NCBI GenBank assembly: GCA_023213315.1
Contig: JAKCPI010001600.1
Coordinates: 62,001-126,000 of the forward strand
From: Euborellia annulipes
Lineage: Eukaryota; Arthropoda; Insecta; Dermaptera; Anisolabididae
DNA length: 64,000 nucleotides
Direction of reading: 5' to 3'
Positions 1 to 64,000 of this stretch are shown piece by piece. Within the stretch, counting starts at the first letter, position 1. Every line of letters begins with the position of its first letter. The position numbers and the translations under genes were made by a program. The notes under the pieces are model-generated. The model did no database searches and was not told the DNA's origin. It was given only the letters and a program-made list of their open reading frames with translations.

Positions 1-480
1 AAACCCTATTAACATGGCATAGTGAAGCAAAATGCGGAAACAGGGAAAGTTTAATTAAAATCTCCTATTACCTTTTTTAGATGAGACAATTCTTTTATGC
101 TTTAGAAAGTCTAAATACACACCTAATTTGATATTTATTATTCAAAAAAGAAAAAGTATAAACTAACAATAACCATTTAATTAATTAATAAAAATTTTGT
201 ATTATTTCCGAGAGATTTTAACACAAATTCTTGCTATGTTACGGCTATTACGGCTATTTATTAATATAATACCATTGAAGTTCAGTATTTTACTTAACAA
301 ATGAACTACTATATAAGCATATGTAAATATTACTTATGTAAATATTAAAATTTTTAACATATGTTTATCCAATCACAAAAGGATTCAGGAAAATTATAGA
401 AAATAGTTTTTTTTTTTTTTTTTATTAATAAGAAGGTAAAAATGAGAGATGCAGCTAAGGTTATTTCTTTACTCGATTCA

Positions 481-526
481 CACAGCTGACGTTTCGGTTC
501 CGTGTTTGAACCATCCTCAGAGCTGG
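481..526 (-). ncRNA. Hammerhead ribozyme-like motif, copy 1
   Basis: On the minus strand the core is CUGAGGA (520-514), one extra U, helix II GGUUC/GAACC, GAAAC (495-491), then GUC (490-488). Helix I is closed by AGCU/AGCU directly flanking the core (524-521 with 487-484), extended by one more pair. Helix III is the 2-bp AC/GU pair. Confidence 0.6.
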
Positions 527-892
527 CGAAAGTCATTATGAAGTTTTATGAGTTTTTTTTTTTTTACTGGATCATTCCAGTATAAAGAAAAGTTTTTCTA
601 TTATAAAATATTTTAAAATGAAAGTAACAATCGTTTTTGTCTTTTCTGCATTTGAGGTAATTAGATTTAAAATAATTATATATAAATTTATTATAATTAT
701 TAAATGTTCAGTAAAATACTAGTACTCATTGGCCGATTTTATTTTATTTTTTCCAATTTAAATCCTATTTAACTCACAACAGTTAAATTAATTTTTCTAT
801 ACATTTTGGATTTAATATTATCAATTTTTGGGATTATAAAATAAACCAGGGAAAAAATTCTTGTCTATAAATAAAGTTTGTTTATGTTTTAG

Positions 893-1106
893 CCTGGTGG
901 CCACAGAGTTTATGCTTCGAGTTGTCAGCCCATGTTAGCGAATCAGGCCTCCATGGAGATGTAATATTCCAATCGAATGGATCGGTACGAACATCCCTGC
1001 AGAGCATCCTCGGAGAGACCGTGCGCTGGTCTTGGTCAGTGCATGCTTTCCCGGTGCTTTATACTGAGGTAGAGAATCGATGCACACCTGAGAAACTCGG
1101 ACCCAG
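893..1106 (+). CDS. CSRP exon A (repeat 1, first half)
   Basis: Acceptor AG at 891-892 and donor GT at 1107. The frame enters with two bases completing a codon and leaves with two bases. It encodes the W-S-V-H-A-F-P strand where SOD has its HxH copper pair, with only one His kept, and the Cys of CTPEKLG. Confidence 0.82.
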
Positions 1107-4100
1107 GTAAAAAAAAATCATTGAATTAAAAAAAAAATGATGATACTATGGGCTTATCCAGCTCAAAACGAAAAAGGGGGGGGCAACTTTTCTAATATTC
1201 ACTTTATTATTTTATTAAATGTACAACCTAATTGGTGATATGGGGCGTTACTAGTAGTTTTTGTCTTTTCAGAGATAGTGTGAATTTTTCATTTTTTTAT
1301 TTATTTTAATTTCAAATTCGGAAGGAGTGCAGCTGCCCCTCTCTGGATAGGCCCATGTATTATGAAACTAATCAAGAAAAAGACTATTTTCAAAAAATTG
1401 ACATGACTTTATTATATAGTTTTTTATTTTAGTATTCTCAATTTGGATGACATTATTGGCTCACTTTCATTTCCGGATAATTCTTCTAGCCAAGTTCAAA
1501 TACCCGGATTAAAACTCACTGGCGATTTAGGAATTTGGGGGAAATCATTGCTTTTTGAAGCCGAAGATGGCTCCAAAGCTTGCGCCTCCATTGTCGTAAG
1601 TAAATAGTAATATAAATCCTATATGATTTTAAATTTTTTTTAAATATTGTATATCATATACCGGTATATCATGGATGAAGAATTTTTTTTAAAATGCAAA
1701 TAGAAAAGCAAATTATATTTATATTAATAGTATACCCAGGTACACCCTCACTTGCTATATGTCTACCATTCTGATGACTTGAAGAAAAATAAAAATAGCC
1801 TTTTTTTCATTCAAAACTTGTTTGAGATGAATTACAAATTTAGTCACGTGCTCTTTAAAAAAAAATGAATATTTTAACATAAATCCAGTATAAGTTTATA
1901 TTCAAAATTATTGAATATATTAATGAAAAAGAATGAATTTTTCCATATATTTAAGTTAAATATCTTTTTTTTTAATGTGAAGGTATAAATTGATCAATAT
2001 TCATGGAATCGGGCTTAAGAACAGGATCTCAGGAAGGCGGAAGTAACAAGGGTATCTCTACTTTTTAAATAATGAAAGATGAAAAAACCAAGTATCTCCA
2101 CTTGGGGATTCCACTTGTTGGTCGAAGGACATGATTCTATAGGTCAAATAAAAATATCATCAAAAGTCAAATTAATGAATAGTAATTAATAGAAGACAGA
2201 ATGAAAATTGAGTCACTCCTGTCCTCCATCGGTCAGTGAAGGTACTTTTAATAAATAGTACATATTAGTACATGGTAGTACATAGTATTAATACATAGTA
2301 GACTATAGTTTTAATAAATAGTACATAGATTCTGAAAGTGAAAATTATGCATCTTTTCATGAGATTTCAAACCTTTTTTGACAAGCATGATTTCTTTGCT
2401 TGTTTGGTTTTTTGATAAATATAATTATTTTTCGTTTTTTGTTAATTTTAAAACAATTTATATGAATAGAAAATAAAATTAGTTCTTATGAATTCATTCA
2501 TTCCTGCATTCTTTATAATTTAACACTGATTTTTAAAACTGATTCTTTAAAACAACTGAGTGCAAGAAATGGATAATTCCAACACATAATTCTCTCTTTT
2601 TTATATATTTCTTGATAAGTTATAAGTCTGAAAATCGATTTGTAAATGCATATTCATTAATACTTTCATATTATAATCAAATAATATACAAAATACAAAT
2701 TTAAAGTAATATAAAAAGTTTTTCTCGATTTTCTCAAAAGTTTAGATTTGGTTATTATCTATCTATTGCACTCATATCTTTAAACAAAGGATAAAAAGTT
2801 CTCTTTATTTATGATTATTAAATTTGGCCTGAGGAAGGTCGTGACTTGCGACCGAAACGTCGACGATTAATAATTAAATAAGTTTTTTATTTAATTTCCT
2901 TGGCTGCAAAGTCTCCTATACCCAATTATTAAATTTGGTTTGATGCCAATATATATATATATTTAACTTAATTTTAATTACTCATATATTTGGAAATTTT
3001 TAGGTTTCATCCGGGGCGGAAGAAAAACTCGCAGAAGCCCGATTCTATTCTCCAATCGCAGGACGAATATTTGTACGATGGTTGGGAGCTAAAAAAGCCA
3101 ACTTCACTGATGTTCTTGTGCATGTTAATTTGGAACATTTACCTGTGGCAACCACAACCACAACAACAACCGTTTCAGAAACAAATGTAACAACAATTCG
3201 ACCTCGGCCTCAAAAAATAAAAACTACCCAACATGGCTGGAAAATATTTGCAACGGATATTTTGGATTCAGAAGCCGGTAATAATAAATAGAATATATGA
3301 GAAACTTTTAAATGAAATAGTTAATGATTGGCTAATGAAAAAATCTTAATTGAAATTCTCTTCGATGTTTGAACCACAAAAGTTTCGATTAAACATTTTT
3401 TTTTTTTTAAACAAAGAAATTATCACATGAGAAAACGCATGGGATGCGTCGCTTTACCATGTTTCTTCTTGTGTACCGGTATGTTCTCTGCGATATTCAT
3501 TAACCGAACATTCTACATAAAAATCTTTCTATATTTGTTCAATTCATTTGCAGTCTTAAAATGTTCATTTACTTTAAAACATGATTAGTTCAGACCAAAA
3601 CACAGAGAGAAGTCTCACTTTTTTCTTCTCAGAGATTCACTTCCCGTCCTGAAAATTATTTAATTACAAAAACGTAAAAGAATAGAAATTATTTAAGATT
3701 TTAATTATAATTTTAATAAGAGAAAGACGTGCAAGCCTTTTTAACCAAATAGATCTATTTATATAAAAAGAGAGAGACATAATTTCATGCTCCAATTACT
3801 AAACGGATGTAGGTTATAATAAAATAATTTAATTATCTTTAAAAGCCTGTAATCAATTAACAAGTATCGTTTAATAGTTCATTTCAAGGTCAGAATACAT
3901 TTTCTCATCCCTGTCTTCAGACTTCTCTTCCTTATTTCCTTATTTCGGAGACTTTAATATACTGTAAGAGAAGTGCCTGGTGGGGAACAGGGAAAGCCTG
4001 GAATAAAGGGATCGAAGGAGGGGGGGGGGGTCAGCCAAGTGATAATTTCTATATTTCAATTCTCCCTCTTTCTTCGCCTTAATCCCGTGCTGCGGGGTCG

Positions 4101-7100
4101 GCGGTTCATGGGTTTTTGAGACCGGGAACGAACAGAACAGGCCGGCCCGTTACACGGACTGAAGGCTGTTGAAAATATAGAAGGGAAGAGGCTGATATGC
4201 AAAGAACAGAAGTACGTACCCATAAGATGTGGGCCCCTGAACTGATATTCTAATACTCTTGATAATCCTTATTTATTTACTTCAGGAAAATAATACTCGG
4301 TGATAAAATTGGTCTCATTTCTTTCTATTTATAAAATTTTAAATTTTATTTGATCCTTTTATTTTTATCCTTTAGGGTAAATTAATTAAATACATATTAC
4401 ATATTAGAAGATTGAAAATAAAATATTTTTTCAATTATAAATTAAAAAAATTGATTATATATATATATATATATATATAGGCTATAATTATTAAATTATA
4501 ATTATTAAACCCATTATTATAGTTTAAAAAAAAATTTCAATAAATTTTTATTTAATTAATAAATTTTATGAAAATGAACTAATTTTCAATAAAATAATCG
4601 ATGTTCTCATACCTTTCCGTCAGCATTTATTTTTAGAAGTATATCTCATAGTCTTGTTTAATCATGGAGAGTGTGTGGGGGAAAAGCAAGTTTGTTTTGT
4701 CTCTTTTCAATCCGATCTCATTTGCCATTCTAACTCAATTTGATCAAGCAATAACATTTCTTTTCTGTACAATTTTATTTAATCATTCAATCATTAAGAC
4801 GAGTGATTTAATTTACTTGTTATCCAACATATGGTGTAAGTAAGAATATTTAATTCTTTTTTTTTTATAATTTTTTTGTTATTATTTAAAAAAAAAAACT
4901 TTTCTTAAATATACGTTTTTAAGAATCGTTTGCTATTTATGCTATTTAAGAGGTTTTCCGTTTCTGTCTTCATTTTTAAACCCGCTAATTAGAAAATATA
5001 TTTTTGGCAGCTTAAGCTAATCCTTGCGAAGAGATGTCTTCAACATTTTTAGTTACACTAATTCAAAATATGAAAATTTTAACAGCATCTTCTCTACTTA
5101 TCTTATGTGTTATTATTTATTATTTTAATGAAAATTTCTTAGCTATCTTCTTTTATCTTGGCCTAACCCCTATGTGGGATCGGCAAAATTAATCAATAAA
5201 AAAATGAGACCGAGAGAAAGGCAGAGTTGGTAAAAACCCGGTGAATTTAGATTATTTTTGTTAGGTGTGATTTATTTTTTCTGCTCTTGGCAGTTTTATA
5301 AAAATTGCAATATTTTTGCAAAAAAAAAAAAATAACCTTGCAAAATAAAGTAGGTAAACAACTTGATGTGTTACTATATAATTTTTCTTATAATGGTATT
5401 ATAAAGCCGAAACTTGAGTTTGGAAAGAAGGGATGAGATTAACACACTAAAAAAAAATTGAGTTACGAGGGAAAAGGGTAAGAGAAAGCAAAAAAAAACC
5501 GGTAAAACCCAAATAACAGTGGGTTTTATTAATTAAAAAACCCAGTGGATCTTGCCCACCTGGGAAAATTCTCTGCCAACCTTGGAGAAAAGCAAGACCC
5601 GTCTCATGGCCTGACGCTTTATATTTTAAAAGGGGAAAATAAGGCTGATATTAAAGTTAAATTAAATTAAAATAAAGTAAGAAATGCCAGCCTTAGCTCG
5701 GGTAACTCGTGGACAGGGCCGGAACTAGGAGATTTTTTAGGGGGGACAAAATTTAATTTGCCGCCCCCACCTTAAAATTTTCCCTGATCTCAAAAATTTT
5801 TTTGCGAACCAAATTTTCCCGTCCGAAAAAATATTTTACCTTTTTTAGAGACGCTAAATTTTTGCAACTCGCGTAACCAAAAATTTTTATCTTTCTTTAA
5901 TTGCCCCCCCCCCCCTGATATCTGCCGCCCGAGGCACGTGTACCCACTGCCCCCCCCCCTCCCCTAGATCCGGCCCTGCTCGTGGACGCATCCATTTACT
6001 CACTAGAAGGGAGTCCCTGAGTTTTTAGATAAATAAAAATTAAATATAAATCTCTTTCTAAAAATATTTGATTCTTCTTTACTAACTTCAATTTTTTTTT
6101 AGGATCCTTTCAGATTATAAATAAAAATTTTATAAACAGAATCGAAAATTCTTACTAAATAATATATCATTATTTGTATTTAAAACATTTTTGTTTATTT
6201 ATAATCTAATTTTGTTTTTTCTTTAATAGATAAATCGAGAGGCACGTGCAACTTCTTGAATTTGGTATTTGATCCCGTGACTGTTCCTGGTAAAGCACCA
6301 ATCGGTGATTTACTAACTCGCTTAGGACCTACACCTGTTGGAAGTCTTCATGTCCGTCATGATCCTGCTTTGGGAGTTATCGAACCAGGTCTTCTTCATA
6401 GCCAGAGATCTCTCTATTTCGTCATTTTCGACCATAAGCATCCTGATAGCTACTTAGCATGTGCTAAACTTCGGCTCATTGAGCCCACTATCCTTAAGTA
6501 AATATCTACTATAATAAAAAACTTTTTCTTAGCCATTTAATACCAATGATTTTATGGCAAAATTTAATTAATTTAAATTATTAGCATAAATTTTATGTCT
6601 GCACGGGCTTCGGAATCATTGGGGCAATTAGTTTAAAAAGAACTGATACTTATCCTATACTATTATCATTATTAATTAAAAATTTAATTAACCTTGAATG
6701 AACTTAAGAATCTCCGGATATATTCAAGGATGAATATTATTTCTAACTTTCTTCATTGTTCTTCTCTTCTATTTATGAGTATTCAAATATATTAGTGAAC
6801 TTGACCTCTATAAATAACATAAATGAATTAGTAATTGCTTTTTTATTTAAAAAAAATTAATATAAATAGGCCTAATATAAATATTTTTTTAATTAATTTA
6901 ATATTCAATTATTTTTGTTCTTTTTAAAACAAATATTTGCTTTCTCTTATTACAAACAGGGACGTAGTTAAGAAGGAAGCTCCTTAGCTTGGGCAGAGTT
7001 GAAGAAATTAAGGGCCAGTTGCAATAATAAGTTATTCACAATCTTAAAAAAAAATGGTATTAATAAAAATTTAAGACAATAACATTTACTATGAAATGAG

Positions 7101-10100
7101 ACAAGAATCAGATTTTTTGATTTTCATTTTATGAAGTAATAAATGCGAATTTTGACATAAAATCGTACTCTTTGAAATTTCTATTACAATGAAGTTCGGG
7201 TAAACGTTAACCAATTTAGATATAAGATTAAGATCTAAGGCCACCGTAGATACAGGTCAAAGGTGTTGGCAGCCACATATTGGCGCCAACTCCTTTGTCC
7301 TGTTAACCAATTTAGCTAAAATTATAATAGAAACCAATTAACTTTTTTTTTTTATACTAATGCAGAATTATTTCATTACAGGGCCTTAATTCAAAAGAAT
7401 GGAATTTTCGGAGATGTAACTTTGGAGCAACATTCACCGATGGATCCCACTTGGATCCATTGGAATTTAACGAGAAAACCAACAGCAGAACTTTGGCGAC
7501 GAGTTAATTCCTATAAGGTGCATGAATTGCCACCTTTGCCTCCTACATATACCAACAGGCACCTCAACCTTTGCACGACGACCGGCCAAGTGTTCAACCC
7601 AACTAACAAAAATATAGACGAAGGTTTTTTAATCCATATTAAAAATCATTAATTCAATAATCCATAATATATTTTCATACATTTTTTTTCTAGAAAAAAA
7701 TATTAATATTTTTTTAATCTTATTGTTAGTATATGACCATTGAACTCTGCATTTGTTTTTGTATCGTTTGTTTTAAGTAATGAATGGGGTGCCATACGTA
7801 CCGTTTTGACATTACAATGTCAAATGTTTTTGTCACAAGACAATATGATCAGTCTAGTAATGAGCAGAGCCGTAACCAGGAAAGGGGGGGAGGGGGGTTT
7901 GGTGACCCAAACCCCTCGAAATTCCGAAATATTATAAATAAACAAACATATAGAACCCCCTGGCTAGACGTGAAGCCAGTCGAATGCGGACGGCTTTAAA
8001 ATATAAATAAATTAAATTATTAAAATAAAATTACGATGCAAAGAAAATCAAAATAATTAACAAATTATATGTCAGAGATCACCGGACAAAAATATTTGCA
8101 AAATTTTTTTAATGAATATTTTGCTTTTTTATTATTTATTTATTAGATTAGATTAAGCACTTACTAATATTTGAGAGTTAAAACTTTCGCAGTTATTGTT
8201 ATTAAATGAAAATACTTGTTTTCAGCTAAACTTCTTGAGTTATTTGTACGTTTCGGTTCCTCATTCTGTAGCCTTCTTTAGGTATAAATTAAGATTAAGA
8301 ATCACAGAGCATCTTACACTTATACAAATAAACCACACTTTACGCGAAAACAAGAATTTTCCATTGATTATTAATATTTTTAGTTTCGGTATAAATTATC
8401 CAAATTATTATTATTGCAATATATAGGTTTTATTTTTTTTTTATTTTTTTTTTTTTTTTTTATTTTGATAAAATAATAAATTTCCAGGTGGTGCCAGTCA
8501 TGAAACTTACGCAATTGGAGATTTAAGTGGCAAACATAATATGTGGCGAGAAAATCAAACACTCGAACAACTTAATAATAATGGAAAACGACGATGGGAT
8601 TCAACACTTCCTTTAATGGGCAAATTTAGTGTATCTCATAGATCAATCGTCATTTACAGGTGATTTGGAATTAACTTTTTTATTTTATTTGGCGTCTTAA
8701 TAATAAGAGATCCTTAGAAAACAATTGTGAAGTTAATTGTTAGTATAAAATATTCTGCTCTAATTAAATTAATTTGAAAATAAAAAAAGAATTCAGCATA
8801 GTGTTGGCTCTTACTTAAAAAAGACAAGTTGAAATGAAAAAATCTGGTGTGACTGGCGCACAGCACACAACTTTCTCTTACCTTCGGTAATCGAAAGTTG
8901 TGTACTGTGCTTGTCACACCAGATTTTTTGTGTCGACATGTATTTAGTTCCCAGCAGTAGGGAATATTTGAATTCAGATGTAAAATTTATAAGTATGGGA
9001 AAATATTTATATTTTGTTACCATGGCAACCATTTCTCCTAACTTTCCTATGAAGCACAAGAGTAAAGTGTGCTTCAAACAATTTTGAGGGCAAAACGAGA
9101 ATATACATTTGAAAGAGCATCTAAAAAATAATTGATTTTTGAATTTCAATCAAAATCGTTAGAGCGAATTTTGAGAAAATCGAAAAAAACTGAAAAAGTA
9201 CATCAGTAAAGTATTTGTATTCTTTGGCCGATTTTGATTAAAAGCTTATTTTTCCGGTCCCGGGGGTGTTTAACTTAAATATAAAATTTCAGTCTCATAG
9301 CTCAATTCCTTCTTGCTTAAAAACCACTTTTTTGGATTCAGGGGACCTCAAAACGTGAAGATCCATCAAAATCTCGACATCGAATTTTTGACATGAATCC
9401 AATACTTTCTCTCTCTATATATTAACATATATATAGAGGTAAGAGAAAATAAAAATTATATCTTTGGAATACAACAGTAGGAGCAAACTTTAAAAAATAA
9501 TTTAATTTATTTTTCATTAGGATTTTGTTTGAAGATTAAAGGGCCCAGGCCGCTGCAATTTATATCCTCCTTCTCTCTGTCTGCAGCTCTCTTGTCAATT
9601 TAATAATCAATTCTTCTACCTACAGATTATGTTAACTACAAACATTATATATCTTGGTTGTCCTCACTTTTTTATGAGCCCAAACTGGGTAAAATTTAAA
9701 TTAATAATAAGTAAAATAAATAGTAATTCTTTTTTTTTTGCCTTGATAGTTTACTTAATAATTTTTGCTATTGAGAATTTCAATGATGACATATTTTCTT
9801 TCATTTTAACAGCTCGGTTGGTGACGCCTGGCTCTGCTCTACATTTGCTCCATATCGAGTAGTTGCAAAATCAGCTTGGAAAATCCCTTTAACAACAGCC
9901 GTTGTTTCTTTCCGATATCCGATTGTTGGCAGAGTATTAATTAGACAAGCTGTTGACCGACATTGGGCGGACTCAACAGTTCTTTTTGAATATCTAGTAC
10001 ATGCTGATGGAACTAGTACAAACAACACGGACCAACACCGTTGGGCAGTACACCATTATCGTCCAGGAAAGGATTTTTACGATTGGCAAAATCGTTGTTT

Positions 10101-13100
10101 AAGTGCAGGCGCAGTCTATAATCCATATAAAATCGTTTTTGAACCTGAAGAAAGATGCTGGGATCCATGGACTTGTGCACCAGGAGATCTAAGCGGGCGA
10201 CATGGTCGACTACAGATTGCCGGTTCTATCGGGAATGCCACTCGCCTATCGAGAATGCTTTTTACTGATCCTGCTGGAATGTTGGCTCTTAGTGGTCCCT
10301 TCAGCGTACTTGGCCGCTCTCTTGTTATTTATGATGATAATGGTCCTAAAGCAAGAGGAGAGCGTCTTGCCTGCTCGATGTAAAAACTGAATTTAATTAT
10401 ATTATAAGCTTAGTTCTATCAAAAAAAATTGTAAAAAATTTACAACTTCGGCCGGCTTCCTACTACTAATTCACACAACCGATGTTAAAGAATTTTATTT
10501 AACTAGTGGTTATATGGACATTAACTCAAAAATGGAATATTGAAATATGTTTAACATGATGGCAAAAAACAAAAACTTTTCTTTATTTTCCTTTCTTAAG
10601 TTATTGTGCCCAAAGTCCTCCCTTTACAAAAGTTTTGGTTATTCTATAGATTATAAAAAACCAGAGTTGTAATTTTTTAGTAATTTTAAAGAATTCATTT
10701 TTGAAATAAAAGAAAAAAGACAGAGGAATTTAAAACATTTTCATATAAATAATAAATTACACTTCTTCTTTTGGATTTTATTAGCTCATTGTTTTAAAAT
10801 TCTATTCATTTTTATAGAATATCTCTAGCCTATTTTATATTTATATTTAAATTTTTTTTTTTAGCATTGGAGGACTTTATCGTCGAAAAGCGGTAGCGAG
10901 AGATTGGTATGGAAATGGAATGCCAGCTAAAATTCGAGGAAAACTTGAATTTTTTCAAGCTACTGAATATGATATGCTTGATGCCGAAATGGAACTAAGC
11001 GGCTTAAATAATGTTGATAAATATCACATTCATATGGTGAGTTATTTTCATTTTTATTAATTCAGATAAAGCTTTGTTATGGATAGAAGTTTATTTATTG
11101 CAATAGCTTTTTGACGCTAAATTAGCAATTGTACAATTTGTTTCTCAGCCTGATATTTTACATTAGAGTGCTGTGACAGTAGCAAAAAAAAGAAACTTCC
11201 TATTGGTGTTTTGTTTGTTTCCAAAGTTTCAAATTGAAATATCTCAGAACTATTAAATATATATTAATTCATATATCCGAAAAAATAAGGGTGTGCCGCC
11301 GGGAGTCGAACCACGGATCCTCCGATTTGTACTCAGAGTGCCCTACCACTGGACCACAGCACAAATAAATAGTTCTGAGATATTTCAATTTGAAACTTTG
11401 GAAACAAACAAAACACCAATAGGAAGTTTCTTTTTTTTGCTACTGTCACAGCACTCTAATGTAAAATATCAGGCTGAGAAACAATTTGTACAATTGCTAA
11501 TTTAGCGATCTCAGCTAATTTAAATAACCGAATGCCGTGCTGTGGTCCAGTGGTAGGGCACTCTGAGTACAAATCGGAGGATCCGTGGTTCGACTCCAGG
11601 CGGCACACCCTTATTTTTTCGGATATATGAATTAATAAATATTTAATTGTATAAATTTCGCGGCTCATATACGCGATATATATAATATCTTAAATATTAT
11701 ATATAATTTCTTATTTATTATCTCAGAACTATTTATTTGTGGGTTAGCATTATCTGCTCCCAACCCCTTCATATATATATATATTTATTTCTAATATGAC
11801 GATATCTTATTTTTCAGACACCAGTTGAAGGGAATTTAGAATTCCCTTGCGAACGATCCACTCTTTATGATGAATGGGATCCTTTCAACATCACAGCTGG
11901 GGCTTCTGTTCCTCCACTTAATGGGACTCCGGACCAATTTCGAGCTGGAGATTTGAGTGGGAAACACGGCGGCATTGAAGGACAACAGGCCATTCATTTT
12001 TCTTATAACGATACCGGACTAACCCTTTTTGGACCAATGTCGTTTATTGGGAGATCGATTGTTTTTCATAAATATGGAGATAAGACAAGGTATTAAAAAA
12101 GTGAATTTATGTATTTTATACAATATAACTAATAACTTTTTACCATTATAATTTCAATAAATGCATTGTTTATTTTATAAGTTCAATTGAAAACTCATGT
12201 TTTTATATTGAACCACTCAAAATAAACGCCTCAAATTTTATTCTTTTGGAATAAAACAACCACTAGATAGGAAAGGAGACTGCAGCCAGGTAATCAGTCT
12301 CCACGAAATTAAATTCTCTGTTAAGGAAACAGTTTCGGTTTTAATGAAATAAAAAAAAAAAATTGCCATTTTTCCTGTGAAGTCATAAACCCATTTTCGT
12401 TTTCTTCTTCATTATAAATGCTTTTAAAACTTAAACTAGGACGAATTAATAATGTTCCATTCTCTACTACTGTTATGTGCTTTAAAAGACATAAAAGTAT
12501 TCTTTTTTATATAGTTTAAAAAAATCGGTGACCCACCACCCGTGGGGTCCACTTGTAAGATATGTTTAAACTTAATTATTTCACAAAATTATTATAAGAA
12601 GAAATTAACAAAATAACATTTTTTCAGAGTGGCATGTTCTTCTATTGAAAGAGGATATTCACCTTCAGAGGCTCGAGAACTCAGAGCGATTGCTTCTTTT
12701 CATCATCCTCTTGGATTTGCTTGGGGATATGTGAGAATGGTAACTGTTTTCTCCCATAACATCAAAACTAAAATATAGACTTTAATTTAATTGTGAGATA
12801 TATATATATATATCTTTCTATTTATATAATTCGCTAATGTCCGTCTGTCAGTCTGTCACGCTCTATTTAGACAACTTTCCATAATTTCCGGAATTTCGAA
12901 ACCAAATTTTATTTAGCAAGTTTGCGAGATATGTTTGTACTTAAGATTGGGGAAAATTGCACCCTCCTGGAGTCGAACCAGGACCTCCACGCTTTCGCGG
13001 CGGGTGGACTACCCTTATCCTAGGGCGCCGGCCCAATCTTAAGCACAAACATATCTCGCAAACTTGCTATCTTAAACGATATATTGACTGGCTAATGAAA

Positions 13101-16100
13101 TCTACTTGAGCATTGATTGAAAAAATTCCATCTTTTCAAACAAGGCTCTACCTAGTTCAAATTTTATATGTTTATAGAGGATCTTTTAGGGATTACAGAA
13201 AAATTATTTTCATCCCGAAACTTCTATAACTTTTTGGGTTATTAATTCCTAAAGTTAGGATTTCTCCCATAGGAAATGTATAGAGAAATATTTATATATT
13301 AGGATAGGTGTAGGCTAGTTTCTTGGCAATGGGAAAATAACTTTTTAGAGTGTTTTCTGCGAATATTTCGAAGGTATTTAATAGTACTTCTTCAACAGAG
13401 GCAATGCCTTCGAAATATTCGGAGCTAGGCGAGAAGCCTGACGAAGGCGGAAGGCGTGGCTAATATATATATATATATATAAAGTTCTGAAAGGTTTGGG
13501 GGGTTTCCGCAACTTGGTATATGCGAGGATAAGTTTTCTCGGGTTAAGTGGCGTGGGATTTTGAGATTTATTCGACGTTACGGTTCTCCTTATGGAGCTA
13601 TTTTCAAGAGAGAAGAGTGTAGGAGGTAATGATTGAGGAGAGTCATCCACCAAACCTGACCTGGGGACAAACAAGACTGCAACCCGTAAACAACCCTCCT
13701 CCATAATTACATCCTAACTCCCTTCTCTTTTGAAAATGGCTCCAAAAGGAGAACCGAAACGTCGAGTAAATTTCAACATTCCACGCGACTTAACCCGAGA
13801 AAGCTTATCAAAAAATACGTTTCCCAAATTTTCAACATAAAATATTAATTTTTAAAAGTTAATTTTTTAATATGTCAGTGCCTTACTTTCAATGTTTTCG
13901 AGTGACTTTTAAATATTCATATTAAAGATTTAATAAATTTTAAATTTTTTAAATTAGTCGGTTTTTTTGCGCCACCCTAATATATATATGTATATATACA
14001 GGGCCGTGCCTAGGTTATTTAGCGCCCGGGGCAAGTTAGTCCTTTAGCGCCCTTTGTATATATTTTTTACATTGTCACAATAATGTTTCCCGTCCCGAAA
14101 AATGTTTTACCTTTTTACCTTTTTTTAGAGACGCTAAATTTTTTCCGCCCCCGGGACCGAAATTTTTTCCCGTTTGGCGCCCCCGGAACCAAAATTTTTT
14201 TTCCCGTCCGAAAAAATGTTTTACCTTTTTTTTAGAGACGCTAATTTTCCGCCCCCGGGACCGCCCTAGGCGGCCGCCTAGTTTGCCTAGTGGACGCGCC
14301 GCCACTGATATTAGCATTATTAGCATTCAAAGATTCATCTGCACTTGCGCCCCTTCAAAATTTGCGCCCTGGGCAAAGGCCCCGGTCGCCCCTCCCTAAG
14401 CATGGCCCTGTATGTGTTATATATATATATATATATATATATATTGATGATAGGCCCCATCTATCGAACCCTGGATTTCCGTGGCATCGGTGTATTTTCC
14501 AATCCACCAGGCTTATAAATCTTACATTTAGTTAAAGTGTTAATTCTTATTTTCTCTATTCGAGGCTTTTTGTTTATAATATCCGTTACAATATATATCT
14601 CGAAAATTTATAATAAAATATAAAATAAACTAACATATGTTAGTTATTGTTATCATAAAACTAGAGCTTTTGCAGGTTTTTGAGCCCTACATTTAAAGGA
14701 AATTTAATTTATAGTTTTCACCTAATTGTTTTAAATAAAATATTAAATTGCTGATCGTTTTGTTTTTGTTCAATTAAAATTGAGCTGACAACATGTTTTG
14801 CTTTTATTTTTTTCCTCGATCAGCATATCTTCATTTAAGTTTAATTATATAAATAAGCATATATTTAATAAATAATTTTATTTTTTAGACTCAACTTGTT
14901 TATAACGACAACAGCAAGAGTGATACCATTATAGAAGTAAATTTGAGACATCCTGGTGTTAATGATAGAAATTTTGTAAGATAATATTATTCACATGTAT
15001 GATTTATTTTAATTTTTTTCTCTAATTTAATTTCTTAATTTTTTTTAGACGCGTAATCACAATTGGGCTATTTATGTTAATCCCGTAGGCGTAGATGCCT
15101 CAGTGAAAATTTTGAATACGCGATGCGTGGCAGGTGGATATATGTGGAATCCTTATTATACTCAACTAGCTGACCCTCTTAATGTAAGTTAGCATATTTC
15201 ATTTGAGTTAGGAATAAAAGTAATTTGTACAAAAAAATTACGCTATATTAATAATATAAGCCCTAAAATAATTCAAAAAGTTTTATTTTGGTGTTGGCTG
15301 TGTCTTGTACCCAGTCGGTGGCCTTTTAAAGTGACAAGGTCTTTTGATTGACTTCAAACTATTTTTACTTTCTCTTACCTATATATGAAATATATAGAGA
15401 GAAAGTATTGTTTTTTTTTTTTTTTTACTTTGTTTCCATTAACAAACATGTTCATACATTTTCATAGTAACAATATAGGACTGGTATGGACAAACTTTTA
15501 TCCAATAAGGGCGACTTTTGCTTAAAAAATGAGGTTTTTCGAGAAAAAAATTGATTTTAGAGTTAATTAATCGGGATTTTTTTTATTTAGTCTATTAGAG
15601 TTTTTCTTTATGCACAAATTAACATCACATTTAGTCTGATCTGATTAGCCGTTCGGAATCTACAGTGGTTTAAACTTTCAAATTAGAATTTACCGCCGCG
15701 CGGTAAAATGAATAGATCATACATGCATTGTAAGACGTTATCACGTCAAAATACGCTATATTAATAATATAAGCCCTAAAATAATTAAAATATATATATT
15801 TATATATATTTTTATTAATTTAAAAATTCATCAGGCCATTAATTCTCTTCAAATAGTTTCTCGCCATAATAGAAATAAATAACTAAACGGTAAAGTTTAA
15901 AAATAAATTTATCTTCAAAATTTCTCATTTTCTCTCATGTTTTGATTTTCGAGTTGATAAGAGCAAAGGACACTCCTTATCTCTCTGACCTTTACACTAT
16001 TTATAGAATGTACACATTTGTTAAAATTGCCAAAAGCATTTCAAACTCATCAAATGGCTTTTCATTTAGGACGAGCTCTACAACGCTGAATGTGGCCCTG

Positions 16101-18656
16101 ACAATCCTTTACGGTGTTATGTAGGCGACTTGAGTGGTCGCCTGGGTACTATTGACCTGGGAGGAGATCGCCGAGTGTTTACTGATCCGAATCTCCCTTT
16201 GGGTGAGTCCCTGCATCTCGTTTTTTTTATTCTTTTATTTTTTTTTATATAATATCATTTTATAGAGAGCCATAGAAAGCTATTTTGAATTTTTAATTTG
16301 TTAAAGATATGTTACTAGTCTATATCTAGAATATAACAGTATGTTTTTTCAAAAAAAAAAAAATCGTACTTTTATATATATATAATTTAGTTGAAATTCA
16401 TTAGATTGAGCTCAATCAGTTTTAGTTCAGAACCTAAAAATTATATACTAAAATAAGTTGGCTTATATATATTTTCTTGTAAATAAAATCTAATTGTTAT
16501 TATATAAATTATTTTTTAATTATGAATAGGAAACTCACCAGGACTTGATTGATAATGAAAGAAGATTGTATTCTTCTTGAAGTCCAAATAATGAATATTT
16601 TAATATTTTTATTAAATCTATATATGTCGAGATTTTGATGGATATACACGTTTTGAGGTCCAGGGCGATCACCCAAATGATGTAGAATTACTAAAAATTA
16701 TCATGCACATTTATTGCATATGAAAAAGAAAATTTTTTCTTTTAAAATCATATAGTATAAATATACCAGTATATAGAGTCTATATACCGGTATATTAATC
16801 ATGTTTTTTTATTTTTAGAGGGAGAGATATCAGCAATGGGGCGTTCAATTGTGATTATGACTAAAGAAAGAGGTCATGAGAAATTTGCCTGTGCCAACAT
16901 TGAACCTGACAAAGATATTATTAAATATATTAATATTGAAAGGCCTCCACGATTTGTAATGTAAGTACTGATAATACTGTGTCGAGCCTAGAAATAATGG
17001 GCCTTTAAGCAAAACTTAAAACAAGTATATCTATATATCGCTTGCTGAGGATCATAGTGGTAAAAGTTCGAAATTCAACAATCGGAGAAAAGGCGTTTGA
17101 AAGTTTTATAAACAAATACATTTAAATAGCCGTGCAACTAATGAATAGGCCAGAATCAATAGCAAAGAATGGAAATAGATTTTTGCCACTCTGCCACTCA
17201 AAAGAGACGTTTTAATAACTTTTGCTTGGCTTAACTCAAAAAGTGAATTTTCGGACTTTCACCAGTATGATTCTGAGCAGGCGATATATACAGTAGGCCT
17301 ATAATAATAGATGAAAGGAGCAGGCAGCCAGGTATTCAGTCTCCTCGATTACCTGGCTGCCTGCTCCTTTGATCTATTATTATTTAAATATAACAGCTAC
17401 TTTATTTCTTCAAATATATATAGAATATTTATGAAATGTAACATAATATGTTTATTAATTTATTATTGCTTTTCTTTATATTTCAATAAATATGTTTCTT
17501 GTATATATATATTCAAAAATCAAAAAGAAATGGCCTAATTTTGCTTGTTAATAGCTGCAAACTAGATAGACATTTGTTAGAAATAGTTGATGGTTTTCAA
17601 ACAACCATCTACAGATTCATGATACGACTCCCCCTTAAGTGCAGTGACGGCGCTACGGGGGGGGGGGGGGGCAAGCCCCCCCCCGACTATGGTATCTACC
17701 TGGATCCCCCCCCCAATTTTTTTTTTGCTCTCTGTTGATATAGCCTATTTGTATATTGTTTGTCCCCCCCACTGTTGACAAATTTGCCCTACTCCTGCCC
17801 CCCCCCCTCCTCCCACTGAGAAAAAGCAGGCGCCGTCACTGCTTGAGTGCCTAGTGGGTTTCAGACTTTTTATATAATATAATATATAGTTTATTATATA
17901 TTATTTAAAAAATATTAATATATTTAATTTTTACTTTTTTTTTCTTTTAGAGCACAGTTTTTAGAAGATATTCGTGAAATAATGGGTATTCCAGAATGGA
18001 TGTTAAACATAGACACGAGAAAAACGAAAACTTTACACAATCGAGCTTGTATTCAACTTCTATTGCATTTTAAAGGTAAAGTTTTTTTTATCTATCCTTT
18101 TATTTTGATTATAAAATCATATTAATTAAAATTTTGGTGTGTGTCTTGATAAAAGTAGCTTATTCCTATTCTTTTGGGGATAAGGATTCTGTCAACCCAA
18201 TTAATAAGAAATCCCGCACTCTTTTTTTTTTTTTTCTCGGTTCATTTCTGATAGAAATTTGAGGGGTTCAGTTCCCAGCATATAACCAATTCTAGATTTT
18301 TTTGACATCTTTTTTGCAGGTCCAGTTGCAAATCAATTAGAACAAGATCTTGGTCGATTACTACTTAATGGGAAATTACACTCTCCTAGTCTTTACATTC
18401 CTGGTTATGTTCCAAGCTACAAGAGAAAGACTGAAACCTCTCACCGACCTTGTGGCTCAACAGATCCCAATGAAAAAAGTAATTGATATCATATTACAAC
18501 TTCCTTCTCACGTTTTTTTTTCCACTTTTTTTTTTAATGATAATTTTTTTTTAATCTGGTATTTCAGAGCAACGAAGGTTTAGAAATTATGCTCCAAGAC
18601 TTAAACCACTACTATTCCATACTCTTATTTATCTTCTAATATTATATTATTTTTGA
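893..18656 (+). CDS. Copper-only SOD repeat protein (CSRP), 5' end outside window; 17 exons
   Basis: Exons: 893-1106, 1433-1595, 3004-3277, 6230-6497, 7382-7623, 8488-8659, 9813-10379, 10865-11036, 11818-12089, 12628-12739, 14889-14975, 15049-15183, 16070-16202, 16819-16960, 17951-18075, 18320-18478, 18568-18656. All junctions are GT-AG and keep one frame, giving about 1107 residues. The protein is a chain of about six Cu/Zn-SOD-like repeats, each recognisable by the GDLSG(K/R)HG and GRS(I/L)V motifs followed by (R/K)xAC. This is the family plan of Cu-only SOD repeat proteins, extracellular relatives of superoxide dismutase. Repeat 5 (about residues 657-784) is best preserved: HIH (687, 689), GRSIVFH (His774), Arg781 and a Cys701/Cys784 pair. 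The bridging-His position is Trp710. The other repeats have lost most copper ligands, so activity beyond repeat 5 is unlikely. A C-terminal module (about 985-1060) precedes a hydrophobic tail. The first exon seen has an acceptor, so the signal peptide lies upstream. Confidence 0.88.
1148..1356. mobile_element. Short inverted-repeat element with G run
   Basis: Terminal repeats ATGGGCTTATCCAG (1148-1161) and CTGGATAGGCCCAT (1343-1356) bound about 209 bp inside a CSRP intron. No clean target duplication is seen. Confidence 0.55.
1433..1595 (+). CDS. CSRP exon B (repeat 1, second half)
   Basis: Acceptor at 1431-1432, donor at 1596 (gtaagt). It contains GDLGIWGKSLLFEAEDG, the degenerate form of the GDLSGKHG...GRSIVFH segment, then KACASI, the C-terminal disulfide-Cys motif. 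Confidence 0.85.
1596..3003. other. CSRP intron B-C
   Basis: AT-rich, with a degenerate repeat of ATAGTACATA units at about 2255-2330 and hammerhead-like copy 2 near its end. Nothing else recognised. Confidence 0.5.
2810..2878 (+). ncRNA. Hammerhead ribozyme-like motif, copy 2 (sense strand of a CSRP intron)
   Basis: Core CUGAGGA at 2829-2835, one extra A, helix II GGUCG/CGACC (2837-2841 with 2849-2853), GAAAC at 2854-2858 and GUC at 2859-2861. Distal helix I is AUUAUUAA (2814-2821) against UUAAUAAU (2867-2874). It sits about 125 nt before exon C of the CSRP gene, on the coding strand. Confidence 0.62.
3004..3277 (+). CDS. CSRP exon C (repeat 2, with Thr-rich loop)
   Basis: Acceptor at 3002-3003, donor at 3278. 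It encodes RFYSPIAGRIFVRW followed by a run of seven Thr and a Pro/Arg stretch. This is a low-complexity insertion within repeat 2. Confidence 0.85.
3278..6229. other. CSRP intron C-D
   Basis: About 2.95 kb. It holds a (TA)n tract near 4457-4480, a GC-richer unassigned block at about 4075-4165 and the hAT-like MITE at 5714-5978. No coding exon recognised. Confidence 0.5.
5714..5978. mobile_element. hAT-like MITE, 265 bp, with 8-bp target duplication
   Basis: Ends CAGGGCCGGA and ATCCGGCCCTG are inverted repeats; the flanks CTCGTGGA at 5706-5713 and 5979-5986 are identical. It contains two long C runs. It is the same family as 28092-28274. Confidence 0.88.
6230..6497 (+). CDS. CSRP exon D (repeat 2, second half)
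   Basis: Acceptor at 6228-6229, donor at 6498. It encodes NLVFDP and the SLYFVIFDHKH...LACAKL end of repeat 2. None of the copper His positions appears conserved. Confidence 0.88.
6498..7381. other. CSRP intron D-E
   Basis: AT-rich; a direct repeat GTTAACCAATTTAG occurs near 7207 and 7300. Nothing else recognised. Confidence 0.4.
7382..7623 (+). CDS. CSRP exon E (repeat 3, first half)
   Basis: Acceptor at 7380-7381, donor at 7624. The pattern NGIFGDVTLEQHSP...WIHWNL matches the first strands of a SOD repeat; VFNP replaces the usual HFNP. Confidence 0.88.
7624..8487. other. CSRP intron E-F
   Basis: Contains a G-run MITE fragment starting CAGAGCCGTAACCAGG near 7864, a degenerate GAACC-GAAAC box on the minus strand at about 8247-8260, and poly-T before exon F. 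Confidence 0.4.
8488..8659 (+). CDS. CSRP exon F (repeat 3, second half)
   Basis: Acceptor at 8486-8487, donor at 8660. It holds GDLSGKHN and GKFSVSHRSIVIY; the fourth copper His is Tyr here. Confidence 0.88.
8843..9450. repeat. Dispersed repeat family R1, copy 1
   Basis: Starts with a hairpin built on AATCTGGTGTGACTGG and its complement (8843-8927). It continues through conserved blocks (GTTACCATGGCAACCATT, TTTGGCCGATTTTG, CATCGAATTTTTGACATGAA) and ends with a TACTTTCTCTCT palindrome. A second copy is at 32770-33345 and another at about 57655-58275. The small open frames in it are not credible genes. Confidence 0.7.
9813..10379 (+). CDS. CSRP exon G (end of repeat 3 and all of repeat 4)
   Basis: Acceptor at 9811-9812, donor at 10380. 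At 567 nt this is the longest coding exon. It encodes WAVHHYRPG, VYNP, GDLSGRHG and GRSLVIYDD, then RLAC at the exon end. Repeat 4 has Tyr in place of both the bridging His and the last copper His. Confidence 0.9.
10865..11036 (+). CDS. CSRP exon H (start of repeat 5)
   Basis: Acceptor at 10863-10864, donor at 11037 (gtgagt). It ends in YHIHM, the intact HxH copper pair, after KIRGKLEFFQ. Confidence 0.9.
11293..11362 (-). repeat. tRNA-like core (minus copy)
   Basis: Near-identical 70-nt copy of 11537-11606 in the opposite orientation, differing in the T stem (CCCGG instead of CCAGG). Confidence 0.6.
11537..11606 (+). repeat. tRNA-like core (plus copy)
   Basis: A cloverleaf can be drawn: acceptor GTGCTGT/GCGGCAC, D-arm TCCAGTGGTAGGGCA, a 5-bp anticodon stem around loop GTACAAA (nominal anticodon ACA) and a box B-like GGTTCGACTCC. 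The T stem is imperfect, so this is a tRNA-derived repeat, not a functional tRNA. Confidence 0.6.
11818..12089 (+). CDS. CSRP exon I (core of repeat 5)
   Basis: Acceptor at 11816-11817, donor at 12090. It encodes FPCE (disulfide Cys), EWDPFN (Trp at the bridging-His position), GDLSGKHGG and IGRSIVFHK with the copper His. Confidence 0.9.
12628..12739 (+). CDS. CSRP exon J (end of repeat 5, start of repeat 6)
   Basis: Acceptor at 12626-12627, donor at 12740. It begins with RVACSSIE, the SOD Arg-Cys motif, and continues into repeat 6. Confidence 0.88.
12914..13069 (-). mobile_element. tRNA-like core flanked by about 37-bp inverted repeats
   Basis: Arms 12914-12952 and 13032-13069 are nearly perfect complements. 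Between them, the minus strand has a tRNA-like sequence with a perfect box B (GGTTCGACTCC) and GC-rich stems. Confidence 0.7.
13528..13809. repeat. Palindrome with decayed hammerhead-like motifs
   Basis: Arms of about 115 bp (13528-13643 and 13690-13809) are roughly 80-85% complementary by eye. The right arm keeps GAACCGAAACGUC (13751-13763), but the CUGANGA box reads UUGAAAA. Confidence 0.7.
13999..14410. mobile_element. hAT-like element, about 412 bp
   Basis: Ends CAGGGCCGTGCCTAGG and the complement-like CTAAGCATGGCCCTG. It is inserted in a TA tract, so a target duplication cannot be judged. Internal blocks (GAGACGCTAAATTTT, GGCGGCCGCCTAG) recur at 5845 and about 44740-44930. Confidence 0.7.
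14889..14975 (+). CDS. CSRP exon K (repeat 6)
   Basis: This 29-codon phase 0/0 exon, with acceptor at 14887-14888 and donor at 14976 (gtaaga), encodes TIIEVNLRHPG. Confidence 0.85.
15049..15183 (+). CDS. CSRP exon L (repeat 6)
   Basis: This 45-codon phase 0/0 exon encodes HNWAIYVNPVG and GGYMWNPYY. Copper-ligand positions are Tyr or Trp. Confidence 0.88.
15239..15786. repeat. 35-bp direct repeats around a 478-bp segment
   Basis: 15239-15273 and 15752-15786 are identical over 35 bp. The segment between contains a TACTTTCTCT palindrome (15368-15408). The arrangement suggests an insertion with a long duplication, or a segmental duplication. Confidence 0.7.
16070..16202 (+). CDS. CSRP exon M (repeat 6)
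   Basis: Acceptor at 16068-16069, donor at 16203 (gtgagt). It encodes AECGPDNP and YVGDLSGRLG. Confidence 0.88.
16819..16960 (+). CDS. CSRP exon N (end of repeat 6)
   Basis: Acceptor at 16817-16818, donor at 16961 (gtaagt). It encodes MGRSIVIMTKERG...KFACANIE; Met stands at the last copper His. Confidence 0.88.
17301..17384. repeat. Long perfect hairpin
   Basis: Arms of about 33 bp containing GGAGCAGGCAGCCAGGTA and its complement enclose a loop of about 15 nt. A related half-site is near 12270-12300. Confidence 0.8.
17642..17841. mobile_element. hAT-like MITE, 200 bp
   Basis: Ends CAGTGACGGCG and CGCCGTCACTG; flanks CTTAAGTG (17634-17641) and CTTGAGTG (17842-17849) match in 7 of 8. It contains a 15-G run and several C runs. 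Confidence 0.85.
17951..18075 (+). CDS. CSRP exon O (C-terminal module)
   Basis: Acceptor at 17949-17950, donor at 18076. It encodes FLEDIREIMGIPEWMLNID and CIQLLLHFKG, outside the SOD repeats; I cannot assign the fold. Confidence 0.85.
18320..18478 (+). CDS. CSRP exon P (C-terminal module)
   Basis: Acceptor at 18318-18319, donor at 18479 (gtaatt). It encodes LEQDLGRLLLNGK and SLYIPGY. If the donor is not used, the frame runs to a stop at 18484-18486, giving a protein without the hydrophobic tail. Confidence 0.85.
18568..18656 (+). CDS. CSRP last exon (hydrophobic C-terminal tail)
   Basis: Acceptor at 18566-18567, stop TGA at 18654-18656. It encodes a basic stretch followed by about 16 mostly hydrophobic residues at the very C terminus. 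This fits a GPI-attachment signal or a membrane tail. Confidence 0.7.
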
Positions 18657-18717
18657 ATTAAATATTTTTTTATTATTATTTGAAAGACATTTATAAGATC
18701 TCTTAAAACCAAAAAAT

Positions 18718-18723
18718 AATAAA
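18718..18723 (+). terminator. Polyadenylation signal of the CSRP gene
   Basis: AATAAA lies 62 nt after the stop codon. No transcript evidence is available. Confidence 0.55.
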
Positions 18724-19823
18724 GACATCTTTGTATATATTAATATTTTTCGTATCTAAATTATAAAATCAAATCAAATTACCAAATTTTCAATCGTATA
18801 ATAGAAGTCGTTTAATTATTTCACCACTTTATACATTTGTATGATTGGTGCTTGATTTGTATAATTTTGATAATTGAACCAACCCTCTTATAAACAGACA
18901 CATACTCAGAGGGACAATAGACACGTTTTTTAATATGGGACTGAATTTATCAGCAAAAAAAGATTTGGAATTACTTATTGAATCACATACAAAAACAAGA
19001 TATCACTTAGAACAATTCTAAATGAGAAAAAACAGAGAAAAGTTGAACTCCACTGTGTACAAAATTGACAGTATATCAATAATTAATATTTCACGCCTAT
19101 ATTATTACTTCACAATCAACAAAAAGGATAAAAAATTTATATATTAATAGCTATATAAATTAAATTTGATTAAAATTAAATAAGCAAAAAATTTTTTTTT
19201 AAATTGATATTCAAAGATTTAAATTTCGCGCCGTTATTAGTCAAAACAAAATCTTATGTTTTCTAAAATACTTATCTTTGATATATTAATAAAAACAATT
19301 AAAGAATATTTTTAAAAAATTAAAAATAATTTTTTAAAGTTTATATTTGATACTCGATGGCGACACATCGACATTGTCCTTGGCGTCCCCCGCGTCTGGG
19401 AGTGCATTGCACTAGGCCTGTTCTTGGTGCTTGATATCAATCTACATGTACATATTAATAAAAAACAAGACACGTTTATGTTGTTTGGCTTCATATTTAC
19501 TAACATTGTAAACACAATTGCCATTTTCATCGGATAAACCAATCAAGGTAAATATTCTCATTTTAATTTTTAAATTGGTGCTTGGAAGATTTATTTATTT
19601 TTGTGACGTCAAAAGCATCTCAGGGCAAATCGCTTCTCTTCACTTCCATTGCATGGCGAGCAATTCGATGGCTTGAGTTATCTAAAATTTATTGCTTCTC
19701 ATTAAATACATAAAAAATACATAAAAATATGCTTACGTTTAAATATAAGTTTCAAAATATTTATAACCTTACTCCCAATAACTCAAAAAATTGTATATCA
19801 CAAAAAAGCGGCATTTTTACAAT

Positions 19824-19825
<2 letters not shown>

Positions 19826-19865
<40 letters not shown>
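19826..19865. repeat. (AT)n microsatellite
   Basis: About 40 bp of pure alternating A and T. Confidence 0.95.
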
Positions 19866-19868
<3 letters not shown>

Positions 19869-20636
19869 AATAGTCACCCAAAATAATAAATCCCTTCATC
19901 TTTAAAAAAATATCCTTAAATTTAAAAATCGTCTTAAAAATTTAATATATTTCATATATTACCGTTTTATTAATTTTTTCTTTATAAATTAAAATCCTAT
20001 CACACAAAATCAACAGAAAAATTTTTAGATTTTTCCAATTTTTAATATTTTAAATAAAGAGCCTAATTCCTTTTCAACAAAAAATAAATTTTTAATTTAA
20101 GTTAATTACTTTTTCTCTTAGCTATATATTTAATATATAATATACAGAGAAAAAGTATTTCGATCATTTTTTTTAATAACTTGATGGTTAATCCAAATTA
20201 TAAATTCTTATTTCAAATAATTTATTGATTATAGATTTCTCATCCTTCTGATGACTATTAACATATTTAGATATAAAAATACAAATTTTGTACATTTATT
20301 TTGTTGATGATGTAAAAAAATTTTGTTCTAATATCTTCTTGAACGATATAGGCTCTTAATATTTCTTTTTATCTACTAAGTAAATTTTGCTATCTTATAT
20401 TGTTTAAATATGAAAAAAAAAAATATCGTATATTTTTAATTAATATTTGTTTTTTATTACAATTTTTTATACTTTATAAATTGGAATTTATATTTAAATA
20501 ATAAAATTGGCAATTTATTAGTTAGTATAAATACCATCAGAATTTGTTCGCTCATAAAATTTACAATTAAAATATTTGAGTGTGAACCAAAATCCGTTAG
20601 TATTTATTCTCCAAAGCTCTTCTACGGGGATCTTGT

Positions 20637-20871
20637 CAGTAACGTCATTTCAGTTTTTGCTTGGTGAGGGGGAGGACAAAAATTTTTTTTACTTCCTGTG
20701 ATACTTAATTTATATACATATAACCATATATATACCTCTATATATTTATCTATATCATCTTCTATTCCTATTTTTGTTCATATTTAGGAGCTGAGCTTAG
20801 AATTTACTATTTTTTTAAGCCTTGGGGGGGGGGGGGGCAGACGGGACATTTGCCCCAAAATGACGTCCCTG
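20637..20871. mobile_element. hAT-like MITE, 235 bp
   Basis: Ends CAGTAACGTCATTT and AAATGACGTCCCTG; flanks GATCTTGT (20629-20636) and GATCTTCT (20872-20879) match in 7 of 8. Contains a 14-G run. Confidence 0.82.
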
Positions 20872-21268
20872 GATCTTCTACTTCCCACCTATCATAAATA
20901 TTTAATCTTTTATTTTCTTTGAAAAATGTACTTAACTACATATATATTCTAAGATACTATCCTCTCACTTTTATCACCGTTGATTTATGTGTATAAAATA
21001 CAATTTTTTCGGGCTTTTTTCAAGAAAAAATTTGGACAAAATTAATTCTATGTTATGCATGAAACATTCATTTGCTTTTCTCATTCAAATCGTAATGTTT
21101 TTTTCGAAAGAAAAACCCCCAATCATGATCTTATTATTTTTTTTTAATCTAGAATAACATAGAAATGTTTAAAAATTTTGTTTAGTCCTTAATACTCTAA
21201 CATTAATTAGTCAAGTTTCTATCATGTAAAATTAAAATTTTTTTTGTTAATTTACAGTACAATCTCAA

Positions 21269-21387
21269 ATGGGAAAACTCTCAAAAAAGAAAGAGGCTCT
21301 AGAGAGAAACAGGCCTTATAACTTTGGAAGGACTTCAAAAGTATCATCTAAGTCCCATTTAGAAAACAAGTCAGATAATATTAAAAG
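21269..21387 (+). CDS. CaaX protein exon 1
   Basis: Starts at ATG 21269; donor GT at 21388. It encodes 39 codons of a strongly basic N terminus plus two bases. Confidence 0.7.
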
Positions 21388-23986
21388 GTAAATTTGTAAT
21401 TGTTTTTTGCGTTCTAAAGTTGTAATGGCCTGCTCTCTCATCCTAGATCTCAATGACCTCTATTCTACTATCACCTTAATTTCACCTTAATTTTCTAGTT
21501 TTTTTTTTAATTTTTTTTTTCCTACTTGTCTTTCTCTTTTTTTAATGAGTGAATAAAGTTTCACCTGTTAATAAGATTTTTTTTTTTTACAGGAACAAAA
21601 CTAGTGAAGCTGAAAAAAATATTAAGAAAAAATCTACAGTAAGTAAATAAATAAATAAATAAATTACTTTGTTGTTTTTTGTGTTTTTTATTTTTTATTA
21701 TGACAAGCGATTTAGAAATTTTCAAATTTGAGAAAAAAAAAATGAGGGATTGTCGAAACATGAAATCTTGAAAAGTTAATTCAGCTGATTTAATAATAAT
21801 AAAATATTAATCTAGTCCGTTGATGGTCTTGGGCCTGGATCGTAAGTTAGTGGGTTCTCGCTTGACTGAATTCCGGTTGGACGACCTTGAGAAAGCGCGT
21901 TAAATGAATGTCGAGGAATTATAAAAAAATCCTGATTAAATATCAGTTAATGTAATTATTTTTTCTTAATTTCTTTCGATTCGATATACCAATTTGAATC
22001 TCTTATAATAAAATTTTCTTTTTTATAGCACATTAAAGTGAATTTTAAGAATTAAGGGTTAGGTGTCTTCCACATATTACGTCATGCCTTTTTTTGACCC
22101 CCTCTCCGTCACAGTTAGTCATATACAAACAACCCCCCCCCAAAAAAAAAAAAAAAAATATGTCCCAACTTTGAATTACCCCCTCCCCCTCTCCTCTTTC
22201 AACTCTATATGCCAGCTGTATTATTATTAAAAAATATTAGCTAAGTTTTGAACTGTCACATGATAATAAATTAGCGCTGCAAGCATTGGCACAAAACATA
22301 ACTAAATATCAAATAGTACTACTTACCCGACGTCGATAAATAATACGAAAAAAATTTTATAAATTCAACTTTGAACGACCTAATCCACATTTCACATTTT
22401 TTTGTTTGATGCCATAGTGTCTACTAAATCATGAATTCCAGAGAAGTACTGTACTACTATATCATGAGGAGTACTGTACTTCTCTGGAATTCATGATTTA
22501 ATAGATACTTAGGCATAAAACCAAAAAAGTGAAATATGGGTTAGGCTTTTCTGGCGCTGAAGACCTCAATTGTGATGTCACACTTAAAGAAACCCCCGGG
22601 TCCCCCATGTCCATTTTGTCCAGACCCCCCCTCCCCTAACGCGTTACGTAAATGTGGGCGACACCTTATAGGTTTATATTAGGCCTATACTTAAAAAATT
22701 TTTATTTCGGTTTTTGAAAACCTTAGTATAGTAATATAAGGTTATTAACTCAAACTACTAATCATCTTAAAATACTATTAAAAGATTAATTAATAAATTT
22801 CTATTTTAAATTATTTTAGGACAAAGAGACTAACAAGAAAAATATGCAACCACAAACAGATGGCGAAACTGCAACTCACACTAAAATAGAAGAAGTTGTC
22901 TCCAGTAAATCAAATTCCAAATTATCGCCTGAAAAACCAATGGTTATTATTGAAAAAAATGGTTTGTCGAATGAGAAAGAAGAAAAACAAAATGGAGATA
23001 GTCAAAGTAATGGAGAAAAAGAGGTAGATGAAAATAACTCAAAGAAGGATGAAAAAAAAACAGAAGAAAATAACGAAAGAGATGGAAGAGAAACACCTAT
23101 GAAACAATTAATTATACCTATAATACGAATTGAACACACAAATAATGTAAATTTAAATGAAAGTGACACTGAAAAAACTAACGATGATAAAATAAATGAG
23201 AATGAATCAGATCAATCGATTTCTATTAATGAACCAACTCCTGAAAATACTCCAGCGACTACACCAACAATCAAAACACGGAGATCAGCCAGGTTACTTC
23301 AGGATTCATTCTCTTCTTATACTGAAGAACAAGAGGAGGAAGTTGAAGAGGTTGAAGAAGAGGAAGAACAAGTTAAGCAAATAGAAGAAAAACAAGTTGA
23401 AGAAGATATAGTGGAAATACCTCCCGAGGTAGAATTGGAAGAGGAGGAGGAGGAAGACGATGATATTGAAGAGATCCAAATTGAACAACCTCCACCTTCT
23501 CTACCAAAGAGAAATGTAGAAGGATCGTCACAACCATCCTCTTCGAATTACACCTTACCAACCATTTCAGCACGACGTCCATTACGATCATCATATCCAC
23601 ACTCAGATATTATCTTAACGAAATATAAAAAGACACAATCCTTTTTATCAGAGAGCATGATCACTCATGATGGTCATGATGAGGATATTCCTAAACTAAC
23701 AAATAAAAGAAAAGCGGACTTTTCACCGGAAGCATCATTGAAAAAACCGAAAACAACATCACCAGGATTTTTTACAAGAATTGCATCTCCATTTAAATTC
23801 TTTAATAAAGAAGAGTCTTCCAGTTCGTTAAAAGAAGAAAAATCGACATCCTACATTTCAACAAAAACTGAAAAATTCATCGAAACTGATGATATTGCCA
23901 CCGAAGTTTGTGAGAAAATAACAGATGATCTAAAATCGCCCAAAGTAGCTCAACCTGTTCAGGGGAAATGGTGTCTTCTTATGTAA
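21269..23986 (+). CDS. Acidic CaaX-box protein, probably prenylated; family not recognised
   Basis: Exons 21269-21387, 21593-21638 and 22820-23986 join in frame to 443 residues. ATG 21269 sits in a good context (caaATGg) but is preceded by an acceptor-like site at 21256-21257 and open codons, so an upstream exon is possible. The protein is highly charged: a basic N terminus (KLSKKKEALERN), a long Glu/Lys/Asn region, a TRRSARLL motif near residue 208, a Glu/Asp block (about 224-276), a bipartite-like basic signal (NKRKADF...KKPK, about 349-366), then an aromatic/basic SPGFFTRIASPFKFF segment (about 369-384). It ends in CLLM, a CaaX box whose final Met favours farnesyltransferase. The layout (NLS plus farnesyl tail) resembles nuclear-envelope proteins such as lamins or insect Kugelkern. 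No rod or lamin-tail domain is seen, so that link is only a suggestion. Confidence 0.75.
21593..21638 (+). CDS. CaaX protein exon 2
   Basis: This 46-nt exon, with acceptor at 21591-21592 and donor at 21639 (gtaagt), restores phase 0. It encodes NKTSEAEKNIKKKST. Confidence 0.7.
22057..22671. mobile_element. Inverted-repeat element in the CaaX gene intron
   Basis: Outer ends (GGTGTCTTCCACATATTACG and CGTTACGTAAATGTGGGCGA, the latter followed by CACC) are imperfect complements. An inner perfect palindrome around GGAATTCATGATTTA lies at about 22425-22505. Confidence 0.65.
22820..23986 (+). CDS. CaaX protein exon 3
   Basis: Acceptor at 22818-22819; the open frame runs to TAA at 23984-23986 with the last codons TGT CTT CTT ATG (C-L-L-M). 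It is the longest uninterrupted coding stretch in the window. Confidence 0.85.
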   Translation, partial: DKETNKKNMQPQTDGETATHTKIEEVVSSKSNSKLSPEKPMVIIEKNGLSNEKEEKQNGDSQSNGEKEVDENNSKKDEKKTEENNERDGRETPMKQLIIPIIRIEHTNNVNLNESDTEKTNDDKINENESDQSISINEPTPENTPATTPTIKTRRSARLLQDSFSSYTEEQEEEVEEVEEEEEQVKQIEEKQVEEDIVEIPPEVELEEEEEEDDDIEEIQIEQPPPSLPKRNVEGSSQPSSSNYTLPTISARRPLRSSYPHSDIILTKYKKTQSFLSESMITHDGHDEDIPKLTNKRKADFSPEASLKKPKTTSPGFFTRIASPFKFFNKEESSSSLKEEKSTSYISTKTEKFIETDDIATEVCEKITDDLKSPKVAQPVQGKWCLLM

Positions 23987-24032
23987 TGTATTTGGACTCG
24001 TCTTATAAGATCTGAAAATGATCTGATTTAGT

Positions 24033-24038
24033 ATTAAA
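24033..24038 (+). terminator. Possible polyadenylation signal of the CaaX protein gene
   Basis: ATTAAA, a common variant signal, lies about 47 nt after the stop, before an A-rich tract. Weak evidence. Confidence 0.3.
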
Positions 24039-24380
24039 AGAAAAAAAAAAATCAACTCCCCTCGATTTACCCCTCCCTACATTTTGTGATTGTGATTCTA
24101 AGCTCAGTTTTACTTTCTTTTACCAGGACAAGGTTGTGCAAAATATTTTACCAAATTTTTAAAAGACTTAAAAAAACAAACAAATTTTTATTATTAATGC
24201 AATTGTTTTTATTGGCATTTTTATTTTTTTTCATGCCAAAGTCATCTCGAGATTAATTTGCAAAGGTCCGAGCATGAGTATTTAAAATCGATTAAAATTT
24301 TTATGATAACTAGGGGTTTTTTATTTTTTATTTTTTTTTTAATTAAATTTTTGTAAATAGAAAGCCAAATTAAAACACTT

Positions 24381-25178
24381 TAGTCCAAGAGCTGGCGACG
24401 AAAATGGGCAAGAGTTTTCTGAAGGTAAATATTTTCAGAATAGGTTGATTTTAGTAATGGAAAGTTACTCTAGAGTCACCACTTCCAGTACTGGGGCCTT
24501 TAGCGGGAATAAGCCGGTAAAGTTGTAAAATAATATAATAATAATAATAATTTCTAAACTGTTTTTTGAAAGCTTAAAATTTGCAGATAACAAGCAAAAA
24601 GAATATAAAATAGAAATCTAGCAGTCAGACAGTGAAATTTTGGGCCACGTGAAGTCAGCGCTAGCGTAAAACTGTCAAAAAAGTATTTTCTGAAGGCTGA
24701 AACTTGCCAAAATAATAATAAATAAGTGGTCAACTGCTATGGGAAACTACCTAAATATATCTGGTGTAACCAGATTTTTTGTGTCAAGATATATTTGTTT
24801 CTCATAGCACCTTAGTTAATTTGACCACTTGTTTATTATTATTTTGGAAAGTTTCACCCTTCAGAAAACACTTTGGATTACGATACTTTTTTGACAGTTT
24901 TGAGCTAGGGCTGACTCCACGTGCCCCAAAATTTCGCTGTCTGCCTTTTAGATTCCTATTTTATATACTTTTTGCTTGGTGTCTGCAAATTTTAAGCTTT
25001 CAGAAAACAGTTTAGAGATACTAATAAATATTACAACTTTACCGGCTTATTCCCGCCAAGGCCCCGATACTGGAAGTGCTGACTCTAGAGTATCTTTTCA
25101 TTACTAAAATGCAACCTATTCTGAAAATATTAGCCTTCAGAAAACTCTTGCCCATTTTTGTCGCCAGCTCTCCGACTA
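24381..25178. repeat. 798-bp palindrome
   Basis: Two arms of roughly 370 bp are complementary with scattered differences. The centre (24755-24795) has the TCTGGTGTAACCAGATTTTT hairpin shared with repeat family R1. Open frames here mirror each other and are not genes. Confidence 0.85.
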
Positions 25179-26873
25179 CTTATTCAGTTTCCCGATTGTT
25201 TCCATTTCTTTCCATCAATATTTCTAAAGTTTAAATTGATAACAATAAATAAAAATCATTTGGCACGACGACCTATGTAGGAGGTTTCTCACTTAAGTAA
25301 ATAAAAGTGCTAATAAGATTTTATTGTTATTATTCTCATTATTATTTTAAAAATTGTTTCCGACTTCAACCTTGATCCTTCCAATTTCATTTTAAAAACG
25401 TGTTTTCAAATTTTGATGAAAAATAGGCTATAATAGATCATATTTTATCCATGACATCATTATAATAATGTACAATTATTTTTAAAATTTCTAATTTTGT
25501 TTATTTTTTTCTACATAAAATATATTGTTCTTATATGAAGTCATTTTATTTGATATTGTATAATATATATACACATGTAGTTATTAGTGTTTTTTGTTTT
25601 TAGTTATTCATCGTTAGATTAATCTTTATTTGGTCCGTCTCTTACTATAGGAAAATATAAATGTTTAATTATATTATTATTATCATCTTTTGTAATATAT
25701 ACATTTATATGTATTTATCATTTTAAATGGAATTTAAAATTCAAATCTTTAGAAAAATTAAATTTTTTTAAAACAAATACTCTTGTGTTTTTAATATTTT
25801 ATCATTTTTTTCATCGATATTTACTGTTTTGCATCTTTTTAGAATTATTTTGTATATATATAAATTTGAAAATAGTTAATATTTTACTATGTGCACTGTG
25901 AGTCAATATTAAAGCTACACCTCAAACTTTTTTTCAAATGATTATTTCTTGTTTCAAAAAATGGAAACAGGTGGTTCAGCTATTTAGACCCCATACCCAT
26001 TTACTTGATTTGAAATAAATTTTTGTTACATGAGGTGCAATATTAGCCCTTTCTGTACAGTTTGTGACAACATTAAGGAAACGTCATGCCGCTTCTCATG
26101 TGAATATTTCATTGTTTAAAAAAAAAAATATGGCAAATTAAAATTTTTTAAACTTCTGTTCGAGTACAAAAGAATTCCAATAAATGTTTCGATCTTTATT
26201 TATAAAAACAACGAAATAATCACATGAACAAACGCCTGGGTTCTTTAATATTGTCTGTCTTTGTATCAGTGTCGTAGCCAGAAATTTTTTCGGGAATAGG
26301 ATGGTTTGGACGTTTCGGGCATTAGCCCGTAAAATGAATAAAAATTTTAAAGAATATAAATATTTTTAATAATTGCAAACACCGTTTAAAATTTTAAGAC
26401 TATATATTTCTTTATTTTATATCCGAGACGTCAAGGTTTGGATGCTACTCGCTCGCAATTTAAGAAAAGGATTTGAACCTTCAGCTCTTCCCCTCTGATT
26501 GGCCTTGAAGAATATAATTAAAAAGTTGATAAATACATTTGATTAAATTTATCTAAAAGGATGAATATGTTTTTTTACTTTGAATCATTACTCAAAAAAA
26601 TCCAATTTTCAGTAAATTTAAATAAGAAAGGATTGATTATAAATACATCTCTCAGATGCCGGAAAAAATCTAACAATTTCAGATATATATTTAAGAGAGG
26701 TTGGTGGATTCAAGGAGGGATTGGCAAATAATGATTTATTTATTATAGTTTAGTTCAGGATTTAAATTAGAATTAATAAAGAACTTTAGTAAAATTAAAA
26801 TCATAATATTATTTTTTTCTGACCAAAGTGAGGTGAGGGCCTCGGCACCCCCTCTCCTCTGGTTAGGCTAATG
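25179..26873. other. Intergenic, AT-rich
   Basis: No gene seen. A G-run MITE end (CAGTGTCGTAGCCAG) lies at about 26270. Confidence 0.4.
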
Positions 26874-27724
26874 CAGTGGTTCCCAACCTTTTTTGACCCA
26901 TCGCCCCTTTCTGGAGGTTGACTAACCCCTATCGCCCCCCTTTACATTTTCATTGTTTGCCTAATTTTAATTTGAAGTAAAGTGTAAATAATAAAGCAGT
27001 TTTATTATTTTAAACAATTTTATTACCGTAGGCCTATATACAGGGCCGCAGACAGACTTGACATGTCCCGGGGCTACTTGTAATACGCCCCCCCAAAAAA
27101 AAAGTTTTTTTTAGTATGTAAAAGGCTATTGTGGCCTTCATGCCAACAATTTTTTACACAGTTTTTGACACAACTTTTGAAATAGTTATACATAGCTTAC
27201 AATATTTATTTAAATAAAGTTATATAAAATTTTTCAAAATTTCCTAAACAAAGAGTTACAAAGTTTTAATTTATCGAGGCCAGATCTGGACAGAGGATTT
27301 CGGGGGAATCTGGGGGTATGGAAAATTTTTGAAAATTAGCACTGAAATCTGCATTTTTAGCTATCTTGAGTCGTGAAAAGATCAAACTTGATTTGAGCTT
27401 AAAGGGCCGGGCCCCTGAGAAAAAAAAATTCAAGAAAATGATTTTTAAATTGAAATTTAAGATTTGAGCTAAAAGTGACGTTTCAATTCTAGATTGGAAT
27501 TATCTTCAGACTATTTTATTTTTATGATAATATTTTGTCCTCTTCTATCCTGACCATCCTGTAAATAGGAGATTTTTCTCTTTGATTTTTATTTTTTAAA
27601 TTTTAGTAAACTAATAATTTTCTCCCTTTGAATACTCATCGCCCCCCAATCGCCCCCCGCTTATTTATCGCCCCCCTGAAAACCCAAATCCCCCTTGGGG
27701 GCGATCGCAGGTTGGGAACCACTG
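26874..27724. mobile_element. Non-autonomous hAT element, 851 bp, perfect 8-bp target duplication
   Basis: Ends CAGTGGTTCCCAACCT and GGTTGGGAACCACTG are classic hAT-type inverted repeats. GGCTAATG occurs at both 26866-26873 and 27725-27732. No transposase frame inside. Confidence 0.93.
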
Positions 27725-27857
27725 GGCTAATGTATATATATATGTACATTTTATCCCCCTCACGATATTACTCTTTCTTTTTTATTCATAGAAAAATTGA
27801 TATCTTGAGAAAAAATTCTTTTTGGGACCTCAGGACCTCGATAGTTTGAAGTGTATG

Positions 27858-28068
27858 CAGTAGCGTATCCAGGTGGGGGTGGAGGGAGGCGCTCGCCTCT
27901 CCCCCTCCCCCCGCCCCAGAGGCATCAAGCTTTTGGCGCCCCTCGCGCATCCGCTTTTTTCCAAAATCTCGGGCTTTCTTTTTGGAAAAAAAAAGATCGA
28001 ACGTAAAACGGCGCCCCAGTTGAGCTTCGCCCCTTCCGTCCCCAAAGGCTAGTTACGCCGCTCCGCTG
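27858..28068. mobile_element. hAT-like MITE, 211 bp
   Basis: Starts CAGTAGCGTATCCAGG and ends near TTACGCCGCT...CTG. Flanks AGTGTATG and AGTGGATG match in 7 of 8. Same family as 41428-41654, opposite orientation. Confidence 0.8.
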
Positions 28069-28091
28069 AGTGGATGGAAATCAACTCCGCC

Positions 28092-28274
28092 CAGGGCCGG
28101 AACTACGAGATTTTTAGGGGGGGGGGGGCAAAATTTAATTTGCCGCCCCCTCCGTAAAATATCATTTTACCTTTTTTTTTAGTAAATCTTTCTTTAATTG
28201 CCGCCCCCTGATATCTGCCGCCCGGGGCACATGCACCCACTGCCCCCCTCCCCCCCCCCCTAGATCCGGCCCTG
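28092..28274. mobile_element. hAT-like MITE, 183 bp
   Basis: Ends CAGGGCCGGA and TCCGGCCCTG. ACTCCGCC is duplicated at 28084-28091 and 28275-28282. Only 15 bp separates it from the preceding MITE's duplication site. Confidence 0.9.
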
Positions 28275-28617
28275 ACTCCGCCTATGTATAGATAAGGTGA
28301 TGTTAAAATCAATGAGAAATAATTCAAAATATAGAAAAGGTACCTATATAAGTAGTTTAAACTAACTTTGCCCACCCACTATTCAAGAAAAAAATATTCC
28401 CCCCCCAATGGTCCAATGTTTTACATATTATATAGCATTTTAATCGGGAGAAAGTCTAGTTTCTGAATATATAAAAAAAATTATAGGTTATGTAAGAAAA
28501 AAATATTGGTCCAACCTACGGTTAATGGGCAAAGTTAAAAAGCCGGATGGGAGAAAAAAGCATTTGGGACTACCGAAGATAAAAGATTGGTCATAACCAG
28601 TATTGAATATATATATT

Positions 28618-28757
28618 TGGGGTCCAGACATTCTTATTTTATTTAGCCATTTAGTATCCAAATGGCTTAAATAAAATCATCGGACTGCCTGGGATTCGAA
28701 CCCGCGACCATTGGTATGCACGGCCAGCAGCCCTTACACCAAGGCCAAGGGCAAGCT
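28618..28757 (-). mobile_element. tRNA-headed SINE, copy 1
   Basis: On the minus strand, a tRNA-like head with perfect box B (GGTTCGAATCC) ends GGCAGTCCG. A body follows with the hairpin CCATTTGG...CCAAATGG. Copies at 60685-60822 and 62253-62378. Confidence 0.75.
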
Positions 28758-31412
28758 TGTAATTTAAATTGAACGCTATTTTCTAAAAGAGCCTAACATT
28801 AAGGAAGATGAAGAAAATAGACTATGCCTAACATTAAAAAGTTTGCTCTATCGACGCTTGAGGCGCCACTAATCAAGGACGCCTTGTAATTATGCAAAAT
28901 CTTTCAGAAATGGATATAAGGAAACCTATTCAATAGGGGATTTATTCATGTTCATTATAATCTTATTCAACAAATAAGAAATGAGACCCTCCCAGGTGAA
29001 AAAATTTATTTCAATTGATTTGGCTTCCAAATGGTCTCAGATGCCGAAAAAGAAAGTATATTACGTATAAAAAATAAATTAAAATTTTCACTAACAAAGA
29101 AATCCAATCTGAAATAAAAAAAAAAACAGATTATTAATTGTCTCGGAAATATCATTACGTTCTTTACGTGTATACCATACCACTACAAACTCTATACCAA
29201 AAGAAATCGTAGAATCCTTAAATTGGAAAGGAAATATTTTATTCTAAATTATATCTTTCTATAATCATAATTTATTTATACAACAAAAAATATATATATA
29301 TAAAAATTTTTGTAAAAAAAAAAAGAAAAACTTAATTCCCTACTTTTTTTGTATTTTTTTTTTCTTTTTGTGACAATTACAAATAAACTACTTGAAAAAG
29401 TGAGACATTTGTATACTAGATAACAATTTGTATTATAGAATAACAATTTTATTTGTTATTTAACATGGTCAGGATTTATTTATATTTAATTTGACAACAA
29501 TCTACAATAACAATTTTTCTTATTTATTAAGAGAAATACATATAACCATCAGCCATCAAGGAAATTAATAAATATATTTATTTATATATATTTTTATATA
29601 ATATTATAACTAACTTGAAATTATAAGGAGATAAGAAATTTAAAATTTTAAAGCATTTTTTTTTTTATTATAATATTAATAATGAATACTGATAATGAGA
29701 TATTTGGTATTAATCACAACATTTACTCAAGATGTTAAAACAAAAATTTTATTGCTTTTTGTTTTTGAGAAAATTTATTCTTTATAAAAAAAAATGAATA
29801 TTTCGAAAGTAGAGCTTAAAAAAAGACTTTTCTTGTATTTATTGCTTTTAAATATTTAATAGAGGAGAGGATATATGATTTGATTTGAAATTGGAAAAAA
29901 AAAATACATTATTGTCTAGAAACGTAAAAAAGTGTCTCAAGAAATAAATGGTAACAGGTCATTTTATAAATTTTATAAATATTTTTATTTAATTATGTTC
30001 CGCATATCGATCCCATTTCTAAGGGATCAGTCTTTTTTTTTTATTCGATTTAGTTTTATTTTTTCATTATTTCTTTTAGTTTTTGAAAATTTTATTTTAT
30101 TATACATTTTTTTTTTTTTTTTTTTTTTGGCAATAACCAGATCGCTGGCCAATAACTAATTTTCTCAATCATACTAAGAACGTTACAAGTTCTCATATCA
30201 AGGGAGAATTTAACTATTTAATTTTCAGCTGGAAAGAGTTAAGACTCGGATCCAGCAGGCGAGATAAATAAAAATACAGAGATATCTTTAAAAAATTCCT
30301 AAATAAAAATAAATTTTTGACTGCTTTCTATCTAGCGGAGGGAGCCATGAGATAAAATATTTTTATTTATTTTATTCCCCAGGAGTCATCTAAAATATTT
30401 TCCGAATTTAGAATTTAAATTTTTATTCAAAATAAATTTATAATCCTTGATCAAATGGTTGATTTGGCGAGGACACATAAAAAAAAATTATATTCTATTT
30501 AGGCTCTCTTACTATCATCACTCATTATTTAACATAAGTGTTCATTTTTTGCATATTTTTTTAAGTATTGTATGTTCTATATATTATTTAAAAATTCTAA
30601 TTTAGTTTAAGTTTCAGTATTTTGTTTATTATGTCGCCAGCAGCATTGGCGAGTATGGGGGGGGGGGGGGGGGGATTTGAACAAACAAAAAAATTCTATA
30701 AATCCCTAATATCCAGTTAAAGCTAAAGAGAGGTGAGAGTTTTAGGACTCGTATAGCCCTTACAGTCGCTACGCAAAGGGTCAAGTGTGGTCCAAGACCT
30801 GAAGTGGCTACTAATCAAATGAAATAAAAAGAGACGGGATCTAAATGGCTTTAAATGCCGAAAAAAACCCTGTTGGGACAGGGCTTAGCAAGAAACTCTG
30901 AAATGTTTAGGTTTTCTCGAAATGTCTTGGTTTTCTATCTTTGAGTAGGCCCTACGTGATGACCATGAGTTGGCCGAGCTAAAGATGGTATTTTTCTGCT
31001 CATTTTATGTTAGCTTTTACCCTTTTTCAAGCATGACTTATTTCTACTCTCCCTGTTGCGTCTCTTTTTAAAATTTAACATGCCAATCCCACCTAGAGTT
31101 AAAGAAATAAAAAATTTTTTCACGAGAAAAAAAAAATTTATTTTTCTTGAGGAAAGTTTTTTAATGAAAAGATAATAATAATAAATAATAATCTCTGTAT
31201 ATATTAATTGCACCCCCCTCTCGTCCTAACGAGGTGTTTGGCTACGCCCATGAATTAGACCGATATAGCACTGAGATCAAATAGACGACCCTCCCCCTCT
31301 CATTGTCATTGATTGAAGTTGCAGAAATAGCAAATTTATAAATGAGATATCGGTAAATGTTGATAAGGGGTCTAAACACTAAACCAAGGTGAGAAAGGTT
31401 AGGGATATTATA
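28758..31412. other. Intergenic, AT-rich
   Basis: Holds SINE-body fragments (AGATGCCGAAAAAGAAAG near 29040; GATCTAAATGGCTTTAAATG near 30838), an 18-G run at 30657-30674, and the end of a TACGCCCATG-type element near 31200-31250. No gene seen. Confidence 0.45.
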
Positions 31413-31626
31413 CGGACGATGTTATGCATGAAGGAACCAATCGCCATTATGATCGAAATTGAGATAAGACCGCCATCTTGTATGGAAAAAGAAGAAATAA
31501 GAAAAAAAGTCATTGCCATTTTTTTTTTACAAGTGTTTACTTTGTTTATAAGTGTGCAAATTAAATGTCCCTTATCTCGGAATTAGGATAATGGCACTTG
31601 GTTCCTTCATGCATAACATCGTTCAT
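31413..31626. repeat. Inverted repeat of about 214 bp
   Basis: Arms with CGATGTTATGCATGAAGGAA and its complement, followed by CCATTAT, flank a central segment of about 130 bp. Confidence 0.75.
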
Positions 31627-32769
31627 ACTTAATTATTATGAACAAGTTTAAAGAGAGCCTATCCGATCCTCATTCAACAATAGACTCCGCCTGCTCCACC
31701 TCTCGACGGCTCGGACTTCAAATTCAATTTTAAAACAATAGCCTAGGTAAAATAAAAAATATAATTTCATAAAATATATATCCTTAAAAATCGGCGAGTT
31801 ATTTTTATTGAATTGTTGCTGAAAAAAAAAAGATTTTATTTAATCCTAAAATTGACGAGAAAAATTTTTTCCAGTGTATTTTTGGTTAAACCAAATTACG
31901 TATTTTTTTATATATATTATAAATTGACAATATTTTGAGTTTATATATTCTTTTTACATATAGTATAATAAATTTTGAAATATTTATTAATTGATATATT
32001 TTATTGCTCTACTGTTTCTTGTTCACTGGTTTAATTTGACATGTTTCTACTTTTAATTTAAAAATAAATAAGTAGTGCTTTATCTTGAATAAATGTTAGT
32101 TTTATTATTTATAAATCAGGATTATTCATTTTTGTCTTTTTTTTTTTGTAATTAAACTCTAAACACATCTAAAAACTAGTATTTAATGGACATTGGAATG
32201 TTAAGGCTATTCATTATTGTCTTATGTTTCAATGAGGAATCACGACTCCCTCCGTTAAATATAATAATATTAATAATAATCACCAATATAATAATAATAA
32301 TAATATGGGTTTTTTATAAGTACACAACATTATTTATTTATAGACAAATTATTCTACATCACATAAAATAGGGGAATCTCAAAATTTAAAATTGGTGTAG
32401 TAGTGGAATTTTTTTTTTTTTTGTTACTTTTTCTATTATATCACACGACATTTATTTGATATTAAAATATTTTTTTTTTATTGTAAATATTTTGAATTTT
32501 CAAATTAAAAAAAATAGCTGGTCAACTCTGATTTAGCTTCACCGCCGTAGCTTAGTGGTAGGGGGTTGCGTCTTGTGCTAGGGGTCAAGTGCAAGCATCC
32601 CATCTCATACCACATTCAATGTGAAAATGAATTTGCAAGCATGGGCGTAGCAAGACATCTTGATAGGGGGGGGGGCAACCACTCGTTAGGACGAGAGGGG
32701 GGGTATGCAATTAATATATACATACATATATTATTAATTATTTTTCTTATATAATCTCATTTAAAATAA

Positions 32770-33345
32770 AAATCTGGTGTGACTGGTTGTGCCAGATTTT
32801 TTGTGTCGAGATATATTTAGTTTCCGACAGTAGGCCAACGGAACATTCGAGCGATGTAAAATTTATAAGTATGGGAAAATATTTTATATTTTGTTACCAT
32901 GGCAACTATTACTCCTATCTTTCCTCTGAAGCACAAGAATAAAATGTGCTTCAAACAATTTTCAGAGCAAAATGAGAATATACATTTTAAAGAGAATCTA
33001 AAAAATAATTGATTTATGAATTTTAAACAAAATCGTTGGAGCGAATTTTGAGATAATGGAAAAAACTGCAAAAGTACATAAGTACTAATACTCTTTGGCC
33101 GATTTTGTTCAAAAGCTTCGTGTCACGTCCCATGGGGTGCCTAACTTAAATATAAAATTTCAAATTCCTAGCTCTTTTCGTTCTTGAGATATTTTGTTCA
33201 CAAACAGACAAACAGACAGATCATGTTGCGAAAACCACTTTTTTGGACTCAGGGGCCTCAAAACGTGTATATCCATCAAAATCTCGACATCGAATTTTTG
33301 ACATGAATCCAATACTTTCTCTCTCTGCATATTAACACATACTTT
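32770..33345. repeat. Dispersed repeat family R1, copy 2
   Basis: Follows 8843-9450 through the same ordered blocks (TCTGGTGTGACTGG, GTTACCATGGCAAC, GACATGAATCCAATACTTTC). The central hairpin is shorter here. Confidence 0.7.
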
Positions 33346-33351
33346 ATTGAC

Positions 33352-33410
33352 TTGTTTAGTGAGAATGATTTTACATCTCTCGAATGTGTTCATTCTCACT
33401 AAACAAGTCA
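33352..33410. repeat. Hairpin
   Basis: ACTTGTTTAGTGAGAATGA and its complement (from CATTCTCAC) form arms around about 20 nt. Confidence 0.75.
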
Positions 33411-33474
33411 ATGAGCAACTCACCCATAAACAGAGTACATAATAAATGTATTGTGCCCTTTTGATAACTCCGGA

Positions 33475-33550
33475 ACAGATATAATTTCAAAGACTGATGA
33501 TGGGAGAATAAAGTTTTCCCGAAACGTCTCTGTAATTGTAATAAAATTGG
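33475..33550 (+). ncRNA. Hammerhead ribozyme-like motif, copy 3
   Basis: Core CUGAUGA at 33494-33500, one extra U, helix II GGGAGAA/UUUUCCC around a five-base loop, GAAAC at 33521-33525, GUC at 33526-33528. Helix I starts with AGA/UCU (33491-33493 with 33529-33531). Confidence 0.58.
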
Positions 33551-33643
33551 AGGCTTTGATTTTTGGCTGCTCCTGTTCCCTCTTTGAGTGGAAATATTTC
33601 TACTCGAATGCTATTTATTTATACCCAATCGCTATTTCAATTG

Positions 33644-34175
33644 AATGCACAGGGCAACAAAAAGGAACTTTTTTTTTGTTGAGTGAGAATTTGAAGCTAT
33701 TTCAGGGTATTTGGGTAGCGCTGATTCCAAAAATGCCATCAGTTTTACCCCATCACGTCAGATTTTAGAGCTATAGAGAAAATAAAATGTTAATAGAAAA
33801 TGTGTGTAAAGGGGCTTTAATTTTATATTACCTGGATTTTTTTAAGACGACATCCTTTAAAAATATGCAGATAGTTATAATACATATAAATTTTAAGTTT
33901 CAGCCCAATCGGAGGTCATTTAGACGTGCCGCAAACGGCTAAAAGTTTAGAAAATCAAATTTTTTCAGTTTTTTTTTTGCTTTAGTCACCCCTAATACAA
34001 TTTTAGGTATCCCTGTATGAAAAAAAACATATATTTACGATATTCTATAGTTCTTTGGCTTTCTAAAAATCATTCATTCATAAAAATCTGTTAATTATTA
34101 AGGAAATTATGAACAAAAACGTCATCAAAAAAAAAACACAAGTACACTCACTGGTCGAAAAAAATGAACTTCTTT
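33644..34175. repeat. Single copy of the palindrome-arm repeat
   Basis: About 530 bp matching 45640-46135 closely (e.g. GGTATTTGGGTAGCGCTGAT, AGTACACTCACTGGTCG at the end). It lacks the mirrored arm. Confidence 0.8.
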
Positions 34176-35265
34176 TTCTTTTACAAGTATAAAGAAAGAT
34201 ATGAGATATAGTTAGTGCCCGTGACCAAATGTTCAGAGAAGATACATAAGCTTCTCGTAGATAGGGTTCGCTTTTAAATTCAATTGAAGTCCACTTATTA
34301 TTAATAATAGAATAGTATGATTAAATGACTAGGCCTTTAAGTTATCATTTTTAATTTTTTTTTTCTTTATTTTTATAAATAAAAAATAAATAAATAAATA
34401 AATTTTTTAAGAGTTGACTAACTATATAAAGGGTTAAAAAATAAATTTGAAATTTATTAGATTACAATTCAAACGTAGGAAACATAAATTTAATAAATGT
34501 AATATTTTTGATTGTTACTTTAAATAAAATCTATAAACGAAAAATTTTTAATCTCTATAGGTGGCTGCATATCAGTGTGAAAGAGATAGAACTGACTTCC
34601 TCTCATTTCTCTCCCATTATAAATACTGTCGTGTGATATAGTAAAAAGTCCGCTAAATATCTATTATTTCGTTAATTTTTTTTTTCTTCTTTTTGTTTCA
34701 TTTAAAAAATTTGAATTTATAATATCATACAGAATCACTAGATTCGCACTTAGCGTAGCCTTTTATTTAATTTTTAACGCTATAAATAAAATATAATTTA
34801 TCATATCTAAAATATTATATTATTATTATCATTATTTTATGTATGTATATAAGATAAATTGGCAACACTTTTTTTTGGATTTATTATACTTTTCAAATTC
34901 TAAAAAATATATAAATAAATAAATTAATAGACAAATAGAATATAGGAAGTTGTCTATTTTGTTTTACATTTTGTTTTCTTTGACTAGTGCGAGAATGAAA
35001 ATTATTCATATCTCTCTTTACTAAACCATTTCTTAAGAAAATATATTTTTATAAAGAACGATATTAATGTGGCTACGCTAAAAATTTTTTTTTAGCACCG
35101 TATATTCATAATAATTAGGGCGCGGATTTTTTTTTAATTTTTGATAAAAAAAAAATATTAAAGTAAATCTTTTTCTTTTTAGAATAGGCCCAGGCAGAAC
35201 ATTTTTCTTTACTTCAATTTCTTAAAATTCATTTGGTATTTTTTCACTGTTACTGTAAATTGAAG

Positions 35266-35534
35266 CAGTGGCGGATTTAAGCATAAACTGGGGAGGGGGT
35301 CGCCTCATTTAGGCTTCCAGACTAAAAAAAATTTGTATTTTTTTATTATCTTTGTAGCTGCAAATTCAATATTTTGAGGAAAAAAGTAAATTAATTATTA
35401 TTTTCTGCATAATTAATTTAATTTATTGCAAGTATAAATTCTCTTTTCTGGTTTCTATAAAAACCTAAGTAATAACGAATTCAAATATTTTTTCCATAAT
35501 CAGCTCCGGCCCCGGAAACCTTAAATCCGCCACT
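35266..35534. mobile_element. hAT-like MITE, 269 bp
   Basis: Ends CAGTGGCGGATTTAAG and CTTAAATCCGCCACT are perfect complements. No clean target duplication. Confidence 0.75.
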
Positions 35535-36227
35535 TAACTATAACATTAACATATGTGTTTGTGAGCAAACATTAATCTATTATTGGGTGTAGTTTAGAGT
35601 AAATGATTTCATTTACCTGGTCCAAAACCCGAAAATAAGACAAAGTTTCTTCTAAAGCAACTTAATTAAAAGAAAATTTTTAAAGACCCTGTTTTTTTTT
35701 TTTTTTTTTTATTTATTTGAAGTTAACGTTGAGCTTATATTTTATTTAAAAAAAAAAACGGGGAAAAATTTCTATCATCAATATTAAAATAGTGAAAATC
35801 AAATAATCTATTTATCTTATCAATGATTTATATACTTGGTTTCATAGGGACCACCATTTCAGCAAGGAGCAAAGCCTTTGGTTCTCAAAACCAAATTAGG
35901 TATTTTCGGACAAAATTTATTGCATTGTTGTGTATTATATAATATTCTCTATCATAACTTCGGGCATAATTACAAGCAGCATAAGTGAATAAATAAATTT
36001 TGTCCGAATCATCCTTTGTTTCTTTGCTACGATCTGCATGGTATTTTTCTCCAAATTTCGAACAGCACCTTACTTCTAAACAATCTAACTATAGTCTGTT
36101 TAATGTAACTTCAGAGCATGTAGATGTTAGGGAAGGAGTTGAAGCGAAAGAGCAGCTAGAGTGTGTCCTAGGTATTTTGGTTTACACTTACTTTGTGAGA
36201 TTTTTTTCAAAAACACTTCGGCTGCTA

Positions 36228-36579
36228 AATAGGGATGGACAGGATCGCGATCTTTTTGGATTTAAATCCGAATCAGAATTTTCGGATCTGTATCGAAGTA
36301 CTTTTTTTTGTGAGGATTTTGGATTTGAATCGAAATCATTTTTGCTCTCTGGATCTGGATCTCTGGATTCTAATCCTTTTCGAACGATTAGCAATCCTAG
36401 ATTTTCATGATCTTTTTCAAAGCCCATTGCCAATCCTTTACTTTTTAATAAAAGCATATTGTTTTCGCTTAAAAATCAAGTCCGGATCGGATTTTTGGAT
36501 CGCGGATCTGGATTTGAGGGTCGGAAGTGCCATCCTTTTTCTAAATCGTTAATTCGTTTTAAAGAATTTTGCCCATCCT
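36228..36579. mobile_element. Short transposon with 8-bp target duplication, purine/pyrimidine-rich
   Basis: Ends TAGGGATGGACA and TTGCCCATCCT. GGCTGCTA is duplicated at 36220-36227 and 36580-36587. The interior is full of GGATC/GATTCGGAT-like repeats read as degenerate GATCC motifs. Confidence 0.75.
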
Positions 36580-37942
36580 GGCTGCTAATACACACGTCAC
36601 TAATTCACACGCTGCATTTATTCGAGATTTGAAATTATATTAAATAGATTTTAATATATAATAATTTTATATGAAAGTGAATGATTGGCTAGAATGGATT
36701 TCTTGATCTCCAAAGGTAAAGCAGCCTTGACGTTGAGCCAAAAGCTAGTCTAGTTGCCGAAGGAAGTGAGAAAATAACGTGAAACATTCAGGCTGATTTG
36801 AGGGGTTAGTTATAAATTTTTTTCTAATATAATTAGCACGACTAAACCTATTTGACCTCAAGGAAGACTACGGGCCGTTCTCTCCAATCATTCTTTCGAA
36901 AAACTTAAAATTATTAAGTGACAATGAAAATAAAATCATAAAAATCCGCGCCCTAATAATAAGAAACAATGATCCAAACATAACATTTACTTTCGCTTAC
37001 ATTAACATATTTATTTTATTTTTTTAAACTTTATTAAATATATCAACATTTATTTTTTCCTCTTCATATTTGGACTCATTTATTAATTTAATAGATATAG
37101 AGGCCATTCAAAATTCATTGTATGATTTGTATTATTTTTTTTTAATGACTAGATGTAATATTCACAAGCAAAATTCAAATTCTCTAAGTTATATTAATAA
37201 TATTATTAATTACAATTTTTTTTTTTTCGGTAAAAAGTTTGCAATGCCATTTATTAGTTTATTAAAGCTAATAACTTACTAATTTTTATTTATTTTTATT
37301 ATTTTATTCTAAAATGAGTTTTTTTTTAAGGTGCTTCAAATCCTTGATGCTTCGATTGTGAATAACACTTTGGTGCGTACAATTGTGAATTGAAAAAAAT
37401 ACTCTTTTTCTTGTTCTATTGAAGTAATATAATTTTTTCATATACTTATATACCTGAGTGTCAATGTGTCTATATAAGAATAAATTAAAAAAAAAAAAAA
37501 TTTGAAGAAATATCCCTGTTAAAAATAAATTCATCTATCCAAATTAAAAAAAAAAGAAAGGTTTTAGTGCGTTTTGCGTGAAATTAAATTTGCCATATTA
37601 TTATATTTTTTTCTCAATCCTTTTTGAATCATTTCCATCTTATATCACATTTAATTTTGGGATATTAAACAAGATATGTTATTGTGAAGATAATATAGTC
37701 GTCATAACTCAAAATAAATCCCCTCCACAAACCACCAATTTAGAGATTTTTTTTCAATGTTTCTGATTTTGGGTGAGTTATCCAATAATTATTATTGCGC
37801 CTTTAGTCGCTAGTTTAGAAAAAAAAGTCTAGAATAAAATATTAGACTAATTTTAAATTAGATATGTTCGAAATAGTGGCTGTGAGATGTATAGATTGAT
37901 AGATATGGGCAGGAGCAGCCAATAAATAGACTCTGTATGCAG

Positions 37943-38005
37943 ATTCAATCACCGGAGACGTTTCGGTTCCTTTTATTTAAGAACCATCTTTAGTCCTTAG
38001 AATAA
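37943..38005 (-). pseudogene. Decayed hammerhead-like copy in the left arm of the palindrome
   Basis: Mirror image of copy 4. The core reads CUAAAGA on the minus strand (37993-37987), so the invariant G of CUGA is lost, and distal helix I is broken. Helix II and GAAACGUC remain. Confidence 0.5.
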
Positions 38006-38164
38006 ATGAAATACAATTGCACAGAGTTAGTCAGTGTTATCTTTGGCACTCACCAGTGGAACCATCGTAAAATATTTTTGACCTTGAATATACATGTGTA
38101 ACATTTTTATGACTAAACAACAATGTATATGCCAAAGATAACACTGACTAACTCTGTGCAATTG

Positions 38165-38233
38165 TATTTCAATCTAAGGACTGAAGATGGTTCTTAAATA
38201 GAAGGAACCGAAACGTCTCCGGTGATTGAATCT
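38165..38233 (+). ncRNA. Hammerhead ribozyme-like motif, copy 4
   Basis: Core CUGAAGA at 38181-38187, one extra U, helix II GGUUC/GAACC (38189-38193 with 38205-38209), GAAAC at 38210-38214, GUC at 38215-38217. Helix I has GGA/UCC next to the core and a distal seven-pair helix UUCAAUC (38168-38174) with GAUUGAA (38224-38230), separated by an internal loop as in natural type I hammerheads. Confidence 0.65.
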
Positions 38234-38869
38234 GCATACAGAGTCTATTTATTGGCTGCTCCTGCCCATATCTATCCATCTAATTTTAAATTAATTTAAA
38301 TCAATGATCAACCAGATTTTAGAGGATTTTATTATACATATAGGTTACTTAAAGCTGTCTATAAAAAAAAATTTCGGCAAATTAGTTGGGGTAATTGACA
38401 AAGTGGTTGAAAATCCTTATTGCTAAGAACTTCAAAAGAAAATAATGCATTTTCAACGAACTTCTTGATTTATTGTAATCTATAGTATTATTCTATCTCT
38501 ACACGACGCAAAAAATTTTTAAATTCTGATTTTTTTAGAACATAACATATTTATGTAAAAGTGAGCTTCATTTTTCGATCTCAAAGTTTTTTTTTTTTGA
38601 CTTTATGTTGAATTTTTAAAATTTATCATTTGATTATACGTATATAGATCATCTATTTATTTATATAAATAATCAAATGTTTTTTTAATTAAAAACGTAG
38701 CAAATAAATTTGCTGTTAAATATATATTCAATTAATATTAGTAACGAAATTTAGAAATAAATTGTTAACAAATAATAAAGTATCATTTAAGTAGAAATAT
38801 TTCTTCTCGAAGGCTATTTAGTCCCAATCTCTATTTATTTCAATTGATTGGAAGCCAATTCGATTGATT

Positions 38870-39035
38870 GTCGCAGGATAGGGGATGAGAACCCCTGACT
38901 CCAAGCTCATTATTTTAATTTAAAGGCCTTCAAATGGCTCAGAGGTAGAGTATTAGCTTCTGGTGCCAAAGGTCAAGGGTTCGTATCCGGCCTCAGATGC
39001 CGAAAAATACCTTAAATTAAAAAGGGCCTTCAAAT
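38870..39035 (+). mobile_element. tRNA-related SINE-like fragment
   Basis: A tRNA-like head with box A TGGCTCAGAGGTAGAGT and box B GGTTCGTATCC (38935-39002) is followed by AGATGCCGAAAAATACCTTAAATTAA, a body shared with about 50860, 30840 and 59400. Confidence 0.6.
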
Positions 39036-39794
39036 TATTGACTATTTTGGCAAATTTTTTTTTTAAATTGTGGTTTATTAGATCACTCACCCTAAGTATT
39101 TCAGTTTTCAATTGGAAATTATTATTATGAATAATACAATTTTTTACACTCTAACCTAATTCGTATTTAATTTTTTGTTTTCGTTAATTTATCTTTTTAA
39201 AGGCAAATAAAAAATAAATGGAAATTTATTTTTTCGCCGTAAAACTACTAAAGGTGATTATAAAAAAAAAAAAAAATTAAATGGAAACTTTATTTGAATA
39301 AAGAAATTTTTATCTAGGTTATAGATAATTAGTCAAACAAAAGTGAATATATTTTTGAAAATATTTTGTAGAAAAATTACTTGAAACAGTAATTATTAAA
39401 TTTCGATTTTATATAACTCATTGTCATATTTTTGCTTTATATTTTGGAAAATAATATAAAAAATGGCAAAATTAATAAATTCTGATTGAAATATTTAAAT
39501 AAGAAGCTATAATTAAATATAATGATTAATGTCGAACGTCGACTACTATGTTTTGAGATACGAACCTTGTTGGTAACCTCAAGATACGAACTTTTCATTC
39601 GACTTTCACCACTCTTAAGAATGGTTTGTGACGGTAGCTCTAAATATGACCTTATTATAATACGTAATTTTATACCTATTAAAATTTTATATACCAAATT
39701 TCCCCAAATATCACAACCAATATTAATCGAATAATTATAATTTTATTTTAAGTAAAAATTATATATCAATAGTATCCAATTTTGATGGATTTTA

Positions 39795-40380
39795 CAGGGG
39801 CGGCTCGTGACCGAGACAACTGGGTAGGCGACAAATATATATATTACTTACGAAAAATAGAAAAAAAGAAAGAAAAAAGGCGTATTTATTTATTTTTGTA
39901 AATTAAATCTATTCGCCTATCTTTTAATTTAGAAAATAATTCAATAATTTGATCTGTGAAGTTATCTTGTTTCGAAATTTGAACTAATAAATCTTCATGA
40001 GAAATTGCGCTCTACGGTAACACTTGTCATCGGGTTGGCATAGGCTACTTAGTTCATCGCCTAACCGTTCGACTTATAGCGCTAGCTATCACTGCTGTGC
40101 GCATGCGCGACTGTCTAGAAATGTGGGCAGCGGAGTGTGGAGTACAGGCAGTAAATAGGCCAAAGAAAAATATCGCCTTTACTTTATAAATACGAGGTTC
40201 TGAAGTGTTTTAAATTTTTTTTTTGCAAAATCATATATATTAATTAATAAATATAGTAATTATTTTATGAAACTAAATATTTTTAAACTTAATAAATATA
40301 ATAAAATTGATAAATATTATTCAACTTTATATTTATAAGGTAGGCGTCGCCTACCTTCCCTACCCCAGCGCGCCGGCCCG
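39795..40380. mobile_element. hAT-like element, 586 bp
   Basis: Ends CAGGGGCGGCTCG and GCGCGCCGGCCCG; GGATTTTA is duplicated at 39787-39794 and 40381-40388. Contains short mirrored GTAGGCGAC/GTCGCCTAC segments. Lies just downstream of the NCKX stop. Confidence 0.85.
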
Positions 40381-40569
40381 GGATTTTAACAATTTTATTT
40401 GAAGAAATTCTTTTAAAAATATATCAATAGTATATAATATAATAGCTATATAATAATTTATTCGTTTAAATATATACCTGGTATATAATATAATTAATAA
40501 TATTGTCTTAAATACTTGAATAAATCCCTTTTTTTATAAATACCGTGCAAATACTTTTCAGCTCTCCGA

Positions 40570-40575
40570 TTTATT
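40570..40575 (-). terminator. Possible polyadenylation signal of the NCKX gene
   Basis: AATAAA on the minus strand lies about 170 nt beyond the stop codon. AT-rich DNA makes chance matches likely. Confidence 0.35.
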
Positions 40576-40743
40576 TTTTACAGGGATTCTTAATTAATTT
40601 GGCATTTATGTTTAGAAAAATATACATAATAGGGAAGAAAAAATAATATCAACTAATGAAATCCTAACAAGGAGTCACCGTGCAATCCGTTAAGAGCCTG
40701 CTAAAGCGTTGAAAAAACGATTCAATTATGGTCTCTTAATTAA

Positions 40744-40943
40744 TTAATAATCACTTGAACAAACATCCGGATTTAACATTCCAAAACAATTTAATTCGTA
40801 TAAACTAGCAAATGTGATGAACAACAAATACCATATCATTAGGATAACACCGTATTTTTTATCCAATTTCCAGCCGTTTAGATGAGTGGCGACTATCAGG
40901 AACACAACCGTTGATAGAAGAGAAAGAGTTGAATATGTCAGAC
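40744..40943 (-). CDS. NCKX exon 10 (last two membrane helices)
   Basis: Acceptor at 40945-40944, stop TAA at 40746-40744. It encodes [20 protein letters not shown] and SLYELNCFG, typical of the family's C terminus. Confidence 0.94.
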
Positions 40944-43900
40944 CTGTAGATAATAATAATAATTAGGTGTCTTATGTTAAAAAAAAATTCGAATTTCTTT
41001 TGTGATGAAAAATATTCGTTTGGCTTGCTATTTTTCTAAAGATAAAATATTTTTTAAGGCAGGTGAAGAAAGTGAAAATAAGATTTATTGAAGAAATTTG
41101 CACAAATCATACATCGGATAACAATTACCATAAATTAAAATTTATAAAATATTTCAGAAGTTTGTTTTCCCTTAGGACGTGACACGAAGCTTTTGAACAA
41201 AATTAGCCAAAGAGTACTAGTACTTTACTGATGAAATTTTTCAGTCTTTTCGATTTTCTCAAAATTCGCTCCAACGAAAGTAAAGAGGGCTTCAAACAAT
41301 TTTGTCTACAAAATAAGAATATACATTTTAAAGAGCATCTAAAAAAATATAATTGATTTTTAAACAAAATCTTTAAAGCCAATTGTGAGATAAATAAAAA
41401 AAATTGAAAAAATACATCAGTAAAGTACAGCGGCGTAACTATCCTTTCAGGGGTGCCGTTTTTCGATCGACCTTTTTTTTTAGTATTCGTATCTCGTTTG
41501 ATCTATTTTTTTGTAATTTTTCTTCTGATTTGTTTGAAATTTCAAAAAAAAAAGCCGGAGATTTTGGGGGAAAGCCGGATACGCGAGGGGCTCCAAAAGC
41601 TTGATGCGCCTGGGGCGGGGGGGGGGCGAGCGCCCCCACCTGGATACGCTACTGGTAAAGTACTAGTACTATTTGGCCGATTGGAATGAAATTCCTGCCC
41701 ATGCTTGGGATACGAATACTTAGATAAAGTATAAAATTTGAGTACCGAGCGTTCTTTCCTTATTGAGTTATTTAATTTAATCCACATATTTTGATATTTC
41801 AGTTGAAATTCATTCAAATGATTGTGAAAATGACGTCAAATTCAAGCTAAAAGGGAATCGCCTCCTTTTAATGGCAATTTTAAGAAAAACAATAAAACAG
41901 GCATTTAAAAGCAATAAAATCTCTTTCAGAGAAATATTAAGAAAAACAATAAAACAGACATTTAAAAGCAATAAAATCTCTTTCAGAGAAATTTACATAA
42001 ACATTTTGTTTTGATATTTTAACTGGAATCGATCTTCTTGAAATTTAAGATTTTTTCTCAAAAATTAAATTAATTTCAAGTGAAATATCGAAAAAGGTGG
42101 ATTAATGGGAATTACTCAAAAACGAAAAAACTCTCGGTACTCAAATTTTATATTTAAGCCAAATACCTATGAACCAAGTATTTCAAGAAATTTCAATCAC
42201 ATAAGCCAAAGGGTACTAGTACTTTACTAATGTATTTTTTCAGTTTTTTTTCGATTTCTCAAAATTCGCTCTAACGATTAAAATTCAAAAATCAATTATT
42301 TTTTTAGATATTCTTTAAAAAGTATATAAATAAAACTTTACGTGAAAAGAGTTTAAATACACTATATGCTGCGATTCAACCCAGGAGGGGGGGCTGCCAT
42401 TCAACCCCCCCGTTGATCTTTCAGGAAGCCCTGGCGGTTATTACTCTGAGGAAGGGGGTATATATAGCTTTTGATCGACGTTAGGAGCATAAGATGACGA
42501 ATAGGCTTAAAAAAAAAACAAAAAAAATACTCATACTTAAAAAAATACTCGATATTTACTGGTATCGATACTTTTCTTCCAATACTTTACTGGTATCGAT
42601 ACTTTCCTACCGATACCAGGTACAAGTATCGATACTTAATTTTCAATACTACATCCCTACTAATGGTTCATTTTTGACGATATCTTAAAAATTAACTTGA
42701 ATTAATTTAGTTTAAAATAATACGGTATGAAATAACTAATAAACTAATTTTTGAAAATTTTGATTTAGATCAATTTCATAATTATTAGTCTATTAAAAAA
42801 AAAAAAAAAAAAAACATGTAAAAAATTCTGCAATTTTTCTATTTCAAACTTCAAATATATTTTGACGAATTTAATATTTTTATTTTTGAAATTCCTATCG
42901 GGATCCCCGTTTATTTACCCGAGGTGCTTACGTGTACGGAGACACACACCTCAAACCCAACCGGCCTATGGCCGTAGCCATCTACCGGCACCCCGTGAAG
43001 TTACATCATTTCCTATCTCTAACTCCTCCTCCTGCTTTCGTCTCTAGCTAGTGAACTAATCCTTATTTCTGGTTCCAACCGGCTCCTTTTATCCAACCTC
43101 TTCTATGCTATGGAGGATGTCCTAGTTTGAGGAGGGACTCCCTCAGCACCGGCGTGTAGCCTACTCCTTTCGAAGAATGCATCACTGAGAGGGAACCTTC
43201 TTTGCGTCCCTTCCACAGGACGGGATGTCACAGCAACTCCCTCTCCTCGTAGAGTTGCCTGAGGGCTATTGTGGTAAGATCCTATATTCCAATCCAGGGC
43301 TTGCTTGAGGATTTGTTTACATTAAATAAATACAGTATTTTTATTTAATGAAAAATCCAGCATGCCAAGGATTTGAACAGGGATCTTCTTTGCAGAAGCT
43401 GACACCCTAGCTCACTACACCAGCGAGCCCTCATATATTTTGACGAATTTAATATTTCTCTTAATATTTTAAATAGACAAAAACATATTGTGATAAATAA
43501 AGAGAGATTTCGAAAATTTATTTTTTACGAGTAAATAGATTTTTTTCACTCCGGACGGGAAGCAAACTGCTCAGAAGTATGAAGCAAAAGGTCTATCTAT
43601 CTCTTCACCAAGACTCACGGAAATTTCTGTTCAAAATTAATTATTTTATAAATAAAAAAATCCTTATATTTTATACAGCATAAGATAAGAGAATTGTTGA
43701 TAAGGAAACCTTTTAAAATTATCTTGAACATTTTTTTTTTTTTTTTTATTATGTTAAACCTTGAAATTATTTTTTTTTATAAAAAAAAATATATAATAAT
43801 AAATAGGCTATATCAGTCCTTAAGTTAAACATTTTCTTTTTAGATCCATCGGCTAGCAATTAATTTACAAAACTAGACTAAAATAAATTTTTAGTTAATA

Positions 43901-46900
43901 AAGAGAGGAGAGAATGAATTAAAGATCGTTCAAAATCGATAAGTTTAAAGATATTTATCTCATTGTTTAAATAATTAATTTACCTTTGCTATAAACATGC
44001 ACGCGACTGCCTGGTTTGATAATTGCAGTTTGAATGAACCAAGGGAGACCCAGGCAAATTAAGATGTCGAATACATTACTTCCGACCGCATTTGACACAG
44101 CCATATCGCCATATCCTGCAAGAAAAAACCACAATATATTAATCTACTGTATAATGGAAAAACAATATTTGATTTAGTATAATTTAAAACGTAAATTATT
44201 CAAGTAAAGTAATTTTATTGACCCTATTATTTTTGTGTATATGCAGAGATGAATTAAATCAGATGAAAGAAAATATTTTTTTTTCCTTTTTCGTCTTCTA
44301 GAATATTTCATGTTCATTTATATATTTATCCGGGGGGGAGGGGGGGGGGAAGCAACAAGGATTAAAGCAACAGCCATCAAGATCGTTGCATCAAGCAATG
44401 CCAAGCGCGGCGAAACCTTAAGGCCCCTGGTGAAATGTCCCCAGTTGTCAGCCAGTAAAATAAATAAAATATAATCAACGTTAAAACTCCTATATGGACC
44501 CTGTTATGCAATGGTGTGTCAAAGACCAAACATCGAGTTTTGAGAAAATCAACAATAAAGTTTTTTGTTTACATTGGAACTTATATATAATATTTCTTGT
44601 CAATTGTGCAAGTAACATTAAATATAAATTTTTTTACGACATATTTCATAAAAAAATACTATTAATTAAAGCATTTGAACCCTCCCCTTATTGCGATACC
44701 TGCCCGACACTCAAAAAAAATTTTTTTCCTTTTTTTTAGAGACACAAAATTTTTGCCGCCCGCGGAACATTTCCTCTCGCGCGGAACCAAAATTTTTTTT
44801 GCCGCTCGCGGAACCTAATTTTTTTTCGGGTGCCGTTTGCGGAACCAAAATTTTTTTTTTCTTTTTGCATGTTTGCCGCCCTCTTCAGGTTGCCGCCCTA
44901 GGCGGCCGCCTAGTTTGCCTAGTGGACGCGCCGCCCCTGCCTACAGGATATGAGTCATTTCATTTCAAATCAACACAGCTCTCAACCCGACCATCTCCGA
45001 TTTTGATGAAATTTGGTGTGTTCATTGTACATGATGAGAGAATAAAAAATGCCAAATTACAGAATTGTAGCACAAGTAGAACAAAAGTTATGGCCCCCCA
45101 AAATTTGAAAAATTTCGGAAAATTTCAAAATCTTTGCAGACAAAAACGGCTGTAACTTCTGTTCTAATAAAGATAGAACTATGAACCAAGTATTTTTGGA
45201 AAGGTCTTGAAACAAGCTTTAAAAAGATGTACAACATGATCACATTCCAACAATGAAAATAATTAAGGTCATTGACTTTAACCTTTGACCTTGAATATCT
45301 CAAAACATGTCACCTCCAAAATTGATGAAAAAAATATATATGCTTCCTCATTTTACGATAAACAACATATTAAAATTTCATTTTGGGACCACTTTGGGAT
45401 TAGGAGATAAAAATTCATATGTAAAGCTATCTGATGCAAAAATGCACTACAAAGCATATGTTGAGTGCAAAAGAATTGCATAAAATATTAACCAATCACA
45501 GTTAAGCTGAAAATCTGAATAGGTCATAGGCGTCGGACGTGGGGGGACATGGGGGGAGCAGAGGACATCCCCCCCCCCCCCCCGGGATTATCCAGGGGAG
45601 GAAGCAAAAATCTTATATATCTGGTAGTTGGTTAGCCTATATTACACAGGGCAACAAAAAGGACCTTTTTTTTGTTGACTGAGAATTTGAAGCTATTTCT
45701 GGGTATTTGGGTAGCGCTGATTCCAAAAATGCCATCAGTTTTGCCCCATCACGTCAGATTTTAGAGCTATAGAGAAAACAAAATTTAATAGAAAATGTGC
45801 TCTAAAGCGGCTCTAATTTTATATTACCTGGTTTTTTTACGGCGAACCCTTTTAAAAATATGCAGATAGTTATAATACATATAAATTGTAAGTTTCAGCC
45901 GAATCGGAGGTCATTTAGACGTCCCGCAAACGGTTTAAATTTTAGAAAAATCGAATTTTTTCAGTTTTTTTTTGCTTTGGTCACCTCTAATACAATTTTG
46001 GGTATCCCTGAATGAAAAAAACATATATTTACGATATTCTATAGTTCTTTGGCTTTATAAAAATTATTCATTTGTAAAAATCTGTTAATTATTAAGGAAA
46101 TTATGAACAAAAACGTTCATTTGAACAAAGTTCATTTTTTCCGACCAGTGAGTGTACTTGTGTTTTTTCTTTGCTGACGTTTTTATTAATAATTTCGTTA
46201 ATAATTAACAGATTTTTACGAATGAATGATTTTTATAAAGCCAAAGAACTATAGAATATCGTAAATATATGTTTTTTTGATTCAGGGATACCCAAAATTG
46301 TATTAGGGGTGACCAAAGCAAAAAAAAACTGAAAAAATTCGATTTTTCTAAAATTTAAACCGTTTGCGGGACGTCTAAATGACCTCCGATTCGGCTGAAA
46401 CTTACAATTTATATGTATTATAACTATCTGCATATTTTTAAAAGGGTTCGCCGTAAAAAAACCAGGTAATATAAAATTAGAGCCGCTTTAGAGCACATTT
46501 TCTATTAAATTTTGTTTTCTCTATAGCTCTAAAATCTGACGTGATGGGGCAAAACTGATGGCATTTTTGGAATCAGCGCTACCCAAATACCCAGAAATAG
46601 CTTCAAATTCTCAGTCAACAAAAAAAAGGTCCTTTTTGTTGCCCTGTGTAATATAGGCTAACCAACTACCAGATATATAAGATTTTTGCTTCCTCCCCTG
46701 GATAATCCCGGGGGGGGGGGGATGTCCTCTGCTCCCCCCATGTCCCCCCACGTCCGACGCCTATGACCTATTCAGATTTTCAGCTTAACTGTGATTGGTT
46801 AATATTTTATGCAATTCTTTTGCACTCAACATATGCTTTGTAGTGCATTTTTGCATCAGATAGCTTCACATATGAATTTTTATCTCCTAATCCCAAAGTG

Positions 46901-49900
46901 GTCCCAAAATGAAATTTTAATATGTTGTTTATCGTAAAATGAGGAAGCATATATATTTTTTTCATCAATTTTGGAGGTGACATGTTTTGAGATATTCAAG
47001 GTCAAAGGTTAAAGTCAATGACCTTAATTATTTTCATTGTTGGAATGTGATCATGTTGCACATCATTTTAAAGCTTGTTTCAAGACCTTTCCAAAAATAC
47101 TTGGTTCATAGTTCTATCTTTATTAGAACAGAAGTTACAGCCGTTTTTGTCTGCAAAGATTTTGAAATTTTCCGAAATTTTTCAAATTTTGGGGGGCCAT
47201 AACTTTTGTTCTACTTGTGCTACAGTTCTGTAATTTGGCATTTTTCATTCTCTCATCATGTACAATGAACACACCAAATTTCATCAAAATCGGAGATGGT
47301 CGGGTTGAAAATGGTACTTTTCTGTGTTGATTTGAAATGAAATGACTCATATGTAAAACCACTCCAAAAAGCAATCGACACACAGATATCCGTTCTGTAC
47401 AAGTTTTGTTTATATAATCATATTTTACTATGAATATTGTTTATGGAGTATTATTTTGAATAATAGTGTTCTTATTATGTGTTTTCTAATCATATTTTTA
47501 ATTATTACTTTTGTTCTTACTATGTATTTTCTATTTATATTATTTGCTAAAATTTTGCTCTTAATATGTATTTTTTATTACTGTTTTAATTAGGTTGTAT
47601 TTTAATTTTGATCATTTTGTTTCTAAATGTATTGTTTTGATAATATTCCACTTAAAATGTAATTTCTATTTTTATATTATTATGTACACTGATTTGTATA
47701 TTTTGTATTTTATATGTTTTATGTAAAAAAGGAATGGCCGCGTATCCAACCCTAAATAAATAAAAAAAAAAAAAAAAGCATTTGAAACAATATTCCGTGC
47801 TTAACTCAATTTTGAATTTTTTGGTCTTTGACACACCATTGCATAACAGGGTAAAAATGTCGGTCAACAGCCACTATAGTGCTTATAAATTTTTCAATAT
47901 TTAACTAATGGTGTTTAAGCCTTCATCACATCAATCTCCAGCTATATAGGCCTACGTATTAATACGTTTAATTATTTTGAAATAAATGATTTTTTTCTGG
48001 CTTAAAATTAATTTCTTTTTTTTTTATTACCTTCTCGGACGACAGCTAAGCTGGAAAGAGCATCTGGAACACTGACTCCGGCAGCTACGAAGGTCAAACC
48101 CATCACGGTATCAGGAATGCTGAGTGTGCTTCCTATTAAATTACAATTGAAAGCATCCAAGCATATTAATGAAAAAGAAGTCAACAGATTAGATTATATA
48201 ACTAGTTCTAACATTAAAAAAAAAATTATAGAGAGTTAAAAAATTATTTCCTTTAGATCAATGATTCCCAAAGTGGTCTATATCGACCCCCAGGGGTCTA
48301 TAGTGGTATATATCGATCCACGGGGGTCGACAACGATCTACAAGAGGTCCATGTGAGCGAAAAAAAGAATTGGGGATCTGTGAGATGTAAATGGGGGTCC
48401 ACGAAGGTCGATCTCATTTTTTTTTTTTTTTATAATTTGACCTCAGTACGTAACACAGATCATACATATTACAGATAGACAGATCTTCATATCTAGTGGA
48501 AAAAGGTTTCAGCGCAGTTGCCAATCTTCTAATTAAAAAAAAGAAACAAACACATCATTAACCGAGGACGTCAAGATTAAACCTCACTAAATTGATCCTA
48601 TATATTGAAAATTTATTATCAAAGCACCATGTTCATCCCTCCCACTAAAAAGCGATAACTAAATTTCACTGAATTTATTATGAAATTTAAAAAAAAGCCG
48701 GAGATTTAGGTAAAAAGCCGGGAAGAGTGGGGGGGGAGCGAGCCCCCCTTCCTCCCCATCTGGATACCCTACTGTTTAGTTGATGTATTAACATTTCAAA
48801 ATTATTTGGGACCCGCTTTATCTTTGTTTTTTTTTCGATTATCTTAAATCAGCTCTATCGAAAAAAAAATTGGTACGGTACCTTCAGGATACTGATATAC
48901 CATGAAAAATAAAAAAAAATGTAAACTGAAAAAGCTGCTGTGTTAGCACATTACTTAGTTGTTTTTTTTTTTTTCTTAAAAACAGATAAAAATATTCTGA
49001 ATTTGAGTTTGATTCGAGTTTCGTCCTATGGACTCTAAATTAAAATAGATAAAATAGAGTATCTATATAAAAATTATATTCTCACCTATTATAGTGATCA
49101 TCCAGACCATAATATAGGAAAAGAATGAAATCCAGATCATACTGATGAGAAATGTCAATGGATAAAGTCTTCGATATTTTTCACTTTTACAATCTGGCAT
49201 TGTTGTGATGCACACAAAATGTATTGGGTAGACAATATACCATTTGGCTAATGCAAGTTTGCCCGCGTCTGTAGGTCGAAGCAATGGAGAGGGCTGAAGA
49301 AAAAAATATAATAGAGACATTAATGAACCTTTATTGTTTTAATATTTTTTTTTTTTTTTTGCTCTATCTTTAATCAATTGAGTGTCCAAACTAGATTCTC
49401 TGATTATAATTTTAAAAAAGCTTATCTATAATCATTTATTAAAAATGTATTTAGTGTCTTACTTGAACAGGTAGGCTACCCATATTATAATTTTATTATA
49501 TCCCCTATAATTTTATTGCTAAAAAATTGGAGCACAAATTTAAATCAGTTTATAGAATCTGGATAGAATCCCCCTAACAATAATAATAATATAAGGCTAA
49601 TTTCTTTAAATATTTAAAATGATAATACACTAGGTGATATGTTCCGTTTTTATGGATAAATTAATACACTTTATACCTGTTACGATATTACTGTCATCTT
49701 CAGAAGTGGAATTGCGGAATCAGAAATATGATTCCTGAAGATGACATTAATATCGAAATATAAAGTCTCTTATGTTATCAATTAAAACTTGAAACATATC
49801 ACCTAGTGTATATCATTTAAAATATTATGTTATAATATAAATGTTTCAACTAGAGCCTACGGTCGAGAGTTTAATTCTAATTTCTTATTATTATTTTTTG

Positions 49901-51017
49901 TCTTTCAGGCATCAGAGACCATTATATAACCTAAATTAAATATTGATATTTTTGACGATAACCATTATTATGCAACCTTATTCATTTAAATCAACAGTTG
50001 CTAAAATAACATGAAATTTTAAATTTATTAGGACGAGCGGTGGCTACTTTTTTCTGCTATATGAGTAAATTAATATTATTTATATTATTATCTATCGACC
50101 ATTCACATATATAGTTTGTTATTATTAATATTAATTAAATTTCATTTTTTAGCACGAAAAGAGAATCACCCTCTCTATTAAGGAAAAGGGTTCTTTATAG
50201 GCTACTCATGTGCCTAATCTGAATTCATGGATCCCCAAGGTGTCAGCCCTGGAGTTCGTGACCTTAGATGCACTTAATAAATTTAAAAAAAATGAAAATT
50301 TATTTAAAAATGTAAAAATAATTTTTCAAGGTAAAAGATGAGTATACTACTACTTGACTACTACTTTTTATTTAAATTTTGTTTTGTTAGAAAACTACAT
50401 TAAGTAGTTTAGTAATTTAGTAATTTGAATAAATATTTTTATTATTTTAAATCTACTTTGGCCATCTCTTGGGCCATCAAAGTAAAAGATAATCCGAGTA
50501 AAAATGATTAAAAATAATCGAGGGATGCACACGCCCGCAGCAGGTCTGCATAGTGAACCTTGAGGGACACACAGGGATACATACGCCCGCACCAGGGACA
50601 CACATTTTTCTTCTGGTCACTTTCGATCTACTGTGTGTGTCCTTTGTACTGCGTGTGTATTCCAGTGTCCCTAAAGGTTCCCTATGCAGAGATGCTGCGG
50701 GCGTGTGGATCCATTTTTAATCATTTTTATTCCGGGTATACAGGGTGCAATAGTAGAGTATCCGTCTCTTGTGCTGGGGGTGAGGGGTTCGCATCCCTTC
50801 TCATGCAGAAAAATTTGTTTCAGTTTAATTAGCTACAATTAAATTGAAATAAATAGAGACTGGTACTAAATAGCCACTCATGCCAAAAAAGATCTTAAAT
50901 AAATTTAAAAAAAAAATCTACTTTGATAAAGATAATTTCTAGTAATTATTTAATGGAAAGGGGAATCGCAAACCATAAAATGTTAAAAACTGCTGCACTA
51001 CTTCTTTATAGCCACTA

Positions 51018-51067
<50 letters not shown>

Positions 51068-54000
51068 ACATACTAACTCCCTAATACACAAGGACCATGT
51101 TATCTTATAGGCTATTTCAATGGTTAATAAATCAATATGCCTTATTGGTCGAACTCAAAAATTATAGTTAAACTCTGCTTGGAAAAAAATGACATTAGAC
51201 TATTAACCAGGGGCATAAAGATTGTCTTAAAGATTTATAGAGAAATCAACCAGTTTAATTAAACATTAAATGTTCATTTAGTTAACGGCCTGAAGGGAAA
51301 CAAGATAAGGATTTTTTTTCGGAGAGAGGGGAGGGTGGATTGTTATTGTTTAATCTTCGTCCATATCTCCATGTATATAGTCTATTACATTTTTTTTTTA
51401 GTTCTATTAAGGTCTTTTCGGCATCGAAGGCCATTTAGACTGGTAGTTAAACCATTTGAATATACAGTATTATATTTATAAAATAATAAGATGAAAATGT
51501 GGGAAAAATAAAACTAATAGTTTGTTTATCTCAAAAAGGGAGGTGGGAAATAAATAAATAATAGTTTTCTTTAAATAAAAATTAATCACCTCGTCAGCGT
51601 TGGTTTCCTTAGATTTATAAATCTCTTGCTGTTGGGGTTTCGCTTGAGGAGGGGGGAGGAGGTCTTTGAGGCGCAGGTGCTGGGGGTGATTGTTGTTGTT
51701 GTACTTGTTGTTGTTGTTGGGGTTGCGGAGGAGGTGGCGGTTCTTGTGGAGGAAACGCAGAGGGGAAGCCGTCACCCCAATTATCACCCCAACCACCTGA
51801 AATAAAAAAAGAAAGTAATAATACAAAATTTATAAATTTAAGAACAAAAAAAGTCTATACCGGTTTGGGGTTGAGCATTGAAATTAAGCGCGGGTTCAAC
51901 GGCATTTGCTGTTGTAGTTGTTGTTTGAGTTGTTCCACCTCCCGAATTCATATCCGTGTAAGTTGGGGGTCGATTTCTATCTTCACTTAATGTTTTATAT
52001 GTAACTAGGGCGGATTCCTCTTCCGGTTGTCGTTTGCATGGAACGGGTAATGTTTGAGCCCAGGCCTCTAGTCGAGGGTTGAAATGTAGAGTGATACAAT
52101 AAATGACGTACATAAAAAGCATGAAGAGAGCCTCGCCCCTGAAAAGCAATTTAAAAATATTTGTATTGTATGTATTGGGTTAGTATATTTATAAAATTCA
52201 TTTTTTTTTTTTTTTTGTTTAATGAGATTTCAATTTTTATTGAAAACATTAATGAGCCATCTATCAATTAAATAGAACTATCCTCTAAAATAACTCGTTT
52301 TAAAGCAATTATTTGTAGTATTTCAAGCTAATAATAATTTTTTTCTTAAGGAAAAGAAATACCGGTATGCAGCCAAGGAAATAAAAAAAAACTTTTTTAT
52401 TTCTTTTTGGTCAACATTTCGGACGCGAATCGCGACCTTCTTCGGGATCTGCATTCTCTTAAAGAATAATTTGCAAAAGACATAATTCACTTTTATTAAT
52501 AATTTTTTTATTTAATTAATAAGTTAAACTAACAAACTTTCCAAAATTTATTTCTTATCAAAATATTTATTTGATTAATTAATTTATTCAAAACCAATCT
52601 ACTGAATTTTTAAAAAACTATCAAGTTTAAATATTAATGTACTAAATGTACTAATATTAAATTTTTAATAAATACAATATAGATTAGGTCATGAGCGTAT
52701 CCAGAGGGGCAGCTGCCTTCCCCCCCCTTCCAAACATGAAATAAAAATAAAAAACAAAAAACTAAAAAATTCACGCCATCTGTGTGAAGATAAAAAAAAC
52801 TACAAGTGAGTTTTGTTGAACAAAATTATGTCCTTGTTTGAGATCCCAAGAACAAAATTCAAGATTCATTCCATTTGTTTCATATAAATATTAAATTTAA
52901 TAAATTTTTTAAATTATTATTACCAACTGATCATGTCGTCAAAGATGGTGATAAGCATAATAAGAATGGCGAGAGAATAAAAGAAACAATCGCGTATCAG
53001 AGGCCACCAGTTGAGGTAACAGACAGTAGATGTGCAAAGAGCACACACGGATATCACAAACATGATATTGAATACCGCCGAGCCAATCACACCGGATACA
53101 CCGATATCATCTTTCGCGAAAAATACCCCTATGATGACAGTGGCAAGCTCAGGGGCAGAAGAGCCGGCGGCCATGAATGTCGCACCGGCCACGTCAGGAG
53201 AAAGTTTCAACTCTGTAAATAATAAAAATATTAAAAAATTTTATTATCCATCGATTCTCACTTAAAGAGAAGAGTAGAAACAGCCCTGACACGTTGAGGT
53301 TACTCAGAAGAGTAACTCTCATGGGAATGATACTGAGATGGGTTCCCGTTTCCTTCCTCAGAAGGAGGCATCTCAAATAGAGTTGGATTATTTATTGCCA
53401 CCGGGTGTATTTGAACCAAGGGCGGATTAAAAAAAATACTTTTTTCGCAAAAAAGTTTATTTTTAAAGTAAAATTTTAAATATTAATACTTGAAAATTTG
53501 ATTTCTATTTATATTCTGGCAAACAAGTACAGAATGCGCCTTTAAATTACCGAAATTAAGAAAAAATTGTGTGCTGTGCGACCAGTCACACCAGATTACC
53601 CCCCCCCCCGAGAAACACCTCTGGATCCGCCCTTGATTTGAACTCGAATGGTCTTCTATTATAAGCTTAACTGCTTTATCCCCTCGGCTAATCGCCTTTA
53701 TATTTTTTATTTTTATTTATTTATTTTTATTTTGAAGTTAATACACAATCCCAAATGACTTCTTATAATTTCAAAATATGTTACTTTTACGAAAAAAATA
53801 AGATTAAAATTTTTATACAGTATAAGTCGGGGGTCTGGCAACCAGAGCCGGATTACCCATTAGGCAGAGTAGGCATTCGTTTATGGGCCCCACGCTCTTT
53901 AGGTGAGATTTTTTTAAAACTCTTTCGGCATCTGAGGCCATTTAGACTCCGACCTTATTTATTTAAATTGATAGCCAATTTAAGTGAAATTAACTTTTGT

Positions 54001-57000
54001 CGCTGATGCGAAACCGATATATCTCCTCTATGTCATTAGCGATGATGCATAATTATAATTTATAATTAAAGAAACAAAAAAATGGCAAATGCTAATAAAA
54101 TATATGTATAATAGATTTAATCAATACTAGATTAAGATGTTTATTCTATACCTCAAAGTGTTGTTGAGAAACTTTAAATAAAATATGCTTGAATTTATTG
54201 CGACTGTGTCTGTACAATGTTAACACTTTCGGAGTGTTATGTTAATCATCTTCAAGCTTACAAATTAATTACAAATTAATTATGGATTAAGAATTTTTGA
54301 GTTTGAAGATAGAGAACATTACTTACACTCTGAAAGTTTGAATTTATTGCACAGTCGCAATAAATTCAAACATATGTATAAGCAAATCTTTGTTTTATTC
54401 AAAGTTCTTCAACGACGCCTCGAGGACTACGACTAAACTTCCTAATCTAATAATAAAGAATTGATCTCGTAGAAACCAGTTGTATAAATGCATTTCCATT
54501 AAGCTAAATTAGATTGGGGCCCATTCGCCAGTTTTCAATTCATGCCTTTTTATAAAAATATGATTTTTTCCGCATTTGAGTTTATTTAACAATCCGTCCA
54601 TATTTATTTAACTTATCTGTGAGATTATATAGGTTTAAATAAATTTTATTATTTAAGAGGTCATTCTATGACTGACCTTAAAGCATGAACTACATGTGCT
54701 CTAAGAGGATAGGATTAAATAATCTGCAGTTTTTTCCGTTATTATATAAAAAAAAAGTGCCAACAAAAGAAAGAAATATAGCTTGTATTTTTCATTTTTC
54801 AAAGGTCTGCAAGTTCAAATCTTTAATAAATTTCAACCTTCTTATGAGAGGTAATATATTATTTTGAAGTTTGTTTTTTACTTTCTTTAATAAAAAATCG
54901 GATGATGAAATAACAAAAAGGTATATTTATTAATATTAAATTTCAAGAGAGGGATGAGATTATGATGTTAATTTGAGATTCACTTATTCATATGTTGCTC
55001 TTTAGTTTGTTTGCTTTAATAAAATTTTTTTTTTATTAAACTACATTTTATCATCGATCCGTGTATATTCAAATTGGAGGCTCTTATAATTTGGGCAAAT
55101 TTTTTTCGCTTAGAACGGGAACCAGACCTCTAGCCAAGAAGTGACGATACGGCAACAAATAGACTATAAACAATACTTTCTCTCTATTTATATTTTATAT
55201 ATATGGAATATTCAAATGTAGGCTACGTGTATTAAGATTCAATTTTAAAAATTTTCAAAAACGCCTTTAGATAGGCAACCCAGCTGGCCTGACACAAATA
55301 ACATAAAAACAAAAGTATCTCTAATCTCTAGATCTCGTCATGATTTATTTTATTTACAGAGGCGTCATTTGGGGGGGGGGGGGGGGGCAGGGGAGGCATT
55401 TGTCCCCCCCAATCTTATTTAAATTTTATATTATTCTAAATAAAATATTTCAAAATAGATCTTTGGGTGTATAAACTGTAAAAAATTAATTTAATTACAA
55501 TAAATACTTTTTGAGATACATAATTGAAAGAAAACTTTAAGAAAAAAAAAGTTGGCCTCCCCCAAGAAAGTTTAAATGACTGCACTGTTTATTTATATAT
55601 TCATAATCTTTTTTTTTTTTTGTTTTTTCCATTAAATGAACTTTTATTTCACCTGATTTCAGGATTGGTAGCTTCTAAAAACAAGGAACTTTCCGCTGTA
55701 GCCACCGATATTAACAAAAAGATTATAATTGAAAATATATAAACCTAAATGGCTTCAGGAGTCGGAAAGGGCTATTAAAAAAAACTTATTTTTACATAGG
55801 GTGAAGTTAGATTTTGGCTTTCTTTGCTCGAAAAGCATCAGCGATAGAGAGCTCGTATTACACCACTACTGTAGGATGATTGATTAGTACTCTTAAAAAT
55901 TATTATTATTTTTTGTCTTGCCCTATATAGTTTTTTTAAGTTCTCACTAATCGCTTGAAACATGAAACCTTTTGCAAAAAAACTTATCCGTCCATCATGG
56001 CAGACTAAAAAATTTCTCTAAAATAGGAAAATATAAAAAGGGATATTATTGAATTAACAAAGATTCATATGTACTTAAACAACATCAATTTTTAATCTGA
56101 AGAAAATTTAAATCTGAAATTGAATGAAAAATCTTTGATAAAAGTAGAAAAAAATGAAATATTAAAAAAGATATGCACATTCCAAAAAAATAATTTATTT
56201 ACAGAAAAATCCATCAAGATGTACGCCATGTATGATTTTTATAATAGTCTATCTCTTTCAATACATTTTCATTATTCATTTATCTAACAAAGCTGTGAGT
56301 GTTATTTATTGATGAGGCCAAACATCCCATGGCCTCCGGGAATCGAACCCAGGATCTCCAGCCTTCCCCGGGCATAGGCGTGTTGGCCTCGCCAATAAAT
56401 AACACTCACAGCTTTGTTAGATATATATCTCTATGACTTACAATTGTTAGTTAAGTTCGAAAAGAATCGAGATGTTTTGAATACTAATATCTAATTCAAA
56501 TCGAAAATATTTAACTACAGTATTCATTTACTTAAGCTTTATTAATGTATAATTTTTTATATTTAATTAAAGTGAATGGAATTCATTTAATAAAATGAAT
56601 AAATCCTATAAAGTAAGAATTTATGTCTGGAAAAAAGGTAAATGAAATTGAAGGAGATGTAAGCGAATGCAAGTAAATAAGCTTGTCTGCCTGCTTTTTT
56701 GTCTAATTGTTTCCCTCTCTCTCTCTCTTCTTCTTCTCTAATTTCATCTCGGTCTCTCGTTTTTCTTTGCATTTATTTTATTTTGATTTTCTTGTTAGAT
56801 AAGATTGACGAATGATAGGGAATTATTATTTCTAGCTTAATGATTCACCCTGGAACAAGGTCAATGTCAGATCAACGAACGTTCCACTCAGTGGATTTGA
56901 TTTATTCGTCGACTCTTTTACTCACTTCTCGAGATATAAAATTGCAGAGTCAATATAATCCTCTTTATCCTTGATCGATCTTCCCTTAATCAAATTAAAT

Positions 57001-60000
57001 TAATAAATTAGCTCTATTTTTTAAAGATAAATTCTAAGAACAGCCAAGACACGACCAGAAATTTCGTGGCAGACAATCTGGTGCGATCTAATCAACATGC
57101 TTTTAAATAGGCAAGCCACGGCATTTATCTGGGACCTCTTTTTACGACACAGACAGTAATATTGTTTGGTGCTTTATAAGCATATGATTTTAAATAGGCA
57201 GGCTAGAACAGACATGTCAAGACACATTTTATGTCTTATCATGTCAGGTAAATGTGGAGCTGAGATGCAAAACTATCCATACCCACCAAGCACTTTTTTT
57301 TTATTTACTTAGGAGAAGAAGAGTTTTGAAACGCATCAATATAGAGATGACCCAGTTTGATCAGGTTGAGATACAGTAAAATAAAAAATTTTTAACACCA
57401 TACAATGGATAAAGAAAGTTTTGAAACCAAATGCATATTTCATACTATGTTTTTATGGAAAATATACAATTTGGAAAGAAAATAATTTCAAATTCAGATT
57501 CCCCACCACCGAATTAGTAGGACACGACCTCTAACACAATTTCGAAATTTTTTAAAGTGAATCTTTTATTTGGATAAGGGCAGTTTTGCACCTGAGCTCC
57601 ACAAATGTTTATCAATATTAAGGGGTAAGAAATAAAAAAAAATTAAAAGCAGAAAACTATATTTTGTTACATTAGCAATCTTTTCTATGAAGCATTTACA
57701 AGAGTAGAGTTCTTCAAACAATTTTGAGCGCGAGAATATACATTTTAATGAGCGTCTAAAAAATGAATTTTAATCAAAATCGTTTTAGAGAAAATCGAAA
57801 AAATAAAAAAACTGAAAAAGTACATTAGTAAAGTAGTAATACTCTTTTCGTAAAACAAAATTACGTGCCAAGGGGGTACCTAACTTAAATATCTGGAGGC
57901 GATGGGACTTATCGGCTGGGGCTTATTAATTCGAGGTACAATAAATAAACTTGTACTTGAGCTCGAACCCGGCTTGTCGCAAAAATTCAACCAAGTCGAG
58001 CGTCTCTACTGGAGCAATGGGAATACAATCCACTCCAGTTCCAGGCACCCAGGGCCTGAGGGATGGGCATGAACCATTCCTAGATTGATCCTCTCCAGGG
58101 GCCTTGTGTCCGGAGAGTAATACGAGGAGCACAATAGATCTATAAGGTCGCAGTGTAGAGAAGCCCCAAAATAACAAATCAATCAATCAACTTAAATATC
58201 TAATTTCATTCTCTTCTTTTTTGAACTCAACATCGAATTTTTGACATGAATGCAATACTTTCTCTCTATATATTAACACATATATCTACCTAGCTATGCC
58301 AGTGGCGAAATTATGCTTTTTCTTGAAAAGGGGAAGACAAATTGTTTCTTGAGAGTAATTTTTTTCATGATTAATGGTACTAGGCATACTTTTCATTTTA
58401 GTCCTGATCTCGTCTGAATACGCCATTGTTTTATTAAAATTAAGTATTATATAAAAAATATATTAAATGTTTTAATTAAAAATTTATTTTATTTCATGAA
58501 TATTCGTAATACAGTATTTCTAACTGTTCTAATTCACTCTTACATTTCCCTCTCCCTTCATATCTTCTCCCCATTTGCTGGAAGATTTGAGGACAAGATT
58601 AAACCTTGTTTTTTTTTTTGTATTTTTAATTAAATTTTAGAAAATAATATTTCAAATAACGATTTAATCAGATTCCATAAAATATAATATTAAAATATGC
58701 TTTTATGTGTTTCTTTATTAGATTAATTTAATAGTTAAACTATTAAATTCCTATCTACCTAATTTAATATTAGATATTTTTATTGAAAAATATGTAAACA
58801 TTTTATCTTATCTTATGATAAATATTCATAAAAACTTGAATAATTATTTAATTTTGTAAATAAATAATATTTAAGTATTATATATTTTAAAAGACCATAC
58901 TGTTGGATAATTAAAAAGTAAAAAGTTTAATAAACAATAGTCTATGCTTCATAAAGGTATTTTCGGCCTAGGAATTTGGAACTTGTAGACAACCCACATA
59001 GTTTATTTTCCTATCAATATCACTATTTATTTTAAGCGAGAAAAAAGAATCCTTACATATTTGTTTTAAATTTATTTGTAACCCTCCTAAGTGAAATAAA
59101 TCCTATCCTCTTGAGACTTTTCCTTATAAAATTTAGAACATATTTTTTTTAGTGGGAAACGTTTGTTCAGAGGCGTTCCGAGGCAGTTGGGGGCCTGGGG
59201 CGACACTAGAAGAGGGGGCCTTTATACATTTTGTACCAGAGGTGTCAGGGGCTGATTAAAGGGGGGGGGGCGATCGCCCCCCCGAGAAAAAATTCAACAA
59301 GTTATACAAACTAGTAATCTAAAGAAATTATGATTTCCGCTCTTTAATTTCAATTGAATTTGTTACCAATCAATTTAAATAAATAGGAAAGGGGTCTAAA
59401 TGGCCATAGATGCCGACATAGATAGTCCTTAAATAAAAAAAAATAAAAAAAAAATCGCCCCTCCTCCGCCCCCCCCCTCGGTACGCCACTGCGTTTGTTC
59501 TCTGTATGAAAAAGTACCCCTACGCGATTTCTAATCTGATAATCACTGTATAGAAAAAGATAATTGGATATATTTATTTATTTATATTTTAAAAATAATT
59601 CCTTTTAAATGCAATTCAATAAATTCGTATAGCTATATAAAAATATTGATAATAATATAACTTGCATTTTATTGTTAAAAATAAATTAATATATTGAAAT
59701 TACTGACCTTCGCAGATCCGATCGAGGGATGTTACAAAATAATGATCGCAAACGATTGCCAGGCCAATGAATGTGTAAACAGCAACCAAAACATGTATGA
59801 TAAGACCGCCGTGACGCCGTGCATTTCGACCCATCAATGGATGAGGAAATTGTTCGATGGCTGGCGGAGTACAGTTGATTCTTCGGGGTCGAAATGTCGG
59901 TGAGGTTTCGGGCAAATTCGTTTCTACCTAAAAAAACAAAAAAATATATTTTTAACGAAGGAATAAAAAATATCTAGCAAACTGCAGTGACAAGCATATT

Positions 60001-63000
60001 AATTTTCTTTAGTAGAAATCATTATTAGGCAGTAGAAATTAATTAATTCTTACCGTTGGGGGAACTTCGCTAGGAAATGGTGAACTACTCTCCACACCAG
60101 ATAATGACTCGGTTATTTCGTCGGTTTTTTCTTCTTTTGCTCCCTCATTTTCCTTATTTTCGGCTTTTGTAACTGCTGTATTCGCCTCGGCTGCAGATTT
60201 ACTCGCCTCGTCTGCAGATTTAAGTGCAATTTCTGCTGCTTTGTCGGCAATCGTTTTCTCATGTTTGCCATTTTTCTCTCCTTCGTGTGATTGTTGAGCG
60301 GCATCTAAAGCATTAGCAGCAGCCAAAGTGGCTACACCGGCAGCTTCATTGGCTTCCACGGCCGATTTTTCGGCCGCTTCTAGCGAAGGTTTATCTCTAA
60401 AACAAATTACAAATATTTCGAATATAATTATATAATTTATAAAGGGAATAAATACTCATAATTTTTAAGATTATTTATAAGCTTTTGCTTATATTATCAA
60501 AAGTATTAGGGATACATACTACATAAATTAAAATATAGTATTGAGTGATTCAATTTTTTTTTTTTAACACTCACATTTTTTTTCACATTCACACTTACAC
60601 ACACATACACACAGTCTTTTCTTCAACTTAGGCCATATAAGACTTTTTATGATAAGAGTTATATTAATTATAATATATTTATTTTGAGTCCAGGCATTTC
60701 TTATTTAAACTATTTGGTACCCAAATGGCTTAAATAAAATCATCGGACTGCCTGGAATCCGAACCCAAGGCCCTTGGTATAGAAGGCCAGCACGCTAGCC
60801 ACTACACCAAGCCCGAGGGGAGCGATTCGATATGAAATGAATCAACTACACCGTACATTTTAAGTTTTTTCTTTTTCAAATATTTTTATCTATTTGTGAA
60901 AAAAATATGTATTATTAACATAAAATGTGTCTCACGTGTGAGATCATTTAGCTGACATATCAAGAGAATTACTCTACAATATAATGAAAATAAATACCAA
61001 TGGTAAAAGAGTTGTTAGTTGATATTTAGTTTTTTATTTTAAGATAATTTTAATTGTTACTAAACACGGCGAAAGCTCGGGATTGGTGACCTTGGACCCC
61101 CTGGCTTGTCCTAAAAATTAAAAAAACCAAACAAATATATATATTGTTCCCATTGGGAATTTTTTTTAACGCCCCAATCCACTACATTAATTTAATTTTT
61201 TTTATTTAAATAAATAATTAATAATATATGTATATATTAATTGCAAACCCCCCCTAACAAGATGTCTGGCTACGCCCATGCTTCTAGCTAATAGGCTATG
61301 TATCACACAGATATGGATGGCATTAGCATGCGTGTCAGTTGGGATGCCTAACTCAATGGCGTTAAGAAGTTTTATGACTCTGCCAATATACAGTATATGT
61401 ACGGACTGGTACAGTAGATCTTGTTTGTAATAAATAATGATCGCAATACTTTCTTTCTCTATATATTTCATATAGGGTAAGAGAAAGTAAAAACAGGCCA
61501 AAAAATTTAAATTGTGCCTAATAAAACAATTTTGTCTCAAAATTAGTCCAATTAAAAAACCTCACTTGTAAATATCTTAGTTACATCCCATAGAGAATAA
61601 TACATCGGGGCCCTTATTAGGCCAGGCTTCCCGGGCTTCAGCCCAAAAAGGGCCTCGCTGTATTTTCCTATTTGGGATTCTTAGCTTTGGGATTGTAAGC
61701 TTGCCATCTAGGGACCCTGTATCAAAATTTGTTGGGGGGGGGGGCCCTTCTTCCTAATTTTTTTTGTGAAACCACAATAATATTAAATTATTTTATTTTA
61801 TTTTGCACAAAAAAGAGATTCGGGGCTCCTGTGGCTGGGGAGGGAAGGGGGCGCGGAGGCCCGTATCTTTGATACGGCTGATACCTGATACGGCGGTAGC
61901 TACGCCCCTGCGTAAACTCAACACTTCTTTTTTACAAAACACTATTTTTTTTTACTAAAAAAAGTCACACCCCCCCCACGCACACACACACACACACAGA
62001 CATATACACAGTCTTTTCGGCAACTTAGGTCATATGAGACTTTTTAGGATACTCCCCCAACAGCACAAAATATTGCAGCAATGTTGCAGAAACATTGCGA
62101 ATCTTAGCAACATTGCAGCGGCAATATTCCAAACTAGCAATATTGCTGTTTGAGCTGCAATATTGCATCAATGTTGCCGCAATATTGTCAACATTGAGCA
62201 AGATTGCAATATTCCGTGTGTGTGGGTCATTTATTAATATATAATATAATTGGGGATCCAGGTATATTTATTTAAGCCATTTGGTATCCCATATGGCTTA
62301 AACGGACTGCCTGGGATCCGAACACGGGACCCTTGATATAGAAGGCCAGCACTTACAACTACACCAAGTGCCGAGGGCATTTACGTATTTTATTCCAAAG
62401 AAATTTTCTGTTTTAGAAGATTATTGTTATTTCATTAAGCCTTAAAATTTATAATTAATCATAAACTAAAATTAGCTCTTTAACTCATTTCTTGCATGTG
62501 ATTGTTTTTATATTGGATTAAAAATTTTCAAGAGTAGCAATTTATATTTTTCTCTTACTCTTTCTTTAAATCAATTACGCACAAAGAATGTTTCTTTAAA
62601 GAGAGTTAATTATCTTTAAAGATAATTAAACACTTAAAATGAGTTTAGAACGAACTTTATTTGAATTAAATCTAAAACAATTATCCAGTAGAAGGCAGAG
62701 TATTGAATTTATATAGTTTAGTAACATTTTTTTTAACCCTTTTCGGCAACAGAGGCCATTTAGGGGTGATAAATTTATTTATTTATTGAAAATACATAGT
62801 ATCGATGGCTACCGGGGGCGTTTCACAAGCTGATTGCCTGCCTTCCCCTAGCTACGCCCATGGCTAGAAGCATTTTACTCTAGGTTAATTTCTATAAGTT
62901 TCTTGTTTATTTTATTTATTATTCTTCTTTTAGCTGTTCAACACTTTCTTTTTCTATCAATTGAAATATACAATCATCTTACGTTAGTGTCCAATCAGCG

Positions 63001-63486
63001 CTTTGATTCAATGACGTCATTTGTCTCTCTTCCAAGATTAAAAAAGTTAAATGCCTACGATCCAAAAAAAATTTCACTTGCATCGTGGTTTCATAAAACC
63101 ACACAATGATTTTTTGATAATCCTAACCGCAGTGATCTCTAATTTAATTAAGAAATATACAGTATATTACAGAGAAAGTGAAAAAAAGTAGAATACCCAG
63201 ACTCCGCTTTCATTTTAGCTACTCTAGCTTCTTCCTTTGCAGCGATTGCAGCGGCAGCAGCCACTACGGCGCTTTGGGTAGCATCCTTTCCTGGTGATAG
63301 AGTTGTATCATTATGCTTATTATGCTCGTTAGAGCTACGTGAGGCAACCAATACTGCCCAAAGAGAGACCATTAGACATGAGGCTAATGGCCAACGACGT
63401 CGTCTACGTCGAGGTGCTACGGTTGTCGCCGACATCGATGTCGACGACCATACCACCGCTGATGACATCTGTAACATCAACAACAT
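40744..63486 (-). CDS. K+-dependent Na+/Ca2+ exchanger (SLC24/NCKX family, NCKX3/4-like)
   Basis: Exons in transcript order: 63486-63197, 60396-60054, 59927-59708, 53212-52924, 52138-51861, 51796-51590, 49293-49086, 48132-48031, 44115-43984, 40943-40744. Phases agree at every junction except exon 6. The family exports Ca2+ (with K+) in exchange for Na+ across a membrane. Visible parts: an Arg-rich N terminus with a hydrophobic segment (signal/TM0), an Ala/Glu/Lys-rich extracellular region, TM1, the alpha-1 repeat with GSSAPEL and GSAVFNI, a cytosolic loop rich in Thr/Pro/Gln, and the alpha-2 repeat with SVPDALSS and GSNVFDI. The acidic residues of both repeats, and the Asp of FDI linked to K+ dependence in NCKX2, are present. 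The end SLYELNCFG...CSSDY matches the NCKX C terminus. Exon 6 carries one extra base in a G6 run (51651-51656); without it the protein is 755 residues. Confidence 0.92.
41428..41654. mobile_element. hAT-like MITE, 227 bp, inserted in repeat R1
   Basis: Ends CAGCGGCGTAACT and CCTGGATACGCTACTG. GTAAAGTA is duplicated at 41420-41427 and 41655-41662, interrupting an R1 copy. Confidence 0.9.
41881..41994. repeat. 57-bp tandem duplication
   Basis: Two adjacent units beginning TAAGAAAAACAATAAAACAG (41881 and 41938) differ at one or two bases. Confidence 0.85.
42880..43432 (-). mobile_element. Full-length tRNA-headed SINE, 553 bp, with 25-bp target duplication
   Basis: Identical 25-bp direct repeats at 42855-42879 and 43433-43457 bracket the insert. 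On the minus strand it starts with a tRNA-like head: box A TGGTGTAGTGAGC, box B TGTTCAAATCC. A GC-richer body follows, and it ends in an A/T-rich tail at 42880. The head, tail and duplication together mark a LINE-mobilised SINE. Confidence 0.85.
43984..44115 (-). CDS. NCKX exon 9 (alpha-2 repeat, second half)
   Basis: Acceptor at 44117-44116, donor at 43983. It encodes [19 protein letters not shown], including the Asp associated with K+ dependence. Confidence 0.95.
44499..47851. mobile_element. 3.35-kb element bounded by about 32-bp inverted repeats
   Basis: CCCTGTTATGCAATGGTGTG, followed by TCAAAGACC, at 44499 recurs as its complement ending at 47851. Inside lie a hAT-like fragment (44683-44945), the palindrome, and a 3' segment ending AATAAATAAAAAAA (about 47360-47776) that looks like a retroelement tail. 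Confidence 0.65.
44949..47352. repeat. 2.4-kb palindrome with about 1.17-kb arms
   Basis: Left (44949-46117) and right (46172-47352) arms are nearly identical complements around a short spacer. Each contains the 33644-34175 repeat and a G/C-run segment (near 45550 and 46710). Confidence 0.93.
48031..48132 (-). CDS. NCKX exon 8 (alpha-2 repeat, first half)
   Basis: Acceptor at 48134-48133, donor at 48030. It encodes [20 protein letters not shown] with the ion-binding Asp, then LSSLAVVRE. Confidence 0.95.
48133..49085. other. NCKX intron 7
   Basis: Degenerate GGTCTATA/TCGACC repeats near 48270-48410, and a truncated copy of the 41428-type MITE at about 48640-48770 ending CTGGATACCCTACTG. Confidence 0.5.
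49086..49293 (-). CDS. NCKX exon 7 (return to membrane)
   Basis: Acceptor at 49295-49294, donor at 49085 (gtgaga). It encodes [18 protein letters not shown] and two membrane segments ending MVWMITIIG before alpha-2. Confidence 0.92.
49612..49824. repeat. Inverted repeat with decayed hammerhead-like boxes
   Basis: Arms with ACACTAGGTGATATGTT and complement. The right arm has CUGAAGA ... AUAUCGAAAU; helix II and the cleavage site are not maintained. Confidence 0.65.
50492..50737. repeat. Palindrome of about 245 bp
   Basis: Arms share ACACGCCCGCAGCA and GGTTCCCTATGCAGA-type blocks in opposite orientation. Confidence 0.75.
50745..50915 (+). mobile_element. tRNA-related SINE with A-rich tail
   Basis: Box A-like AATAGTAGAGTATCC and box B-like GGTTCGCATCC head, then body TACTAAATAGCCACTCATGC and tail CTTAAATAAATTTAAAAAAA. 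Confidence 0.65.
51008..51068. repeat. (CA)n microsatellite
   Basis: About 30 CA units with one TC interruption near the end. Confidence 0.95.
51590..51796 (-). CDS. NCKX exon 6 (cytosolic loop) with one extra base
   Basis: Acceptor at 51798-51797, donor at 51589. Read in the frame set by exon 5, it gives a Gly/Trp/Asp, Pro- and Gln-rich loop, then stops at a TAA. In the frame demanded by exon 7, the second half reads [18 protein letters not shown]. Both halves look coding and are joined by removing one base from the C6 run (G6 at 51651-51656 on the plus strand). This is either an assembly or sequencing error or a real frameshift. The intron before it is only 64 bp. Confidence 0.75.
51861..52138 (-). 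CDS. NCKX exon 5 (membrane helix and start of cytosolic loop)
   Basis: Acceptor at 52140-52139, donor at 51860. [20 protein letters not shown] is a membrane helix; a hydrophilic, Thr-rich loop follows. Confidence 0.9.
52139..52923. other. NCKX intron 4
   Basis: AT-rich. A hammerhead-like box with U-to-C change in the core is on the minus strand at about 52405-52450, and a MITE end (GCGTATCCAGAGGGGC) at about 52693. Confidence 0.4.
52924..53212 (-). CDS. NCKX exon 4 (alpha-1 repeat)
   Basis: Acceptor at 53214-53213, donor at 52923. It encodes [19 protein letters not shown] with the ion-binding Glu, GSAVFNI, and [12 protein letters not shown]. Confidence 0.95.
53417..53635. mobile_element. 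hAT-like MITE, 219 bp
   Basis: Ends CAAGGGCGGATTAA and GGATCCGCCCTTG; ATTTGAAC is duplicated at 53409-53416 and 53636-53643. It includes an R1-like CAGTCACACCAGATT piece. Confidence 0.88.
54191..54367. repeat. Inverted repeat of 177 bp
   Basis: GAATTTATTGCGACTGTGTC pairs with GCACAGTCGCAATAAATTC; internal CTTTCGGAGTG/CACTCTGAAAG also pair. A decayed hammerhead-like box is present on the minus strand. Confidence 0.7.
55357..55587. mobile_element. hAT-like MITE, 231 bp, with long G run
   Basis: Ends CAGAGGCGTCATTT and AAATGACTGCACTG. TTTATTTA is duplicated at 55349-55356 and 55588-55595. G run of 17 at the start. Confidence 0.82.
56282..56422 (-). mobile_element. tRNA-like core flanked by perfect 29-bp inverted repeats
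   Basis: Arms 56282-56310 and 56394-56422 are perfect complements. The minus strand between them is tRNA-like with perfect box B (GGTTCGATTCC) and GC-rich stems. Same architecture as 12914-13069 but unrelated arms. Confidence 0.75.
57655..58275. repeat. Dispersed repeat family R1, copy 3, interrupted
   Basis: Matches R1 blocks (TCTATGAAGCA, GACATGAATGCAATACTTTC) on both sides of the insertion at 57895-58188. Confidence 0.65.
57895..58188 (+). mobile_element. 294-bp SINE or truncated LINE end with 13-bp target duplication
   Basis: AACTTAAATATCT at 57882-57894 recurs at 58189-58201. The insert is GC-richer than its surroundings and ends in CAAATCAATCAATC, a simple-repeat tail typical of RTE-like LINEs and their SINEs. 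Confidence 0.75.
59168..59491. mobile_element. hAT-like element, 324 bp, with nested SINE fragment
   Basis: Ends CAGAGGCGTTCCGAGG and GGTACGCCACTG; CGTTTGTT is duplicated at 59160-59167 and 59492-59499. Inside, about 59340-59455 is a SINE body (TCTAAATGGCCATAGATGCC, A-rich tail). Confidence 0.82.
59708..59927 (-). CDS. NCKX exon 3 (TM1)
   Basis: Acceptor at 59929-59928, donor at 59707. It encodes [20 protein letters not shown] and [14 protein letters not shown], the conserved first membrane segment and linker. Confidence 0.92.
60054..60396 (-). CDS. NCKX exon 2 (Ala-rich extracellular region)
   Basis: Acceptor at 60398-60397, donor at 60053 (gtaaga). The low-complexity Ala/Glu/Lys/Ser composition, with repeated AA(E/D) and KSA motifs, continues that of exon 1; the frame fits both neighbours. 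Confidence 0.78.
60685..60822 (-). mobile_element. tRNA-headed SINE, copy 2
   Basis: Minus-strand box A TGGTGTAGTGGC and box B-like GGTTCGGATTCC; the body is as in 28618-28757. Confidence 0.75.
62063..62217. repeat. Array of GCAATATTGC / GCAACATTGC palindromes
   Basis: About a dozen copies of the self-complementary 10-mer and one-base variants at irregular spacing. Confidence 0.85.
62253..62378 (-). mobile_element. tRNA-headed SINE, copy 3
   Basis: Same head and hairpin-bearing body as 60685-60822; the linker TAAAATCAT is deleted. Confidence 0.7.
63197..63486 (-). CDS. NCKX exon 1
   Basis: Starts at ATG 63486 (an in-frame ATG at 63468 directly follows a TTACAG acceptor-like sequence, so that could be the true boundary). 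It encodes six Arg, a hydrophobic segment [18 protein letters not shown] and an Ala-rich stretch. Donor at 63196. Confidence 0.75.
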
Positions 63487-64000
63487 AAAAGTGAACTAAC
63501 AAATCAAAATTTATTTGGAGATATTATAATTTAAAGAACCCCTTCCCCCAACCCCAGCCCTCAAGTAATAAAACTTTAGGCAAAGAATTATATAATAAAA
63601 TAAAAAATTTTGTGTGATGTTCGCACAGTACACAACTTTTTTCTTACCTTTTTCGTTAATTGAATATTGGATTCTGTGCTTGCCATACCAGATTTTTTTT
63701 TGTATCGACATATAAAAGAAAGAGAAAGTTTGCAAAATAGTTTAAAAACTTGCGCGATATTGACGTCACTGCTCTCTAACACAATATCATATCATATCAT
63801 AATCTATTATAATATTTTTTACTTTCTATAATATTTTTTAATCATTTAAAATTATATTATAAAGTACAGTACTAGTATTCTTTGACCAATTTTATTTAAT
63901 AACTTATTTTCGTTTTTTTGCACACTAGGGTACCTATTATTTTGGCTAAAAAATTCTGATTAAATTTTTTTTTTCTTAACACTCACACTTTTTTCTCATT
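63487..64000. other. Upstream of NCKX exon 1
   Basis: AT-rich with an R1-type fragment (63600-63715, CACAGTACACAACTTTTTTC and TACCAGATTTTTTTTTGT). No promoter element can be supported. Confidence 0.4.

Follow-up and report, generated by a model that had tools for sequence, protein, structure and literature searches.

Motifs resembling hammerhead ribozymes recur through this stretch of DNA, and the locus raises the question of what they are and what left them there. Within the window, by which we mean the whole 64-kb stretch analysed (animal DNA, possibly of arthropod origin), we recognized members of a known hammerhead kind, minimal type I, most likely left by a known class of retroelements.

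Hammerhead copies in the window

The initial annotation had described four copies, at 481-526(-), 2810-2878(+), 33475-33550(+) and 38165-38233(+), in the order helix I - CUGANGA - N - helix II - GAAAC - GUC - helix I. All four were found at these positions and strands, and the order was right for each. Both strands were scanned with offsets of 0, 1 or 2 between A9 and helix II, and a helix II of at least 4 bp was required. This gave five copies, all at offset 1, the additional one being c27509m at 27509-27477(-). With two degenerate copies, the window holds at least seven, and five of the seven have the hammerhead core CUGANGA ... GAAA ... UH in type I order.

476..532, minus strand: c520m, minimal hammerhead; CTGAGGA, extra T, GGTTC/GAACC, GAAAC GTC; helix I CAGCT/AGCTG, 5 bp; predicted cut after base 488, the final base 5' of it lying 26 nt after A9; A9-T-G = ATG
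2817..2873, plus strand: c2829, minimal hammerhead; CTGAGGA, extra A, GGTCG/CGACC, GAAAC GTC; helix I with one non-standard pair (G-A) in its proximal part and a distal part of 8 bp; predicted cut after 2861
27465..27521, minus strand: c27509m, minimal hammerhead; CTGAAGA, extra T, AATTC/GAATT, GAAAC GTC
33482..33539, plus strand: c33494, minimal hammerhead; CTGATGA, extra T, GGGAGAA/TTTTCCC, GAAAC GTC; predicted cut after 33528; A9-T-G = ATG
38169-38229, plus strand: c38181, intact hammerhead in the right arm of an inverted pair; predicted cut after 38217; A9-T-G = ATG
37945-38005 (core 37993-37957), minus strand: c37993m, degenerate hammerhead in the left arm of the same pair; CTAAAGA, G5 replaced, helix II and GAAACGTC retained
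52401..52457 (core 52445-52413), minus strand: c52445m, degenerate hammerhead; CCGAAGA, extra A, GGTCGCG/CGCGTCC, GAAAT GTT; U4 changed, one T-T mismatch in helix II

Among the intact copies the predicted cut lies 26-30 nt after A9, and the helix II loop varies in length. The weakest of the five is c27509m. The region of c52445m is 79% identical to that of c2829 over 81 nt.

Pairing, folding and the extra nucleotide

Because the first scan had selected on helix II, it was repeated without that condition, taking CTGANGA...GAAACGTC core pairs at most 45 nt apart. Five were found in the window; in all of them helix II spans 5-8 bp at offset 1, versus 0-2 bp at offsets 0, 2 and 3. The strict motif, defined by GAAACGTC and 5 bp or more in helix II, occurred five times in the window and never in 300 dinucleotide-preserving shuffles. 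The offset-1 form with plain GAAAC occurred twice over all 300.

Helix II had been said to differ between copies and still pair. This was confirmed with 25/25 standard pairs in the five intact copies, equalled in 1/5000 partner shuffles, which ignore the relatedness among these few copies. By the same measure, proximal helix I had 14/15 standard pairs (2/5000), and the offset-0 register of helix II had 15/25 (58/5000). In an alignment of four copies 96.9% of the cells pair, with two-sided changes in seven of the eight pairs; when the partner is slid by 1-3 columns, pairing falls to 6-58%. These results support the claim that minimal type I hammerheads form a dispersed family here and that their helices covary.

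A covariance model built from these four copies was run over the whole window, with three copies, c33494 among them, held out. All three were recovered, at 56.6 bits, 27.9 bits (E 9e-5) and 20.0 bits (E 0.012); the 56.6-bit recovery is not independent, since that copy is a near-duplicate of a training copy. Matches at 13718(+) (23.6 bits) and 56085(+) (20.7 bits) scored above the 20.0-bit copy. Neither these nor a weak match at 8236(-) were accepted as copies. The one at 56085(+) has no GAAAC; those at 13718(+) and 8236(-) are perhaps decayed copies.

Current Rfam models report no hammerhead in the window, at gathering score or at E up to 10, and the test looks insensitive. Three predicted loci from viral contigs that have the ordinary offset were also unmatched at gathering score: L043 reached 26.1 of 52 bits, and searches at E up to 1 gave no hammerhead for L047 and L071. 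The Rfam result was therefore not counted against the motif.

Folding z-scores of the five intact copies were -0.72, -2.51, -2.50, -2.76 and +0.20. In longer constructs, free-energy folds contained the expected helix II in c2829, c33494, c38181 and c520m; the A+U rich c27509m (z +0.20) did not fold as a hammerhead. In a shorter c2829 construct a different fold wins. The free folds of c33494, c38181 and c520m paired the extra U with G12, which may be a competing inactive state.

None of the five intact copies has a closed helix III: GAAACGUC leaves a loopless 2-bp ACGU. The minimal hammerheads of Penelope-like elements (PLEs) are defined by just this form, in which the type I core has helices I and II and a loopless helix III. 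The initial annotation had taken such hammerheads to work as dimers. Dimer action is published for minimal hammerheads; the arrangement here does not favour it. Same-strand intact copies lie at least 4.7 kb apart, and the sole close pair (37993-/38181+) is inverted. RNAcofold, run on two identical copies, returned helix-exchanged duplexes in four copies and an ACGU helix III in 0/5, which neither supports dimers nor counts against them.

Helix II directly follows A9 in canonical type I hammerheads, and in none of the seven copies here: all have the one extra nucleotide already noted in the initial annotation. Its suggestion that this marks a variant class or inactivity is not supported. Among 72 loci from viral contigs, 16 (12 distinct sequences) have the same offset with a helix II of at least 5 bp. 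Ten of the 16 (6 distinct) have compact stems I and III, a three-stem anatomy; six of the 72 loci (4 distinct) have no extra nucleotide. The extra nucleotide is real, yet not unique, and is shared with other predicted hammerheads. Motifs L005, L006, L009, L010, L012 and L013 and their duplicates match the copies in CTGANGA, extra nucleotide, helix II and GAAACGTC; unlike the copies, these motifs, which are predicted only, have a real helix III, G+C-rich stems and unrelated hosts. Searches that require helix II to follow A9 directly would overlook motifs like the copies here.

The downstream box and the inverted pair

New here are an octamer, the TTGGCTGC box, at a near-constant distance from the hammerheads, and a head-to-head inverted pair of copies. 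The window has six TTGGCTGC octamers, versus 0.46 expected from base composition, and five of the six sit 34-38 nt past a motif's GUC or GUU cut site. Among the seven copies, c27509m has no box and c520m a single-letter variant.

451..458, minus strand: TTAGCTGC, box variant of c520m, 29 nt past the predicted cut
2900..2907, plus strand: TTGGCTGC box of c2829, 38 nt past the predicted cut
33563..33570, plus strand: TTGGCTGC box of c33494 (TTGGCTGCTCCTG), 34 nt past the predicted cut
38252..38259, plus strand: TTGGCTGC box of c38181, 34 nt past the predicted cut
37915..37922, minus strand: TTGGCTGC box of c37993m, 34 nt past the cut-site position
52369..52376, minus strand: TTGGCTGC box of c52445m, 36 nt past the cut-site position
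2872..2896, plus strand: stem-loop between ribozyme and box of c2829, 10 bp, A+U; z -1.93
52378..52403, minus strand: stem-loop between ribozyme and box of c52445m, 11 bp; z -2.56

The two hairpins are similar and differ in their base pairs. A spacer stem-loop was not accepted as a family-wide feature: it is clear only in these two copies, and three others gave z-scores of -1.14, +0.32 and +0.67.

The inverted pair forms a 391-bp unit with arms of 157 and 153 nt.

37892..38048, minus strand: left arm, 157 nt, carrying the degenerate c37993m
38049..38129, no strand: spacer, 81 nt, between the two heads and outside the near-identical arms
38130..38282, plus strand: right arm, 153 nt, with 51 nt upstream, hammerhead c38181, box and tail end

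The pair has no target-site duplication (TSD), and its outer ends have no common word of at least 5 nt. None of the other five copies has an inverted partner next to it in the covariance-model search of the whole window, and BLAST of the flanks of 520(-) and 52445(-) showed none either.

A probable Penelope-like origin and its alternatives

The copies are likely 3'-terminal remnants (solo pseudo-LTRs, pLTRs) of several PLE families in an animal genome, and those now present are probably inactive relics. The Penelope-like lead of the initial annotation gains support from the motif's excess over chance, the covariation in helices I and II, the two independent recoveries by the covariance model, the box at its near-constant distance and the head-to-head arms with their spacer. 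The motif's form supports it too: published work places minimal type I hammerheads without helix III in PLE pLTRs, with thousands of dispersed copies in animal genomes. The minimal PLE variants of Cervera and de la Pena (2014) and of Lunse, Weinberg and Breaker (2017), as described in papers that cite these two, resemble our copies in type I order, in helices I and II, in having no real helix III and in their dispersed non-coding copies. Recorded here are the extra nucleotide in 7/7 copies and the TTGGCTGC box ~35 nt downstream.

Passages of PMC3846280 describe Penelope pLTRs of 181-218 bp in inverted arrangement, head to head in most cases and at times with DNA captured between them; some are solo without a TSD, duplications being present or absent case by case, and in one family the pLTR includes the first 12 codons. 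pLTRs in partial tandem or inverted order are a Penelope-like trait, found here as one head-to-head inverted pair. The Adineta vaga pLTRs share with the copies the inverted head-to-head order, captured DNA, solo forms without a TSD and a short optional tail. Unlike the copies here, most inserts described there keep an ORF and several have 8-10 bp TSDs; the arms are also shorter here (~155 nt), and the passages make no mention of a ribozyme. For the hammerhead of the Anolis carolinensis Poseidon PLE (PAc), PMC11167929 likewise reports insertions that end shortly downstream. PAc, however, has an ORF and a protein on which cleavage depends, whereas the copies have no ORF, and their helix II loop is variable in length.

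In an intact parent element, helices I and II would form in the RNA, which would be cut after GUC. The loopless 2-bp ACGU helix III would form only between two motif copies, or be stabilised by the element's protein. Reverse transcription would begin shortly downstream of the ribozyme, so that new insertions would keep a 3' piece and often lose the rest; sometimes they would arise as a head-to-head inverted pair. Most copies comprise a minimal type I hammerhead, ~35 nt of spacer (folded as a stem-loop in two of them) and, close to where the insertion ends, a TTGGCTGC box. In the Anolis PLE, insertion in vitro persisted when mutation had killed the ribozyme, and RNA-seq ends at the cut were not found (PMC11167929), which argues against a required role of the ribozyme in transposition.

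Counting against a PLE origin, the window showed neither a PLE reverse transcriptase nor a GIY-YIG domain; the missing TSD at the pair and the uneven box (absent from one copy, altered in another) weigh the same way. All 84 stop-to-stop segments of at least 75 aa lacked a retroelement domain in Pfam at E up to 0.1, a search that misses shorter decayed pieces, and matching seven motif patterns in all six frames returned two chance-like hits. The absence of such a frame is expected for solo pLTRs, and we therefore file the copies as PLE-like remnants, not as elements. Of 32 viral-contig loci searched for relatives of ribozyme plus box, none had the 5' core. One prokaryote-contig locus with TTGATGA upstream was not accepted as a relative, being a coding-like chance match.

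A metazoan retrozyme family, in which the hammerheads of small non-autonomous tandem repeats produce circular RNAs, is a very unlikely source. Type I hammerheads do occur in small non-autonomous animal elements of this kind, whose RNAs measure ~170-400 nt according to PMC7229834, and the elements here are short too, at ~155 nt per arm. Retrozymes, however, form tandem arrays with canonical hammerheads that have loop-loop contacts and mostly a helix III, and neither trait was found: helix III is loopless, the sole close pair is inverted, and no period above 57 appears in the Tandem Repeats Finder listing for the window. This inversion, with two near-identical arms about an 81-nt centre, would suit a miniature DNA transposon in which the 391-bp unit has terminal inverted repeats of ~155 bp and folds like a hammerhead by accident. 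By eye, TA possibly flanks both ends, though TA is common at 31% G+C. We hold this to be highly improbable, as the other five copies stand without an inverted partner, the outer ends lack a common word, and what the copies have in common is the ribozyme and box, not a terminal end.

The offset kept in 7/7 copies and the strong covariation might also be expected if these were host hammerheads forming a functional class of their own, defined by the extra nucleotide as an adaptation and kept by selection at each locus. Such a class is scarcely credible here: the copies are dispersed, two of the seven have broken cores, one pair is a near-identical duplicate, viral contigs show the same offset, and selection on parent elements explains the covariation equally well. 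That some copies, notably 27509(-), merely resemble hammerheads by chance in A+T-rich DNA is an extremely remote prospect. This copy lacks the box, starts helix II with A+U and prefers another fold; against this, its core is intact, with 5 bp in helix II and 3 bp in helix I, and for the set as a whole the shuffles yielded no strict motif.

Under a Penelope-like origin, the extra nucleotide would be an ordinary, heritable feature of the hammerhead lineage. An extra U, with a helix II starting with G, would make A9-U-G an AUG, which fits a possible start codon at the stem II base. The extra nucleotide completes an AUG in four copies (three of the five intact), and no AUG stands at A9-extra-G10.1 in the other three; the reading frames that follow close within 3-17 codons. 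It is doubtful, if conceivable, that the nucleotide was kept since A9-extra-G10.1 is the element's AUG, joining ribozyme core and translation start, and that the insertion is a class-defining trait of PLE hammerheads. With the cut 26-30 nt after the AUG, cleavage would strip the start codon from the downstream RNA. If this dual use were true, each transcript would be either an mRNA or a processed template. The copies make it possible to test directly whether start codon and ribozyme core overlap in Penelope-like elements.

The window adds a well-supported further example of minimal hammerheads scattered through animal DNA. It also offers a simple way to find more, by searching for a +1-offset hammerhead and then for TTGGCTGC ~35 nt on.

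Hammerhead copies and covariation of their helices

The four copies named in the initial annotation were correct in place, strand and layout on direct reading of the sequence. Both strands of the window were scanned for YTGANGA, a helix II at offset 0, 1 or 2 (nucleotides between A9, the end of CTGANGA, and helix II) and GAAAC. Five copies had a helix II of at least 4 bp, all at offset 1. As this search presupposed a helix II, a second one relied solely on the letters of the core. It found, in the window, five pairings of CTGANGA with GAAACGTC no more than 45 nt apart, each with a helix II of 5–8 bp at offset 1 and 0–2 bp at other offsets. Two further, degenerate copies came to light through flank BLAST and a search for repeats. 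The initial observation was right and slightly understated, the additional copies being:

27509-27477, minus strand: fifth intact copy, from the motif scan
37993-37957, minus strand: degenerate copy, in an inverted repeat of the 38181 copy
52445-52413, minus strand: degenerate copy, sharing 79% identity with the 2829 copy across 81 nt

The strict motif occurred five times, against none in 300 dinucleotide-preserving shuffles, and not once in the window at offsets 0, 2 or 3. CTGANGANG alone was found 11 times (2.5 expected) and GAAACGTC nine times (0.75 expected). The proposed covariation was borne out in both helices. Among the intact copies (n = 5), all 25 cells of helix II were paired, each position by two or three types of pair, and the three proximal pairs of helix I were formed in 14/15 cells; the offset-0 register paired only 15/25. 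Over all seven copies, 34/35 (helix II) and 19/21 (helix I) cells were paired. When partners were re-dealt among copies, the helix II value was reached in 1 of 5000 trials and the helix I value in 2 of 5000. An alignment of four copies had two-sided changes in 7/8 pairs, and sliding the partners abolished pairing. These controls preserve column make-up and ignore relatedness, and the copies are few (n = 7).

A covariance model built from these four copies recovered all three left-out copies in the window, one of them a near-duplicate of a training copy. The weakest, 52445(-), scored 20.0 bits, below the uncounted matches 13718(+) (23.6 bits) and 56085(+) (20.7 bits). Folding z-scores were unremarkable in two of five copies, and 27509(-) is the least secure copy.

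The extra nucleotide after A9

The extra nucleotide is genuine, as first described, with offset 1 in every intact copy (A, U, U, U, U; U and A in the degenerate ones). The suggestion that it marks a variant class of its own was not supported, as it is also present in predicted hammerhead-like motifs of viral contigs. Two scans of these contigs, both fixing GG...CC at the helix II base and GAAACGTC and thus sampling rather than taking a census, gave 25 loci for the form with one extra nucleotide (+1) and 51 for the form with none (+0), together 72 distinct loci. A helix II of at least 5 bp was predicted at 16 +1 loci (12 distinct sequences), ten of which (6 distinct) had compact stems I and III as well; the +0 counterpart was 6 predicted loci (4 distinct).

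Three-stem +1 motifs in viral contigs (CTGANGA plus one extra nucleotide)
L005, 4418-4452
L006, 6155-6189
L009, 1273-1307
L010, 3924-3958
L012, 2078-2111
L013, 174-208
plus near duplicates

Rfam hammerhead models gave no match in L005, L012 and L013 at E up to 1, and none in L006 at the gathering score. Judged by sequence, the extra nucleotide is not peculiar to the hammerheads of the window. Other hammerhead core insertions have been assayed by Perreault et al., some with low activity (PMC3088659). One short viral contig (L047) carries, besides its hammerhead-like motif, two type-P5 twister ribozymes on the minus strand (1318-1377 and 1810-1867; 54.0 and 49.2 bits, both over the gathering score).

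In 4/7 copies (3/5 intact), the extra U, flanked by A9 and the opening G of helix II, completes an AUG that is followed by G. The last base ahead of the predicted cut in the 520(-) copy lies 26 nt after the A of this AUG, near the 26 bp reported for the Anolis Penelope-like element (PLE; PMC11167929). Reading frames from the AUG shut within 3–17 codons, so any coding role would be the parent element's.

Downstream box and probable Penelope-like origin

The window contained six octamers TTGGCTGC (the box), where base composition predicts 0.46, and five of them stood 34, 34, 34, 36 and 38 nt past a copy's GUC or GUU. The remaining one, 60326(-), had no hammerhead copy ahead of it; TTAGCTGC took the box place in 520(-), at 29 nt, and no box followed 27509(-). 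Given this near-constant distance, the conserved unit comprises ribozyme, ~35 nt and box. The box and its spacing, absent from the initial annotation, are newly recorded here. Two copies lie in inverted arms, an arrangement likewise missing from the initial annotation:

37892-38048: arm holding the 37993(-) copy
38130-38282: arm holding the 38181(+) copy

The arms differ by three mismatches and 4 nt in length, and stand head to head about an 81-nt spacer with both boxes facing the outer ends. No target-site duplication was found at the pair (37892-38282).

Minimal type I hammerheads without helix III occur in PLE pseudo-LTRs (pLTRs) and, by the thousands, dispersed in animal genomes; they may cleave as dimers, and their role is described as unknown (PMC7229834, PMC6155905, PMC7761336). 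This backs the Penelope-like lead of the initial annotation. The copies belong to a kind already known, of which this set of members is new. Penelope pLTRs of Adineta vaga, 181–218 bp long, can be inverted, mostly head to head, with possible DNA capture between them; several inserts have a target-site duplication and some solo pLTRs lack one (PMC3846280). In the Anolis PLE, reverse transcription starts within the template, 111–118 bp into the ORF, at sites that are also the ends of genomic insertions, and the two strands of the target are each cut and extended (PMC11167929). Such a mechanism would leave a 3' remnant made up of the ribozyme and a short stretch beyond it, at times in inverted pairs whose tails point outward. 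We therefore infer that several Penelope-like families left the copies behind as solo pLTR-like remnants. Of 84 stop-to-stop segments in the window (75 aa or longer), none had a recognizable PLE reverse transcriptase or endonuclease (Pfam, E up to 0.1), and seven PLE motif patterns gave just two chance-like matches.

Helices I and II would form inside a single copy. Helix III could arise only as a self-complementary ACGU pairing of two copies, the arrangement proposed for published PLE variants, or with help from the element's protein, which has been shown for Anolis (PMC11167929). No two intact copies on one strand lie closer than 4.7 kb, and the sole close pair is inverted, so cleavage of the window's copies is unlikely. 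The extra U pairs with G12 in free folds of three copies, possibly an inactive alternative state. For the Anolis element, ribozyme-dead mutants still insert in vitro and RNA-seq ends at the cut were not found, results that do not establish that transposition requires cleavage (PMC11167929).

Other features of the window

Weak model matches with CCGAAACGT at 13718-13775(+) (23.6 bits) and 8236-8293(-) (12.6 bits) had no box downstream and are perhaps further decayed copies. Copies of a dispersed repeat, theme GGCTATTTAGTCCCAATCTCTATTTATTTCAATTGATTGG, lie at 30801-30852(-), 33583-33647(+), 38786-38850(+), 50770-50875(-), 53920-53972(+) and 59350-59421(-), one of them beginning 12 nt past the box of the 33494 hammerhead. 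Positions 1252-1357(+) and 52690-52802(-) matched at 74% over 115 nt, the latter 245–357 nt upstream of the 52445(-) hammerhead. Two exons were recognized:

9790-10380: Cu/Zn-SOD-like exon (Pfam Sod_Cu, 21.7 bits, below the 28.9 cut-off)
52923-53240, minus strand: sodium/calcium exchanger exon

The former had 32 relatives; the one bearing a species name came from the fly Megaselia scalaris (49% identity), which makes an arthropod host possible. Nested inverted repeats at 44982-47308 had arms of 599 and 545 nt (99% complementary), part of the unit recurring at about 33648-34171 with 92% identity. Inverted repeats in 11115-11650 measured 140 nt (99% complementary) and 114 nt (97%); each 114-nt arm had a tRNA-like sequence (Rfam), perhaps a tRNA-derived element pair. 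A palindrome at 22397-22528 (62-nt arms, 87% complementary, 8 nt between) matched several microRNA-precursor models under gathering scores, which probably just reflects the long hairpin.
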